Shown in pieces: positions 1 through 48,839 of a stretch of 48,839 bases of DNA. The position numbers and the translations under genes were made by a program. The notes below the pieces were generated by a model that worked only from the letters and a program-made list of their open reading frames with translations, made no database searches and was not told where the DNA came from. Position 1 is the stretch's first letter; the number at the start of each line of letters is the position of its first letter. Source of the stretch: a virus; IMG/VR virus record IMGVR_UViG_3300027833_000076, positions 1 through 48,839 of that record; one strand, given 5' to 3'.

Positions 1-2
1 CT

Positions 3-95
3 GGTGTAGATGATTATGATGGTATGAATGATGATAGTGCAGAATCAGAGTGGAGATACCAATGTGATGAATTAAAAACAGGTGGACACTTATGA
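3..95 (+). CDS. C-terminal end of an acidic hypothetical protein (partial)
   Basis: An open frame enters from the left edge and ends at TGA 93-95, giving about 30 acidic residues (GVDDYDGMNDD ... KTGGHL). The stop overlaps the next start as ATGA, the coupling used throughout this window, which supports it as the tail of a real gene. Too little remains to assign a function. Confidence 0.6.
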   Translation, partial: GVDDYDGMNDDSAESEWRYQCDELKTGGHL

Positions 96-712
96 AAAAA
101 TATAGATTAGAATTATATGGTTGGGAAGTTGAAGCAGTAGGTCATTCCTTAACAGATAAACAAGTAGAAGGTATTCAATCTTTAATGAAAGAAAAAGAAT
201 ATGGTGAACTATGGGAAGCTAGATGGGATATAGAAGAAAACGAAGAACTTGGATTAAACGATTGGTGGAGTCCGGATTTGTTTCACGAAACATCGCCACT
301 AGATAACTCAGCACTTTATTGTTATCTATATGAGGATGATGTAGAGATAGCAAAATGGCAATTTCGCGATATTCCTCACGCGTGTGAAATCATAGGAGAT
401 GATGCGGCAGCTGAATTAAGTTCAGTACATTGTGCTATGCCTGAATATATAGAAGGTGTTGATAATATATTATGTTCATTTGATGAGAGTAAAGGTTGTC
501 TTCAAGAATATGAATTTGAATCAGACACAATACCAACCGCCAAAGATTTCTATTATACTAATGGTTGTATAGAAACCGATGATGGTGATTGGGATATAAT
601 AGATAAATTCTTTTTCAAAGACACAGAGTTAGATGCAGAGTTTAATGGAGATACCACAGGTAAAGCTTCATCCGTAGAAATTTATCGTAAAGATGGTACA
701 AGTATAATATAA
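92..712 (+). CDS. Acidic hypothetical protein, 206 aa
   Basis: I do not recognise a family. The protein is soluble and acidic, rich in Asp, Glu and Trp, with no membrane segment. Its start is supported by an AGGTGG purine stretch 6-11 bases upstream and by the ATGA overlap with the preceding partial gene. The stop overlaps the next start (TAATG). It is the first complete gene of a run of short early-type genes. Function unknown. Confidence 0.8.
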   Translation: MKKYRLELYGWEVEAVGHSLTDKQVEGIQSLMKEKEYGELWEARWDIEENEELGLNDWWSPDLFHETSPLDNSALYCYLYEDDVEIAKWQFRDIPHACEIIGDDAAAELSSVHCAMPEYIEGVDNILCSFDESKGCLQEYEFESDTIPTAKDFYYTNGCIETDDGDWDIIDKFFFKDTELDAEFNGDTTGKASSVEIYRKDGTSII

Positions 713-981
713 TGACAGACCACGAAGCATTAAGTAAACAACTACATGAAACTCAGATGGCTAATAAGTCATACAGAAATCTACCTCAACGGATAATGAT
801 GAAGAGGTGGGAAGAGTGTGGTAGAGATGTACATAAATTTTGGAATTCAATTGAATGGGATTCTACTTGGTTACGTCATGATACTGAAGAAGAGAAATAT
901 GCTAAAGATGTTACACGAGAATATAATAGACATCCATTTAGGAAGTTTATCCCCAAACCCAAAGAATATGTAGAGTTATGA
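712..981 (+). CDS. Hypothetical protein, 89 aa
   Basis: A small charged protein rich in Trp, Arg and Glu (RWEECGRDVHKFWNSIEWDS near the middle). No membrane segment and no recognised domain. The start overlaps the upstream stop (TAATG) and the stop overlaps the following 55-codon gene (ATGA), so it sits in a tightly coupled operon. Function unknown. Confidence 0.75.
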   Translation: MTDHEALSKQLHETQMANKSYRNLPQRIMMKRWEECGRDVHKFWNSIEWDSTWLRHDTEEEKYAKDVTREYNRHPFRKFIPKPKEYVEL

Positions 982-1145
982 ACGAAATAAAATTTACACA
1001 ATTTAAAGAATTGAACTATAAACCGCTAACAATAGGATTATGGAGACCATATCAAGTTGAGGTTGGATTCGTAGAAGATTATATAAAAAGAAGTGGAAAA
1101 GAAAATGATTTAATCATATTATTCAAATCACAAAATCAAAAATAA
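978..1145 (+). CDS. Small hypothetical protein, 55 aa
   Basis: A 55-codon frame begins MNEIKFTQFKELNYKPL and ends SQNQK. It fills the whole gap between its neighbours, starting at an ATGA overlap and ending at a TAATG overlap, which is the main reason to accept so short a gene. No domain is recognised. Confidence 0.7.
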   Translation: MNEIKFTQFKELNYKPLTIGLWRPYQVEVGFVEDYIKRSGKENDLIILFKSQNQK

Positions 1146-1333
1146 TGAATGGATTAATAGTATATTTAGTAATAGGTACTTTATGGGCATTAGTAAATGA
1201 AGCCCATATAGAATCAAATGGTCACAGAATGAGATTAATTTTCTTATGGCCAGTTACCGTAACTGCTTTTATAATTGGAGTTATATCAGCAATGAATGAT
1301 AGAAACAAAGATGATTATGATGAAGAAATGTAA
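1145..1333 (+). CDS. Small two-helix membrane protein, 62 aa
   Basis: Two hydrophobic segments (about residues 3-19 and 29-49) are separated by a short polar loop containing HIESNGHRMR. The C-terminus is charged (NDRNKDDYDEEM). It probably sits in the inner membrane with both ends on the same side. It overlaps the upstream stop by TAATG. Function unknown. Confidence 0.7.
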   Translation: MNGLIVYLVIGTLWALVNEAHIESNGHRMRLIFLWPVTVTAFIIGVISAMNDRNKDDYDEEM

Positions 1334-1667
1334 CGTTTGTAACAAAAGTAAACCAAGTATCTTATTTAAACGTAAGAAAAAAACTTGTAGAGCGTGTGAA
1401 CGAACAATAGGTAACTATTTTATTCGGTTATTAGTTAAATCAAGAAGATTGACGCCCGCTGAACGATTGGGTAATCGATTAGGATATATGGGAACTGCAT
1501 TTATTATGATGAGTCCCTATTTATTACCATATGATAATATAGGTGCATATACTTATTTATGTGGAGCAATATTATCATTACCACAAGTTTGGTTAGCAAA
1601 ACAATGGAATTTAGTAATAGTAAACCTCAACCTATTAATTGGGTATGGTATGTACTTATTTGGGTAG
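1320..1667 (+). CDS. Zinc-ribbon membrane protein, 115 aa
   Basis: I prefer the ATG at 1320 to the earlier in-frame ATG at 1296, because 1320 begins MKKCNVC directly before the metal motif and shortens the overlap with the upstream gene to 14 bp. The N-terminus has CxxC-x15-CxxC (Cys4, Cys7, Cys23, Cys26), a likely zinc ribbon. Two or three hydrophobic segments follow in the C-terminal half. A membrane-tethered zinc-binding protein of unknown role. Confidence 0.65.
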   Translation: MKKCNVCNKSKPSILFKRKKKTCRACERTIGNYFIRLLVKSRRLTPAERLGNRLGYMGTAFIMMSPYLLPYDNIGAYTYLCGAILSLPQVWLAKQWNLVIVNLNLLIGYGMYLFG

Positions 1668-1675
1668 AGTAATAT

Positions 1676-2989
1676 ATGGATATATCAAAACAAAAGTTTT
1701 TCGTAGGCACAGGATGCTCATATGGTAGAATCATTGATTCACTTCATAATTTTATAAATCAAAAGGATGCATTAAAACGTAATAATATTGATTTAGATAA
1801 TGAGGTAAGTTTCGATGGTAGTGATAATATAGTGTTTATAAATGCTTCTGGACCATCACAAGGTTCAGATTATCAATCAGATTCTATAATATACGTTATT
1901 TCTAGGTTGTTAGAACTAGGTGCTACCACTACAAACATATATTGTGTAGTAGAATGGTCTGAAATCGGTAGAATTTCTTTCAATATACCAACAGGTGTAG
2001 ATATTAATACTGATTTTATGAACTGGAAGAAATGGGGAGGTGATACCGTACAAGGTATATACGAGTATTCTTCCGAAATTCCTAATCAAATTGGTGGAAT
2101 AACCCAAGGTTTTGCTGATTCAACCGATTTAACACTATATTTAAAAGATAAAATTGATGTTTATAGTGACCAAATTGGTCAATGTCATTCTAAATTAGGA
2201 AATACTTACTATATTAGTACAGGAACATGGGATTATAATAAAAAAATCAATGAACCAATGTTTGAAATCATGTGCGATGAGTATGAAAAAGCAGCTCTTA
2301 AACTACCACATGAGTTTTTTGTAAGAAGATATGTAGATAATATAGTAAAACTACAAACTTTTTTAAAAAAATGGAATATTAAGTATGACTTTTGTCAAAT
2401 TTATTCCCAATTTAGTGGTTGGTACGAGTTTGAAGATGGTGCAAAAAGACAATTTCATATACATGATGATAATAAGTGGTATAATTCACCATTATTTAAA
2501 AAAAGATTTCCAAATAATAAGAGTAAGGATGTTTCTGAGGTATATCCTAATATAAAACCTGTATATAATTTAATTGATTGGGATAATTTTTGGTTTCATA
2601 AGGATAAAACAGGTGTTTTTCCAAAGGGAGGTATCGATGAATATTGTATTGATACATTTGGGGAGAGTTCATATGGTAATGCAATTACAGATATTATCAG
2701 ATGGTTTAAATATCCATTAGAATTACCAACTACCGGAGTTACAGGTCATCCAGGTATATTATATTACTTCTTTTTAACCAATAATGTTATAAAAAATTGT
2801 GATTTCTTTAATATAAATGAAGAAATGTTAAAAAAAGTAAGAAAATTACAAGAAATAGATAGTGTAAGTGATGAAATTAGTGAAACATTACTATTTAAAT
2901 CAGAGAAATTCACTCAAAGACAGTTTAATAATCAAGTTTCCGATATGGAAGTAGAAAAATTTATACAAAACAATGTTCAAAACATATAA
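1676..2989 (+). CDS. SGNH-like hydrolase/esterase family protein, 437 aa (paralogue 1)
   Basis: The N-terminus reads FVGTGCSYG, with candidate nucleophile Ser15 in a GCSxxG version of the SGNH/GDSL block I. A block II-like NASGPSQGS follows at about 57-64, a block III-like segment VVEWSEIGRISF at 91-102, and a late GHP (His358) in the position expected for the catalytic His of block V. Members of this superfamily are esterases, lipases or acyl-group hydrolases acting on lipids and glycans. Three other genes here share the same block pattern (3914, 6014 and 8573). It is much longer than a minimal SGNH domain because of a long middle section. There is no signal peptide, so it acts in the cytoplasm or in the virion. 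The block assignment was made by eye. Confidence 0.6.
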   Translation: MDISKQKFFVGTGCSYGRIIDSLHNFINQKDALKRNNIDLDNEVSFDGSDNIVFINASGPSQGSDYQSDSIIYVISRLLELGATTTNIYCVVEWSEIGRISFNIPTGVDINTDFMNWKKWGGDTVQGIYEYSSEIPNQIGGITQGFADSTDLTLYLKDKIDVYSDQIGQCHSKLGNTYYISTGTWDYNKKINEPMFEIMCDEYEKAALKLPHEFFVRRYVDNIVKLQTFLKKWNIKYDFCQIYSQFSGWYEFEDGAKRQFHIHDDNKWYNSPLFKKRFPNNKSKDVSEVYPNIKPVYNLIDWDNFWFHKDKTGVFPKGGIDEYCIDTFGESSYGNAITDIIRWFKYPLELPTTGVTGHPGILYYFFLTNNVIKNCDFFNINEEMLKKVRKLQEIDSVSDEISETLLFKSEKFTQRQFNNQVSDMEVEKFIQNNVQNI

Positions 2990-3173
2990 AGTAACCGCAA
3001 TATTAGAAGATAAATCCGAAGTAACGTTCCACATAGGTGGAGTAGATGAAAAAGGAGTGGGTATGACTGTATCAAAGATGGCAGGAATCCATATAATTAA
3101 GAATGTAGAGTTAGACTTGAACCCTCCAGTTGATAGTTACGATGAGAATTTCTTCGTAACAGAGAAACTTTAA
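2973..3173 (+). CDS. Hypothetical protein, 66 aa
   Basis: A small protein that looks beta-rich (TYKVTAILEDKSEVTFHIGG). It overlaps the preceding SGNH-like gene by 17 bp, so it is probably translationally coupled to it. The operon ends here: the next 30 bp hold a promoter for the tRNA cluster. Function unknown. Confidence 0.7.
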   Translation: MFKTYKVTAILEDKSEVTFHIGGVDEKGVGMTVSKMAGIHIIKNVELDLNPPVDSYDENFFVTEKL

Positions 3174-3202
3174 AAAAAAATACTAAAAATTTAACGGAAA
3201 AT

Positions 3203-3234
3203 TTGGTAATACGGAATTTATTTCGTATCTTTAC
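3203..3234 (+). promoter_or_regulatory. Class A (Bacteroidetes-type) promoter for the tRNA/ncRNA cluster
   Basis: TTG at 3203-3205 and TATCTTTAC at 3226-3234 are separated by 20 bp, and CG precedes the downstream box as in the other class A copies. It fits the Bacteroidetes TTG / TAnnTTTG promoter. Transcription should start around 3240, only a few bases before tRNA-Leu. Confidence 0.75.
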
Positions 3235-3246
3235 ATAGTAATGAAA

Positions 3247-3332
3247 GCTCGAATGGTGGAATTGGTAGACACGTTGGACTTAAAATCCAATGAACAGTAA
3301 TGTTCGTGAGGGTTCAAGTCCCTCTTCGAGTA
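3247..3332 (+). tRNA. tRNA-Leu (anticodon UAA)
   Basis: The acceptor strands GCTCGAA and TTCGAGT pair with one G-U. The anticodon arm is TTGGA-CTTAAAA-TCCAA, giving anticodon TAA. A long variable arm and a GGTTCAAGTC T-arm are present, and the total of 86 nt is typical of tRNA-Leu. CCA is not encoded. It reads UUA, a leading leucine codon in this A+T-rich phage. Confidence 0.95.
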
Positions 3333-3334
3333 CT

Positions 3335-3463
3335 AAAGAGAGGTAGTGAAGCTGTAATTGGGGAGTAGAGAGAATTAATTAGCGAAAAAAGGTTTGTAGT
3401 AGCTAATGCCTAAATTTGCACCCAATCAGAAACCTTGAAAGACCCGAAACCTCTCTTTTTTAT
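3335..3463 (+). ncRNA. Candidate structured non-coding RNA with a pseudoknot and its own terminator
   Basis: This spacer between two tRNAs has four mutually compatible helices. P1 closes it: AAAGAGAGGT (3335-3344) with ACCTCTCTTT (3449-3458), followed by a T-run that would make it an intrinsic terminator. P2: ATTGGG (3357-3362) with CCCAAT (3421-3426). P3: ATTAGC (3378-3383) with GCTAAT (3402-3407). A pseudoknot joins AAGGTTT in the P3 loop (3389-3395) to AAACCTT (3430-3436). No good ORF is present. I could not match it to a known RNA class, and the pairing was done by eye without covariation data. Confidence 0.55.
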
Positions 3464-3537
<74 letters not shown>

Positions 3538-3543
3538 CTATTA

Positions 3544-3617
3544 GGACTTTTAGCTCAGTTGGTTAGAGCACCGCACTCATAATGCGTAGGTCGATGGTTC
3601 GAGTCCATCAAGGTCCA
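3544..3617 (+). tRNA. tRNA with anticodon CAU (Ile2 or elongator Met)
   Basis: The acceptor GGACTTT pairs with AAGGTCC. The anticodon loop is CTCATAA (anticodon CAT), and the T-arm is GATGG-TTCGAGT-CCATC. It is 74 nt. The lack of initiator features argues against fMet. The acceptor and D-arm resemble Ile2 tRNAs whose C34 becomes lysidine to read AUA, and AUA is very frequent here, so Ile2 is the more useful reading. Elongator Met cannot be excluded. Confidence 0.9.
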
Positions 3618-3634
3618 CCTAAATACAGAATTCA

Positions 3635-3644
3635 AATATTTATA
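3635..3644 (+). promoter_or_regulatory. Possible class B (late) promoter motif
   Basis: AATATTTATA matches the motif seen upstream of the virion gene blocks (see 14055). Here it lies only 4 bp before the ATG at 3649, closer than the 16-23 bp elsewhere, so it is a weak example and could be chance. Confidence 0.3.
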
Positions 3645-3648
3645 TATA

Positions 3649-3909
3649 ATGAGTAAAGTAATAGAAATAATAGAAGGTTGGGCAAATGTGATGAAAGACC
3701 AATTCAACGCAGTAGAACCCGGTACTAAAGCTCTCAGTAAAGCAAGATTGTTAGAGTGTGATGAATGTGAGATACGACAAGGAAATAGTTGTTCTCCATT
3801 AATATACTCATATCATGTAAAAACTGGTAATAGAACAAGTGGGTGTGGTTGTAATATAGCAGCTAAAACCCTATCACCTTCATCGAGTTGCCCATTAGGT
3901 AAATGGTAG
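3649..3909 (+). CDS. Small cysteine-rich, probably zinc-binding protein, 86 aa
   Basis: The C-terminal half has eight or more cysteines: CDEC, then NSC, then GCGC and finally CPLGKW at the C-terminus. The spacing suggests one or two zinc sites. Small proteins ending in CP-G-W occur in many Bacteroidetes phages, but I know of no established function. It follows the tRNA cluster and precedes an SGNH-like gene by 4 bp. Confidence 0.75.
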   Translation: MSKVIEIIEGWANVMKDQFNAVEPGTKALSKARLLECDECEIRQGNSCSPLIYSYHVKTGNRTSGCGCNIAAKTLSPSSSCPLGKW

Positions 3910-3913
3910 TTAT

Positions 3914-4876
3914 ATGAAAAAAAGATTATTATTTACATTAGGATGTTCCTTCACAGAAGGAGATGGTGGATATCCACCCGAACCATTCTTTGAACCAGAG
4001 GGAATTCCACTTGATGGTAGTAGAAGAGATGAACTACATGGTACTGAAGTAATGCAAAATTATAGAAATAGTTACCATGATTATTTTCATAACGAAACTT
4101 CATGGCCTACTCAACTAGCTAAAAGAAAAGGATTTGATAAGTTAATCAATATTGCTAAATGTGCAAGTTCAACTGGATATAACCTTAGAAGTTTATACGA
4201 TAAGTATTGGAATTTCGATTGGGAGAATTATGATACCACTATGTTTATATGGTTAACAGATAGTATTAGATTTTCTTTTTATAGTGGTGGAGTTCCTCAA
4301 ACATTTATGTGTGGAAATCCAGATAGACCATTTACATTAAGTGGTAGATATGCTAAAATTATACAAGATGTAGATATAGACCCTTTATTAGAACAAAGAC
4401 ATCATTTGAGAACACTTGAACAATATTGTGAAAATCGAGGTATTAAACTTGTGATTATGTCTTATTGGACTCATGAAGATGCCATGTTAAAAGATATGCA
4501 CAAATCTAAACACTATGCTAGTCAAGAACCAGGTTGGACACCTATACCATTTGAGTATGGTCAATGGACATTAAATTCAGATGGAATACGAACTGGTAAG
4601 AGTGAGACTTGGGATTCGCGATATCATTCACCTATTTGTTATCATCCTAATAAAGAAGGATATTCACTTATAGTTGATACAATCATTGAACAATTAGATA
4701 AAGATAGACCAGATACACTTCACATAGAAAACTTTAATAATAATCCTGAATTAGTTTGGGATGGTGACCCTATTGGGTTTGAATATGCTGATGACCATAG
4801 AATTCAGTTTGACCACGAAGGGTTAACTCAAGATGAATATGAAAGTTATTATAAACATGGTAAATTACCAGACTAA
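3914..4876 (+). CDS. SGNH-like hydrolase/esterase family protein, 320 aa (paralogue 2)
   Basis: This copy shows the pattern most clearly. Block I is FTLGCSFTEG (Ser12). Block II-like is NIAKCASSTGYN at about 79-90. Block III-like is FIWLTDSIRFSF at 111-122. Block V-like is CYHPNKEGY, with His244 as candidate catalytic His followed by a helix (SLIVDTIIEQL). The SGNH family hydrolyses esters on lipids and sugars; the GCSFTxG variant is common in marine T4-like phages, usually unannotated. No signal peptide. The 75 residues after the His add an acidic tail. It is followed closely by a small acidic gene and a glycosyltransferase-like gene. Confidence 0.7.
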   Translation: MKKRLLFTLGCSFTEGDGGYPPEPFFEPEGIPLDGSRRDELHGTEVMQNYRNSYHDYFHNETSWPTQLAKRKGFDKLINIAKCASSTGYNLRSLYDKYWNFDWENYDTTMFIWLTDSIRFSFYSGGVPQTFMCGNPDRPFTLSGRYAKIIQDVDIDPLLEQRHHLRTLEQYCENRGIKLVIMSYWTHEDAMLKDMHKSKHYASQEPGWTPIPFEYGQWTLNSDGIRTGKSETWDSRYHSPICYHPNKEGYSLIVDTIIEQLDKDRPDTLHIENFNNNPELVWDGDPIGFEYADDHRIQFDHEGLTQDEYESYYKHGKLPD

Positions 4877-4885
4877 AACAAATAT

Positions 4886-5332
4886 ATGGATGAATTTGAT
4901 GATATGGATGACCTCTTCAACTTAGGTGGAGATGATGGAGATGATAGAGATAACATTGACGTTTATAAACGAGCACAACGAATGATGTTTGTAAATGATG
5001 TAGAACGCTTTCCATCTGCTCATATGGCGTTATCATTAGAGGAGTTTGTTGAGTTGTTTGATTCACCGGAAGATGAGGATATTGCAATATTAACACAATG
5101 TTTTATTACTTCATATATGAGATGTAATCCAGATAATGATGCAGAGATGGGTAATCTTGTAGGTAAATGGGGATTAGATTGGTTAGGTTTATTTTTAGCA
5201 TATAATCAAAAGGTTGAGGAATATGAACTATGTTCTATCATAAAAGAAGTTATGGATGCTGGTGAGAAAAAACTTGATGAATGGAGAGCAGAAGAATTAG
5301 TACAATCAATAAAAGACCAGATTAGTTCCTAA
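4886..5332 (+). CDS. Acidic hypothetical protein, 148 aa
   Basis: The N-terminus is extremely acidic (MDEFDDMDDLFNLGGDDGDD), and the rest looks helical and soluble. No family recognised. It lies between an SGNH-like gene and a glycosyltransferase-like gene, and its stop shares a base with the next start (TAATG), so co-translation with the latter is likely. Role unknown. Confidence 0.75.
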   Translation: MDEFDDMDDLFNLGGDDGDDRDNIDVYKRAQRMMFVNDVERFPSAHMALSLEEFVELFDSPEDEDIAILTQCFITSYMRCNPDNDAEMGNLVGKWGLDWLGLFLAYNQKVEEYELCSIIKEVMDAGEKKLDEWRAEELVQSIKDQISS

Positions 5333-6021
5333 TGAAAATAATCAGAGCACTTTGGGGTGGTAATCGTATAGGTGAGATACTAAATGAGATTCCACTTAAA
5401 CCTCAACACGATGAGGTTGTTTATGTTTGGGGTACGGAAAATTTGGAGTATCTGATATCACTTGGTTATGATACTCGTTATATGGTAGATTCAAAAACTA
5501 CTGAATATTCATATGAATCGGAATATGCGTTAAAGTTAGAAGCTCTTGATTTAGCATATCAAGAGTTTAAAGAATTTCTTTTCTTAGATTGGGATTGTAT
5601 TAACACAAAAAGTATATATGGTTTAGAATTTAATTCACCATCAATGCCGTTATACTCATATCCAAAAGATTACATTCACCCAAATACTAATTTACAAAAA
5701 CAATTAGCATTATATAGTTGGGAATTTGAAGATACATATGTTATTCCAAATGCAAGTTGTATATCGGTTCAAGGTTTTAATCTTGGTAAAGAACTTAAGA
5801 GTATTCATGCTGAACATAACTTTAATACATTGGTAGAAGAGTTTGCTTTTAAAGTATTTACGAATTGTACACTTGATGAATATATTCAAAATTATGATTC
5901 ACCTTATTTATATGGCAGAGAATCATCTCAATACTTTTTAGTAGGTGGTAATAAAGTAAACACCGCAAAGAAGTTAAACAAATATATTGGTAAAAAAAAT
6001 ATTAGATTTATACATGAGTAA
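5332..6021 (+). CDS. Glycosyltransferase-like (GT-A fold) protein, 229 aa
   Basis: After an N-terminal beta strand and helices, the segment FLFLDWDCI places Asp86 and Asp88 in a DxD-like motif at the end of a hydrophobic strand. In GT-A glycosyltransferases this motif binds metal and the nucleotide-sugar diphosphate. The same arrangement occurs at 17152 (FLDLDFIL) and 18078 (FDGDIIL). It is short for the fold. Its place between two SGNH-like genes suggests joint work on one glycan. Donor and acceptor cannot be read from the sequence. Confidence 0.5.
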   Translation: MKIIRALWGGNRIGEILNEIPLKPQHDEVVYVWGTENLEYLISLGYDTRYMVDSKTTEYSYESEYALKLEALDLAYQEFKEFLFLDWDCINTKSIYGLEFNSPSMPLYSYPKDYIHPNTNLQKQLALYSWEFEDTYVIPNASCISVQGFNLGKELKSIHAEHNFNTLVEEFAFKVFTNCTLDEYIQNYDSPYLYGRESSQYFLVGGNKVNTAKKLNKYIGKKNIRFIHE

Positions 6022-7021
6022 TGAAGAGTGGAGAAACTGGATTAAAACCAGTGGTTATATTGGATATGTAGGATGTTCCTTTACATGGGGACAGGGTTTG
6101 TGGAATTATGATAAGAATAATAAGAACACCCCAACCTATGATGAATATATTTTTGAAAACATACAACCAACCGAAGAATCCGATAATGTACGAAAGGAGT
6201 TAAGATATCCTAATTTACTATCTACACATTTCGGAACAGATGTTATTTCTAAAATGATGAATGGTGGTTCAGATACACAATCATATACAATATTACAAGA
6301 TGTTCTTAATAGTCGTTCACAAAATCCAGAAATGAGTGGTAAATGGCCTTTGGAAAAGATGAGGTTATTAATATTTCAACATTCAGCATTGGTAAGAAAT
6401 AATCATGTATTCGATTACAAGGGTAAGAAGTATAGAGTCTATTTAAAAGGTGGAGAACATCATTTACAAATAGAGGATGATAACGATGAAAGAGAAAGAG
6501 GTTTTGGTTTATTTGAAATCTATCCATGGCAATCAATTAAAATTAATGGTGATACTAAAGAACAATATGAACAATGTGCACATGATGAAGATGCAGGTAA
6601 GTATGTTAGTAATGATATCTTCTTTGATTGGTTAGTAGATAATGGTATTACAATAGAAGAGTTTTGGTTACATCATTCTCGTGTATGGTTAAGAAAGATA
6701 CAAGATTTATTACTTGAGTTTGATAATCTAGGTATTCCTATTGTATGTTGGCATTGGGAAGAAGAGTTATTAGGTGTAATACATGAAGAAGAATTCGATT
6801 GGATAAGAAGTATAACTGCTCCTATTATAGTTAACAACGTAGAATATCCTTATTATACAAAAGCAACCGAGGTACATCCTAATCTATTCATAAATAAAGA
6901 TAAAGAAGCTAATAACTATCCACATGATACCGATGAACATCCTTCCAAATACGGTCATGAGATAATAACCTCCTCTATAATAACGAATCTACAAGATAGA
7001 GAAATCACCATATACCTTTAA
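6014..7021 (+). CDS. SGNH-like hydrolase/esterase family protein, 335 aa (paralogue 3)
   Basis: The ATG at 6014 (MSNEEW) is preferred over the in-frame ATG at 5987, since it leaves only an 8 bp overlap with the upstream gene. Block I is YVGCSFTWG (Ser22). Block II-like is MNGGSDTQSYT. Block III-like is LLIFQHSALVRN. Block V-like is DEHPSKYGHE, with His309 followed by a C-terminal helix. The likely activity is ester hydrolysis or acyl transfer on a glycan. It closes the operon: the next 790 bp are non-coding. Confidence 0.7.
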   Translation: MSNEEWRNWIKTSGYIGYVGCSFTWGQGLWNYDKNNKNTPTYDEYIFENIQPTEESDNVRKELRYPNLLSTHFGTDVISKMMNGGSDTQSYTILQDVLNSRSQNPEMSGKWPLEKMRLLIFQHSALVRNNHVFDYKGKKYRVYLKGGEHHLQIEDDNDERERGFGLFEIYPWQSIKINGDTKEQYEQCAHDEDAGKYVSNDIFFDWLVDNGITIEEFWLHHSRVWLRKIQDLLLEFDNLGIPIVCWHWEEELLGVIHEEEFDWIRSITAPIIVNNVEYPYYTKATEVHPNLFINKDKEANNYPHDTDEHPSKYGHEIITSSIITNLQDREITIYL

Positions 7022-7811
7022 GAAATACAAGCTAAAAGATTACAACCTCGAATGGTCATGACCAAAAGGGAATATAATCCCCTTTAACACAATTTCGGTA
7101 CATCTTATAATAATATTACAAAGAGATTTAAGAACGGAGACAATCCAAACTCTAATCATAATCTCAGTACATCAATACATCATGGGTATAACAACATAAC
7201 CTCTTGTGTATTCAGAAATTAACCGACCCCTAAATAAACACTCTCTAACACCTTCTCTACTCAGTTCTATAAGATAACTCTATAAGGAAATATAAAGGGA
7301 ATGGTCACATCATATGGAACGTTTTGAGGGTATTCACACTCCAACTCCCTTCACTTCATGGTATTTGAGTACAATGTGGGTGTGGTATTGTTTAAATAAA
7401 GTTCGGATACCACCATATATAAATAAATAAATGTGGAATTTAAGGGGACTGAATTAGGATTGTAAGCTGGGAAGATAAGAAAGACTGAGAAGATGGGGAA
7501 GAATATCTGACACTATCAATAAAAAAGAAAGGGGAAAATTTATCTCTTCGACTGAGTAAAGTATTAAAAAAACGACTTGGGTAAAAAAATTTTAAAAAGA
7601 CCGACACTTGCTTAGTGTCTATACTATTAAGTTAAAGGTTATATATTTTATTTTAAGTTATTTCTTTTTAAGTGTCTGGAGCGTCTGGTAATATAAATAT
7701 ATACAAATATATAAAACGTAATAAAAAGTTTTCAACAAGTTATTAACAATCGGAGAAAAGAGATTAAAACCTCGTAAGGAAATACCCCATGCAAAATAAA
7801 TGAAAAAAGAC
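7022..7811. other. Long non-coding region with several inverted repeats
   Basis: This is the only stretch of this length without a supported gene. It has a perfect 12 bp palindrome TGGTCATGACCA (7053-7064), directly followed by an AAAGGG/CCCTTT hairpin (7065-7085). A GTGGTAT/ATACCAC hairpin lies at 7382-7413 with an 18 nt loop. A GACACT-TGCTT-AGTGTC hairpin lies near 7603-7619. AT-rich runs follow up to about 7740. I see no tRNA, and no DnaA-type TTATNCACA box. It could hold a replication origin, an ncRNA or a decayed gene; none is shown. Confidence 0.5.
7314..7430 (+). CDS. Possible 38-codon ORF inside the non-coding region
   Basis: A frame starts MERFEGIHTPTPFTSWYLST and ends PPYINK. It has no ribosome binding site, no coupling to another gene, an odd aromatic composition, and it contains the 7382-7413 hairpin. 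It is listed only because it is the longest frame I noticed in this stretch, and is probably not a gene. Confidence 0.15.
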   Translation: MERFEGIHTPTPFTSWYLSTMWVWYCLNKVRIPPYINK

Positions 7812-7843
7812 TTGGATATATCATTTATTTTTCGTATATTTAC
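7812..7843 (+). promoter_or_regulatory. Class A promoter
   Basis: TTG 7812-7814, 20 bp spacer, then CG and TATATTTAC at 7835-7843. The ATG at 7851 is only 7 bp downstream, so transcription should begin at or within a few bases of the start codon, giving a nearly leaderless mRNA. Confidence 0.85.
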
Positions 7844-7850
7844 ATAGTAA

Positions 7851-8186
7851 ATGAGTGATAATATAAAACATAAAACTATGAGTAAATTTGAAATTTGGTT
7901 AGACGAGGTAAACGAGAAAAGAAAACAACATTGGGATGATAACTATTCCTATAAACCTTACGAACCCCTCCATATCAAAAAAGGGCAAAAGTACATGAAG
8001 ATAATTGATGGTACTACCGTATGGGGATTCGTTTCTATGTGGGAAGGTGTGTTCAAAGGAACATTGGTTTGTAAAGGAGATTTACTAAAACCGGCAAGTT
8101 GGAGTACTCCCGCTAAACATAGTAGAGGAAACATTTTTGATGGAACTGATTGTTGGGAATTCTATGGACCTAAATATCTAAAATAA
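7851..8186 (+). CDS. Conserved phage hypothetical protein, 111 aa
   Basis: The C-terminal part, with GTTVWGFV, KGDLLKPASWSTPAKHSRGN and IFDGTD, matches a small protein I recall as widespread in T4-like cyanophages and pelagiphages. Its function is not known to me. The N-terminal 30 residues are charged and helical. It is the first gene after a strong class A promoter and starts almost at the expected transcription start, so early expression is likely. Confidence 0.8.
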   Translation: MSDNIKHKTMSKFEIWLDEVNEKRKQHWDDNYSYKPYEPLHIKKGQKYMKIIDGTTVWGFVSMWEGVFKGTLVCKGDLLKPASWSTPAKHSRGNIFDGTDCWEFYGPKYLK

Positions 8187-8187
8187 T

Positions 8188-8565
8188 ATGGAAGTATCAA
8201 ATACGATTAAATGGATGTATGTTTTAATGGCATCCTTTTTGTTTATCCTTGCACAAGGTGGTGCATGGTTACAACATAATTTACAATTTAAATATCCGAA
8301 GTTAGGACCTGAATGGTGGGGGTGGTATATTGCTGCGTTACCCATAACTTGGTTGTTTCTTAAATCAACACAACTTGGTGTTGAGGGATTCGGTAACTCA
8401 TTATGGGCTAATCGATTCTTGGGATTCTCCGTTGGTATGATTGTTTATGCAATTCTTACAAGTCATTTCTTTAATCAACCAATGACTTCAAAAGTATGGG
8501 TACAAGTTAGTTTATGTGTTATTATAATGTGTGTACAAGTTTTTTGGAAAGAACAAATTCAATAA
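8188..8565 (+). CDS. Four-helix membrane protein, 125 aa
   Basis: Four hydrophobic segments at about residues 9-27, 45-60, 77-95 and 100-118, linked by short loops; GPEWWGWYIAALPITW forms the second. Small four-helix proteins can be transporters or holin-like, but no family motif is visible here. It starts 2 bp after the upstream stop. Role unknown. Confidence 0.75.
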   Translation: MEVSNTIKWMYVLMASFLFILAQGGAWLQHNLQFKYPKLGPEWWGWYIAALPITWLFLKSTQLGVEGFGNSLWANRFLGFSVGMIVYAILTSHFFNQPMTSKVWVQVSLCVIIMCVQVFWKEQIQ

Positions 8566-8572
8566 AAGAAAT

Positions 8573-9409
8573 ATGATAATACATGGGTTAGGTGATGAAA
8601 GTACGTTGGGTTGGAAATATAGTCTAAATTCAAATATATCTAAACAATACAAAAGTTGGTTGGATTCTAAATTTAATCAGTTGTACCATGAAGATTCATA
8701 TCTACCATTAAAGAAAAACGTTTGGATTGAAAATTTATCAAATAAGTTAAAATGTGATTTTAATTTACTGGCTAAAGAAGGTAGTACTAATTTAGATATA
8801 TTTAATTCTTTTGTATCCAATCTTGATTCATTTAAAGAAGGAGATGTTGTTATAATAAATTGGACAAACAATTATAAATTTAACGTTTATACTGATACCA
8901 AAGTTCATTCCATTTCTAACGTTTACGATTATACTAGTGTAACGGAGTATATTAATCCATGGCAAGTGACCGGTGTGTATAAAAATAGAAATACTATTGG
9001 TTCGGTATATGAGGTTCATACATATGAAAAGGCAATAATAGAAATTTCTAATAAAAAAAATATTCAAGTATTCTTTTGGAGTATTGATAATTTAAATCAC
9101 CTAACATATGAAGATGATACGTTATTAAAACCAGAATACATATTAGGAAAATATTTAGTTAAACATAGAAAAGAATGTAACATAACTCCATTTGGAGATT
9201 ATTACAGTGAACTAGATAAACCTTTATTTTATTCTTCCATTAACTATGTAGATAGTTTAATGATTATGATGATGGCAGATTCAAATGGAGAGATAGAATC
9301 CAATAAACTTTTGGGAGTAAGGGGTCATGATGTATTATCACATCACTTCTTTTCTCATTTTGTTAAATATTTAAAAAACAAAATAGTAACCAAAAATTTA
9401 TTATTATGA
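8573..9409 (+). CDS. Divergent SGNH-like protein, 278 aa (paralogue 4)
   Basis: The start at 8573 (MIIHGLGDES) is preferred over the ATG at 8531, which would overlap the membrane-protein gene by 35 bp. Block I is GLGDESTLGW (Ser10), closer to classic GDS than in the other three copies. Block II-like is LAKEGSTNLDIF. Block III-like is VVIINWTNNYKFNVY. The block V-like site is RGHDVLSHH (His252), followed by a helix. It keeps the order and spacing of the family but little other identity by eye. Its stop overlaps the Smr gene (ATGA). Confidence 0.55.
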   Translation: MIIHGLGDESTLGWKYSLNSNISKQYKSWLDSKFNQLYHEDSYLPLKKNVWIENLSNKLKCDFNLLAKEGSTNLDIFNSFVSNLDSFKEGDVVIINWTNNYKFNVYTDTKVHSISNVYDYTSVTEYINPWQVTGVYKNRNTIGSVYEVHTYEKAIIEISNKKNIQVFFWSIDNLNHLTYEDDTLLKPEYILGKYLVKHRKECNITPFGDYYSELDKPLFYSSINYVDSLMIMMMADSNGEIESNKLLGVRGHDVLSHHFFSHFVKYLKNKIVTKNLLL

Positions 9410-9624
9410 ACCAAATAGATTTACATGGATTAACACATGATGTAGCAGTGGATAGAGCTGAAGATTTTGTATTAATGGAATCACATAACTCTATGTTTGA
9501 ATGTAGAGTAATAGTAGGTAATTCCTCTACAATGACAAACAAAGTTACTAAAATGTTAGATGGTCATGGATTTAGATATTATATTCCAAGTTGGAATGTA
9601 GGAGAAATAATAGTTTCAAATTAA
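9406..9624 (+). CDS. Smr (small MutS-related) domain protein, 72 aa
   Basis: The protein is essentially one Smr domain. It has the IDLHGLT motif near residues 4-10, the following helix (AVDRAEDFVL), and the strand plus Gly loop VIVGNSSTMTNKVTKML that corresponds to the GKG region. Smr domains bind or nick branched or mismatched nucleic acids, and some cleave RNA. Free-standing short Smr proteins occur in marine phages. The usual GKG loop reads GNS here, so nuclease activity is uncertain. Confidence 0.8.
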   Translation: MNQIDLHGLTHDVAVDRAEDFVLMESHNSMFECRVIVGNSSTMTNKVTKMLDGHGFRYYIPSWNVGEIIVSN

Positions 9625-9629
9625 TAAAA

Positions 9630-10226
9630 ATGATAAATAACCTATTCCCAACACCAGTATATTATAGTAGTATCGATGAGGAGATATTAAAAAGACTTCA
9701 AAAAGATATTACCGAATATGTAAAAAATAATGGTGATTTATTTAAGACAGCTGTTTGGAAATGTAATACAGAAACTAATATATTTTGTGAAGAGAAAAAA
9801 GCATTCTTTCCTGAATATCTAAAAGATACTATATTTAAACACACATCAGAATATCTTGTAGAATGTGGATTCAAACCGAGACCATTTTATGTTGAAGATT
9901 GTTGGATTACTCTTGGTGGTGATGGAGCATATCAGGAGTTACACGACCATTTAGGTGCAGGTAGTACATCAAATGGATTCTCATCGGTACTTTATATATC
10001 GATAGATAAAAACAAAGGTGGGGAGTTTGTTATACAATCACCAATTGATGTTTTAGCTAAATTACTTCCTGAATCAGAAAACGAATTACTTGCTCCACAA
10101 ATACATATTGAACCACAAGAAGGAATGCTGGTATCGTTCCCCGCTTGGTTAAAACATGGAAGTTTACAATATAAATCAACTGAGAAAAAAAGAATATCAA
10201 TAAGTTGGAATATAAATTTTAATTAA
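9630..10226 (+). CDS. 2-oxoglutarate/Fe(II)-dependent oxygenase, 198 aa
   Basis: The start at 9630 (MINNLFPTPVYYS) begins at the domain. The earlier ATG at 9591 would read through the Smr gene. The double-stranded beta-helix ligands are visible: His105 and His107 in QELHDHLGAGS, distal His176 in FPAWLKHGS, and 2OG-binding Arg188 in KKRISISWN. This is the pattern of the putative 2OG-Fe(II) oxygenase family frequent in marine T4-like phages, next to the PhyH enzyme at 20110. The hydroxylated substrate is unknown; protein, nucleotide and glycan substrates all occur in the superfamily. Confidence 0.85.
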   Translation: MINNLFPTPVYYSSIDEEILKRLQKDITEYVKNNGDLFKTAVWKCNTETNIFCEEKKAFFPEYLKDTIFKHTSEYLVECGFKPRPFYVEDCWITLGGDGAYQELHDHLGAGSTSNGFSSVLYISIDKNKGGEFVIQSPIDVLAKLLPESENELLAPQIHIEPQEGMLVSFPAWLKHGSLQYKSTEKKRISISWNINFN

Positions 10227-10231
10227 AAAAT

Positions 10232-10262
10232 TTGGATATATGAAAATAATTTCGTATATTTG
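10232..10262 (+). promoter_or_regulatory. Class A promoter
   Basis: TTG 10232-10234 followed by GATATA, 20 bp spacer, then CG and TATATTTG at 10255-10262, an exact TAnnTTTG box. It drives the gene at 10283, which also has an AAAGGA ribosome binding site 9 bp before its ATG. Confidence 0.85.
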
Positions 10263-10282
10263 TATAAATAAAGGAATATATT

Positions 10283-10870
10283 ATGGCAAATGAAATGGAA
10301 ACATATGTTAGCATTAAAAATGGTAATAAAGAAGTATCCAAAAAATTAGATGAATTATTTACCCCAACGGAAGGTGAATATAATTCGAGAACCATTGAAT
10401 TGATTAATCGTTTATATAATAAAGATTTTACTTGGGATATTAGTTTAAGTAAAGATGAAAATGAAGCAAATAAAAATACTTGGCCAGAATATAATTGGTT
10501 AGGGGATAATGTTGGGAGTAAATGGATTTATTCTGAATTTGATGGTGATGAAGATTTTTCATATATTCACCTTGTATTAACAACACCATGGTCAGTTCCA
10601 CAAGGATTTCTAAAAAAACTATCAGAGATATTAAGTGATATAAAAAAAGATTGTTATATAGTTGGAACATATGAAGATGAAGGATATGACCCAATGGGAG
10701 CTTTCATATATGCAAACGGATATGATGATATTGAAGATTTAGATGAAGAAATTGATGATGATAGAATATGGGAGGATGATTTTTATACGGAAGAATTAAG
10801 AGAAAAAACATCTAAACTACAATCAGATATTGAAGATGCATATTTACAATTTCTAAATGAAAAAGAATAA
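10283..10870 (+). CDS. YubB-like (ferredoxin-like fold, DUF1281-type) protein, 195 aa
   Basis: The middle segment NWLGDNVGSKWIY followed by HLVLTTPWSVPQGFLKKLSE resembles the conserved NWGTKW ... T-WSPP pattern of YubB/Api92 proteins found on plasmids and phages. Their exact function is not established. An acidic tail follows (DDIEDLDEEIDDDRIWEDD). It is the first gene of a promoter-led operon that continues into the cytidylyltransferase, which it overlaps by 14 bp. The match was made by eye. Confidence 0.6.
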   Translation: MANEMETYVSIKNGNKEVSKKLDELFTPTEGEYNSRTIELINRLYNKDFTWDISLSKDENEANKNTWPEYNWLGDNVGSKWIYSEFDGDEDFSYIHLVLTTPWSVPQGFLKKLSEILSDIKKDCYIVGTYEDEGYDPMGAFIYANGYDDIEDLDEEIDDDRIWEDDFYTEELREKTSKLQSDIEDAYLQFLNEKE

Positions 10871-11315
10871 ACTAGGATTTACAGCAGGTAACTTTGATTT
10901 ATTACATCCTGGTTACATTTATACTTTTGAAGAAGCAAAGAAACATTGTGATACGTTTATTGTATTCCTTCAGAAAGACCCATCTCTACATAGAAAATCT
11001 AAATATAAGCCAGTAATTCCATTGTATGAAAGATATAAAACTCTAATGGCTATAAAATATATTGATGCAGTTTATACTTATCAAACAGAAGAAGATTTAT
11101 TAGATTTAATTACTTATTGGAAACCTGATGTAAGAATATTAGGTGAAGATTATATTGGAAAATCATTTACTGGAGATTATTTACCAATTGAAGTTATTTA
11201 TACAACTCGTTCACATGAATGGTCAACAACAAAAGTAAAAGATTTAATTACAAAACAAACATTAAAACAAAATCCAAATATAAATGAGAAAACTGATATT
11301 CAAAATAGAGGATAA
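10857..11315 (+). CDS. TagD/RfaE-type cytidylyltransferase, 152 aa
   Basis: A nucleotidyltransferase fold. AGNFDLLHPGYIYTFEEAKK matches the HxGH region of glycerol-3-phosphate cytidylyltransferases, except that the last His is Tyr20 (HPGY). Conserved ERYKTL and IKYIDAVYTY follow, then ILGEDYIGK and the C-terminal STTKVKDLI. Such enzymes make CDP-glycerol or nucleotide-activated heptose for envelope glycans. Homologues are common in T4-like cyanophages. Losing the second catalytic His may lower or change activity. A second family member is at 33081. Confidence 0.8.
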   Translation: MKKNKLGFTAGNFDLLHPGYIYTFEEAKKHCDTFIVFLQKDPSLHRKSKYKPVIPLYERYKTLMAIKYIDAVYTYQTEEDLLDLITYWKPDVRILGEDYIGKSFTGDYLPIEVIYTTRSHEWSTTKVKDLITKQTLKQNPNINEKTDIQNRG

Positions 11316-11463
11316 CACCTCATCAAAACAAATAGAGTTCATAACAGATAGAACACCTGAATGGACAGAAGAACAATATACAAGAAATAGAGAACCACTA
11401 ACAATGGAATTAATTAGTAATGAAGCAACGAAAGAAACAAAAGCCGTATCAAGAGAAATTTGA
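11284..11463 (+). CDS. Small hypothetical protein, 59 aa
   Basis: The frame begins MRKLIFKIED and contains TPEWTEEQYTRNR, a phrase I associate with small proteins in other T4-like phages. It overlaps the cytidylyltransferase by 32 bp and the next gene by 44 bp. The coherent composition and the bridging position support it. Function unknown. Confidence 0.6.
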   Translation: MRKLIFKIEDNTSSKQIEFITDRTPEWTEEQYTRNREPLTMELISNEATKETKAVSREI

Positions 11464-11614
11464 TTCGGAAGATGGTATGAGTGTGGGTGAGTTATCTCAT
11501 CACATAGGAAAGAAGATGACCGAGAAGGTACAGAAATCTCAAAAAGATTTCAAACGAAAATCAAAACACAAAAAAAGGGATAACTATGATGATTGGTATC
11601 CTGATAATTATTAA
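11420..11614 (+). CDS. Basic hypothetical protein, 64 aa
   Basis: A Lys-rich protein (EKVQKSQKDFKRKSKHKKRD) ending in DDWYPDNY, possibly nucleic-acid binding from charge alone. The ATG at 11420 gives a 44 bp overlap with the upstream gene. An internal ATG at 11477 (MSVGELSHH), preceded by GGAAGATGG, would avoid most of it and is a fair alternative start. Confidence 0.6.
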   Translation: MKQRKKQKPYQEKFDSEDGMSVGELSHHIGKKMTEKVQKSQKDFKRKSKHKKRDNYDDWYPDNY

Positions 11615-11635
11615 ATTAATATATACTTATATATA

Positions 11636-11959
11636 ATGGAAACATTTATTATATTTTTACTAGGAATTATTCTAACACTATGTGTAGTTGGAGTTGTATG
11701 GTCGGTTAAATCAATATCATCTATGAGAAAAGAAACTCAAGAATCTTTAGATGAAATTGAAGATTATACTGCATCTATTGATGAGATAAGAGATTTAATT
11801 CAAAAGGCAGAACGAGTTATTGTAGAACTAGATGCAAAGCATGATAATATAAATGAAGGAATTTATATTAACCTAGATACACTTGATTCAAATCAAAAGC
11901 AGATAGTAGATAGACTTGAAGAACTTGAAGATTTAGAAGAAGAACAAGAACCACAATAA
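11636..11959 (+). CDS. Single-pass membrane protein with coiled coil, 107 aa
   Basis: One hydrophobic helix at residues 3-24, a short basic segment (RKETQ), then a long acidic heptad-like helix to the end (ELEDLEEEQEPQ). Genes at 12052 and 35560 share this plan. Such proteins can tether a complex to the inner membrane. TATACTTATA lies just upstream (11622). Role unknown. Confidence 0.7.
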   Translation: METFIIFLLGIILTLCVVGVVWSVKSISSMRKETQESLDEIEDYTASIDEIRDLIQKAERVIVELDAKHDNINEGIYINLDTLDSNQKQIVDRLEELEDLEEEQEPQ

Positions 11960-11964
11960 AAACT

Positions 11965-12036
11965 GGCCCGTTCGTCTATCGGCTAGGACGCCAGGTTTTC
12001 ATCCTGGTAAGAGGGGTTCGATTCCCCTACGGGCTA
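11965..12036 (+). tRNA. tRNA-Glu (anticodon UUC)
   Basis: The acceptor GGCCCGT pairs with ACGGGCT, the anticodon arm is CCAGG-TTTTCAT-CCTGG (anticodon TTC), and the T-arm is GGGG-TTCGATT-CCCC. 72 nt, no encoded CCA. By my recollection it is close to typical Bacteroidetes tRNA-Glu, which would suggest capture from the host. It starts 5 bp after the upstream stop. Confidence 0.95.
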
Positions 12037-12051
12037 CAAACATTAAAAATT

Positions 12052-12387
12052 ATGATTATATTAGCAATAGTACTTTTATCTATCTCATGTATCTTGTTAG
12101 CAAGAGGAGTATATAAATTACAAAAAAAAGTAAACGATTTACACAATGAAACCAACAGTAGAGTATCTGAATACTATATTGAACTATCCCAAAAACTCGG
12201 TAGGGATTATGATGAGATTCATGAATTAATCCGAGGTGTTGAAATAGAGATTAAATCAGATAATAAGAAAAAATTAGAAAAGTTAACGGAACAGATTATA
12301 AAAAAGATTCCAACAACTAACGAAGAACTATTAAAAGAAGTTCAACAGATGAGAGATGATTTCTTTGCATTAAGACAAAACTTTTAA
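12052..12387 (+). CDS. Single-pass membrane protein with coiled coil, 111 aa
   Basis: A hydrophobic helix at residues 2-18, ending in a Cys and Ala-Arg, is followed by about 90 residues of charged, heptad-like helix (KKLEKLTEQIIKKIP and later VQQMRDDFF). Same architecture as 11636. It sits between two tRNA genes and is probably co-transcribed with them. Function unknown. Confidence 0.7.
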   Translation: MIILAIVLLSISCILLARGVYKLQKKVNDLHNETNSRVSEYYIELSQKLGRDYDEIHELIRGVEIEIKSDNKKKLEKLTEQIIKKIPTTNEELLKEVQQMRDDFFALRQNF

Positions 12388-12394
12388 TATGATA

Positions 12395-12479
12395 GGAGAA
12401 ATGTCAGAGTGGTCGAATGTGCTTGACTTGAAATCAAGTGTACTGCAAGGTACCGGGGGTTCGAATCCCTCTTTCTCCG
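12395..12479 (+). tRNA. tRNA-Ser (anticodon UGA)
   Basis: The acceptor GGAGAAA pairs with TTTCTCC with discriminator G, as expected for serine. The anticodon arm is CTTGA-CTTGAAA-TCAAG (anticodon TGA). A long variable arm and a GGGGG-TTCGAAT-CCCTC T-arm are present. 85 nt. It reads UCA. A small GTGGT-ATA-ACCAC hairpin follows at 12484-12496 and may mark processing or termination. Confidence 0.95.
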
Positions 12480-12517
12480 CAATGGTGGTATAACCACTAA
12501 TTAATAATAATAAAAAC

Positions 12518-12988
12518 ATGAACAAATTAAAACAAAAGTTTGGTAAATACTTTCAATTCAAAAATACCACTAATGGAACAGATTACTTTCTAAGAGGATT
12601 AGCAACAGTACTATTTATTATTCCGATTGTAATCTTAATTGGAATAGGGGTTGCTCTAATCAAAACCAATGCAGTATTAGCAGGGTTGTTAGTTGGATTG
12701 GGTGCATTAGGTATCATACCAATGATTTGGTTTTCACTAGCAACAACTTACAAAAGAATCAATGCATTCTTTCCTAACAAAGCAGGGTGGTTACTTGCGT
12801 GTACATTCATATATGCTTTTGTATTAGAAGGATTCAATCCACAAAATGCAATCAATGTGTTAGATACACCAGCACCAACTTTACCCAATGGAGATTACAT
12901 TACTTACCTTGTATTGGCTCTACCTTATTGGGGATGGAGTTTATATTTACTATTTGGTAATTCTAAAATTAAAAAACATATTGGATAA
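12518..12988 (+). CDS. Multi-pass membrane protein, 156 aa
   Basis: Four hydrophobic segments at about 27-50, 52-75, 89-107 and 126-148, with a basic N-terminus and C-terminus (KIKKHIG). The layout loosely recalls DUF805-like small integral membrane proteins (YKRINAFFPNKAGWLL before the third helix), but I would not assign that family from this alone. It overlaps the next small membrane protein by TAATG. Role unknown. Confidence 0.75.
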   Translation: MNKLKQKFGKYFQFKNTTNGTDYFLRGLATVLFIIPIVILIGIGVALIKTNAVLAGLLVGLGALGIIPMIWFSLATTYKRINAFFPNKAGWLLACTFIYAFVLEGFNPQNAINVLDTPAPTLPNGDYITYLVLALPYWGWSLYLLFGNSKIKKHIG

Positions 12989-13161
12989 TGAATAATAAAA
13001 GTAAAGATATATTAAAAGGAACGATTGCTCTTTCTATTATCACTACACTAATTTGGAGTTTAAATTTAAACTTTGGAATAGTATCAGCAAATTGGTTTGA
13101 AGTTTTTGGTGCAGGTACGTTGATAATTATGATACTTGCTTCAATTTTTGTTCGTAAGTAA
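12988..13161 (+). CDS. Small two-helix membrane protein, 57 aa
   Basis: The frame starts MNNKSKDILK, with hydrophobic helices at about 11-27 and 40-54, ending FVRK. It is coupled to the upstream membrane protein by a TAATG overlap, which is the best support for this short gene. The pair may form one membrane complex. Confidence 0.65.
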   Translation: MNNKSKDILKGTIALSIITTLIWSLNLNFGIVSANWFEVFGAGTLIIMILASIFVRK

Positions 13162-13173
13162 TAACTTAATAAA

Positions 13174-13380
13174 ATGATATTTCCTTCCAATAAACGAAAG
13201 GCTAGATATATCAATGACCGATTATATATTATCCATGGGGTAATATCAATTGATAGAGTTAAGAATCCTACTCTGATTAAAGAATGGTTGGGAGTTGATA
13301 CTGCATTCAAAGTAAACAAAGAAGGAGCGTATTGGTTTTGTGAATTAGTAGAAGAACCTGAATGGGAAGATATAAATTAA
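13174..13380 (+). CDS. Hypothetical protein, 68 aa
   Basis: A soluble small protein with KRKARYINDRLYIIHGVISI, then a C-terminus rich in Glu and Trp (CELVEEPEWEDIN). No recognised family. It lies 13 bp upstream of the dCMP deaminase gene. Confidence 0.7.
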   Translation: MIFPSNKRKARYINDRLYIIHGVISIDRVKNPTLIKEWLGVDTAFKVNKEGAYWFCELVEEPEWEDIN

Positions 13381-13393
13381 ATACTTATATACT

Positions 13394-13852
13394 ATGAGAT
13401 GGGTAGAATACTTTAGAACATTGGCTCACACAGTCAAACTTAAATCCAAAGATGAAAACACACAGATTGGTGCAATTATCGTTGGTAACGATAAAGAAAT
13501 TGTATCTACTGGTTATAACTCATTCCCACGAGGATTGGATGATACTAAGAAATCAAGACAAGAAAGACCCGAAAAGTATTATTGGTTTGAGCATGGTGAA
13601 CGAAATGCAATATATAATGCAGCAAGAATAGGAGTATCAACTAAAGGTTGTACTATGTATCTATCTTGTGGAATTCCATGTGTAGATTGTGCAAGAGGAA
13701 TCATAAATTCAGGTATCACACGAATCTTTTGTGAACGAGGTGTTACTACTAAAGGTACACATTGGGAAGAAAACTACAACAGAAGTTGGGACATGCTAGA
13801 AGAAGCAGGAATAGATGTTCAATTTTATGATGATGAATATGGTGGGTTGTAA
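13394..13852 (+). CDS. dCMP (deoxycytidylate) deaminase, 152 aa
   Basis: A zinc-dependent cytidine/deoxycytidylate deaminase. EHGERNAIY supplies His67 and the proton-shuttle Glu69. SCGIPCVDC supplies Cys96 and Cys99, the other zinc ligands. The N-terminal KDENTQIGAIIV is typical of dCMP deaminases. It converts dCMP to dUMP, the substrate of the thymidylate synthase at 30267, and so feeds dTTP for the A+T-rich genome. The usual HAE is HGE here, a variant I have seen in marine phages. Length is normal for the family. Confidence 0.92.
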   Translation: MRWVEYFRTLAHTVKLKSKDENTQIGAIIVGNDKEIVSTGYNSFPRGLDDTKKSRQERPEKYYWFEHGERNAIYNAARIGVSTKGCTMYLSCGIPCVDCARGIINSGITRIFCERGVTTKGTHWEENYNRSWDMLEEAGIDVQFYDDEYGGL

Positions 13853-13882
13853 TACTTATTAGTACACCAACACATTTACATC

Positions 13883-14044
13883 ATGACTCAATCTAAATTC
13901 ACAGAAGGACTTTTATATGAATCCCATTCACTTGGTATATTTAATGAAGTATTTTCATTATCTAAACAATTGAGAGAAGAAGATAGAACACTAGATTTCG
14001 ATGGTTCTATTGAAAAGGCGTTTTACAAACTATCTACCAAGTAA
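13883..14044 (+). CDS. Small hypothetical protein, 53 aa
   Basis: The frame begins MTQSKFTEGLLYESHS and ends KAFYKLSTK. It looks helical and mildly acidic. It fills the space between the deaminase and a class B promoter, and an ATACTTATTA motif lies about 20 bp upstream. No recognised domain. Confidence 0.6.
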   Translation: MTQSKFTEGLLYESHSLGIFNEVFSLSKQLREEDRTLDFDGSIEKAFYKLSTK

Positions 14045-14054
14045 TTTATATCCT

Positions 14055-14064
14055 TATATTTATA
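14055..14064 (+). promoter_or_regulatory. Class B (candidate late) promoter motif
   Basis: TATATTTATA lies 16 bp before the ATG at 14081. Copies of TATATTTATA or a one-base variant also occur at 15217, 18892, 24445, 38885 and 41148, always 19-23 bp before a start and mostly before virion-type genes, with no TTG box 20 bp upstream. It is the reverse complement of T4's TATAAATA core extended by two bases. Inferred target of the gp55-like sigma factor. Confidence 0.6.
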
Positions 14065-14080
14065 GTAGAAGGATATATAA

Positions 14081-14857
14081 ATGGCACGTCAAAAAAATTC
14101 ATATAGAGAAACAATTAGGGAAACCAATCCGTTTGACCCTCCACAAGAAAATGTCAGACCAGCACCTCCCAAAACCCCAAACTTTGTAGGTGCAGTTGAG
14201 ATAACAAAACCATCTGGTAAGGTTACCTCAAACGGAGGTGGGAATTTCCCATCTAAATATCCTCAACTTTTAGCATCAATCGGTTCGGTTGTTAATGGTT
14301 TTTACAAAACCTTTACAGAAAAAGAATCATATGCAGCAGTGGATGTTAGTCATGTCATAACCAATAATAATGCAGTTGGTAATTTTTGTACATATCTAAT
14401 TGATGGTAGTAGTGATTCAATTTCGGGAGACACAAACTGGAGAAGTTTTACAATAAAACAAGAAATGATAGAAGCACTCAAAGTTGGAGACCCTCCAAGT
14501 GCTACACCAGAAGAACCAAGTAAGGAAACTGCTGAACCAGTAACCGTAGTTGCAGACCCTGCACCAAAAGCAAGTCCTCCAACAAATACTACTACTCCAA
14601 CAAATACTCCTACTCCAAGACCAAGAGGAATACGAGGAATGATTGGTAGAGGAAGAAGTTCCTCAACCTCAACTACACCTAGATATGCACCACAACGAGG
14701 TGGATTTGGTGGAAGTTCATCTGGTGGAGGTGGTTCAAGAAACAACACTATACTATCCGAAAACGGTCCACTTGGACGAGGTAACTACGAATTTGAAATT
14801 AGAAATCAAGGTTCTGATAATTATATTTTTAGAAATAATAACTGGAATAGATTATAA
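14081..14857 (+). CDS. Presumed virion protein with Pro/Thr- and Gly/Ser-rich linkers, 258 aa
   Basis: The N-terminal 130 residues look globular. Low-complexity linkers follow: PSATPEEPSKETAEP, then PTNTTTPTNTPTPRPRG, then GGFGGSSSGGGGS. The C-terminal 35 residues look globular again. Such linkers are common in phage tail or fibre-associated proteins. It follows a class B motif and precedes a 570 aa presumed structural protein, both consistent with late expression. No specific family recognised. Confidence 0.6.
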   Translation: MARQKNSYRETIRETNPFDPPQENVRPAPPKTPNFVGAVEITKPSGKVTSNGGGNFPSKYPQLLASIGSVVNGFYKTFTEKESYAAVDVSHVITNNNAVGNFCTYLIDGSSDSISGDTNWRSFTIKQEMIEALKVGDPPSATPEEPSKETAEPVTVVADPAPKASPPTNTTTPTNTPTPRPRGIRGMIGRGRSSSTSTTPRYAPQRGGFGGSSSGGGGSRNNTILSENGPLGRGNYEFEIRNQGSDNYIFRNNNWNRL

Positions 14858-15216
14858 TGAATACACAATTACTAAATACAGTTGATTGGAGAAAGTATCT
14901 AATAGAAGATGATGATAATCCACGAATAAAAAGATTTCTTGAATCGAGAGGAACTTCGATATTTACAGAACTAACTAGAGGAATTAATTCTGCTAATAAA
15001 AATGGTAGAAATAAAATAGTTGTAGTTGTTCATCCAAATGCAGGAAATGCTATATTAATAAAAGAATCTGAATTTATGGAAGTATATGATATAGCTATAA
15101 AGTATTTTGAAAAAAACGAAAACTATGAAGGGTGTAGTGAAGTATCAAAATACAAAAGTAATTTTATCAAAAGAAATTCAAAAAAAAGATTACAGAATCA
15201 CAAAAACTTACTTTAG
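14857..15216 (+). CDS. Hypothetical protein, 119 aa
   Basis: It begins at a TAATG overlap with the upstream virion-type gene. A central strand-rich part (KIVVVVHPNAGNAILIKESEF) is followed by a helix and a CSEVSKYK segment, resembling small conserved proteins seen beside structural genes in T4-like marine phages. The C-terminus is basic. Role unknown; late expression likely from its position. Confidence 0.65.
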   Translation: MNTQLLNTVDWRKYLIEDDDNPRIKRFLESRGTSIFTELTRGINSANKNGRNKIVVVVHPNAGNAILIKESEFMEVYDIAIKYFEKNENYEGCSEVSKYKSNFIKRNSKKRLQNHKNLL

Positions 15217-15226
15217 TATATTTATA
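15217..15226 (+). promoter_or_regulatory. Class B (candidate late) promoter motif
   Basis: TATATTTATA ends 23 bp before the ATG at 15250 and overlaps the upstream stop codon. It is followed by GTAAAGATAAACAGG, of which AAGATAAACAG recurs after the copy at 41148. Together with the downstream 570 aa virion-type gene this supports a late promoter. Confidence 0.6.
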
Positions 15227-15249
15227 GTAAAGATAAACAGGACAACACC

Positions 15250-16962
15250 ATGAAGGGAACATTTTTCTCAGCAGATTTTATTAAAACAGATAATGGACTT
15301 AAATTCATAGAACTTAATACAGATACTATGGATGTATTTGGCGCGGTTGATGATGACGGAATTGATTACTCTGGACTTATAACATTACTACAAAACGAAA
15401 CAATAGATACAATTGAAGTAATATATAAACCATCAATACAACAATCACTTGTAAACCACCTATCAGCATCTATTAGAGATAATGCCTCTTTTATCACAAC
15501 ATGGACATCACACGAAGAAGATTTCAACACAATATACCCAACTGCGGTAACCGATGCATCTAACAAATTTATTCTTAGATTTGCATATGATGAAAACGCT
15601 ATCGTTGATTCTGTATATGCTAAACATGATGTAAATTCTTTATCTATATTTAATGAGTACACTGCATCGAGTGATGCAATTCCATTCTTTGTTAGTAGTT
15701 CCGATATGCATATTGATGTATTGGAAAGAAAAACTAATCCAGGAACTTTTCCAGATATTGTTCTTAAAAGTCAATGGTCAACAAGTACTGTTTCATTTAT
15801 TAAATTAGGTGGACACTTGGATGATGGAATATATATAACTAGTGATAGCGGAACTCATGCTATAGTTGATGGTAACTATATTGATGTTCAAAACTTACAA
15901 TACACACATGATTTAGTATCAGGTAGTTATGTAGAGCAAGCGGATGGAGACTTTATTGAAATAAATGGAAGTTATTATCCAAGAATGTGGCATATGACTG
16001 GTAGTGAAGATGAGGTTGAATGGATACCTAATCAAGATTTATTACCTACACATATTTTTGTAGATGGTACATATGAAACTGGTTCTGAACATGATGAAGC
16101 TCGTATTGAGTATTTCCTATCATCATCTGCATTAGATAGTCATTGTTATTATACTAACTTTGAATATGGTTCTGGTTCGATAGTTGATAATCATGTTACT
16201 TCTATTAGACATTATGGGATTGTATATGGTTCATCTCTTACTCACCTAAGTTTAGGAACTGTTAGTGGAAAGAGTATATTAGAGTTACCTACATACGATG
16301 ATGTAAATTTTGGAGATTTTGATATAGAAGCTCACTTTTATAATAGAAAACATTACCATGAATTTTCAACTTCTTATATAAAAGAGAATAGTAGAAAACG
16401 AGGAGTATTCGAAACAGAAAATGTTGTATCAGCCAGTAACGAGATAGTTGATATAACAGATATAGTTAGTGGTTCTGTTGTAAAGGCGTTTTATATACCT
16501 GGTATAACTGATGATGAGGATTTAGCTTCTCACTTTATAAATGTATCTGTTGCAGGAAACACATTACCTGCAAATTCTGCTTATACACAATCTGTTGTAG
16601 TTTCAACACCTACTTCAATTGAGATGTGGAATAACATGATATATGAATTAAGAGTAAGTGGAAGTGATGAATCGAATTTTATGTCAACAGATACGAATGC
16701 TTTACTTTATGTAAGTTCTTCAAATGAATTTAAATTTAAAAATGTTACCTCAATAATACCTGGAGATGATTTCTTATTTAATGTAGATTCTAGTTTAATT
16801 CCAATTTTAACATCAAGTGTACATATACTAAATAATAACACAGGTTCTTTTATAGAGATGGATGTTGAAACAGAAGATAATTATATACTTGCAAATGATG
16901 CATCCGGAAATCAACAAGTAATGTTAACTGCAACTGTACACAACTTTAAAAAAGTACAATAA
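15250..16962 (+). CDS. Presumed virion structural protein, 570 aa
   Basis: The N-terminus (FFSADFIKTDNGLKFIELNT) resembles structural or conserved hypothetical proteins of T4-like cyanophages and also the substrate-end strand of ATP-grasp ligases. I do not see the rest of an ATP-grasp fold. The remainder is long, Ser/Thr/Asp-rich and beta-strand-like (repeated GSGS, VSGSVV, ASSNE), with no membrane segment. A class B motif precedes it. Likely part of the tail or an appendage; the assignment is contextual. Confidence 0.55.
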   Translation: MKGTFFSADFIKTDNGLKFIELNTDTMDVFGAVDDDGIDYSGLITLLQNETIDTIEVIYKPSIQQSLVNHLSASIRDNASFITTWTSHEEDFNTIYPTAVTDASNKFILRFAYDENAIVDSVYAKHDVNSLSIFNEYTASSDAIPFFVSSSDMHIDVLERKTNPGTFPDIVLKSQWSTSTVSFIKLGGHLDDGIYITSDSGTHAIVDGNYIDVQNLQYTHDLVSGSYVEQADGDFIEINGSYYPRMWHMTGSEDEVEWIPNQDLLPTHIFVDGTYETGSEHDEARIEYFLSSSALDSHCYYTNFEYGSGSIVDNHVTSIRHYGIVYGSSLTHLSLGTVSGKSILELPTYDDVNFGDFDIEAHFYNRKHYHEFSTSYIKENSRKRGVFETENVVSASNEIVDITDIVSGSVVKAFYIPGITDDEDLASHFINVSVAGNTLPANSAYTQSVVVSTPTSIEMWNNMIYELRVSGSDESNFMSTDTNALLYVSSSNEFKFKNVTSIIPGDDFLFNVDSSLIPILTSSVHILNNNTGSFIEMDVETEDNYILANDASGNQQVMLTATVHNFKKVQ

Positions 16963-16977
16963 AAGGATAATACAATT

Positions 16978-17127
16978 ATGGCTATTACAAAATCAGAAAT
17001 ACCGAGTTTAATTTACAAAACCAAACAAAATAATGCACAAAGTGTAACAGTAAGTGCGGCGGAAAAGGTTGAAGTAAATAGAATTATGGGAAACTTCTTT
17101 TCTTATGTTTTAGATAAACATTCGTAA
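16978..17127 (+). CDS. Small hypothetical protein, 49 aa
   Basis: The frame begins MAITKSEIPSLIYKTKQNNA, with an AAAGGA site 10 bp before its ATG, one of the few clear Shine-Dalgarno sites here. It sits 15 bp after the 570 aa virion-type gene and is likely co-expressed. Possibly a small virion or assembly factor; no domain recognised. Confidence 0.65.
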   Translation: MAITKSEIPSLIYKTKQNNAQSVTVSAAEKVEVNRIMGNFFSYVLDKHS

Positions 17128-17151
17128 ACCACATCTATATACCAATATGTT

Positions 17152-18081
17152 ATGAATTCAATATTTGTTTATTGGACAAAACCGTACCTATATAAAAACA
17201 ATTCAATAGAATATAATTCAGATAAACACAACTGGGTTAAGGGGGTTGATTTATTAAGTTATGAAGTTGAATATACAAAAACATCTGCACTATCTGCAAG
17301 TAAATATGTAGGTAAATCTATACTATATACAGATTCATTAGGATATGAAGTATTCAAAAAATATAATCTTCTCGAATGTTATGATGAAATCAATGTTGAT
17401 TTACTAAATGAATTTACAGACAACCACACATTTGATGCAGGTACATATTGGACATCTGGTAAAACATATGTAATATGTAATCAAAAAGAACCATTTATTT
17501 TTCTTGATTTAGATTTTATACTTTTAGAAAAAGTAGATTATGGATTATTAAAAAACTATGATTTAATTCACAATCAATGGGAATTGAGTAGAAATGACTT
17601 ATACGTTTCTAATAATAAATTTAAACAACTAGATTTACCATATTACTATCCAAACAACTTATATCCAAATACAAGTTTTCTTTATGTAAATAATATAACT
17701 CTACTAAAAGAGTATTGGGAACTACATAAAAAAATTATTTATAATACTGAAGTAGAAACTGGTGTAGATACTTGGCTACTTGCAGACCAAGGTATTCTTG
17801 GATATATAGCAAGATTTATGAAACTAAACATAGGATGTTTGGAAGAATGTGCATATATTTCTCATGCAGATGATTGGAAGTATCCAGATGGGGTTGATTT
17901 AAACTATGGTGGTATGCCTTATAAAGTATATCTTGGTAAATACAAATCTATATCAATTAAATATTATCATGTTTGGCTTCATAAGGTAAAGTTAATCGAA
18001 AAGGAAGAAGAAAGAACTTTATTTTCAAATAAGATGAATACCCTAATTAAAAACTTAGAAAAAGGAACAACACTATTATGA
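17152..18081 (+). CDS. Glycosyltransferase-like (GT-A fold) protein, 309 aa
   Basis: An N-terminal nucleotide-binding-like region is followed by FIFLDLDFIL, with Asp119 and Asp121 as a DxD-like metal/nucleotide-sugar site. Later, ADQGILGYIARF and ISHADDWKYPDG resemble acceptor-side elements of GT-A enzymes, and a late LHKVK follows. It overlaps the next glycosyltransferase-like gene (ATGA), so the two are probably made together. Sugar donor and acceptor unknown. Confidence 0.55.
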   Translation: MNSIFVYWTKPYLYKNNSIEYNSDKHNWVKGVDLLSYEVEYTKTSALSASKYVGKSILYTDSLGYEVFKKYNLLECYDEINVDLLNEFTDNHTFDAGTYWTSGKTYVICNQKEPFIFLDLDFILLEKVDYGLLKNYDLIHNQWELSRNDLYVSNNKFKQLDLPYYYPNNLYPNTSFLYVNNITLLKEYWELHKKIIYNTEVETGVDTWLLADQGILGYIARFMKLNIGCLEECAYISHADDWKYPDGVDLNYGGMPYKVYLGKYKSISIKYYHVWLHKVKLIEKEEERTLFSNKMNTLIKNLEKGTTLL

Positions 18082-18893
18082 CATTAACATATAGCTTTGA
18101 TTCTAGGATGGGTCTTTATGATGAAACTTCTAAAACAAAAACAACTTGTGTTTCTGATTTAAAATATCTATACGATATGTATAAAGCTTCCATGATACGA
18201 GCAAGGGAGTTTGGATATAAAATTAAATTATATGGAGATTCTATAACCATATCTAATTTAAAAGAATACATTGATAGTAGTTATTGTATTGATAATATTA
18301 AATTTGATTTAGTAGATGATTTAAAAATATGGATACATACACAGAATGATTTAGATTGTATAACATTTGATGGAGATATTATTCTAACTTCTCGATTGGA
18401 TTTTATGAATGAATTCGGATACGATGCTATATTTGAAAATAAAGAAACTAAGAAAAATGTATTAAATAAAGAATGGGATAGTTACAATGGATATGTAACT
18501 ATGCTAGAAATATTTGAAAAATATAATACTGATAAGTTAGTAAAGAACTACACCAATACTAATACCTTTTCTTGTAACGTTGGTGTTATAAAATTCAACA
18601 ACCAATCTACTAAAGATGCATTAATAAGTGGTTACTATGAAATGAAAAATCATTATCTAAACAACATAGAACCAATTGATAATTTAAGAAAAAAGAAACT
18701 AATCCCATCACTTATAATCTGCCAATATCATTTTGCAAACACAATAGAATCAAATAAATTTAATGTTGGATTTTTAAGTGAATCCAATGGACATAGGTAT
18801 TCTCACTGGGTTGGTGGAATAAAATTCTACAAAGTATGTATCCAAGAAGTATATAATATATTGAATGATGTTGAAAAAACATCTTTTATTTGA
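18078..18893 (+). CDS. Glycosyltransferase-like protein, 271 aa
   Basis: The segment LDCITFDGDIIL places Asp98 and Asp100 in a DxD-like motif. The surrounding order (Rossmann-like N-terminus, DxD at about residue 100, NTFSCNVGVIKF strand at about residue 163) matches the neighbouring gene at 17152. The pair may act in sequence on one acceptor, or as a complex. The C-terminal HRYSHWVGGIKF supplies conserved-looking His residues. Assignment is by motif only. Confidence 0.5.
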   Translation: MTLTYSFDSRMGLYDETSKTKTTCVSDLKYLYDMYKASMIRAREFGYKIKLYGDSITISNLKEYIDSSYCIDNIKFDLVDDLKIWIHTQNDLDCITFDGDIILTSRLDFMNEFGYDAIFENKETKKNVLNKEWDSYNGYVTMLEIFEKYNTDKLVKNYTNTNTFSCNVGVIKFNNQSTKDALISGYYEMKNHYLNNIEPIDNLRKKKLIPSLIICQYHFANTIESNKFNVGFLSESNGHRYSHWVGGIKFYKVCIQEVYNILNDVEKTSFI

Positions 18894-18901
18894 TATTTAT
18901 A
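18892..18901 (+). promoter_or_regulatory. Possible class B promoter motif
   Basis: GATATTTATA, one mismatch from TATATTTATA, ends 19 bp before the ATG at 18921. It would start a transcript covering GNAT, PhoH, PhyH and methyltransferase. Confidence 0.45.
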
Positions 18902-18920
18902 TGAACAAAGATGTTACTTT

Positions 18921-19451
18921 ATGGATACAACAAAAATATTTCAACTTACACTATCGAAAGATACCCTAGTTGAATTTAACTTCTCAGAAGATTACAAAGT
19001 AGTTTTTGTAAATAAAAAGAACTATCCACAATATCTTGAGCAACTATTGCACTTATCCAATCTAATGAAAGATGACTTCACTTGGGTAGGTATTCCAGAC
19101 AAACAAATGTTAAAGAGAAGATTCGAATCCTTTAACTCATCGGTACAACTATTTTATTACAACGATTTACCAATTGGATGGACGTGGGGAAATCCTAACT
19201 TCACTCCACTATGGGAAATAACGAATCAACCATTACAAGAAAATGAAATATACACTGGTGGTTCTTTTCTAAGTCAAAAAGTAAAAAAACCAAAAGGTAG
19301 TGGTACTGCTATGTATTATCTTACATATAAGAAATTTTTGTACATGGATGGAATAGATTGTTTATATGCGTATGTTGATAATTGGAATCACAAATCAATT
19401 CATCTTCTAAAAAAAATAGGTTTCACTAATTTTAATTTTATAAAGGAATAA
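18921..19451 (+). CDS. GNAT-family N-acetyltransferase, 176 aa
   Basis: The C-terminal half carries the acetyl-CoA binding pattern: VKKPKGSGTAMYYLTYKKFL gives the Gly-x-Gly loop and helix of motif A, followed by YAYVDNWNHKSIHLLKKIGF, typical of motif B with its N-x-x-S-x-x-L-x-x-K-x-G-F signature. GNAT enzymes acetylate amino groups of proteins, sugars or antibiotics. Its position beside two glycosyltransferase-like genes suggests an amino-sugar substrate, but that is inference. The N-terminal 90 residues are less conserved. Confidence 0.8.
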   Translation: MDTTKIFQLTLSKDTLVEFNFSEDYKVVFVNKKNYPQYLEQLLHLSNLMKDDFTWVGIPDKQMLKRRFESFNSSVQLFYYNDLPIGWTWGNPNFTPLWEITNQPLQENEIYTGGSFLSQKVKKPKGSGTAMYYLTYKKFLYMDGIDCLYAYVDNWNHKSIHLLKKIGFTNFNFIKE

Positions 19452-20117
19452 ATGGCAACACAAAACATTGGTAAAAATCCCCCAAAGGGAAAAGTTAGAT
19501 TTTCAATATCATTATCGGATGAGCAGAAAGAGGCTAAAACAAATATATTATATCATCCGTATAACTTTGTTCTTGGAAAGGCAGGAAGTGGTAAGACATT
19601 ACTTGCAGTACAAATCGGATTAGATATGTTCTTTCAGAGAAATATAAATCAAATCATTATAACAAGACCAACTGTATCTAATGAAGATAATGGATATCTG
19701 CCAGGTTCTTTAAATGAAAAGATGGAGCCGTGGTTAGTTCCAATTCGTTCTAATATGAGAAAGGTTTATAACAAACCAGCAATATTGGAAAAGATGGAGA
19801 ACGATGAGAAGATAGAACTAGTATCATTATCTCACTTCAGAGGAAGAACCTTTGATAATGCGTGTGTTATTGTAGATGAGTTTCAAAACTTAACTAAACA
19901 ACAACTTAGTATGGTATTGGGTAGATTGGGTAAAGGTTCTACTATGATACTTTGTGGAGACCCCCAACAAATTGATTTAAAATTTCCAAACGATTCAGCA
20001 ATACATGATGTTGCCAAAGTAAAAGAATCTAAATATGTTTACTCAATTAACTTATTAGATAACCATAGACATGAATCATTAGATGAGATATTAAGATTGT
20101 TACAAAATTATGCATAA
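19452..20117 (+). CDS. phoH: PhoH-like P-loop ATPase, 221 aa
   Basis: Walker A GKAGSGKT at 42-49 and Walker B VIVDEFQN at 139-146 are intact. TRPTVSNEDNGYLPG, the FRGRTF segment and the late CGDPQQIDL are diagnostic of PhoH. PhoH proteins are ATPases related to helicase domains, among the commonest genes of marine phages, and are linked to phosphate stress and RNA handling, though the phage role is unsettled. The length suits the single-domain phage form. The ATG follows the GNAT stop directly. Confidence 0.95.
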   Translation: MATQNIGKNPPKGKVRFSISLSDEQKEAKTNILYHPYNFVLGKAGSGKTLLAVQIGLDMFFQRNINQIIITRPTVSNEDNGYLPGSLNEKMEPWLVPIRSNMRKVYNKPAILEKMENDEKIELVSLSHFRGRTFDNACVIVDEFQNLTKQQLSMVLGRLGKGSTMILCGDPQQIDLKFPNDSAIHDVAKVKESKYVYSINLLDNHRHESLDEILRLLQNYA

Positions 20118-20724
20118 TGATTTACAATTTTATAAAAAACATGGATGGGTACATTTACAAAAAAAGATAAGTGAAGATGTAGTTCATGAATTACAAACTC
20201 GTTCTATTAAATTAAGAAAATGGGTAAATGATAAGATAGGTCAACCTTGTAAATATGGTGGAGATACTCATTGGAAAGGGGTAGGTTGTGCAGGTATGTA
20301 TGATACCTATCTTTTAGATTTTTATAAATCAAATCTCATGATTGATATTGCAAAAAAACTTTTAAATACTGAAGATGTTTGGTTGTATAACGACCAGGTT
20401 GTTGTTAAATTACCCAATGATAATTTTGGATTTGAAGAACATACTGATAATTCAATCGGAGGTAACTTTAATGAAGGTGGTAATACAATAAATATGTCCG
20501 TAATACTAACTGATTTTACGGATGAAAACGGAACACTACAATTAAGAGATACGAAGATATATCCAAAAGCTGGAGATATTGTTGTAATACATGGAGATAC
20601 TCCTCATCAATCAAACCCAAACAACTCAGATAAACCCAGATGTTTATATGCGTGTGTTTATAGTGATAAACAAATTATTTTTAAAAACTTCTATAAAGAA
20701 AGAATAGTAAAATCTATTATATGA
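20110..20724 (+). CDS. PhyH-type Fe(II)/2-oxoglutarate dioxygenase, 204 aa
   Basis: A phytanoyl-CoA hydroxylase-like fold. The iron ligands His111 and Asp113 (FEEHTDNS) and His166 (GDTPHQSNP) are present, with Arg177 for 2-oxoglutarate. GTLQLRDTKIYPKAGDIVVIHG is typical of the family. Family members hydroxylate lipids, small metabolites, sugars and nucleosides. The N-terminal FYKKHGWVHL is the usual family opening. It overlaps phoH by 8 bp and the methyltransferase by 4 bp, so it may act on the same substrate as the latter. Confidence 0.85.
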   Translation: MHNDLQFYKKHGWVHLQKKISEDVVHELQTRSIKLRKWVNDKIGQPCKYGGDTHWKGVGCAGMYDTYLLDFYKSNLMIDIAKKLLNTEDVWLYNDQVVVKLPNDNFGFEEHTDNSIGGNFNEGGNTINMSVILTDFTDENGTLQLRDTKIYPKAGDIVVIHGDTPHQSNPNNSDKPRCLYACVYSDKQIIFKNFYKERIVKSII

Positions 20725-21311
20725 ATACTCAAAGATTACATACACCACATTGGTTCAAAGGTAATATAAATAATATGTTCTTTGGGTTTGTAGATATGCT
20801 AACGGAACTTAAAACTATAAAGGATAAGAACACTACTATGATTGAGATAGGTTCTTATATGGGAGAATCCACGATGCTATTTGCATCATCTCAAATATTT
20901 GATAAGATTTATACAATAGAACCACATGAGGGACACGAGATATTTAACGAGAACCATGATTATTCTTGGGAACTTGTTAAACAACAATTCGAAATAAATA
21001 CACGATACTTTGATAACATATCTTTAATATCAGATTATAGTTACAATGTTGTTGATACCTTTGAAGATAATAGTATAGATTTTATTTACATAGATGCTAA
21101 TCACTTATACGAATCAGTAAAGCAAGATTTAACATTGTATTATCCTAAAGTAAAACCAGGTGGATATATTGGTGGTCATGATTATCAAAAAGATTGGCCT
21201 GGTGTAGTTACTGCAATACATGAGATAATTGGATATCCTGAAAAGGTATTTGATGATGGTTCTTGGATTAAACAAAAACCCAAAAAAATAAGTCAAAAAA
21301 GACTTGTATAA
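20721..21311 (+). CDS. Class I SAM-dependent methyltransferase (Methyltransf_24 type), 196 aa
   Basis: Motif I is MIEIGSYMGESTMLFA. The acidic ribose-contact residue falls in YTIEPHEGHE. IDFIYIDANHLYESVKQDL and VKPGGYIGGHDY match the Methyltransf_24 group, which acts on sugars and other small acceptors and shares motifs with cephalosporin hydroxylase-like enzymes. Metal-binding Asp/His residues (DANH, GGHDY) are visible. The SAM synthetase at 32064 could supply its cofactor. It is the last gene of the operon; a class A promoter starts inside its final codons. Confidence 0.8.
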   Translation: MNTQRLHTPHWFKGNINNMFFGFVDMLTELKTIKDKNTTMIEIGSYMGESTMLFASSQIFDKIYTIEPHEGHEIFNENHDYSWELVKQQFEINTRYFDNISLISDYSYNVVDTFEDNSIDFIYIDANHLYESVKQDLTLYYPKVKPGGYIGGHDYQKDWPGVVTAIHEIIGYPEKVFDDGSWIKQKPKKISQKRLV

Positions 21312-21335
21312 TTCAATTATTTTTCGTATATTTAC
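21304..21335 (+). promoter_or_regulatory. Class A promoter
   Basis: TTG 21304-21306 lies within the last codons of the methyltransferase gene. A 20 bp spacer, CG and TATATTTAC (21327-21335) follow. The ATG at 21343 is 7 bp downstream, as at 7851 and 22570, but here it opens only a four-codon frame before the real gene at 21378. Confidence 0.85.
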
Positions 21336-21342
21336 TATGTAA

Positions 21343-21357
21343 ATGAGTGATAATTAA
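21343..21357 (+). other. Four-codon upstream ORF (MSDN-stop)
   Basis: ATGAGTGATAATTAA stands exactly where the genes at 7851 (ATGAGTGATAAT...) and 22570 (ATGAGTGAGAGT...) begin relative to their promoters. It may be a relic of promoter duplication with the first codons of a gene, or a functional leaderless upstream ORF. Nothing in the sequence decides between these. Confidence 0.4.
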
Positions 21358-21377
21358 ACCCTTTAAAATAGTAAATT

Positions 21378-21563
21378 ATGTTAGTAGTATTAGAATCAGT
21401 AGGAAGTGTGTTCGACACAAATCAAGGAATTATTTACCCACAAAATATAGATGGAAGTTATGATAAAAACTTCTCTATATCAGTTATCGAAGAAGAAGTA
21501 GCTTCTGATTGGTGGGAATCGTTATCTTCTGAAGATTATAAAATAGTAATAAATAATTCATAA
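21378..21563 (+). CDS. Hypothetical protein, 61 aa
   Basis: A short acidic soluble protein (NGSYDKN-type central section and VIEEEVASDWWESLSSEDY). First full gene after a class A promoter; it ends just before the next class A promoter, so it forms a monocistronic unit. No family recognised. Confidence 0.7.
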   Translation: MLVVLESVGSVFDTNQGIIYPQNIDGSYDKNFSISVIEEEVASDWWESLSSEDYKIVINNS

Positions 21564-21568
21564 AAAGC

Positions 21569-21599
21569 TTGTATAATCCAAAATAAAGTCGTATATTAC
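21569..21599 (+). promoter_or_regulatory. Class A promoter
   Basis: TTG 21569-21571, 20 bp spacer, then CG and TATATTAC (21592-21599). Downstream, ATG at 21614 opens a five-codon frame (MTVKL-stop) ending 4 bp before the start of the next gene at 21636. Confidence 0.8.
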
Positions 21600-21635
21600 T
21601 TATGTAATAAGAAATGACAGTTAAACTTTAAAACA

Positions 21636-21917
21636 ATGAATTATATAAACAACGAAAATGTTAAGTCAATACTTTCAATCGGTGATTGGGGAGTATCAGA
21701 ATGTTCAATGAGTGGAACTATCGAATGGAATCATCCTTCGAAAAACACTACTATTCTCGCAACTCCCAATTGGGAAGAGGATGGATTAGTTCCAATTGAT
21801 ATGACTAATGAAAATGGTGAGTATGAAAAAATTATAGATGTGGTGTTGAGTGGTTCTTTATCACAACAACTTAATCAGTACGAAACAATTGTAGAATCAG
21901 TACTAGTAAATTTATAA
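21636..21917 (+). CDS. Hypothetical protein, 93 aa
   Basis: Acidic soluble protein with many Trp (SIGDWGVSECSMSGTIEWNH; TPNWEEDGLVP) that may form a small beta domain. First gene of a four-gene run driven by the promoter at 21569. Function unknown. Confidence 0.7.
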   Translation: MNYINNENVKSILSIGDWGVSECSMSGTIEWNHPSKNTTILATPNWEEDGLVPIDMTNENGEYEKIIDVVLSGSLSQQLNQYETIVESVLVNL

Positions 21918-21918
21918 T

Positions 21919-22104
21919 ATGATAAATACTAAAATTAAATTTGAAAACAAATACGGACAAATCCAAGAAGGAGTTGTTACAGATGCTAACTACCAATGTG
22001 ACTGGGATAAAGACCTCAATGGGTGTATCCAAGTAGAAGTAGATTATGGTAGTAGTATTATAGGAACAGTAAATACATTAATAGATAAATCACAAATAAT
22101 ATGA
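21919..22104 (+). CDS. Hypothetical protein, 61 aa
   Basis: A small beta-rich protein (KFENKYGQIQEGVVTDANYQ; IQVEVDYGSSIIG) that could be a single SH3-like barrel, but only the alternation of strands suggests this. It starts 1 bp after the upstream stop and overlaps the next gene by ATGA. Confidence 0.65.
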   Translation: MINTKIKFENKYGQIQEGVVTDANYQCDWDKDLNGCIQVEVDYGSSIIGTVNTLIDKSQII

Positions 22105-22298
22105 GTTTAGAACTAAAAGAATATATGTTCACCTTTGAAGGTGGAGGATGGAATACTTGTTGGGCAAAAACCCTACGAGGAGCTAAGAAATTAGCAGTAC
22201 AACAATATGCTGACTCTGATACTTTAAATGTAAGAGTTGATTCAGTTCACCTTGCAACTAAAGCAGGATTACGAGCAGCAATGAGTACCTTTTATTAA
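22101..22298 (+). CDS. Hypothetical protein, 65 aa
   Basis: It opens with beta strands (KEYMFTFEGGGWNTCWAKT) followed by a helix (LRGAKKLAVQQYA) and resembles small conserved proteins of other T4-like phages. Coupled to the gene before it by ATGA. Function unknown. Confidence 0.65.
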   Translation: MSLELKEYMFTFEGGGWNTCWAKTLRGAKKLAVQQYADSDTLNVRVDSVHLATKAGLRAAMSTFY

Positions 22299-22329
22299 AA
22301 CAATTAAATAAACAATTAAAATTTAAATT

Positions 22330-22512
22330 ATGATTAAAGCAATTAAAAGTAAAATGTTAACTTACCTATTCAAAGATTGGGTAATGAATGAAACAGATTT
22401 AGAAACACTACAAGTATCTAAAGAATTTATTAAGAAACGAGAAATAGCAATTACAGGTCATATACCCATAATGGGATTCAGGTCTCATTTATCTCCGGAG
22501 AAAATAAACTGA
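22330..22512 (+). CDS. Hypothetical protein, 60 aa
   Basis: MLTYLFKDWVMNETDLETL followed by a basic helix (SKEFIKKREIAITGH) recalls a family of short T4-like phage proteins with LFKDWV near the N-terminus, whose role I do not know. It ends 18 bp before the next class A promoter. Confidence 0.65.
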   Translation: MIKAIKSKMLTYLFKDWVMNETDLETLQVSKEFIKKREIAITGHIPIMGFRSHLSPEKIN

Positions 22513-22530
22513 AAATAAACACTAAAAAGT

Positions 22531-22562
22531 TTGGTAAATCCAAATTAAAGTCGTATATTTAC
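22531..22562 (+). promoter_or_regulatory. Class A promoter
   Basis: TTG 22531-22533, 20 bp spacer, then CG and TATATTTAC at 22554-22562. The ATG of the nucleotidase gene lies 7 bp downstream, predicting a nearly leaderless transcript. Confidence 0.85.
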
Positions 22563-22569
22563 ATAGTAA

Positions 22570-23088
22570 ATGAGTGAGAGTACTAACCTTAATAAAACAA
22601 AAAATTTGAAGAAAAAAGTAGTTTACATCGATATGGATGGAGTTTTAGTTGATTTAGAAAAAGCATTTGATAAGTTTTTCAAACTTCACCCTTATCTTAA
22701 AGAACGATACAAAGATAATCCTGACCATATCCAAGGTATATTCAGAAACCCACCTCCAATCAAAGGAGCAATTGAAGCTGTAAAGAAATTACATGAAAGT
22801 GGTAAGTATGAATTATTCATTGCAACTGCTGCTCCTTGGGGTAATCCTGGTTCAAATACTGATAAAAGATTTTGGATTGAAGAACACTTTGGAAACCTAT
22901 TCCACAAGAAAATGTTTATCACTCACAGAAAAGATTTATTAATGGGTGATTACCTTATTGATGATAGAGTTAAGAATGGAGCTGGTGAGTTTAGTGGTGA
23001 GTTGTTAAGATTCGGATTGGATTGGGAAAACAACTACACACCAAATGAGTATCCAACTTGGGATAGTATATTAGAAAAGTTATTGTAA
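22570..23088 (+). CDS. 5'(3')-deoxyribonucleotidase (HAD superfamily), 172 aa
   Basis: VVYIDMDGVLVDLEKAF holds the HAD nucleophile Asp21 and general acid Asp23. The segment FIATAAPWGNPGS is typical of the NT5C group, and KKMFITHRKDLLMGDYLIDDR supplies motifs III and IV. The enzyme removes phosphate from deoxynucleoside monophosphates and would balance pools with the deaminase (13394) and thymidylate synthase (30267). Length is normal for a phage NT5C-like protein. Its stop overlaps the lipoprotein gene (TAATG). Confidence 0.88.
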   Translation: MSESTNLNKTKNLKKKVVYIDMDGVLVDLEKAFDKFFKLHPYLKERYKDNPDHIQGIFRNPPPIKGAIEAVKKLHESGKYELFIATAAPWGNPGSNTDKRFWIEEHFGNLFHKKMFITHRKDLLMGDYLIDDRVKNGAGEFSGELLRFGLDWENNYTPNEYPTWDSILEKLL

Positions 23089-23567
23089 TGAAAGATAATC
23101 ATAGAAAAGAACAAACAGAAAAATTCGCATTAAGTGGAATAGCATTTTTTGGAGTATTACTTGTGGTATTGTTACTATTATCATCACTCATGAGTTGTAG
23201 TGTTGAAGATGATATCTTAGTATTAGAACAACCAACATTAGAAATAGATGGTAGATTACCTATCGATAATAATGGATACTATCATTTAGAACTAAATCAA
23301 AATACTAATCAAACAATACACACAGTAAGTGGTACTGTTGGTAATACACTTAATCTACCTCCTTTAAAAGTAGAATGGGAAAGTAACTTACAATGGGTAT
23401 ATCAAGATATGTTAGTAGATGTAAGTAACTCTTCTTCATATGTTATGGATGGAACTGTTAATAATGTAATAGGACCAGTTAGAACAATGCTAGGAGATAC
23501 TCTTATATTAACAGGTACAATTAGAGAACATCTAATATCTGATTCTATAAAAATAGTATTAGAATGA
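23088..23567 (+). CDS. Predicted surface lipoprotein, 159 aa
   Basis: After a charged 13-residue N-terminus comes a hydrophobic segment (16-36) ending in the lipobox LMSC (Cys37). The residues after Cys, SVEDD, are acidic like the lipoprotein export signal that sends Bacteroidetes lipoproteins to the cell surface. The mature part is Asn/Thr-rich and looks beta-like, with no enzyme motif. Phage-encoded lipoproteins often block receptors or DNA entry, so superinfection exclusion is plausible but unproven. The N-region is longer than usual for a signal peptide; a simple membrane anchor is the alternative. Confidence 0.65.
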   Translation: MKDNHRKEQTEKFALSGIAFFGVLLVVLLLLSSLMSCSVEDDILVLEQPTLEIDGRLPIDNNGYYHLELNQNTNQTIHTVSGTVGNTLNLPPLKVEWESNLQWVYQDMLVDVSNSSSYVMDGTVNNVIGPVRTMLGDTLILTGTIREHLISDSIKIVLE

Positions 23568-23896
23568 AAACTAATTTTATAGAATTTCCATTTATACCAA
23601 TTACAAAAAGTACATTTGAAAGACAAGAGTGGGAAGAACATACTGATACCGATGGGGAAGATGAAGAGGGCAATCCAATAACATATACTTATTATGTACT
23701 TCCATTACCAAAAGATAATCCAGATAAAAATGCACCTACTCTAATATCTTGTGCTAGTGATGAATGGGATGAGTTGGGGATTCCCAAGGGACATTTTGTT
23801 ATTGAAATTTGTGATTTAGCCGGATTAGGGTTCTGTAAAACCGAAGAAGAGTTAATAATTCTTTACAGATGTTTAACTGGTGAAGATATAGAATGA
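23564..23896 (+). CDS. Hypothetical protein, 110 aa
   Basis: An acidic soluble protein with several Cys in the C-terminal half (LISCASDEWDEL; EICDLAGLGFCKTEEEL). No family recognised. It overlaps the lipoprotein gene by ATGA. Its TGA stop is the first part of the operator-like repeat that follows. Confidence 0.7.
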   Translation: MKTNFIEFPFIPITKSTFERQEWEEHTDTDGEDEEGNPITYTYYVLPLPKDNPDKNAPTLISCASDEWDELGIPKGHFVIEICDLAGLGFCKTEEELIILYRCLTGEDIE

Positions 23897-23955
23897 CACT
23901 TTGTCATGTTATATGTTGACAAAACTGACAAAATGTCATCTTATATGTTGACAAA
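23894..23955 (+). repeat. Tandem operator-like repeat upstream of hsp20
   Basis: Two 30 bp units (23894-23923 and 23926-23955) repeat with a 32 bp period and differ at four positions. Each contains an inverted site TGACA-N3-TGTCA (23894-23906; 23926-23938) and, after TTATATGT, a further TGACA half-site. A period of three helical turns puts the sites on one DNA face, as expected for a cooperative repressor or activator. TTGGTAC then occurs twice, 11 bp apart (23961 and 23972). No class A promoter is present, so this may be the control region of the Hsp20 gene. Confidence 0.65.
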
Positions 23956-24018
23956 TACAATTGGTACGGATTTGGTACAATAGATAGTAAATGTATAATT
24001 AAAAAAAAAAGGAATATT

Positions 24019-24390
24019 ATGTTTTACACAATTAATGAAAATTTCGTAGATAACTTCTTTAAGGATATCTACACAACAAAACCAACTAATAGATTGAATT
24101 CACAATTTGAAGCAACAACATTAGAAGATGGTAAACAACAAGTTACAATTAACACTATTGGACATAATCCAAAAGATATTACAGTAGATGTTACTGAAGA
24201 AGAAGTTACAATCAAATCTACTAAAGGAGAAAGTACTTCTTCGTTTGTAAAAAATATTGATTTAGTATTGACAGTTGGTACTGATTACGATGGTACAAAA
24301 ACAACTGCTAAATTTGATAATGGGTTACTCACTCTCCTTATTGATAAGAAAACAAATAGAAAGGCAAAGTCTTTAAAGATTTCTTATTAA
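24019..24390 (+). CDS. Hsp20/alpha-crystallin family small heat-shock protein, 123 aa
   Basis: The alpha-crystallin domain spans about residues 28-115, with VTINTIGHNPKDITVDV and the C-terminal strand pattern FDNGLLTLLIDKK (the G-x-L region). It is an ATP-independent holdase that forms oligomers. Hsp20-like genes are a hallmark of T4-like marine phages, probably aiding virion protein folding. It has an AAAAGGA ribosome site, an unusual operator repeat upstream and a strong terminator downstream, so it is its own regulated unit. Confidence 0.88.
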   Translation: MFYTINENFVDNFFKDIYTTKPTNRLNSQFEATTLEDGKQQVTINTIGHNPKDITVDVTEEEVTIKSTKGESTSSFVKNIDLVLTVGTDYDGTKTTAKFDNGLLTLLIDKKTNRKAKSLKISY

Positions 24391-24412
24391 CCCATAATCA
24401 TTCAAAAGAAGA

Positions 24413-24437
24413 GGGAGAGTAAAATCTCCCTTTTTTT
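24413..24437 (+). terminator. Intrinsic terminator after hsp20
   Basis: GGGAGA (24413-24418) pairs with TCTCCC (24425-24430) around a GTAAAA loop, followed by seven T (24431-24437). Confidence 0.9.
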
Positions 24438-24444
24438 ATATCCT

Positions 24445-24454
24445 AATATTTATA
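24445..24454 (+). promoter_or_regulatory. Class B (candidate late) promoter motif
   Basis: AATATTTATA, one mismatch from the core, lies directly after the hsp20 terminator and ends 22 bp before the ATG at 24477, the usual spacing for this motif. Confidence 0.5.
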
Positions 24455-24476
24455 CTTACACAATAAACTATATCAA

Positions 24477-24656
24477 ATGAAAGATATTTACAAATCAAAA
24501 GTAGACGATACAATCGAAATGATGGAAACACGAGTTAAGATTGTAAAAGAAATGGTTACAGGAGAAAGACCTGCTGATTCTAAGCAAGCAGATACTTATC
24601 TACGAGAAGTCCTTGGAGGATTAGAAAAAGTACGAGAGATTGTAATTAGGGGGTAA
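24477..24656 (+). CDS. Small helical protein, 59 aa
   Basis: The frame begins MKDIYKSKVDDTIEMMETR and ends LEKVREIVIRG; the middle has VTGERPADSKQADTYLREV. This resembles short conserved proteins of T4-like marine phages. It directly precedes the EF-hand membrane protein (4 bp gap), suggesting a shared task. Function unknown. Confidence 0.65.
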   Translation: MKDIYKSKVDDTIEMMETRVKIVKEMVTGERPADSKQADTYLREVLGGLEKVREIVIRG

Positions 24657-24660
24657 CCTT

Positions 24661-25944
24661 ATGAAATTCAGAACAGTATTATTAGGATTAGCAGCATTGT
24701 TCGTGGCATTTAATGCGGCGTTCTTTTCGGTAAGTGGTTTATCTAAACTATTTGCTGGAGCAGCATTCTCTGTAATAATAATGGCAAGTTCATTAGAACT
24801 AGCAAAACTTATAACTGCTGGTTATCTTTACAACTATTGGGAAAAAATAAATAAATCATTTAGAATCTATCTAAGTATTGCAGTTCTTATATTAATCCTT
24901 ATAACCTCACTAGGTATCTATGGATTCTTAACATCTGCATTTCAAGATACATTTAATCAATATAGTATAAAAGAAAAACAATTAGCATTCCTACAACAGA
25001 AAGAACAGTTTTGGGGTGATGATGTTGCAAGATATGATGAAGAACTTAAAAGAATTTCTACTAACATTAGTACTCTTTCTAATGCGAAATCTCAATCAAT
25101 CCAAGTACGAGACACCTCGGTGGTTGGGGGCGTTAGAACAACCATCTCTACTTCCGAACTTAGGATGGCAGCGAAACGTATCGAAGTTGAAGAACAAAAT
25201 CGTAAAGGTGTTCAATCCAAAAGAGAAGTAGCATCTGATTCACTTCAAGGAATACAGTTACAGATATTGGATTTAGAATCTATGGAAGGTGTATCATCTG
25301 AATTAGGACCACTTGAATATCTTAGTGGGTTGTTAGATAGACCTATGGATGTTATTATCAATTGGTTTATTCTAATCATTATATTTGTATTTGACCCATT
25401 AGCAGTTGCTCTTGTAATTGCATTTAACAACGCAGTAATGGTTGATAAAGGAATTGTTAAAAAAGATAAAGTAGTTCGTAAGAGAGAACTATATGGGGAA
25501 GATGATGATAGTGATGAGTTAAATGAAGAAGAAGAGGAATGGGCTAACGATGAAGATGTAAAAGATTTCTTAGAAAGAGAAGATTCATATGAAGTTGAGG
25601 AAGATGATGAGCTATTTACAGTTGCTGGAATGACAAATGATAAAGAACAATCTTTCAATGAGTTTCAAAAGAAACAAGATGAATTTGATAAAGCCGATTT
25701 AAATAAAGATGGTGTTGTAACTGAAGAAGAAGCACGAGAATCATATAAAAACGGAGGTTGGAAAAATGCATATAATGGTAAACCATTCTATCATCATCCT
25801 TGGTTTGATTGGTCTAAAACTAAAAGTTGGATAAACGATAGAAACGCTATAAACTATTGGATTAAATCCAGAGGTGGTTCACAAGGACAGTTAACAAAAA
25901 TAAAACAACAATATCCAGACGATTTTACAACAAAAACTTATTAA
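24661..25944 (+). CDS. Membrane protein with periplasmic-type coiled coil and a C-terminal EF-hand, 427 aa
   Basis: Hydrophobic segments lie at about 4-24, 32-56, 68-94 and 232-257. Between the third and fourth is a 130-residue charged helical region (coiled coil). After the fourth come a very acidic linker (DDDSDELNEEEEEW) and a canonical EF-hand loop at 346-357 with Asp346, Asn348, Asp350, Gly351, Thr354 and Glu357. The C-terminal 60 residues are aromatic and basic. No enzyme motif. A Ca2+-responsive membrane scaffold is one reading; a dockerin- or calcium-stabilised C-terminal domain is another. Confidence 0.75.
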   Translation: MKFRTVLLGLAALFVAFNAAFFSVSGLSKLFAGAAFSVIIMASSLELAKLITAGYLYNYWEKINKSFRIYLSIAVLILILITSLGIYGFLTSAFQDTFNQYSIKEKQLAFLQQKEQFWGDDVARYDEELKRISTNISTLSNAKSQSIQVRDTSVVGGVRTTISTSELRMAAKRIEVEEQNRKGVQSKREVASDSLQGIQLQILDLESMEGVSSELGPLEYLSGLLDRPMDVIINWFILIIIFVFDPLAVALVIAFNNAVMVDKGIVKKDKVVRKRELYGEDDDSDELNEEEEEWANDEDVKDFLEREDSYEVEEDDELFTVAGMTNDKEQSFNEFQKKQDEFDKADLNKDGVVTEEEARESYKNGGWKNAYNGKPFYHHPWFDWSKTKSWINDRNAINYWIKSRGGSQGQLTKIKQQYPDDFTTKTY

Positions 25945-25945
25945 C

Positions 25946-26284
25946 ATGAGTGTACAAATTACCGATAGAGCAAAAGCTCAATTACTAGACAGTTTAAAAG
26001 AAGAAAACAAATCAACCGATACACATCATCTGAGAGTTGGTGTACTGAGTGGTGGTTGTAGTGGTCTCCAATACTTTATGGAGTTTGGAGAAAAATCTGA
26101 TACATTAGATGGTGATAAATCATTTGACTTAAATGATATTAAATTAGTAGTAGATAAGCAATCTTCAATGTATTTAATTGGGTCTCAATTAGATTATTCA
26201 AGTGGATTAAATGGTAAAGGATTTGAGTGGTCTAATCCTAACGCTAATAGAACTTGTGGATGTGGTGAAAGTTTTTCACTATAA
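25946..26284 (+). CDS. A-type iron-sulfur carrier (IscA/ErpA/HesB-like), 112 aa
   Basis: The three cysteines that define A-type carriers are present: Cys38 in GGCSGLQY, and Cys104 and Cys106 in TCGCGESF at the C-terminus. Length and strand order match IscA/ErpA. These proteins carry Fe-S clusters or iron to apo-enzymes. No IscU/SufBC-like scaffold gene is in the window, so it must work with the host machinery. Phage copies are known from marine T4-like phages. It follows the EF-hand gene by 1 bp. Confidence 0.93.
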   Translation: MSVQITDRAKAQLLDSLKEENKSTDTHHLRVGVLSGGCSGLQYFMEFGEKSDTLDGDKSFDLNDIKLVVDKQSSMYLIGSQLDYSSGLNGKGFEWSNPNANRTCGCGESFSL

Positions 26285-26287
26285 AGC

Positions 26288-26319
26288 TTGTATAATTCAA
26301 ATATTTTTCGTATATTTAC
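26288..26319 (+). promoter_or_regulatory. Class A promoter
   Basis: TTG 26288-26290, 20 bp spacer, then CG and TATATTTAC at 26311-26319. It leads the UV-endonuclease operon; the ATG is 29 bp downstream. Confidence 0.85.
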
Positions 26320-26348
26320 ATTGTAAATAAAACGTAAAACTATATATT

Positions 26349-27296
26349 ATGAATTTAGGTTATGCCTGTATCAACATGACTCTTGGTTCTCAGAAACCAA
26401 AAGTTACTACAAATCGTTCAATGATTAAACGTACATTCTTAGAGAGGGGTGTAGAATATGCTGGTGAGTTAGGATTACAAAACTCACGAGATTTGTTCAC
26501 TATTTTAGAGTGGAACAATACCAACAACATTAAATGTTTCAGATTATCTTCGGAGATGTTCCCATGGGCTTCTGAATATGATATAGAAAGTTCTCCATAC
26601 TATAACAGAATAGAAACTATATTAAAAGCGTGTGGTAAATATGCTACTGATAATGGTATTCGTATCACATCACATCCTGGTCCTTTTAACGTATTAGTAT
26701 CTCCTCGTGAGCACGTTGTAAAGAATACCATTACTGATTTAGAAGTTCATGGTAAGATATTTGATATGTTAGGATTATCTCGTACTCCATATAACAAACT
26801 AAACATTCATTGTAATGGTGTGTATGGTGATAAGATATCTGCTATGGATAGATTCTGTAAGAACTTTGAGAAACTATCACCAGCAGTACAAGGAAGGTTA
26901 ACAGTAGAGAACGATGATAAAGCATCTATGTACTCTGTAAAAGATTTGATGTACATACATGAACGTATTGGTATTCCTATTGTATTTGATTACCATCACC
27001 ACAAGTTCAACACAGGTGGTTTATCAGAACAAGAGGCATTAGAGTTAGCAATCTCTACATGGCCTGAAGGTATTACACCAATGGTTCATTATTCCGAATC
27101 AAAGGCATTACATGAAGAAAACGATAAACTCAAACCACAAGCTCACTCTGATTACATTAATGATTTACCAAACTTATATGGTAACAATGTAGATGTAATG
27201 GTTGAGGCAAAGGCAAAAGAACTATCTATACTTCCATATATTAATTCTAATAAGTGTGCGTATAGTGGATTATTAAGTACATCAAGTTATGAATAA
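26349..27296 (+). CDS. uvsE: UV damage endonuclease (UvdE/UvsE family), 315 aa
   Basis: A TIM-barrel nuclease. LGYACINMTL at the N-terminus, CFRLSSEMFPW, ITSHPGPFNVL, LNIHCNGVYGDK, LTVENDD, IPIVFDYHHHKF and MVHYSES carry the metal-binding His, Glu and Asp residues in the order seen in UvdE. It nicks DNA 5' to UV photoproducts, a useful repair function for a surface-ocean phage. Length is normal. A class A promoter suggests expression by the host polymerase early in infection. Confidence 0.93.
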   Translation: MNLGYACINMTLGSQKPKVTTNRSMIKRTFLERGVEYAGELGLQNSRDLFTILEWNNTNNIKCFRLSSEMFPWASEYDIESSPYYNRIETILKACGKYATDNGIRITSHPGPFNVLVSPREHVVKNTITDLEVHGKIFDMLGLSRTPYNKLNIHCNGVYGDKISAMDRFCKNFEKLSPAVQGRLTVENDDKASMYSVKDLMYIHERIGIPIVFDYHHHKFNTGGLSEQEALELAISTWPEGITPMVHYSESKALHEENDKLKPQAHSDYINDLPNLYGNNVDVMVEAKAKELSILPYINSNKCAYSGLLSTSSYE

Positions 27297-27600
27297 AATA
27301 AAACAACACTTACAAAGATATATTGGGTGGTACTTTTTAGTAGCATCTATTGGATTGATTATAGGAGAAGAATACTTTACAGGTTTTCTTATAGGATTGA
27401 TAACCCTTTTAAAAATACCACCATTCGATTGGATAGGTAGAGCTATGGATTGGGCGGCTGGAATCGGAGTTTATTGGGGATTGAAAATGAGAAGTTGGAA
27501 AGAGAAACAAAACAAACCAATTCAAGTAATAGTAACAATAGTTGCTATAATTATTATATTATTACTATGGTGGTTTATGCCTGAATGTGAACTATGTTAG
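27289..27600 (+). CDS. Small membrane protein, 103 aa
   Basis: Hydrophobic segments at about 13-42 and 81-98, with a further weakly hydrophobic stretch at 55-66 (AMDWAAGIGVYW). The C-terminus ends PECELC. It overlaps uvsE by 8 bp and the next small gene by 7 bp. Function unknown. Confidence 0.7.
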   Translation: MNKIKQHLQRYIGWYFLVASIGLIIGEEYFTGFLIGLITLLKIPPFDWIGRAMDWAAGIGVYWGLKMRSWKEKQNKPIQVIVTIVAIIIILLLWWFMPECELC

Positions 27601-27770
27601 AACCCAAAGAATGGTTAGATAAAAATGAGTGGGGAAATCAACCGATAGAATCGGATGCATTTTCTCATTACACAATGTTAGATACTTTAATGGAAGAGTA
27701 TGCAAAATATTACATGAAAGAGAAATTAAAAAATATTACTAATACAATTAATGTTAATAAATTTATTTAA
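27594..27770 (+). CDS. Small hypothetical protein, 58 aa
   Basis: The frame starts MLEPKEWLDKNEWGNQPIES, continues as a helix (YTMLDTLMEEYAKYYMKEK) and ends VNKFI. It overlaps the upstream gene by 7 bp and ends 2 bp before the next ATG. The continuous packing supports it. Confidence 0.65.
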   Translation: MLEPKEWLDKNEWGNQPIESDAFSHYTMLDTLMEEYAKYYMKEKLKNITNTINVNKFI

Positions 27771-27772
27771 TA

Positions 27773-27937
27773 ATGGATAGAGGAAAACGATTACAAAAAT
27801 CAGAATCAGCAAGAGAAAAAAGAATCAAAACAAAAGAAGTTATTGATACAGTAGAAAAACGAAAATATGCAGATGCTAAGAATCTTAAAAAGAAATATAA
27901 AAAGATTAAAGAAAGACATCACGATAATAAAATTTAA
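27773..27937 (+). CDS. Small, very basic hypothetical protein, 54 aa
   Basis: About 40 percent Lys/Arg and helical (MDRGKRLQKSESAREKRIKT). It could bind nucleic acid by charge alone. It sits between two small genes with 2 and 4 bp gaps. Confidence 0.6.
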   Translation: MDRGKRLQKSESAREKRIKTKEVIDTVEKRKYADAKNLKKKYKKIKERHHDNKI

Positions 27938-27941
27938 AATT

Positions 27942-28097
27942 ATGAAAGAAGAAAAGAAAGTAAGACAATATAGAAGTAGACAAGGAAGAAGTGATAAACA
28001 ATATTCCAACAATATGAAAGTAATGACATATGGTTGTTTAGGGTTAGGTACTATGATAATAGGAATAATTATATATGGTATAATAACCAATGGCTAA
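27942..28097 (+). CDS. Small single-pass membrane protein, 51 aa
   Basis: The start at 27942 (MKEEKKVRQYRSRQ) is preferred over the upstream ATG at 27867, which would run through the previous gene. It has a basic N-terminal half, then one hydrophobic helix at about 28-48. A likely N-in inner-membrane peptide. Confidence 0.65.
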   Translation: MKEEKKVRQYRSRQGRSDKQYSNNMKVMTYGCLGLGTMIIGIIIYGIITNG

Positions 28098-28308
28098 CCA
28101 AAATAAAATACAAGAAGTAGTTGTAGTTCATAAAGGACCTCGTAAGAACTCAAAGATAATACTAGAAGTATTTGAAAATACACGAGTAGATGATATTATA
28201 AGTACACGAAAATTAAAACCATTAATACCAAAAGAAAACGAAATACTCGATATAGGAGTTGGAATAAGTTTTAAAGAAAGATATAAAAAGAAATATAAAT
28301 TAAAGTGA
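28090..28308 (+). CDS. Hypothetical protein, 72 aa
   Basis: A strand-rich opening (VVVVHKGPRKNSKIILEVFE) and a basic C-terminus (FKERYKKKYKLK). No recognised family. It overlaps both neighbours by a few bases; its TGA lies inside the GTGA start of the next gene. Confidence 0.65.
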   Translation: MANQNKIQEVVVVHKGPRKNSKIILEVFENTRVDDIISTRKLKPLIPKENEILDIGVGISFKERYKKKYKLK

Positions 28309-28889
28309 GCACAAAAAAACATTTAGTAGTAATCGGTCATCCTGACCATAAATCATTTTGTTACAATGGTATATTTAAAACCATTATAAGACAACTGAAG
28401 AGATACAAAGAAACCTTTGAGGTTATTGATGTATATGATGATAAACTACATAGAAACCGAGAAGACTTGATAACTGAATATAAACGATTGGTTACATGGT
28501 CAACTCATATTTACTTTGTATCACCAGTATGGTGGTTTAGAATGACACCTAAGATGGAAACATTTTTCGATGAAGTATTTACACCAGGATTTGCATATAA
28601 GTTTGTACCTTTATTTGGTAAGTACGCTTATCCAAAACCATTTTTGAAAGATAAAAAGGTTAGAACATATATTACACATGGAGCACCTATGTTACCTGTT
28701 GTTACATTATATCTAAATTCAGTTAAGTTAAGATTGGTAATGGGTGTGTACACATTTGTATTTGGTTGGAACATTAATAGATGGAGAAAAACAAAACAAT
28801 TCTGGTCAGTTCCATTTGTAGATAAGGAAAAAAGAGCAAAATACTTACGAGTAGTAAAAGAAGATATAAGAAAGGATTTAGGACTTTGA
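28305..28889 (+). CDS. Flavodoxin-fold NAD(P)H:quinone oxidoreductase-like protein, 194 aa
   Basis: It opens with LVVIGHPDHKSFCYNGIFK, the HP-x-x-S phosphate-binding loop of the flavodoxin-like NQO family, and has FVSPVWWFRMTPKMETFFDEVF, the family's flavin/dimer segment, and later THGAP. Such enzymes reduce quinones or act as ancillary subunits of K+ efflux systems. The start is GTG at 28305, overlapping the upstream stop (GTGA). It is unusual among phage genes and may be an auxiliary redox gene. Confidence 0.75.
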   Translation: MSTKKHLVVIGHPDHKSFCYNGIFKTIIRQLKRYKETFEVIDVYDDKLHRNREDLITEYKRLVTWSTHIYFVSPVWWFRMTPKMETFFDEVFTPGFAYKFVPLFGKYAYPKPFLKDKKVRTYITHGAPMLPVVTLYLNSVKLRLVMGVYTFVFGWNINRWRKTKQFWSVPFVDKEKRAKYLRVVKEDIRKDLGL

Positions 28890-30265
28890 AATTAAGAGAA
28901 AATCAAATAGAACCAGTAGCAATTGGAGTTGAGTTTTTACGAACTCCAAAAATGAAACCATCGATTATCGTAGCACCAACTGCTTTCGGTAAATCGATTG
29001 TTATTGCTGCAATTGCCAAAGAACTTGGTGAAAAGATTTTGGTTCTACAACCATCAAAGGAGTTATTAGAACAAAACTATAATAAGTTTGTTACTCTTGG
29101 TGGAACTGCATCAATCTATTCAGCATCAGCTGGTAGTAAAGAAATGGGTCGTGTAACTTACGCAACAATTGGTTCGATAATCAATATTGCACACGAGTTC
29201 AAACAAATGGGGGTGAGTAAGATTATCATAGATGAGTGTGACAGATACCCACGAAACAAATCAGGACAATTAAGAAGATTTGTAGATGGTATGAAAGCAA
29301 CTCATGTCCTTGGTCTTACTGCAACCCCCTTGAAATTACAAACTAATCTTGGAGATACTGGTCCATATTCAAAATTAGTAATGTTAACGAATCGTTCTAA
29401 ACATGGTGTATTCTTTAAGTACATACTTCATGTTTCTCAGATTCAAGATATTGTTAAATTAAAGTATTGGAGTCCACTAGAATATCAATCATATGATTTC
29501 GATACAGGTGCACTTGTTTATAATTCAAGTGGTGCAGAATATACAAGTGATTCTATTGCTCGTTCTTATGAGAATCAAAACATTGGTGATAAGATTGTAA
29601 AGAAGATTGCAGAAGTACAAGATAGAAAATCTATATTAGTTGCAGTACCAACGATAGAACAAGCTACTAATCTTGCAAAAAGAATACCACAAGCAGCAGT
29701 AGTTCATGGAGGAACTCCAAAAGCTGATAGAAAAAGAATCATAGAAGAATTTAGAAATCAACAGATACGAGTTATTGTACAAGTTAATGTACTAACAGTT
29801 GGGTTTGATTATCCTGAATTAGATTGTTTGATTACCGGTAGACCAACCGCATCTATATCTTGGTGGTATCAGTTTGTTGGAAGAGGAACTCGTATTCACG
29901 ATGATAAGAAAGATTGTTTGGTTGTAGATTTTGTAGGTTCAGTAGAAAAGTTTGGTAAAGTAGAAGAACTATATTATAAAGATACTGGTGGTGAAGAATG
30001 GGAATTGTTTGGAGAAGGTAAAAAGCAACTTACAGGTATTCCAATGCACGAAATAGGAATTCACTTAGAAGGTGGTATCAATCTTGCAGAAAAGAAAAAC
30101 GAAGATGGTGATATAGAAAAGATTTATATGACCTTTGGAAAGTATAAAGGTAAACCTGTTGCATCAATTCCTCCTTATTATAGAAAATGGATGATAGATA
30201 ATATCACATGGGGACCTTGGAATATAAAAATAAAAGAAGAAATAGAAAGATTACATAATTTATAA
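28886..30265 (+). CDS. SF2 helicase (UvsW/RadD-like) with C-terminal FGKYKG domain, 459 aa
   Basis: Helicase motifs in order: Q-like N-terminus LRENQIE, Walker A APTAFGKS (30-37), Walker B IIIDECDRY (DECD 116-119), GLTATP (143-148), and QFVGRGTRIH for motif VI. It lacks the N-terminal domain of T4 UvsW. Residues 415-459 (MTFGKYKGKPVASIP...YRKWMID) match a small domain found free-standing or fused in phage nucleases (DUF3820-like). The start is TTG, overlapping the upstream stop (TTGA). Likely role: branch migration or repair and recombination during replication. Confidence 0.85.
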   Translation: MKLRENQIEPVAIGVEFLRTPKMKPSIIVAPTAFGKSIVIAAIAKELGEKILVLQPSKELLEQNYNKFVTLGGTASIYSASAGSKEMGRVTYATIGSIINIAHEFKQMGVSKIIIDECDRYPRNKSGQLRRFVDGMKATHVLGLTATPLKLQTNLGDTGPYSKLVMLTNRSKHGVFFKYILHVSQIQDIVKLKYWSPLEYQSYDFDTGALVYNSSGAEYTSDSIARSYENQNIGDKIVKKIAEVQDRKSILVAVPTIEQATNLAKRIPQAAVVHGGTPKADRKRIIEEFRNQQIRVIVQVNVLTVGFDYPELDCLITGRPTASISWWYQFVGRGTRIHDDKKDCLVVDFVGSVEKFGKVEELYYKDTGGEEWELFGEGKKQLTGIPMHEIGIHLEGGINLAEKKNEDGDIEKIYMTFGKYKGKPVASIPPYYRKWMIDNITWGPWNIKIKEEIERLHNL

Positions 30266-30266
30266 T

Positions 30267-31289
30267 ATGAATAGTTTAGATTTACGATACCAAAAGATAT
30301 TGCAAGATATCTTGTTAGAAGGAAAGGAAAAGGGTGATAGAACTGGTACAGGTACTATATCTGTATTTGGTAAACAAATCAGACATGATATGAGTGAAGG
30401 GTTTCCTTTACTAACCACAAAGAAGATGGCAGTTAAAACTATGATGACTGAATTGAAGTGGTTTCTAAAAGGAGATACTAACATCAAATATTTAGTTGAT
30501 AATAATTGTCATATTTGGGATGGTGATGCATATAAAGCATATCCACATAAAGATGAACTTACTCAAAAAGAGTTTATACAAAAAATAAAATCAGGTTGGG
30601 AGTTTGCAAGAAACTATGGAGAACTTGGACCAATTTATGGTAAACAATGGAGAGAATGGAATGTAAACGTACCTCACAAAACAATGGATGGGGTTTATCA
30701 TACTAGAACAATAGACCAAATCCAAAATCTAATCAACGAACTCAAAACAAACCCCAATAGTAGAAGATTAATAGTATCAGCTTGGAACGTAGGTGAGTTA
30801 GGTGATGTAGTTCTTCCTCCTTGTCATTATGGATTCCAAGTTTATACGAGAGAGTTAAGTGATAGGGAGAGGTATGAGTATTGGTTTAAAAATAATTATG
30901 AGACAGGTATGGAATATAATGAGTCGAATATACCTAATTTTGATGATGATTATTATACGACAACACCGAAGAGGTCTATATCTTTAATGTGGAATCAACG
31001 TTCAGTAGATACATTCTTAGGGTTACCATTTAACATCGCATCATATGGTACGTTACTACAATTAATTGCTGATGAATGTGATATGATTGCTGGTGAACTG
31101 ATTGGGAACTTAGGTGATACTCATTTATATAAAAATCATATTGAACAAGCAGAAGAACAAAGATTAAGAAGTTCTTTTACATTACCAACAATAAAATTAT
31201 CTAACGTAGATATTTTAAGTGGAGAATGGGATTATGAAATAGAAGGATACAAATATCACCCAACAATTAAAGCACCTTTAAGTAATTAG
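30267..31289 (+). CDS. thyA: Thymidylate synthase (ThyA family), 340 aa
   Basis: RTGTGTISVFG, LKWFLKGDTNIKYL, GELGPIYGKQWR, the catalytic Cys186 in LPPCHYGFQVY, and LGLPFNIASYGTL are all present. Asn256, which contacts dUMP, is kept; dCMP hydroxymethylases have Asp there, so dUMP methylation is the likely reaction. A 40-residue insertion (about 195-236, acidic and Tyr-rich) interrupts the usual QxY-to-QRS link, making it longer than the 264 aa E. coli enzyme. It works with the deaminase at 13394. A dUMP hydroxymethylase activity cannot be excluded by eye. Confidence 0.92.
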   Translation: MNSLDLRYQKILQDILLEGKEKGDRTGTGTISVFGKQIRHDMSEGFPLLTTKKMAVKTMMTELKWFLKGDTNIKYLVDNNCHIWDGDAYKAYPHKDELTQKEFIQKIKSGWEFARNYGELGPIYGKQWREWNVNVPHKTMDGVYHTRTIDQIQNLINELKTNPNSRRLIVSAWNVGELGDVVLPPCHYGFQVYTRELSDRERYEYWFKNNYETGMEYNESNIPNFDDDYYTTTPKRSISLMWNQRSVDTFLGLPFNIASYGTLLQLIADECDMIAGELIGNLGDTHLYKNHIEQAEEQRLRSSFTLPTIKLSNVDILSGEWDYEIEGYKYHPTIKAPLSN

Positions 31290-31292
31290 CAT

Positions 31293-31790
31293 ATGAAATT
31301 TTGGGAAAGTGAAACTCTTACTGATTATAAATTATATGAGGAATTAAAACGAACTAAGGATTGGGGAAGATTGGCCGAATGGTTACCTATCTTATTAACT
31401 CAGTATCCTAAATTAATACCTTATATAGTAAACCGAATCGATAGTTGTTTTGGAACACATATTGTATATGTGGTAAGAACCAACAAAGGAATCAAAATCG
31501 GATATACCAAAAATTCAATCAAAGATAGATTTGCAGAAAATAGATACGAAGGTGCAGAATCATTCCAAATCATAGAGATATTAAGAGAAGATAAATTTCA
31601 AGCATTGGGAGCAGTTAAATTTGAATCTAAATTAAAACAATTAAATAAATCCTTTGGAATCAAAACTGATATGATAATGCCAGGAAAAGGAGAATTGTAC
31701 GATGGCAAATACGAATCTGAAATTTTAAATCATTACGATGGTTATAAAAAGAAATACAAAGAAATAATAGGAATAAAATCACCTAATTAA
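31293..31790 (+). CDS. GIY-YIG/T5orf172-like protein, 165 aa
   Basis: Residues 56-80 (HIVYVVRTNKGIKIGYTKNS and IKDRF) match the two strands and Arg helix of GIY-YIG superfamily domains of the T5orf172 type. A conserved Glu (KFESKL) follows at about residue 109, and PGKGELYDGKYESEIL later. These domains are nucleases in homing endonucleases and repair proteins. Here the domain lies between thyA and small genes, a typical site for phage endonucleases. Activity is uncertain because the first motif is not a clean GIY. Confidence 0.65.
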   Translation: MKFWESETLTDYKLYEELKRTKDWGRLAEWLPILLTQYPKLIPYIVNRIDSCFGTHIVYVVRTNKGIKIGYTKNSIKDRFAENRYEGAESFQIIEILREDKFQALGAVKFESKLKQLNKSFGIKTDMIMPGKGELYDGKYESEILNHYDGYKKKYKEIIGIKSPN

Positions 31791-31793
31791 AAT

Positions 31794-31964
31794 ATGGAAC
31801 ATAAAAGATTATACGAGATTAAGATTGAACAACTCGAAAAAGAAAATCAAGAACTTAAATTAAAACTTGAAAAACAAGATTTAATTAAGGAAGGTTATAA
31901 AGAAGAAATTTCAAAGTGGAATAAGAAATATAAAGATTTAAAAAACCAAATCAAAAATGGATAA
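31794..31964 (+). CDS. Small coiled-coil protein, 56 aa
   Basis: Highly charged and helical throughout (MEHKRLYEIKIEQLEKENQE ... NKKYKDLKNQIKNG), with clear heptads. It overlaps the following 36-codon gene by 8 bp. Probably an oligomerising accessory peptide; function unknown. Confidence 0.6.
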   Translation: MEHKRLYEIKIEQLEKENQELKLKLEKQDLIKEGYKEEISKWNKKYKDLKNQIKNG

Positions 31965-32067
31965 AAAAGAAATTACCGCAGAAGTACGAAGATTGAAGTT
32001 AATAAAACCTCAAACACAAAAGATAAAATTACAAATCCAAAAGTTACAACAAAAATTAGAAGAATGA
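31957..32067 (+). CDS. Very small helical protein, 36 aa
   Basis: MDKKEITAEVRRLKLIKPQT followed by a Gln/Lys helix ending KLEE. It links the preceding coiled-coil gene (8 bp overlap) to metK (ATGA overlap). That unbroken coupling is the reason to call it. Confidence 0.55.
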   Translation: MDKKEITAEVRRLKLIKPQTQKIKLQIQKLQQKLEE

Positions 32068-33029
32068 TAAGAACCGCAGAATGTGTATCACCGATGCACC
32101 CAGATAAAATGTGTGATAGAATATCAGATAGATTATTAGATTTACATTTACAACAAGACCCAAACTCACGAGTAGCAATTGAAACTTGTGGAGGAATTGG
32201 TATGGTGTTTATTACAGGAGAAGTTACTTCAAATGCAGTAGTAACACGAGAAGATATCGTAAGAGCAGTACATAATATAACTACCGATGATAAGATTGAA
32301 GTTATCATTAACATCAACTCACAATCACCAGAGATTGCAAATGGAGTAGATACTGGTGGAGCAGGTGACCAAGGAATTATGATTGGTTATGCTTGTAGAG
32401 ATAATGAAGAATTCTTACCACAAGAATATTATCTATCAAGAGAATTAAATAAATTTGTATTTGATAAATATCCATATGATGGTAAAACTCAAGTTACTAT
32501 GAATGGTAACTCACTTAGAGTTGTTTGTTCATTCCAAAATGCACCAACCGAAATGTTAGAAGGTTTAGTGGGAGGATTCTTTAGTAGGTATCCACAATAT
32601 CACATTGAAGCATTACATTGTAATCCTGCAGGTGATTGGAACATTGGTGGGTTTACTGCTGATGCTGGGTTAACTGGTAGAAAGTTAGCAGTAGATAATT
32701 ACGGACCGAGAGTTCCAATTGGTGGAGGAGCGTTTAGTGGGAAGGATGCTACGAAGGTAGATAGAAGTGCGGCATATATGGGAAGAAGAATCGCAGTAGA
32801 TATCTTAGAAGAAAGACCAGAGGTACAGGAAGTGATGGTACAACTTGCATATGCAATTGGATATAATCAACCACTTCAAGCAACAGCAATTGTTGATGGA
32901 AAACACGAATTTATTAAAGGATATGATTTATCTCCAAATGGAATTATTGATTTCCTAGAACTTAGAAATCCAATATTCGGTAGAACTGCTGGGTTTGGAC
33001 ACATGGGTGCAGGATTTAATTGGAAATAA
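32064..33029 (+). CDS. metK: S-adenosylmethionine synthetase, 321 aa
   Basis: The family signatures are present: MHPDKMCD (normally GHPDK-CD) at 11-18, GAGDQGIMIGYA at 99-110, and the P-loop-like GGGAFSGKDATKVDRSAAY at 220-238. It makes SAM from methionine and ATP. At 321 aa it is about 60 residues shorter than cellular MetK, mainly in connecting regions, while catalytic motifs remain. Gly to Met at position 11 is a notable change. It may supply SAM to the methyltransferase at 20721 or offset host SAM loss. Confidence 0.93.
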   Translation: MIRTAECVSPMHPDKMCDRISDRLLDLHLQQDPNSRVAIETCGGIGMVFITGEVTSNAVVTREDIVRAVHNITTDDKIEVIININSQSPEIANGVDTGGAGDQGIMIGYACRDNEEFLPQEYYLSRELNKFVFDKYPYDGKTQVTMNGNSLRVVCSFQNAPTEMLEGLVGGFFSRYPQYHIEALHCNPAGDWNIGGFTADAGLTGRKLAVDNYGPRVPIGGGAFSGKDATKVDRSAAYMGRRIAVDILEERPEVQEVMVQLAYAIGYNQPLQATAIVDGKHEFIKGYDLSPNGIIDFLELRNPIFGRTAGFGHMGAGFNWK

Positions 33030-33030
33030 A

Positions 33031-33062
33031 TTAGGATATATGAAAATTTTTTCGTATATTTG
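33031..33062 (+). promoter_or_regulatory. Class A promoter (TTA variant)
   Basis: TTAGGATATA at 33031 replaces TTGGATATA. After the 20 bp spacer, CG and TATATTTG (33055-33062) form a perfect downstream box. It leads the cytidylyltransferase/deformylase operon; the ATG is 18 bp downstream. Confidence 0.75.
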
Positions 33063-33080
33063 TATAACAAATAGCTTAAG

Positions 33081-33554
33081 ATGACTAAAAAATATAAAGT
33101 AATACTATTGAGTGGAGGATTTGACCCTGTTCATAAAGGACACATTGAGTGTATTAATATAGCTAAAGAATTGGCAGATGAAGTTTGGATTGGATTAAAC
33201 AACGATAGTTGGTTACGAAGAAAAAAAGGTAAATCATTTATGAAAGAACAAGAAAGAGCTTTTATTATGAGTAATCTAAAAGCAGTTGATTGGGTTTATA
33301 TAATGAATCCAAAATCAAGTGGAGATAATACTGCAATTGACTTTATAGATGAAGCTAGATTAAAGTGGATAAAAGAAGGAAGAGGTGAGTTGAAAGGTAA
33401 TATGGCATTTGGTAATGGAGGAGATAGAACAGAAACAACTACACCAGAGAATGATGTATGTAATTCATATGGAATAGCTTCAGTATGGGGATTAGGAGAT
33501 AAAGTACAATCTTCATCTTGGTTATTAGAAAAATATTTAAACATAGCAGAATAA
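33081..33554 (+). CDS. Cytidylyltransferase-like nucleotidyltransferase, 157 aa
   Basis: SGGFDPVHKGHIECINIAKE carries the intact HxGH motif (His18, His21). Glu and Arg positions typical of the family follow (KEQERAFIMSNLKAVDWV). FGNGGDRTETTTPE occupies the place of the usual nucleotide-sensing loop. QSSSWLLEKYL near the C-terminus corresponds to the S-S-T motif. The RfaE2/adenylyl- or cytidylyl-transfer group makes activated sugars or cofactors. Unlike the copy at 10857, it keeps both catalytic His. Confidence 0.8.
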   Translation: MTKKYKVILLSGGFDPVHKGHIECINIAKELADEVWIGLNNDSWLRRKKGKSFMKEQERAFIMSNLKAVDWVYIMNPKSSGDNTAIDFIDEARLKWIKEGRGELKGNMAFGNGGDRTETTTPENDVCNSYGIASVWGLGDKVQSSSWLLEKYLNIAE

Positions 33555-33781
33555 TGAATATAGAACAATTAGTAAAAGATTACCCAAACGATATGGAGTT
33601 GGGAAAGGCTGTACGAGATATATACAGAAAAGAAAAAGAATATCTCAACCAACATAAGGATATAAAAATATATGAATCACCTGATAAGGGAGAAACAATA
33701 TATGAAAGACCTTTTGGTGGAGATGTAACGAAAAGAAAATTAGTAACAAAACAATTAAATTTATTCGATGAAATTAATTAA
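33554..33781 (+). CDS. Hypothetical protein, 75 aa
   Basis: The start at 33554 (MNIEQLVKDYPNDMELGKAV) gives the TAATG coupling used here and is preferred over the ATG at 33518. A charged helical protein, ending QLNLFDEIN, a C-terminus resembling QLxLF clamp-binding motifs. That could mean a sliding-clamp partner, but this is speculative. It overlaps the deformylase by 14 bp. Confidence 0.65.
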   Translation: MNIEQLVKDYPNDMELGKAVRDIYRKEKEYLNQHKDIKIYESPDKGETIYERPFGGDVTKRKLVTKQLNLFDEIN

Positions 33782-34385
33782 AAAAGAAAGTCAATTAAAA
33801 ACTCCATTGATTGCAAAACCAATGAGTAAAAAAGAAATTGATTCAATATCAACAACTTTATTAACAGAACTTACTAAACATGGTGGTATTGGACTATCTG
33901 CAAATCAAATTGGTTTGGATATTCGTGCGTGTGTAATTAATGTTAAAGAACCATTGGTATTAATTAATCCACGAGTTATTGATGTATCTAAGGAAACTGT
34001 TGCGTATGTAGAGCAATGTTTATCATTAGATAAAACCATGAGAAAACCAGTTAAAACAATAAGACATAAATCATTTAAACTAGAATGTGATAATTTAGGT
34101 GTAGTAGAATTTGGACCAGATAAGGTAGATTCTGAATGGAAAGATTCTAATGAATTCTTTTCAGATGAAGGATTATTAGAGTGTGTTTGTGCTCAACATG
34201 AGATAGACCACCTTAATGGAGTTCTTATAACAGATTCTTCAAGAAGATATACTACTACAATTATTGCACCAAAAAAATATGGTAGAAACGAAAGGGTAAT
34301 GGTAAAATTACCAGATGGTTCTACTGAATTTATGAAATACAAAAAAGCAGAACCACTACTTTCAGTTGGTTGTGAAATCTTATAA
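33768..34385 (+). CDS. def: Peptide deformylase, 205 aa
   Basis: Motif 1 GIGLSANQIG (40-49), motif 2 EQCLS (82-86, normally EGCLS) and motif 3 HEIDH (144-148) provide the metal ligands Cys85, His144 and His148 and the catalytic Glu145. It removes the formyl group from nascent peptides. Phage deformylases are widespread in marine T4-like phages and act on host or phage proteins. An insertion of about 25 residues (110-137) precedes motif 3, and a 45-residue tail follows it. Gln for Gly in motif 2 is an uncommon substitution. Confidence 0.92.
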   Translation: MKLIKKESQLKTPLIAKPMSKKEIDSISTTLLTELTKHGGIGLSANQIGLDIRACVINVKEPLVLINPRVIDVSKETVAYVEQCLSLDKTMRKPVKTIRHKSFKLECDNLGVVEFGPDKVDSEWKDSNEFFSDEGLLECVCAQHEIDHLNGVLITDSSRRYTTTIIAPKKYGRNERVMVKLPDGSTEFMKYKKAEPLLSVGCEIL

Positions 34386-34398
34386 TTTAAACTAAAAC

Positions 34399-34659
34399 AT
34401 GGGAAAACTTATATTTACATATACAGATAAAGACTACATAGAAGATAATAGAGAAGTAAGCAAGATTGAATTAGATGTACCAGATGATATGGATATTCAC
34501 GAATTCAAAGTAGTTTGTGTTAGGCTTGCATCTACAATCGGTTATAGTAATAAATCAATAACAAAGGCGTTTGGGGATTTAATCTACGGAGATGAAAATC
34601 CAAATACTATAAAAGAACTACTACATGAACTCAACGTCATTACAAATAAAAAAACTTAA
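34399..34659 (+). CDS. Hypothetical protein, 86 aa
   Basis: A beta-alpha layout (LIFTYTDKDYIEDN; VSKIELDVPDDMDIHEFKVV) with a helical C-terminal half. Small proteins of this style occur next to deformylase in T4-like phages. It overlaps the next gene by 35 bp. Function unknown. Confidence 0.65.
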   Translation: MGKLIFTYTDKDYIEDNREVSKIELDVPDDMDIHEFKVVCVRLASTIGYSNKSITKAFGDLIYGDENPNTIKELLHELNVITNKKT

Positions 34660-34873
34660 CGATAGGTTGTTAACACAAAATGTGATTATACAAACACTTA
34701 TAAATATTTTGATTGAAAGCGAGTTAGTTACAGAAAAAGAATTACAAACAAAGATTGAAGATAACCTTGATGATATTCAAGATATAATAAATTCAATTGA
34801 GATAACAACCTCAGATGATGAAGATGATTCAGTTATGAGCTCCATGTATTTTGGACCACATGGAGAAGCCTAA
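34625..34873 (+). CDS. Hypothetical protein ending YFGPHGEA, 82 aa
   Basis: An N-terminal helix (LTQNVIIQTLINILIESEL), an acidic second half, and a terminal MYFGPHGEA. I recall similar Y-x-G-P-x-GEA endings on small conserved proteins of T4-like cyanophages. Last gene of the deformylase operon; a class A promoter begins 18 bp downstream. Confidence 0.65.
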   Translation: MNSTSLQIKKLNDRLLTQNVIIQTLINILIESELVTEKELQTKIEDNLDDIQDIINSIEITTSDDEDDSVMSSMYFGPHGEA

Positions 34874-34891
34874 AAATTTATTACATTTTAT

Positions 34892-34922
34892 TTGGATATA
34901 TGGAATTTTTTTCGTATATTAG
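34892..34922 (+). promoter_or_regulatory. Class A promoter
   Basis: TTG 34892-34894 (TTTGGATATA), 20 bp spacer, then CG and TATATTAG (34915-34922). A three-codon frame (MFN-stop, 34932-34943) lies between it and the ATG at 34955, which has an AAAGGGAG ribosome site. Confidence 0.8.
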
Positions 34923-34954
34923 TAGAATAATATGTTTAATTAAAGGGAGACCTT

Positions 34955-35563
34955 ATGAAAAGACAAGTAATATTTACGTTAGTACTTTCAGGACTATCGT
35001 TTGGAGTAATTGACTCCGCAGTAACTAAAGATAAATCAACTAATCAAACTGAATTAATTGATTTACAAAAAGAAAGAGAAGAAGAACTCTGTAAAATTGA
35101 AGAAGAAAAATACCTACTAGAATTGCATCATGAAGAAGAGTTACAAAACTTTTTAGATGCATTAGGATTCAGAGAAAGTGGTAATAGATATCACATAACA
35201 AACAAGTGGGGATACATGGGTAAGTATCAATTTGGAAGAAGTACTTTAAAAGGATTAGGATTCAAAGTAACTAAAGAAGAATTCTTAAATAACCCACAAC
35301 TACAAGAAGAAGCAATGATGGCTTTATTACTACACAACAAAGAAAAACTTCAAAAGTATATCGATGTATTTGATGGACAAACTGTTAATGGTATGTACAT
35401 CTCAGAAAGTGGTATATTGGCAGCTGCACATCTTGGAGGACAGGGTTCTGTAAAACGATACTTTAAAAATGGAAAAGTTTTTAAGGATGGTAATGGAACA
35501 AAAATCACTTCTTATATGAATAAGTTTAGTGGTTATGAAATTAAATTAAAACCAAATTCATGA
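34955..35563 (+). CDS. Secreted lytic transglycosylase/lysozyme-like endolysin candidate, 202 aa
   Basis: An N-terminal signal-like segment (about 4-22) is followed by a charged coiled region, then a transglycosylase-like domain. FLDALGFRESGNRY holds the likely catalytic Glu74 in the E-S-G motif, then WGYMGKYQFG, a helix with AMMALLLHNKEKL, and SGILAAAHLGGQGSV. Such domains cut peptidoglycan glycan strands. The signal peptide allows export without a holin. Lysis is the obvious role; a virion role is possible. It sits just before the late sigma factor but has a class A promoter. Confidence 0.8.
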   Translation: MKRQVIFTLVLSGLSFGVIDSAVTKDKSTNQTELIDLQKEREEELCKIEEEKYLLELHHEEELQNFLDALGFRESGNRYHITNKWGYMGKYQFGRSTLKGLGFKVTKEEFLNNPQLQEEAMMALLLHNKEKLQKYIDVFDGQTVNGMYISESGILAAAHLGGQGSVKRYFKNGKVFKDGNGTKITSYMNKFSGYEIKLKPNS

Positions 35564-35835
35564 TAGAATTATTAACTACCTATAATATTGTTATAGGAAT
35601 TTCAGTAGTCATAAATATCGTACTACTAATAGGAGTTCGAAACCTATTAAAACAAAACGAACAATTAGAAGATAGGGTAGTAAATACCATTTATTCAACT
35701 AGAGATAAGGTAGAAAATGCATTAACTTCAATGAGAAAACTAGATACTAAACAAGCATTTGAAAAAGATGATGAGGTTGGTATAAGCTTTAGTGAAATAA
35801 AAAAAATAATAGAAGAGTTAAACAACGAAATATAA
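35560..35835 (+). CDS. Single-pass membrane protein with coiled coil, 91 aa
   Basis: One hydrophobic helix (about 8-27), a charged helical part, and a terminal FEKDDEVGISFSEIKKIIEE, a phrase I know from small conserved proteins next to the late sigma factor in T4-like marine phages. It overlaps the transglycosylase (ATGA) and shares a base with the sigma gene. A spanin-like or lysis-control role is possible given the neighbour, but not shown. Confidence 0.7.
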   Translation: MIELLTTYNIVIGISVVINIVLLIGVRNLLKQNEQLEDRVVNTIYSTRDKVENALTSMRKLDTKQAFEKDDEVGISFSEIKKIIEELNNEI

Positions 35836-36587
35836 TGGCGAAAAAAAGGAGAAAAAAATCCAAAATTTATTTTGGTACACCTGCACAGGAAGCAATAATA
35901 AAATATAATGCAAGTGATAATTTTGAAGAAAGGTCTCAGATATATGAAGAAGGAATCAAATACCCATTCGAAAAACTTGCAGAAAATGTTCTTAATACAT
36001 TCAAGTTTTCTTATTTCGATGTACCAAAAAAAGATATCCAAACAGAAGTAGTATCTACAATGGTAGAAAAAATGCATATGTTCAAACCTGGTAAAGGTAG
36101 AGCATTTTCTTACTTTACAATTATAGCAAAGAACCATTTAATTTTAAAAAATAATGGTAACTACAAAAGATGGAAACAAAACAATCTCCTTTCACAGATG
36201 CCCGAAACATGGAATCCTGAAAATGATTTTAATGAAGTTGAAGAAAATAATGAATTCAAAGATTTTAAACAATTGATGTTAGAATTTTGGGATAGTAATT
36301 TAAACTCAATCTTTACAAAGAAAAGAGATTTACAAATAGCAGATGCTGTATTAGAATTATTTAGAAGAAGTGAGCATATTGAAAACTTTAATAAAAAACA
36401 TTTATATCTGTTAATCAGAGAAATGACTGATTGTAAAACTCACTACATTACTAAAGTTGTCAATGTAATGAAAATACATCAAAAGAGAATGTTAAATGAT
36501 TATCTTGAACATGGGGATTTCAGAACAGAAAAAGAAAAGTTTGGTGTAGAAAAGAATAATGATTTTATAGATACTGATTACTTATAA
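35835..36587 (+). CDS. 55: RNA polymerase sigma factor for late transcription (gp55-like), 250 aa
   Basis: The central segment KGRAFSYFTIIAKNHLILKN matches sigma region 2 of T4-like late sigma factors (the F-S-Y-x-T-x-x-A-K-N signature). The C-terminal third (HYITKVVNVMKIHQKRML) is helical, as for a DNA- or polymerase-binding tail. The N-terminus is strongly basic. It should direct host RNA polymerase to late promoters; the TATATTTATA motif upstream of virion genes is my candidate target. It lies ahead of the tail module, as expected for a middle gene. Confidence 0.88.
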   Translation: MAKKRRKKSKIYFGTPAQEAIIKYNASDNFEERSQIYEEGIKYPFEKLAENVLNTFKFSYFDVPKKDIQTEVVSTMVEKMHMFKPGKGRAFSYFTIIAKNHLILKNNGNYKRWKQNNLLSQMPETWNPENDFNEVEENNEFKDFKQLMLEFWDSNLNSIFTKKRDLQIADAVLELFRRSEHIENFNKKHLYLLIREMTDCKTHYITKVVNVMKIHQKRMLNDYLEHGDFRTEKEKFGVEKNNDFIDTDYL

Positions 36588-36599
36588 TAAAAAATATTA

Positions 36600-38300
36600 A
36601 TGAGTTATATATTAGGAATTAGTTGTGGATATCATGACTCAGCGGCATCTTTAATAAAAGATGGTATAGTGTTAGGAGCGTGTGAAGAAGAAAGATTCAC
36701 AGGTATAAAACACGATTCTTCATTTCCACATAATACGATTGATTGGTTATTTAAAAAGTATTCTATAACCAAAGAAGATTTAGATTCTATTTGTTTCTAT
36801 GAAGCTCCTTTTGAAAAATTAGATAGAATAGAAACCTCTACAAAAAAAGGTGGAGTATTAAAATACTTTAACAGAAAAAGTATTATTATTAATAACAAAA
36901 CTGCATATAAAGAATTAATGTTAGATATTGATTCTTATACTGGTAGTAAAACAAATGTTGTGTTTACCGAACATCACCTATCTCATGCAGCGTATTCATA
37001 TTATACTTCTCCATACAATAACTCTATTATAGTTTCAGTTGATGGGGTTGGTGAATGGGAAACAACTACAATATATGAGGGAACAAAAAACAAACTTAAA
37101 AAATTAGATTCAATAAAATTTCCACATTCACTTGGAATGTTCTATTCTGCATTTACTGCATTCTTGGGATTTAAACCAAATGAAGGGGAATATAAAATGA
37201 TGGGATTGGCACCGTATGGTGATTCATCTAGGTATATAGATAAATTCGATTCAATTATATCAGGTAAAGGGGGTAACTTTAAATTAAACATGGATTTATT
37301 TACATATGAATATTCAGATACACATATGTTTAATGAAAAACTTGGAATGTTACTTGAACTACCAAACAGATTACCAGAAGAACCACTTACACAAGACCAT
37401 AAAGATTTAGCGGCATCTGTACAAGCTATATATGAAAAATATTTTTTTAATTTATTGGAAAAAGCTTTTTCGTTATCATCATCTCGTAACTTATGTTTAA
37501 GTGGAGGTTGTGCGTATAATGGAACTGCAAATGGAAAGATATTAGAAAAAACTTCTTATAATAATTTATGGATACCACCTGCACCATCTGATTCTGGTTC
37601 ATCAATTGGATGTGCTTTGCATTATTACTATGATAATAATGTATCATTGAGAAAGATAAACACCAATCCATATTTAGGTCCAGAGTATTCAAAGGAATCT
37701 ATAAAATCTACTATTGATAAATTTAAGAAATATATCTATGGAGAATATGTAGTTAATTCTCAAATAATAAAAATTATATCTAAAGAAATTACTGATGGAA
37801 ATATAATTGGTTGGTTTGAGGGTAGAATGGAGTTTGGTGCAAGAGCACTAGGTAATCGTTCTATATTAGCAAATCCAAGAGACCCTCAAATGAAATCTCG
37901 TTTAAATATGATGATTAAAAAAAGAGAAGGGTTTAGACCATTTGCTCCTATTGTACATAGAGAAAAACAGGTTAAATATTTTAAATATAATAGATTAGTT
38001 CCATATATGAATCAAGTAGTAAAGGTTAAGAAAGAATTCGTTGATAAACTTCCTGCTATAACACACATTGATAATTCTGCAAGAATACAGAGTTTAGATT
38101 CTAAAGATAATCCAAGAATATACTCTTTATTAACTCAACTTGAAATAGATAATGAGTATCCAATTGTTATCAATACCTCTTTCAATTTAAAAGACCAAAC
38201 AATGGTTCTAACACCAGAAGATGCAATAAAAACATTCCTTGATTGTGAAATGGACACTCTTGTACTTGGAAATTATATTATTAGAAAAACAATTATTTAA
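36600..38300 (+). CDS. Carbamoyltransferase (NodU/CmcH/TobZ family), 566 aa
   Basis: Both family halves are present. The N-terminal Kae1-like part has SCGYHDSAASLIKDG, EEERFTGIKHD, HHLSHAAYSYY, VSVDGVGEW and GEYKMMGLAPYG. The C-terminal YrdC-like part has WFEGRMEFGARALGNRSILA, REGFRPFAPIV and PIVINTSFNLKDQTMV. These enzymes use carbamoyl phosphate and ATP to O-carbamoylate sugars, antibiotics or, in some phages, hydroxymethylated DNA bases. Length is full. Its place between the late sigma factor and tail genes gives no clear substrate. Confidence 0.93.
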   Translation: MSYILGISCGYHDSAASLIKDGIVLGACEEERFTGIKHDSSFPHNTIDWLFKKYSITKEDLDSICFYEAPFEKLDRIETSTKKGGVLKYFNRKSIIINNKTAYKELMLDIDSYTGSKTNVVFTEHHLSHAAYSYYTSPYNNSIIVSVDGVGEWETTTIYEGTKNKLKKLDSIKFPHSLGMFYSAFTAFLGFKPNEGEYKMMGLAPYGDSSRYIDKFDSIISGKGGNFKLNMDLFTYEYSDTHMFNEKLGMLLELPNRLPEEPLTQDHKDLAASVQAIYEKYFFNLLEKAFSLSSSRNLCLSGGCAYNGTANGKILEKTSYNNLWIPPAPSDSGSSIGCALHYYYDNNVSLRKINTNPYLGPEYSKESIKSTIDKFKKYIYGEYVVNSQIIKIISKEITDGNIIGWFEGRMEFGARALGNRSILANPRDPQMKSRLNMMIKKREGFRPFAPIVHREKQVKYFKYNRLVPYMNQVVKVKKEFVDKLPAITHIDNSARIQSLDSKDNPRIYSLLTQLEIDNEYPIVINTSFNLKDQTMVLTPEDAIKTFLDCEMDTLVLGNYIIRKTII

Positions 38301-38309
38301 TTATTAAAA

Positions 38310-38424
38310 TATACTTATTGAAAGATAGAGGACACTGTTTTAAGTTATAAATTACCTCGGAAATCTCTAATCGTATAATAAAGTGGTTAGTACAAAATAC
38401 CCCTCCAATCGGTGGGGTTTTTTT
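38310..38424 (+). ncRNA. Possible small RNA ending in a terminator
   Basis: The intergenic stretch 38301-38583 starts with a TATACTTATT motif (38310-38319) similar to class B and ends its first half with an intrinsic terminator (38399-38424). No ORF lies between. A short GAGG/CCTC pairing (about 38327 and 38355) is visible. This may be a small RNA of about 100 nt, or simply the 3' untranslated end of the carbamoyltransferase message. Confidence 0.3.
38399..38424 (+). terminator. Intrinsic terminator after the carbamoyltransferase gene
   Basis: ACCCC (38399-38403) pairs with GGGGT (38414-38418), extended inside by CC/GG after a T-T mismatch, and is followed by a run of T to about 38424. Confidence 0.85.
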
Positions 38425-38583
38425 ATACATAAATATATAAACCCCTAATACACTTATTTAATTGAAGGTTGAATATATATTGTAATTTTTTTTATCATAT
38501 ATACCATAGTTATTAACGGATATCCCTTAGTTTTGCAAGATGGAAAAGTTATTCATATTTAATTAAAACAAAAGGAGAACAAT

Positions 38584-38814
38584 ATGGAATTTTTGAAAAA
38601 AATAGGCTCTTGGGCTGAAGAATTAACAAAAATTGGTATTAGCATCATTGCCTTGGGAGTTGTACTTGAAGTACTCTTCAAAGGTACAAACATCCCTTTT
38701 TGGCCAGAAGTATCAGTAGTTGATAACATTATGGGCATTCTAGGAAGTTTAAGTGCTGAAGGTCTGTTAGGACTTGTAGGGGCTTTTGTACTGTACCACA
38801 TTATTAAGAAGTAA
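38584..38814 (+). CDS. Small two-helix membrane protein in an insulated transcription unit, 76 aa
   Basis: An amphipathic N-terminus (MEFLKKIGSWAEEL) precedes hydrophobic helices at about 17-33 and 57-74, ending in HIIKK. An AAAGGAG Shine-Dalgarno site 6 bp before the ATG is the strongest in the window. TAGTTTTG, a match to the host TAnnTTTG box, lies about 50 bp upstream, and a terminator follows 36 bp downstream, so the gene forms its own unit between two terminators. Size and plan would fit a holin or an abundant membrane peptide. No family assigned. Confidence 0.7.
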   Translation: MEFLKKIGSWAEELTKIGISIIALGVVLEVLFKGTNIPFWPEVSVVDNIMGILGSLSAEGLLGLVGAFVLYHIIKK

Positions 38815-38850
38815 GGATTAGAAGTAATTCTAATAACGCGTTTAAGATTA

Positions 38851-38877
38851 AACCTCACACTAAAAGTGGGGTTTTTT
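38851..38877 (+). terminator. Intrinsic terminator
   Basis: AACCTCAC (38851-38858) pairs with GTGGGGTT (38866-38873) with one T-G pair and a 7 nt loop, followed by T residues to 38877. A second inverted repeat, ATTAGAA/TTCTAAT (38817-38834), directly follows the upstream gene's stop codon. Confidence 0.85.
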
Positions 38878-38884
38878 CGTTTAC

Positions 38885-38894
38885 TATATTTATA
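38885..38894 (+). promoter_or_regulatory. Class B (candidate late) promoter motif
   Basis: TATATTTATA lies directly after a terminator and ends 21 bp before the first tail-module gene at 38916. Its position at the head of the virion block is the best single argument that the motif is a late promoter. Confidence 0.65.
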
Positions 38895-38915
38895 TACAAC
38901 TAATATGGTATAATC

Positions 38916-39326
38916 ATGAGTATAGAATTTGAATTATTTCCTGGAAAAAACCTTAGTGGATTGTTTAAAGATATCTATGATAATCAACAAAACAAGAAAC
39001 AAAGAATATCAGAACTGATTTCAGAAATGAGAAATGTAATCAGACATGCTGGGGATATGGCAGTAATAGGACCAATCCTAAAAGACTTAATTGATTCATC
39101 AATCAGAAACGATGAATCATTAATTAAGATGAGTGCAATTGCACAAAGAATTATAGGTGCAGCACAAAAATCAGAAGGAGATACTGGTTTTCTTTCTGAT
39201 ATTGAAAAAGAACAACTACTAAGACAATTAGATGAAACTATTTTACAAGTAGCAGATGAACAAGATGTTAAGGTTGATGAACTTACTAACGAAATAGAAG
39301 AACTTAAACAAAAGGTTGGAGAGTAA
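38916..39326 (+). CDS. Conserved tail-module protein, 136 aa
   Basis: Helical throughout: FPGKNLSGLFKDIYDNQQNK, a middle MAVIGPILKDLIDSSIRN, and a C-terminal coiled coil (VKVDELTNEIEELKQKVGE). I recall similar proteins ahead of baseplate genes in T4-like cyanophages. Possibly a chaperone or minor baseplate part. Its stop overlaps the next start (TAATG). Confidence 0.6.
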   Translation: MSIEFELFPGKNLSGLFKDIYDNQQNKKQRISELISEMRNVIRHAGDMAVIGPILKDLIDSSIRNDESLIKMSAIAQRIIGAAQKSEGDTGFLSDIEKEQLLRQLDETILQVADEQDVKVDELTNEIEELKQKVGE

Positions 39327-40558
39327 TGCAAAGAATACAAAAATCTAATTCTAGTTTTTTAACTAACAATCAAAATAATAAACAAAAGTTAGTTACAGGT
39401 ACCGTAGTATATGTTCATATTAATGATACCGAGTTTGAATCAATAACAATACCAGATGATATAACTTCAGATGTATCGGATTTAGATTCAGTACTTGGAT
39501 TTGCTAAAATTGTTGAAAAGGGAGATACTTCATATGATTTCGATGATTTAAATGATTACCCACCATTTAATATTGATGAAGGACTTCCATTACTTGGTGA
39601 GGTAGTTGAATTAATTAAAGTGGGTGGTAATTCACATTACAAAAGAATTCATAATATAGATATCAATGCAGGTAATGCAGTTGAGGATGCACAACTACAA
39701 GGATTGCCAGTAGAAAACTCAGATTCAAATTCATCCGGATATTCAGAAACATCTCAAACAGGAACTCCAAACTCAGGAGGTGATGGTGATAGAAGTAATA
39801 AACTTGGAGAATATTTTGAACCAACACAAATCAATCCACTTGTATATTATGAAGGTGATAAGGTAATACAATCGAGATTTGGACAATCAATTCGTTTTAG
39901 TGGATATAACAATGAAGAAAATGTTTTTGCTCCAACTATACTAATAAGAAATAGGCAAAATGATAAATCTATTGAAGATTTAAAAGAGTTTGAAATAACA
40001 GAAGAGGATGTTGTAGAAGATGGTTCTACTATCGCTATAACTAGTGGAGATTATGAGTTAGCATTTACTCCTGGTACTGCTGATGTTCCATTTGAAACTG
40101 AACCTATATATCATACCCCACCTGAAGAACTAAAGGCAACAGACCAAATTTTAATTAATAGTGGTAGAATAATACTATCTTCTAAAGATTCAGAAATGAT
40201 ATTCTTTTCTAAAGGGGATTATTCATTTATTTCTGATGGTAAGCTTACAATCGATAATGGATTAGATGGTGCTGAAATAGATTTAAATGGAGAATATAGA
40301 ACAACTACTAATGATAATAATATGTATTTTTTAGGTGGTAGTGGTGAAATATATTTAAATACCGAAGAAACAACAGAACCTTTGGTAAGAGGTGAAACTC
40401 TACTTGGATTAATGGAAGAGTTAATTGATGCCATAAATGTACAAGTATTTCAAACTCCATGTGGTCCAACTGCACCTGGTCCAACTAACAAACCTACCTT
40501 TAATCAGATTAAATCAAAATTGAATACATTTTTATCTACTTTAAATTATACGGAGTAA
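39326..40558 (+). CDS. Baseplate hub/spike-type virion protein (gp5-like C-terminus), 410 aa
   Basis: The N-terminal 110 residues look like an OB-like beta domain (VTGTVVYVHINDTEFESI). After a Ser/Gly/Asn-rich linker (about 134-158), GDKVIQSRFGQSIRFSG and repeated short beta strands (ILINSGRIILSSKDSEM, FISDGKLTIDN, AEIDLNGEYRTTT) resemble the beta-helical needle or adaptor parts of tail spike proteins. No lysozyme domain is visible, unlike T4 gp5. Context with gp25 and gp6 supports a baseplate role. Confidence 0.65.
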   Translation: MQRIQKSNSSFLTNNQNNKQKLVTGTVVYVHINDTEFESITIPDDITSDVSDLDSVLGFAKIVEKGDTSYDFDDLNDYPPFNIDEGLPLLGEVVELIKVGGNSHYKRIHNIDINAGNAVEDAQLQGLPVENSDSNSSGYSETSQTGTPNSGGDGDRSNKLGEYFEPTQINPLVYYEGDKVIQSRFGQSIRFSGYNNEENVFAPTILIRNRQNDKSIEDLKEFEITEEDVVEDGSTIAITSGDYELAFTPGTADVPFETEPIYHTPPEELKATDQILINSGRIILSSKDSEMIFFSKGDYSFISDGKLTIDNGLDGAEIDLNGEYRTTTNDNNMYFLGGSGEIYLNTEETTEPLVRGETLLGLMEELIDAINVQVFQTPCGPTAPGPTNKPTFNQIKSKLNTFLSTLNYTE

Positions 40559-40562
40559 TAAT

Positions 40563-41126
40563 ATGTCATTCAATACATTTAAAGCAAATATGGAAAACTA
40601 TATGACCAACCAAGGTGGTATAGGTGCATTTGCTGATTTTGCTAAAAAGATTACTCAAGAATATAATATGTGTATTTTGAGAGGGTTTCAAGATACAAAC
40701 ATGATTCCATTATCTGCGGGAAATACTGCAGGAATGGAAGCGTTGGTAGCTATAGCGTGTGCAACTGCTTTATCAAAAAGTGATGGATTACATACATTTG
40801 CAGATGATATTGGTAAGGGAGTAGTTGCGTTTTGGACAGGTGCTACACTTACAGTTGGAATTCCTCCTATAATACCAGCAACTGGAGCAATTCAAAACAT
40901 AACAACAACTGCAGCGGTGTGTATGAATCCAGGTGCTTGGTCTCCAATCGGTCCTTTATCAAATACCAATGAAACAAGTACTTTTTTATCACTACTTGCA
41001 GCTGGTATGCAAACCCATCTAACAACAACCGTATTTATGTATTCAACAATATCCATTTATCCTGGTGCACCACCACCCGTAGCACCTGGTGTTTTGATAC
41101 ATCCAGCATACTTAGTACCAGGTTAA
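40563..41126 (+). CDS. Tail-module protein, 187 aa
   Basis: An Ala/Gly/Thr/Pro-rich protein with a central GKGVVAFWTGATLTVGIPPI and a proline-rich end (IYPGAPPPVAPGVL). No signal peptide. The composition is typical of virion proteins. It lies 4 bp after the spike-type gene and before a class B motif. No family recognised. Confidence 0.6.
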   Translation: MSFNTFKANMENYMTNQGGIGAFADFAKKITQEYNMCILRGFQDTNMIPLSAGNTAGMEALVAIACATALSKSDGLHTFADDIGKGVVAFWTGATLTVGIPPIIPATGAIQNITTTAAVCMNPGAWSPIGPLSNTNETSTFLSLLAAGMQTHLTTTVFMYSTISIYPGAPPPVAPGVLIHPAYLVPG

Positions 41127-41147
41127 TAACCATAAAATTAATAGTAA

Positions 41148-41157
41148 TATATTTATA
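41148..41157 (+). promoter_or_regulatory. Class B (candidate late) promoter motif
   Basis: TATATTTATA ends 20 bp before the ATG at 41178. AAGATAAACAG follows, as after the copy at 15217. It leads the gp25/gp6 block. Confidence 0.6.
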
Positions 41158-41177
41158 TTAAGATAAACAGAATCAAA

Positions 41178-41765
41178 ATGAACAACAAACAATTAATAAA
41201 AGTAATAAGAACTCTTGTTGAGGTAGAAACTGCCAAACAACAAGAACGTTTTTTATCGAAAACTTTTCCAAAGATATTGGAAGAGGAAGTAAGTAGAAGA
41301 TTAGCAGAGGTGAAGGGGGGTGTAGCCGTTCCCTCAACGCAAGTCGTTAGTGAAGAGATAGACCCTTTCCAACAAGTAGAACTTGCGTTAGAACAAGAAC
41401 GAGCAACACCAACGAAAACATATTCTAAAAACAAATCTATAAACGAGGTTTTAAATATGACAACTCCCTTTACAAAAGCACAAAGAGCAAGTGGAGGAAC
41501 ACCCGGTGGAGGCAAATCAGTATTAGATACTCTACCACAACAAGAACCAATTCAAGAGAGTATGGATAAAACCGTATCATTTACATCTCAAGGAGCAGGA
41601 GCTGGAGTTGAGGGAATGAGAACACAGATGGCACAAAAAATGGGGTATGGAGATGTATCACGAGGACCAAGTAAAAATGGTCTTGGAGTTAAGACAGGTT
41701 TAGCCGGTCTTGATAAAATACTAAACAGAGATAATTCTGCATTGGTTAAGAAATTTAAAAAATAA
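41178..41765 (+). CDS. Tail-module hypothetical protein, 195 aa
   Basis: An N-terminal charged helix (VIRTLVEVETAKQQERFLSK) is followed by a Gly/Ser/Pro-rich, probably flexible middle (RASGGTPGGGKSVL) and a short Lys-rich end. It precedes gp25 by 17 bp, with a GGGGAG ribosome site for gp25 in between. Probably a minor tail or assembly protein. Confidence 0.6.
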   Translation: MNNKQLIKVIRTLVEVETAKQQERFLSKTFPKILEEEVSRRLAEVKGGVAVPSTQVVSEEIDPFQQVELALEQERATPTKTYSKNKSINEVLNMTTPFTKAQRASGGTPGGGKSVLDTLPQQEPIQESMDKTVSFTSQGAGAGVEGMRTQMAQKMGYGDVSRGPSKNGLGVKTGLAGLDKILNRDNSALVKKFKK

Positions 41766-41782
41766 GATAAGGGGAGTGAGTA

Positions 41783-42217
41783 ATGGCATTTATACTTGGT
41801 AAAAAAACACTTAAAGATTCCGAAGAATTTGATTCTTATGCATATGGAATTACACTACCAATACAAGGTGGTAATACAGGATTTTTTTCACAAGCATTTA
41901 CATCACTTGAGCAAGCAAAAGCTAATCTTAAAAATTTGTTATTAACTGCAAAGGGTGAAAGAATAATGCAGCCAGACTTTGGTTCAGGACTAAGGTCATT
42001 ATTATTCGAACAAATGGATGATACTGAATTTAAAAAAAACATCCAACAAACTATTTTAAAAAGTGTAGAGTATTGGTTACCTTACATTAGAATAGAAGCA
42101 ATTGATGTAGATATGGCAAGTGAATTAAAAGATAAAAATCAAGTAAATTTAAATTTACAATTTACAGTTGGAAACGATATTGATTTACAAGAAATAACAT
42201 TGGTAGTACAGGAATAA
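41783..42217 (+). CDS. 25: Baseplate wedge protein gp25-like, 144 aa
   Basis: Clear member of the GPW/gp25 family. It has NLKNLLLTAKGERIMQPDFG followed by SGLRSLLFEQMD, the core lysozyme-like wedge motif, and the C-terminal strands (VNLNLQFTVGNDIDLQEITL). gp25 anchors the first sheath ring to the baseplate wedge together with gp6. The N-terminal 40 residues are an extension. Length is close to T4 gp25. It lies 4 bp upstream of gene 6. Confidence 0.93.
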   Translation: MAFILGKKTLKDSEEFDSYAYGITLPIQGGNTGFFSQAFTSLEQAKANLKNLLLTAKGERIMQPDFGSGLRSLLFEQMDDTEFKKNIQQTILKSVEYWLPYIRIEAIDVDMASELKDKNQVNLNLQFTVGNDIDLQEITLVVQE

Positions 42218-42221
42218 TATT

Positions 42222-44234
42222 ATGGCATTAAACTCAGCTAATTTTAAAAGTAACAATGGAAGAGATATAAAATATCTAAGTAAAGATTTTGCGTCTTTTA
42301 GAAGTAACTTAATTGAATACTCTAAAACTTATTTTCCTAAAACATATTCTGATTTTAACGAATCTTCTCCTGGTATGATGTTCATAGAAATGGCATCTTA
42401 TCTTGGAGATATATTGTCATACTATACAGATGATTCATTGAAAGAATCATTAATGTTATATGCAGAAGATAAGCAAAATGTAATTGCTCTTTCAAACTAC
42501 TTGGGATATAAACCAAAAGTTACTTCACCTGCAATCGTAACAATTGCGGTGTATCAATTAGCACCTTCTATTGGTAGTGGAGAAGATAACAGACCAGATT
42601 CTGATTATTACTTAAGAATAAGAGAAGGTATGGTTGTAGAAGCAGCTAAAACAAATGTTCAGTTTAGAACAACCGAACTTGTTGATTTTAATGATGCAAC
42701 CGATAGAGAAATTACAGTTTATACTGATTCAGCTGGAGAAGCAACACAATACCTTATTAAAAAATATGTAAAAGCAATTTCAGCTACATTAAAAACCGTA
42801 ACTAAAACATTTAGTTCACCTCAACAATTTTCTAAAATAAATCTTGCAGATAAAAATGTAATTGATGTATTTGATGTACGAGATGCAAATGGTGGTAAGT
42901 GGTATCAAGTTCCATACTTAGCACAAGAAATGGTATATGTTGATTATCCAGTTTCAGAGCAAACTGATAAAGATTTGGCTCAATTTAAAGATTCTGTATC
43001 AAATATATTAAAAGTATTGAAAACTTCAAAAAGATATGTAACTAAGATTAATCAAGATAATACAACTACACTAGTATTTGGTGGTGGTAATTCAACAAAT
43101 GATGAAGTATTAATACCAAGTACAAAAAATGTTGGATTGGGATTAAATTCATCCATAGATAAAATGAGTTCTACGTTTGACCCTGCTAATTTCTTAAGAA
43201 CATCATCTTATGGACAAGCACCTTCAAATACAACTCTTACAATTTCTTATCTAGTGGGTGGCGGTGTATCTTCTAATGTTTCTAAGGGAGAACTAACATC
43301 AATAAAAAGAATTGAATTCGATGATGATGTAAAAACATTTTCACAAAACGAATCTACTTTATATAATAAAATGAAAGCTTCGGTAGCAGTTGATAATGAA
43401 ACTCCAGCAACTGGTGGTAGGGGTGAAGAAACTATTGATGAGATTAGAGAAAACGCATTAGCTAACTTTGGTTCACAAGGTAGAGCAGTAACAAGAAAAG
43501 ATTATCAAGTTAGAGCATTGGCATTGCCTCCTAAATATGGTGGAATCGCAAAGGCATATTGTTCACCAGATGGTCAATTGGATAATAACTCACCTGGTTC
43601 ATTATTAAAAGATACTGATTCAATTGAAGAACTAATGGGTGTGGTTAACATGGTTAAAGACCAAAACCTATCAGATGCAGAAACACGAGAAGAAGTTAAA
43701 AGATTATTAAAAAGTAAAAAGGGTAGTCCTGGTGAAAAAAATAATCCATTTGCAATTAACTTATATATTCTTGGATATAACTCAGATAAAAATTTATCTA
43801 TATTGAATAGAGCAGTTAAAGAAAATCTGAAAACATATATTGGAGAATATAGAATGTTAACAGATGGAATTAATATTATTGATGGGTATGTTATAAACAT
43901 AGGACTTGATTTTGAAATAAGAGTTTATGGTGGATATAATAAAAGAGAAGTACTTGCAAAATGTATATCAGAATTAAAGCAATATTTTAATATAGATAAT
44001 TGGACGTTTAATATGCCAATTAATATATCTGCAATAGAAATTTTACTAGCAAGTATTGAGGGAGTACAATCTGTACCAAAATGTGAAGTTACTAATAAGT
44101 GTTTAGGAAAATACTCAGAACATTCATATGATATACAAGCAGCAACAAAGGGTAAAATGGTGTATCCATCAGTAGACCCTTCTGTATTTGAGGTTAAGTT
44201 TCCAAATAAAGATTTAAAAGGGAGAGTAGTATAA
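42222..44234 (+). CDS. 6: Baseplate wedge protein gp6-like, 670 aa
   Basis: The N-terminus (RDIKYLSKDFASFRSNLIEY, then the FNESSPGMMFIEMASYLGDI helix) and the central VTRKDYQVRALALPPKYGGI segment are characteristic of the gp6/J-like baseplate family. C-terminal strands (GLDFEIRVYGGYN; LLASIEGVQSV) match the dimerisation region. It forms the ring that links the wedges and the tail tube contact. Length is near T4 gp6 (660 aa). Its stop overlaps the next start (TAATG). Confidence 0.92.
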   Translation: MALNSANFKSNNGRDIKYLSKDFASFRSNLIEYSKTYFPKTYSDFNESSPGMMFIEMASYLGDILSYYTDDSLKESLMLYAEDKQNVIALSNYLGYKPKVTSPAIVTIAVYQLAPSIGSGEDNRPDSDYYLRIREGMVVEAAKTNVQFRTTELVDFNDATDREITVYTDSAGEATQYLIKKYVKAISATLKTVTKTFSSPQQFSKINLADKNVIDVFDVRDANGGKWYQVPYLAQEMVYVDYPVSEQTDKDLAQFKDSVSNILKVLKTSKRYVTKINQDNTTTLVFGGGNSTNDEVLIPSTKNVGLGLNSSIDKMSSTFDPANFLRTSSYGQAPSNTTLTISYLVGGGVSSNVSKGELTSIKRIEFDDDVKTFSQNESTLYNKMKASVAVDNETPATGGRGEETIDEIRENALANFGSQGRAVTRKDYQVRALALPPKYGGIAKAYCSPDGQLDNNSPGSLLKDTDSIEELMGVVNMVKDQNLSDAETREEVKRLLKSKKGSPGEKNNPFAINLYILGYNSDKNLSILNRAVKENLKTYIGEYRMLTDGINIIDGYVINIGLDFEIRVYGGYNKREVLAKCISELKQYFNIDNWTFNMPINISAIEILLASIEGVQSVPKCEVTNKCLGKYSEHSYDIQAATKGKMVYPSVDPSVFEVKFPNKDLKGRVV

Positions 44235-45301
44235 TGTATCATTTCGTAACATCATCCAAAGATTCAACAATTTATTTACAACAACCAAGTCAAAACACTG
44301 GATTGGATGAGATAATTGAGGTATCTAAAACTTTCTATGGTAATCTTAAAGATAATGCAAGAGCATTAATAAAATTTGATACTACTCCATTATCACAATC
44401 AATTGCTAGTGGAGATATCACAATGAGTTCTGCTCATTTATTATTAAAAGAATCTGATGCAAATGAGATTCCTATGGATTACACAATTTATGCATATCCT
44501 ATATCACAATCATGGGATATGGGCATTGGAACACGATTTGATGATATATCAACCGATGGTGTAAGTTGGGAAAACAGAGGAACATCCACAGAAAGTTGGC
44601 TAGGAGATGGTGGATATGCGAGTGGTACGAGTGGTTCTTTTAACGGAAAGGGTGGTACATGGTACACCGGTTCGGTTGGTTCACAAGATTTTTCATATCA
44701 ATCGAGTGATATAGAAATGAATGTACTCAGTTCAATGAATAGTTGGATTGGTGGTACACTACCAAATGAAGGATTTATAGTAAAACATTCAGATGCAAAA
44801 GAAGCAGATACAGTTGATTATGGAGAATTAAAATTCTTCGGTAAAGAAACTGCAACAATATACCAACCTAAAATTAGAATTGGCTGGGATGATTCGGTAT
44901 TTACAACAGGTTCATTAACAGAATTAACTTCTGAAGAAATTAATGTAACGTTTAAAAGATTAAAAGTAAGATATAAGGTAGGGAGTACACCAATGATTAG
45001 AGTTTTTGGTAGAGAAAAGTATCCTCTTAAAACCTATACAAATACATACGCTTATAATGATTTATATTATTTACCATCTACAACATATTATCAAATAAAA
45101 GATATCGTAACAGGTGATGTAATAATACCATTCAATGATAACTATACAAAAGTTAGTTGTGATACCAATGGTAATTATTTTAAATTAGATTTATCTAACT
45201 TTGAATATAATAGAGATTACTATATTGAAATAAAAACAATAAGAAGTGGTGTAGTAGAATATTTTAGTGATAAAGATTTAACATTTACCGTAGAGAAATA
45301 A
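44234..45301 (+). CDS. Baseplate/tail protein with DNRLRE-like domain, 355 aa
   Basis: The first 200 residues resemble the DNRLRE/CBM96-type beta-sandwich: TSSKDSTIYLQQPSQNTG, ARALIKFDTTPL, a long SSAHLLLKESDA strand, and WDMGIGTRFDD...GVSWENRG. Such domains occur on surface proteins of marine bacteria and in cyanophage structural proteins. The second half is also beta-rich. It follows gp6 directly, so it probably sits at the baseplate periphery and could touch the host glycan. Confidence 0.65.
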   Translation: MYHFVTSSKDSTIYLQQPSQNTGLDEIIEVSKTFYGNLKDNARALIKFDTTPLSQSIASGDITMSSAHLLLKESDANEIPMDYTIYAYPISQSWDMGIGTRFDDISTDGVSWENRGTSTESWLGDGGYASGTSGSFNGKGGTWYTGSVGSQDFSYQSSDIEMNVLSSMNSWIGGTLPNEGFIVKHSDAKEADTVDYGELKFFGKETATIYQPKIRIGWDDSVFTTGSLTELTSEEINVTFKRLKVRYKVGSTPMIRVFGREKYPLKTYTNTYAYNDLYYLPSTTYYQIKDIVTGDVIIPFNDNYTKVSCDTNGNYFKLDLSNFEYNRDYYIEIKTIRSGVVEYFSDKDLTFTVEK

Positions 45302-45302
45302 C

Positions 45303-46598
45303 ATGGGGTTAAAAGATAGATTTCGAATTGATGAACTTGTTAAAAAAGGTTCTAAAGCAATTCCTCGTGATGAACGAGGTGGAATCCGAGTGCGCAAAAG
45401 AGATGGTAAACCGTTACCACCGGGATACTCTTTCAAAGAGGGTTATAAATATCCAGTAAAATTACCAGAGAAATTTATACCATATGGTAAAAAGCCAATC
45501 AAATCTCCAAACGATACAAAAAAATTCAAAGCTGATTTTGTAGATACATTGCCTCCACTAAAGAGTCTTGCGGATTTAGAAGCTCAAAAATCATTTGGGG
45601 GAGAAACATCTGGTTTCATTGAAAAACCTAATTATGATGAAAGTGAACTTAAAAAGGCAATTGATGTAAAAGTTGATGAGTTAATAAAACCCAAAAAAGT
45701 TCAAAGAGGTGATTTTGTTCCTAAACCAAGATATACTAGTTTAGAAAAAAAGTATGAAAATGCACAAAAACAAATAAAGACAATAACCTCACAACGAGAT
45801 AATGCGTTATCTAGTATTGCTTCACTTGAGGGGGAGATATCATCTTTACAATCACAACTTGATTCATGTCAAGCTCAACTTGATGCACAGATTATAGAAA
45901 CCGAAAAAGCAACCGATAGATATAGTGATTTACTAAAAGATTTTCAGACTTCTTTAATAAAGGGTACAAAGGAAGGTATTGAACGAGCATCTTTATCTGC
46001 ACAAGCTCAGGGATTACAAGCACAAAAAGAAACCTTACAAGCACAATTAGCATCACAACAAGATATTGTAAAATCGTTACAAAATCAACAAGAGATACAG
46101 GCACAAGTTGCCGAACAACAACAAGAAGCAGCGGAACAACAAGTTGAGGCAGCTAAACAAACAAGTTTATTGGGGTTAGTTGAGGATAAAGGACAATTCC
46201 AAGTTAAGGGTACAGTTGGTTGGGCACTTCATCCATCAAGTAAAAATAGAAAAACAGAACAAGCTGCTAGATGGGATGATAGAAAGAAAGGTGATAGGGG
46301 AAGATTAACTGGTCTTAAATATGATTGGTATAACTTAGGTGAAGAAGCAATCACACTTAGCGTAACGGAAACTGTAATTAACAACAAAAAATGGTTAACA
46401 GGTGTTCCTAGTTCACTTACTATTCCTGCAAGTCCTGATGGTGGTTCAACACCTGGTAAGAAAACAGTTACTTTTGGTAGGGGAAGTATAGGTAAGGGAA
46501 CTTATGAAACAGAAATAGAATGGACAAACACAACCACTAATGAGAAATTTAAAATGAAAACTCGTTATTGGCAAGCAAGACGTAGAAGAAAAACCTAA
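45303..46598 (+). CDS. Tail protein with long coiled coil, 431 aa
   Basis: A basic Pro-rich N-terminus is followed by a coiled coil from about residue 150 to 290 (SLEGEISSLQSQLDSCQAQL ... QQQEAAEQQVEAAKQ). A C-terminal beta domain of about 140 residues begins FQVKGTVGWALHPSSKNRKT. The layout is that of a trimeric or dimeric fibre or tail rod. It lies between the DNRLRE-like protein and the repeat-bearing protein, 1 and 6 bp away. No family recognised. Confidence 0.65.
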   Translation: MGLKDRFRIDELVKKGSKAIPRDERGGIRVRKRDGKPLPPGYSFKEGYKYPVKLPEKFIPYGKKPIKSPNDTKKFKADFVDTLPPLKSLADLEAQKSFGGETSGFIEKPNYDESELKKAIDVKVDELIKPKKVQRGDFVPKPRYTSLEKKYENAQKQIKTITSQRDNALSSIASLEGEISSLQSQLDSCQAQLDAQIIETEKATDRYSDLLKDFQTSLIKGTKEGIERASLSAQAQGLQAQKETLQAQLASQQDIVKSLQNQQEIQAQVAEQQQEAAEQQVEAAKQTSLLGLVEDKGQFQVKGTVGWALHPSSKNRKTEQAARWDDRKKGDRGRLTGLKYDWYNLGEEAITLSVTETVINNKKWLTGVPSSLTIPASPDGGSTPGKKTVTFGRGSIGKGTYETEIEWTNTTTNEKFKMKTRYWQARRRRKT

Positions 46599-46604
46599 TA
46601 GATT

Positions 46605-48836
46605 ATGGCTTTAGAAACATTTAAAGAAATAGTAGAGAGAAAAGGATATCTCGTAGAAAATGAAGATAGAAAAATTTTCGAAAAGGAAATTAAGAAATCT
46701 AACTTCGGACTAGGTGCGTCTGATATGATTGAATTCATTTTATATGATTCAAATGATAATCAACTACCACAAGGAGAGGATGCAAAACTTGTTAGATATA
46801 TTCATATAGATGATAAAAACATTAATGATTATTTTTTAATAACAAGAAATGAAGAAACTAAAAAGACAAATGATGCATCTGAGTTTATAATTGATTTAGA
46901 AAGATTAATTAGAGAAGCTGGATATTCTAATGGTATATTCAAGACTCAAATAACATTACTAAACAGAAGAGTCGGTTCAGAAGAAGGAGAAACTGATAAA
47001 TTATGGATACATGAAATATCACCAACACGAACCGAAATAAGAGTTGTTCCTTTAAAAAATACAAATAAACCCAATGAAGATTTACTAAGAAGGTATGGGT
47101 TATTCACCGATGAAGGAAACTTTAGAGATGATACCATTTATTATGTTAGAAACTTTATTGATAGTATTGATATCTTTAAGGTTGTTGATAGATTTATAAG
47201 AAGTAAGGGTAGAATTCGTGATGGAAGACGATATCAAAAACTAGTTCAACAAGAATTTAAAGTAGGTTCATTTGATAATTTGTTAAATGATATAAAAGCT
47301 AGATATCTTGAGTCTATGGATTATTTCATAGTTGGAAAAGATTGGGATATAACATCAAACACTTATGGTAAATCAATTAATAATCCTGATTTATTAGAAT
47401 TAACAATTTCAAAAATAAAAAGAGTAGCAGAAACTGCTATACGAAATTCGGTTGAGTATTATTTACCAAAACGTAAAATACAAAATAGTATTGAATTAAC
47501 CGCAGATGAACAAATTACGTTTGATAAGGTTAAGAAAATATTAAAAACTATTAAAGCAAATCAAAAATTTCCAAGTACCATACCATCTGAAGTAGGAGGT
47601 GTAGTTAGAGGTTGTACAGATAAAGAAGCACTTAACTATAATCCACGAGCAAAAGAAAACGATGGTAGTTGTAGATATAAAGAAACAGAAGTAGCAGCTG
47701 CTGTTGTAGAGGGTTGTACTGATAAGAGTGCAGTAAACTATAATCAGTATGCAAATAAAGATGATGGTAGTTGTAAATATCAAGAAGTGGTTGAAGATTT
47801 TGCTGATTTAGGAGGAGGACTTGATACCGATACAGAGGTTGTAGTTGACCCTCCACCACCTCCACCACCAAAACCAGTGTACAAATATACAACAAAAATA
47901 TACTATATTTGGTCAGAAACTGGTTCAATAAATTATACCGATAGAACTGGAGGAAAGGTTGTATCATCTGGTATTGAATACGATGCTCTAAAAATAACTT
48001 TTAGAGATGATGGACCTCCGAAGTTTGTTAATGATGTAAGAGAAATACCAAAAATAAAAATTACACCACCACTTGTTGTTGAATATAGAGTTCAGAACCA
48101 AAGTAAGGTAACAAGGCAAAGACCAATTTTCTTAGAAAGAAAACGTTTTAATGATATTCATCCATTTGGTGATAGAGAAGGATACAATCGCCGTAACAAT
48201 AGTTTACAAAAGTATCCAAATGTAATTGAAGAGTTTGAAGAAATATTTGCGGGTTCTTCTTTATCTTTTTCTTATAAGAATAAGTTAAATCAACAAAAAA
48301 CAAGTTCTACAATAGAACCGAATGATTCGTTAATAATATGTGCAGTTGAAAATTCAATATCAAGTGTACCTGGTCTTAAAGTAACACGAGTAGGAACCTG
48401 TGGAGGAACATATCCACAAGTAATTACCGTACCTAAACCAAAATATAAATGTAATAATTCACGAGCGATAAACTTTGGTGAAGTTGGTGTGTGTAAATAT
48501 GCACCAAAACCTGAGGACCCAATACTACCACCTCCACCACCTCCACCACCGCCAAGAAAGAGGTGTCTTGACCCTAATGCAGATAATTATCAACAGTACG
48601 GGGTATGTACTTATCCAATTTTTGTTGATGTTGTGGATAACCCAATTCAAATAGTTCAAAATACACCACCTAGAATCACTAGTAGTGGAAACGGTGGCGG
48701 AGGCGGCGGCGGTGGTGTGAACGAAATATTAGCAGCAATGGATGAACAAGGAGGTATTGAATTTGGAGGAGTTGGCCGTGGACGTGGTAATCAGAGTAAT
48801 ACATTTAGAGAATCCTTTGGAGGTAGATTCAACTAA
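46605..48836 (+). CDS. Large tail/adhesin protein with GCTD-type Cys repeats and polyproline linkers, 743 aa
   Basis: The N-terminal 300 residues (IHEISPTRTEIRVVPL at 135-150) match a structural protein family of T4-like cyanophages that joins the baseplate. The second half is modular: two GCTDK-x-A-x-NYN...DGSC-x-Y repeats (336-358, 370-392), a PPPPPPP linker, a beta domain (about 425-605), two shortened copies of the repeat (615-632, 654-670) on either side of another polyproline run, then a Gly8 stretch. These repeats are typical of marine Bacteroidetes surface proteins. It is probably a receptor-contacting appendage. Confidence 0.75.
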   Translation: MALETFKEIVERKGYLVENEDRKIFEKEIKKSNFGLGASDMIEFILYDSNDNQLPQGEDAKLVRYIHIDDKNINDYFLITRNEETKKTNDASEFIIDLERLIREAGYSNGIFKTQITLLNRRVGSEEGETDKLWIHEISPTRTEIRVVPLKNTNKPNEDLLRRYGLFTDEGNFRDDTIYYVRNFIDSIDIFKVVDRFIRSKGRIRDGRRYQKLVQQEFKVGSFDNLLNDIKARYLESMDYFIVGKDWDITSNTYGKSINNPDLLELTISKIKRVAETAIRNSVEYYLPKRKIQNSIELTADEQITFDKVKKILKTIKANQKFPSTIPSEVGGVVRGCTDKEALNYNPRAKENDGSCRYKETEVAAAVVEGCTDKSAVNYNQYANKDDGSCKYQEVVEDFADLGGGLDTDTEVVVDPPPPPPPKPVYKYTTKIYYIWSETGSINYTDRTGGKVVSSGIEYDALKITFRDDGPPKFVNDVREIPKIKITPPLVVEYRVQNQSKVTRQRPIFLERKRFNDIHPFGDREGYNRRNNSLQKYPNVIEEFEEIFAGSSLSFSYKNKLNQQKTSSTIEPNDSLIICAVENSISSVPGLKVTRVGTCGGTYPQVITVPKPKYKCNNSRAINFGEVGVCKYAPKPEDPILPPPPPPPPPRKRCLDPNADNYQQYGVCTYPIFVDVVDNPIQIVQNTPPRITSSGNGGGGGGGGVNEILAAMDEQGGIEFGGVGRGRGNQSNTFRESFGGRFN
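47610..47780 (+). repeat. Two tandem GCTD...DGSC coding repeats
   Basis: Two 69 bp units (47610-47678 and 47712-47780), 102 bp apart start to start, encode the same 23-residue pattern with Cys at positions 2 and 21. Degenerate copies lie further on in the same gene at about 48447-48500 and 48564-48614. In-frame repeats like these allow gain or loss of units by recombination. Confidence 0.8.
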
Positions 48837-48839
48837 ATT

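Follow-up and report, generated by a model that had tools for sequence, protein, structure and literature searches.

The window, the whole stretch of DNA that was analysed, comprises 48,839 nucleotides (positions 1-48,839 of IMG/VR virus record IMGVR_UViG_3300027833_000076) and belongs to a marine T4-like phage whose relatives by gp6 are Flavobacterium phage Immuto and Microcystis phage Mel-JY01. Genes for sugar and surface chemistry, all of those given below with coordinates being on the + strand, lie mostly in two variable slots, one at 1.7-11.3 kb and one at 13.9-22.5 kb, and tRNA genes are found at 3247-3619 and 11965-12480. A sequence-only reading of this DNA had placed the entire toolkit within 5332-21311, but one cytidylyltransferase (starting at 33081) and the carbamoyltransferase (starting at 36600) fall 12-15 kb outside that interval. 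Whether the toolkit stands out from chance was judged by its conservation in relatives (G- and L-numbered records), which are metagenomic fragments whose absences count only up to the contig ends. Single-sequence scans of IMG/VR with the glycosyltransferase candidates GT1 and GT3 returned no relatives, and other genes served as anchors for the whole contigs from which relatives were drawn.

The left slot

Four SGNH-like candidates are found in the left slot. The first (1676..2989) has a GTGCSYG-type N-terminal start, an orthologue in G017 (47%) and a weak 24% match in G034; the second (3914..4876) begins with GCSFTEG and matches DUF6071 below threshold; the third (6014..7021) aligns with profile members in relatives; and the fourth (8576..9409) has an orthologue in G017 only (54%). 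None of the four gave a significant match in Pfam or PHROG, and profiles link them to GDSL-like relatives: an iterated profile of the second candidate gathered 37 proteins in the relatives, SGNH/GDSL-like ones among them.

Most of the enzymes named in the sequence-only reading are real; GT1 (5332..6021) is only a candidate glycosyltransferase, named for a DWD motif that it shares with one relative (G017, 62%). GT1 matched no family and did not match GT3 in a profile comparison, and its structure model was poor (pLDDT 43) and unfit for structure search. The 2OG-Fe(II) oxygenase 2OG1 (9630..10226) is assigned by Pfam (2OG-FeII_Oxy_5, E 8e-13) and phrog_81, and its orthologues are confined to G002 (82%) and G017 (84%). 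Orthologues at or above about 40% of GT1 and the four SGNH-like proteins are restricted to G017, for GT1 among the contigs that span its position, all other matches for these genes, 2OG1 and GT2-GT3 being at 24-31%.

CTt1 (10857..11315; CTP_transf_like in Pfam, E 3e-14) is a cytidylyltransferase of a TagD-like subfamily. Its nearest solved structure is the glycerol-3-phosphate cytidylyltransferase TagD (1coz), with which it shares the STT motif. CTt1 and CTt3 differ from TagD, however, in having HPGY in place of the HxGH signature, a replacement seen in 14/14 motif-bearing members of the CTt1/CTt3 subfamily.

The variable slot around PhoH

The second slot is bordered on the left by a dCMP deaminase gene (13394..13852; Pfam; 58-91% in relatives) and on the right by a HAD-like gene named from sequence (22570..23088; 61-81% conserved), and the interval between the two ranges from 3.6 to 16.8 kb across 16 records. 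PhoH (19452..20117; 46-93% identity in relatives) is a backbone gene within it. The GT-A-like glycosyltransferase GT2 (17152..18081) matches DUF6734 in Pfam (E 7e-7) and is homologous to its neighbour GT3 (18078..18893; hhalign probability 92.5%, E 5e-7). GT3 has no family match by sequence, but its AlphaFold2 model (pLDDT 80, pTM 0.83) resembles the GT8/GT-A enzymes glycogenin, LgtC and UGGT in Foldseek (E ~1e-5 to 7e-5, TM 0.33-0.51), and its DxD motif, here DGD, is invariant in 10 homologues; the predicted fold and the motif together indicate a GT8-like GT-A enzyme. Of the three DxD glycosyltransferases counted earlier, GT3 and GT2 are upheld and GT1 stays a candidate. Among the contigs that cover the place, GT2-GT3 orthologues occur in the G002/G017 lineage only.

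Between GT3 and PhoH lies a GNAT-type acetyltransferase gene (18921..19451), which is directly left of PhoH in eight relatives and is found in a ninth by profile. By itself the protein scores under the Pfam thresholds; a profile built from ten family members does match acetyltransferases in the PDB (E 3.5e-4), so that the proposed GNAT identity is weak but supported. To the right of PhoH, a 2OG/Fe(II) dioxygenase (20110..20724; PhyH in Pfam, E 3e-10) retains the HTD motif; with it and 2OG1, both of the predicted Fe(II)/2OG oxygenases are accounted for. It is followed by the predicted Methyltransf_24 enzyme, MT24 (20721..21311), which Pfam confirms (Methyltransf_24, E 1.5e-19; TylF, E 3.5e-5). 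The pairing of MT24 with PhyH is seen again in L295 and L297, where a PhyH homologue takes part and the pair lies within a head-gene operon. The label 'DNA methyltransferase' carried by phrog_2675 was set aside for MT24 in view of the Pfam assignment to Methyltransf_24/TylF.

In other phages the PhoH slot contains different glycosyltransferases, sulfotransferases, radical-SAM, SGNH and 2OG genes, or none, and the compact records L272, L275, L282, L293 and G008 have the slot without the window's toolkit genes. Among 61 proteins of the slot, 12 belong to 2OG-FeII_Oxy_3, five to radical-SAM and two to GT25, and sulfotransferases, MT24 and DUF6734 are also present. A search of the slot for direct and inverted repeats gave nothing above short, weak matches. 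Only small units recur (GNAT-PhoH, GT2-GT3 and PhyH-MT24), and a single pathway is not supported: most of the toolkit is exchangeable cargo of the two slots. The slots beside the tRNA genes and around PhoH probably serve as places where phages swap small cassettes of sugar and surface enzymes.

Such patchiness, with recurrence limited to two- or three-gene units, might also mean that the cargo is unconnected, each gene serving its own purpose in iron-dependent hydroxylation, nucleotide or tRNA metabolism or defence evasion with no shared chemistry, and 2OG oxygenases are indeed very common in marine myophages, where their proposed roles are unrelated (PMC3037559). We regard this as unlikely, as the genes that replace one another in the slots mostly encode, once more, enzymes of sugar, sulfate, methyl or hydroxylation chemistry, and corresponding families form a dense, conserved cluster in the same species, described below.

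Similar arrangements are known from other phages, so the notion that the toolkit is undescribed does not hold. Cyanophages P-SSM2, S-SM2 and S-SSM7, also with T4-like genomes, have LPS clusters near phoH and tRNAs (PMC3037559), and the window likewise has tRNA genes and a PhoH-like gene adjoining GT2-GT3-GNAT; it differs in that small cassettes occupy the slot and mostly change from one relative to the next. Pelagimyophages have two- or three-gene glycosyltransferase modules scattered in the genome in addition to glycosyltransferase-rich host-recognition clusters (PMC7029224), and GT2-GT3-GNAT and PhyH-MT24 are dispersed groups of that kind.

Carbamoyltransferase, CTt2 and DNA modification

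The second predicted cytidylyltransferase, CTt2 (33081..33554), is cytidylyltransferase-like by Pfam (CTP_transf_like, E 4e-11), has an intact HKGH motif and is a lineage backbone gene (63-82% in relatives). The predicted carbamoyltransferase (36600..38300) is of the NodU/TobZ type, a family present in 145 phage records; Pfam finds both the N- and the C-terminal domain (E 1.6e-68 and 3.4e-64), and PDB matches are near full-length. It resembles TobZ, GdmN, decarbamoylnovobiocin carbamoyltransferase and the Nol-like carbamoyltransferase of phrog_1601 in having both domains and the key residues, and its best annotated phage homologues are only ~28-31% identical. What sets this putative carbamoyltransferase apart is its fixed site beside the baseplate genes. 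It lies between a sigma-like gene and the baseplate genes, and the same flanks enclose it in 10/13 baseplate-anchored records; a figure of 80/83 is biased, most of those records having been fetched with the gene itself. Since the carbamoyltransferase is widespread beside the baseplate genes, it does not spread together with the islands, and it and CTt2 are inherited lineage genes rather than island cargo.

DNA had been among the substrates proposed for the toolkit. One phage contig is known to encode a 5-hydroxymethylcytosine (5hmC) carbamoyltransferase of the same superfamily, in a family found alongside domains of thymidylate synthase and dCMP deaminase (PMC8670742), and the window has all three. 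It is conceivable, then, that the enzymes hypermodify pyrimidines, for example by carbamoylation of 5hmC, but we consider this very improbable. The window thymidylate synthase (30267..31289; Asn177 and His147) is not of the dCMP hydroxymethylase type: Asn177, present in 9/9 homologues, marks the dUMP type, whereas the dCMP type has Asp177. Furthermore, the carbamoyltransferase residues W408/G421/R423 (TobZ numbering), which are associated with specificity, are kept in 17/17 sequences where the characterised 5hmC enzyme has I/C/T, the two enzymes are 24% identical, and no DNA-glycosyltransferase or hydroxymethylase family appeared among the scanned proteins. The known 5hmC route is thus disfavoured, and the carbamoyltransferase can be placed as a lineage gene with a probable non-DNA function.

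The post-fibre cluster and its possible acceptor

A conserved surface-chemistry locus does exist in this lineage, but it lies outside the window, ~30 kb to the right of the baseplate gene gp6 and straight after the fibre gene. It is carried by G013, a contig of the same species (98.9% identical over 13.5 kb), in which a 2,447-aa Ser/Thr-rich fibre-like protein is followed by glycosyltransferases, lectin-fused GT7s, a methyltransferase, a cytidylyltransferase, radical-SAM enzymes, a GDSL protein and an epimerase; several proteins of the cluster have no family match. Terminase and portal genes come after the cluster in G014. Serine and threonine make up 22-26% of the fibre-like protein, which has no direct fibre-family match in the window's own species; in G035 the homologous protein has matches among tail-fibre PHROGs. 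All 12 of the compared lineage contigs that extend far enough have the cluster, as does G036, whose gp6 is 56% identical.

Every carbamoyltransferase-positive relative whose contig reaches the cluster position has the cluster; the carbamoyltransferase-negative G008 and G040 keep the backbone neighbours but lack its GT2_4, GT7 and sulfotransferase genes. Two further carbamoyltransferase-negative records nested in the positive clade, G010 and G060, end before the cluster position. On the gp6 tree the presence of the carbamoyltransferase and of the cluster changes together about once, so that their link is confounded with ancestry, the independent changes being too few for a p-value. That every named gene serves one undescribed pathway with one substrate, as had been suggested, is extremely improbable. 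The families could in principle act serially on one sugar, but they do not co-occur as a set across related phages: the carbamoyltransferase and CTt2 go with the backbone and the other genes do not, and G034 and G035, which have both carbamoyltransferase and cluster, lack GT1, GT2, GT3 and 2OG1.

The fibre and glycosyltransferase island in the structural region of G013 and relatives corresponds to the host-recognition islands of marine T4-like phages, which lie between VrlC and gp14. The likeness to the host-recognition clusters of pelagimyophages and cyanomyophages (PMC7029224) extends to tail fibres combined with glycosyltransferase and radical-SAM cassettes, to LPS-type genes also scattered in twos and threes and to the prominence of GT8. 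The differences are that the lineage is another one, that a post-fibre core persists instead of being exchanged as a whole and that the GT7 enzymes are fused to lectin-like domains and the carbamoyltransferase is widespread. A literature search on sulfotransferase and radical-SAM genes in hypervariable loci of marine phages turned up no publication.

What might such enzymes decorate? One possibility is that glycosyltransferases and capping enzymes alter the LPS, capsule or another surface glycan of the host early in infection and so block competitor phages. This is the published reading for pelagimyophages, whose commonest glycosyltransferase family is GT8 (PMC7029224); a GT8-like fold is predicted for GT3, and cellular relatives of the carbamoyltransferase occur in polysaccharide-type loci. 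The post-fibre location could equally serve a host-envelope function. We nevertheless find envelope remodelling somewhat unlikely: neither the toolkit nor the cluster includes a membrane-embedded flippase, polymerase or lipid-linked glycosyltransferase (predicted membrane segments were zero in both sets), and the conserved cluster is set among virion genes, between fibre and terminase.

The reading that we favour, and hold to be reasonably probable, combines the two cargo slots, the lineage carbamoyltransferase and CTt2 and the conserved post-fibre glycan cluster, with virion decoration as the likeliest function. The carbamoyltransferase and CTt2 would accompany the glycan-type cluster between the giant fibre-like gene and the terminase and portal genes, and the soluble enzymes would act late in infection. 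Cytidylyltransferases and the epimerase may activate sugars or polyols, GT7, GT2 and GT-A enzymes may attach them, and methyl, acetyl, sulfate and carbamoyl groups may cap the product, presumably in that order. The likeliest acceptor would be the long fibre or another virion protein, followed by a host surface glycan, and exchangeable cassettes would make the decoration differ from phage to phage. In favour of this reading, the PhyH-MT24 pair stands among head genes in L295 and L297, and cellular relatives of the carbamoyltransferase adjoin or are fused with SGNH domains, glycosyltransferases or methyltransferases. The giant fibre offers a concrete acceptor hypothesis for glycosyltransferase-rich phage islands, the function of which is still debated, and in this abundant, uncultured lineage a conserved glycan-type locus is now separated from exchangeable cargo.

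A more elaborate proposal, which we consider doubtful, is that the phage has a complete, late-expressed decoration line for the Ser/Thr-rich fibre, in which slot cassettes change the outer groups of a glycan built by a conserved core and thereby generate antigenic or receptor variation. The core would then consist of the lectin-fused GT7 galactosyltransferase-like and GT2-type enzymes, the HPGY cytidylyltransferase, the methyltransferase, the radical-SAM enzymes and the distant carbamoyltransferase, and its product would be a sulfated, methylated and carbamoylated glycan.

Dispersed enzymes of the window

One question is whether the surface-chemistry enzymes scattered through the window operate as a single pathway that decorates the virion, the host envelope or DNA, as the sequence-only reading had proposed. 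The window is a linear IMG/VR virus record of 48,839 bases with a GC content of 31%, five tRNAs; its major genes all lie on the + strand. Judged by the baseplate wedge protein, gp6, it is a T4-like myovirus. Even the nearest isolates are distant in gp6, with 42% for Microcystis phage Mel-JY01 and 38% for Flavobacterium phages Immuto, and metagenomic contigs supply many close relatives. When all window genes were compared with the contigs of twenty relatives, those that proved widely common were the baseplate genes, the sigma-like gene, peptide deformylase, the cytidylyltransferase CTt2 (33081-33554) and the carbamoyltransferase (36600-38300). Among the contigs compared, GT1 (5332-6021) and the SGNH-like genes (within 1676-9409) had orthologues of at least about 40% only in G017, and GT2 (17152-18081), GT3 (18078-18893) and the 2OG oxygenase gene 2OG1 (9630-10226) only in G002 and G017, which constitute one lineage. 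As one set, the proposed genes do not co-occur in these relatives.

The enzyme list itself held up for the most part. Pfam matches back both 2OG oxygenases, a pair of CTP_transf_like proteins, the Methyltransf_24 enzyme (20721-21311) and the carbamoyltransferase, and a family profile backs the GNAT (18921-19451). GT3 had no family match; its predicted model (pLDDT 80) resembles glycogenin, LgtC and UGGT with modest TM-scores (0.33-0.51), and judged from this model GT3 is probably a GT8-like GT-A enzyme. GT2, which is DUF6734 by Pfam, is homologous to GT3. Less firm are GT1, a putative glycosyltransferase, and the SGNH-like set, for which no significant family match was found. Every motif-bearing member of the cytidylyltransferase subfamily that includes CTt1 (10857-11315) and, in relatives, CTt3 carries HPGY in place of the HxGH signature.

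The PhoH slot

Using PhoH (19452-20117) as an anchor yielded 80 loci. Where the neighbourhood is conserved, the slot, bounded by the dCMP deaminase gene (13394-13852 in the window) and the HAD-like gene (22570-23088), is between 3.6 and 16.8 kb long, with a gene content that differs phage by phage. Pfam families among 61 slot proteins included 2OG oxygenases (12), radical-SAM proteins (5), GT25, sulfotransferases, SET, DUF6734 and others. Given these families and the changing content, the PhoH slot is a cargo site biased to surface-type chemistry. Small units do recur. A GNAT gene lies upstream of PhoH in eight relatives and in a ninth by profile, and a PhyH-methyltransferase pair recurs at L295:5397-6600 and L297:5399-6590, inserted there among the head genes with the head maturation protease on one side and the major head protein on the other. 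This position within the head-gene operon hints at a virion-protein target for the pair. A fast-evolving protein of 570 aa (window 15250-16962; start MKGTFFSADFI...ELNTDT), with no Pfam match, is found alongside the PhoH slot in many of the relatives.

The post-fibre cluster and the acceptor

A contig of the same species as the window (G013; 98.9% over 13.5 kb) extends 40 kb past it and includes a gene for a fibre-like protein of 2,447 aa. This gene is followed, outside the window, by a cluster with a GT-like gene, a Methyltransf_24 gene, a GT2-type gene, three GT7 genes, a cytidylyltransferase gene, two radical-SAM genes, and GDSL, DUF5672 and epimerase genes; GT25 and sulfotransferase genes lie shortly before it. 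Two of the three GT7 (beta-1,4-galactosyltransferase-like) genes are fused to Laminin_G_3 lectin-like domains (L196:11092-12543 and L196:9237-10682, both on the - strand). The cluster core is present in 12/12 contigs of this lineage that reach its position and in the divergent G036, and in G014 terminase and portal genes lie downstream of the cluster. The cluster and toolkit enzymes are soluble according to a simple hydropathy scan. A 1,646-aa protein encoded after the cluster (L217:6309-11249) has CTP_transf_like, HD and poly(A)-polymerase/CCA-type head domains, and its homologues in relatives are 1,335-1,853 aa long. An S-adenosylmethionine synthetase gene with three Pfam domains (window 32064-33029), close to the peptide deformylase and thymidylate synthase genes, could supply the methyltransferases and radical-SAM enzymes.

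The fibre-like protein has a Ser+Thr content of 22-26%. Matches to tail-fibre families were obtained with the homologue in G035 but not with the versions in G001 and G016. The C-terminal part of the G001 protein (L181:6178-13650, - strand) contains an intein/Hint-like stretch that begins C-VLPGTKII... and finishes ...SDGILSHN, followed by Met; its best solved match is the bacterial intein-like (BIL) domain 2lwy (E 3e-5). The G016 version has a weak Pfam intein match.

The carbamoyltransferase could in principle act on DNA or on a glycan. A characterised 5hmC carbamoyltransferase is paired with a dCMP-type thymidylate-synthase homologue (PMC8670742), whereas here the thymidylate synthase has Asn177 in 9/9 and the TobZ residues W/G/R are retained in 17/17 carbamoyltransferases; both results speak against DNA carbamoylation by that route. 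In three of the loci inspected, cellular relatives of the carbamoyltransferase have SGNH domains, glycosyltransferases or methyltransferases fused or nearby, a context that favours the sugar-type acceptor we infer. Two carbamoyltransferase-negative contigs (G008 and G040) are without GT2_4, GT7 and sulfotransferase and keep the backbone neighbours, an association of carbamoyltransferase and cluster that has few independent changes behind it.

In pelagimyophages, fibres, glycosyltransferases and radical-SAM cassettes are grouped in a host-recognition cluster, and there are also scattered groups of two or three glycosyltransferase genes (PMC7029224). In cyanophages, LPS clusters lie close to phoH and to tRNAs (PMC3037559). 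The window phage belongs with these islands, but in another lineage, and it is distinguished from them by the lectin-fused GT7 genes, the HPGY cytidylyltransferase subfamily and the lineage-wide carbamoyltransferase.
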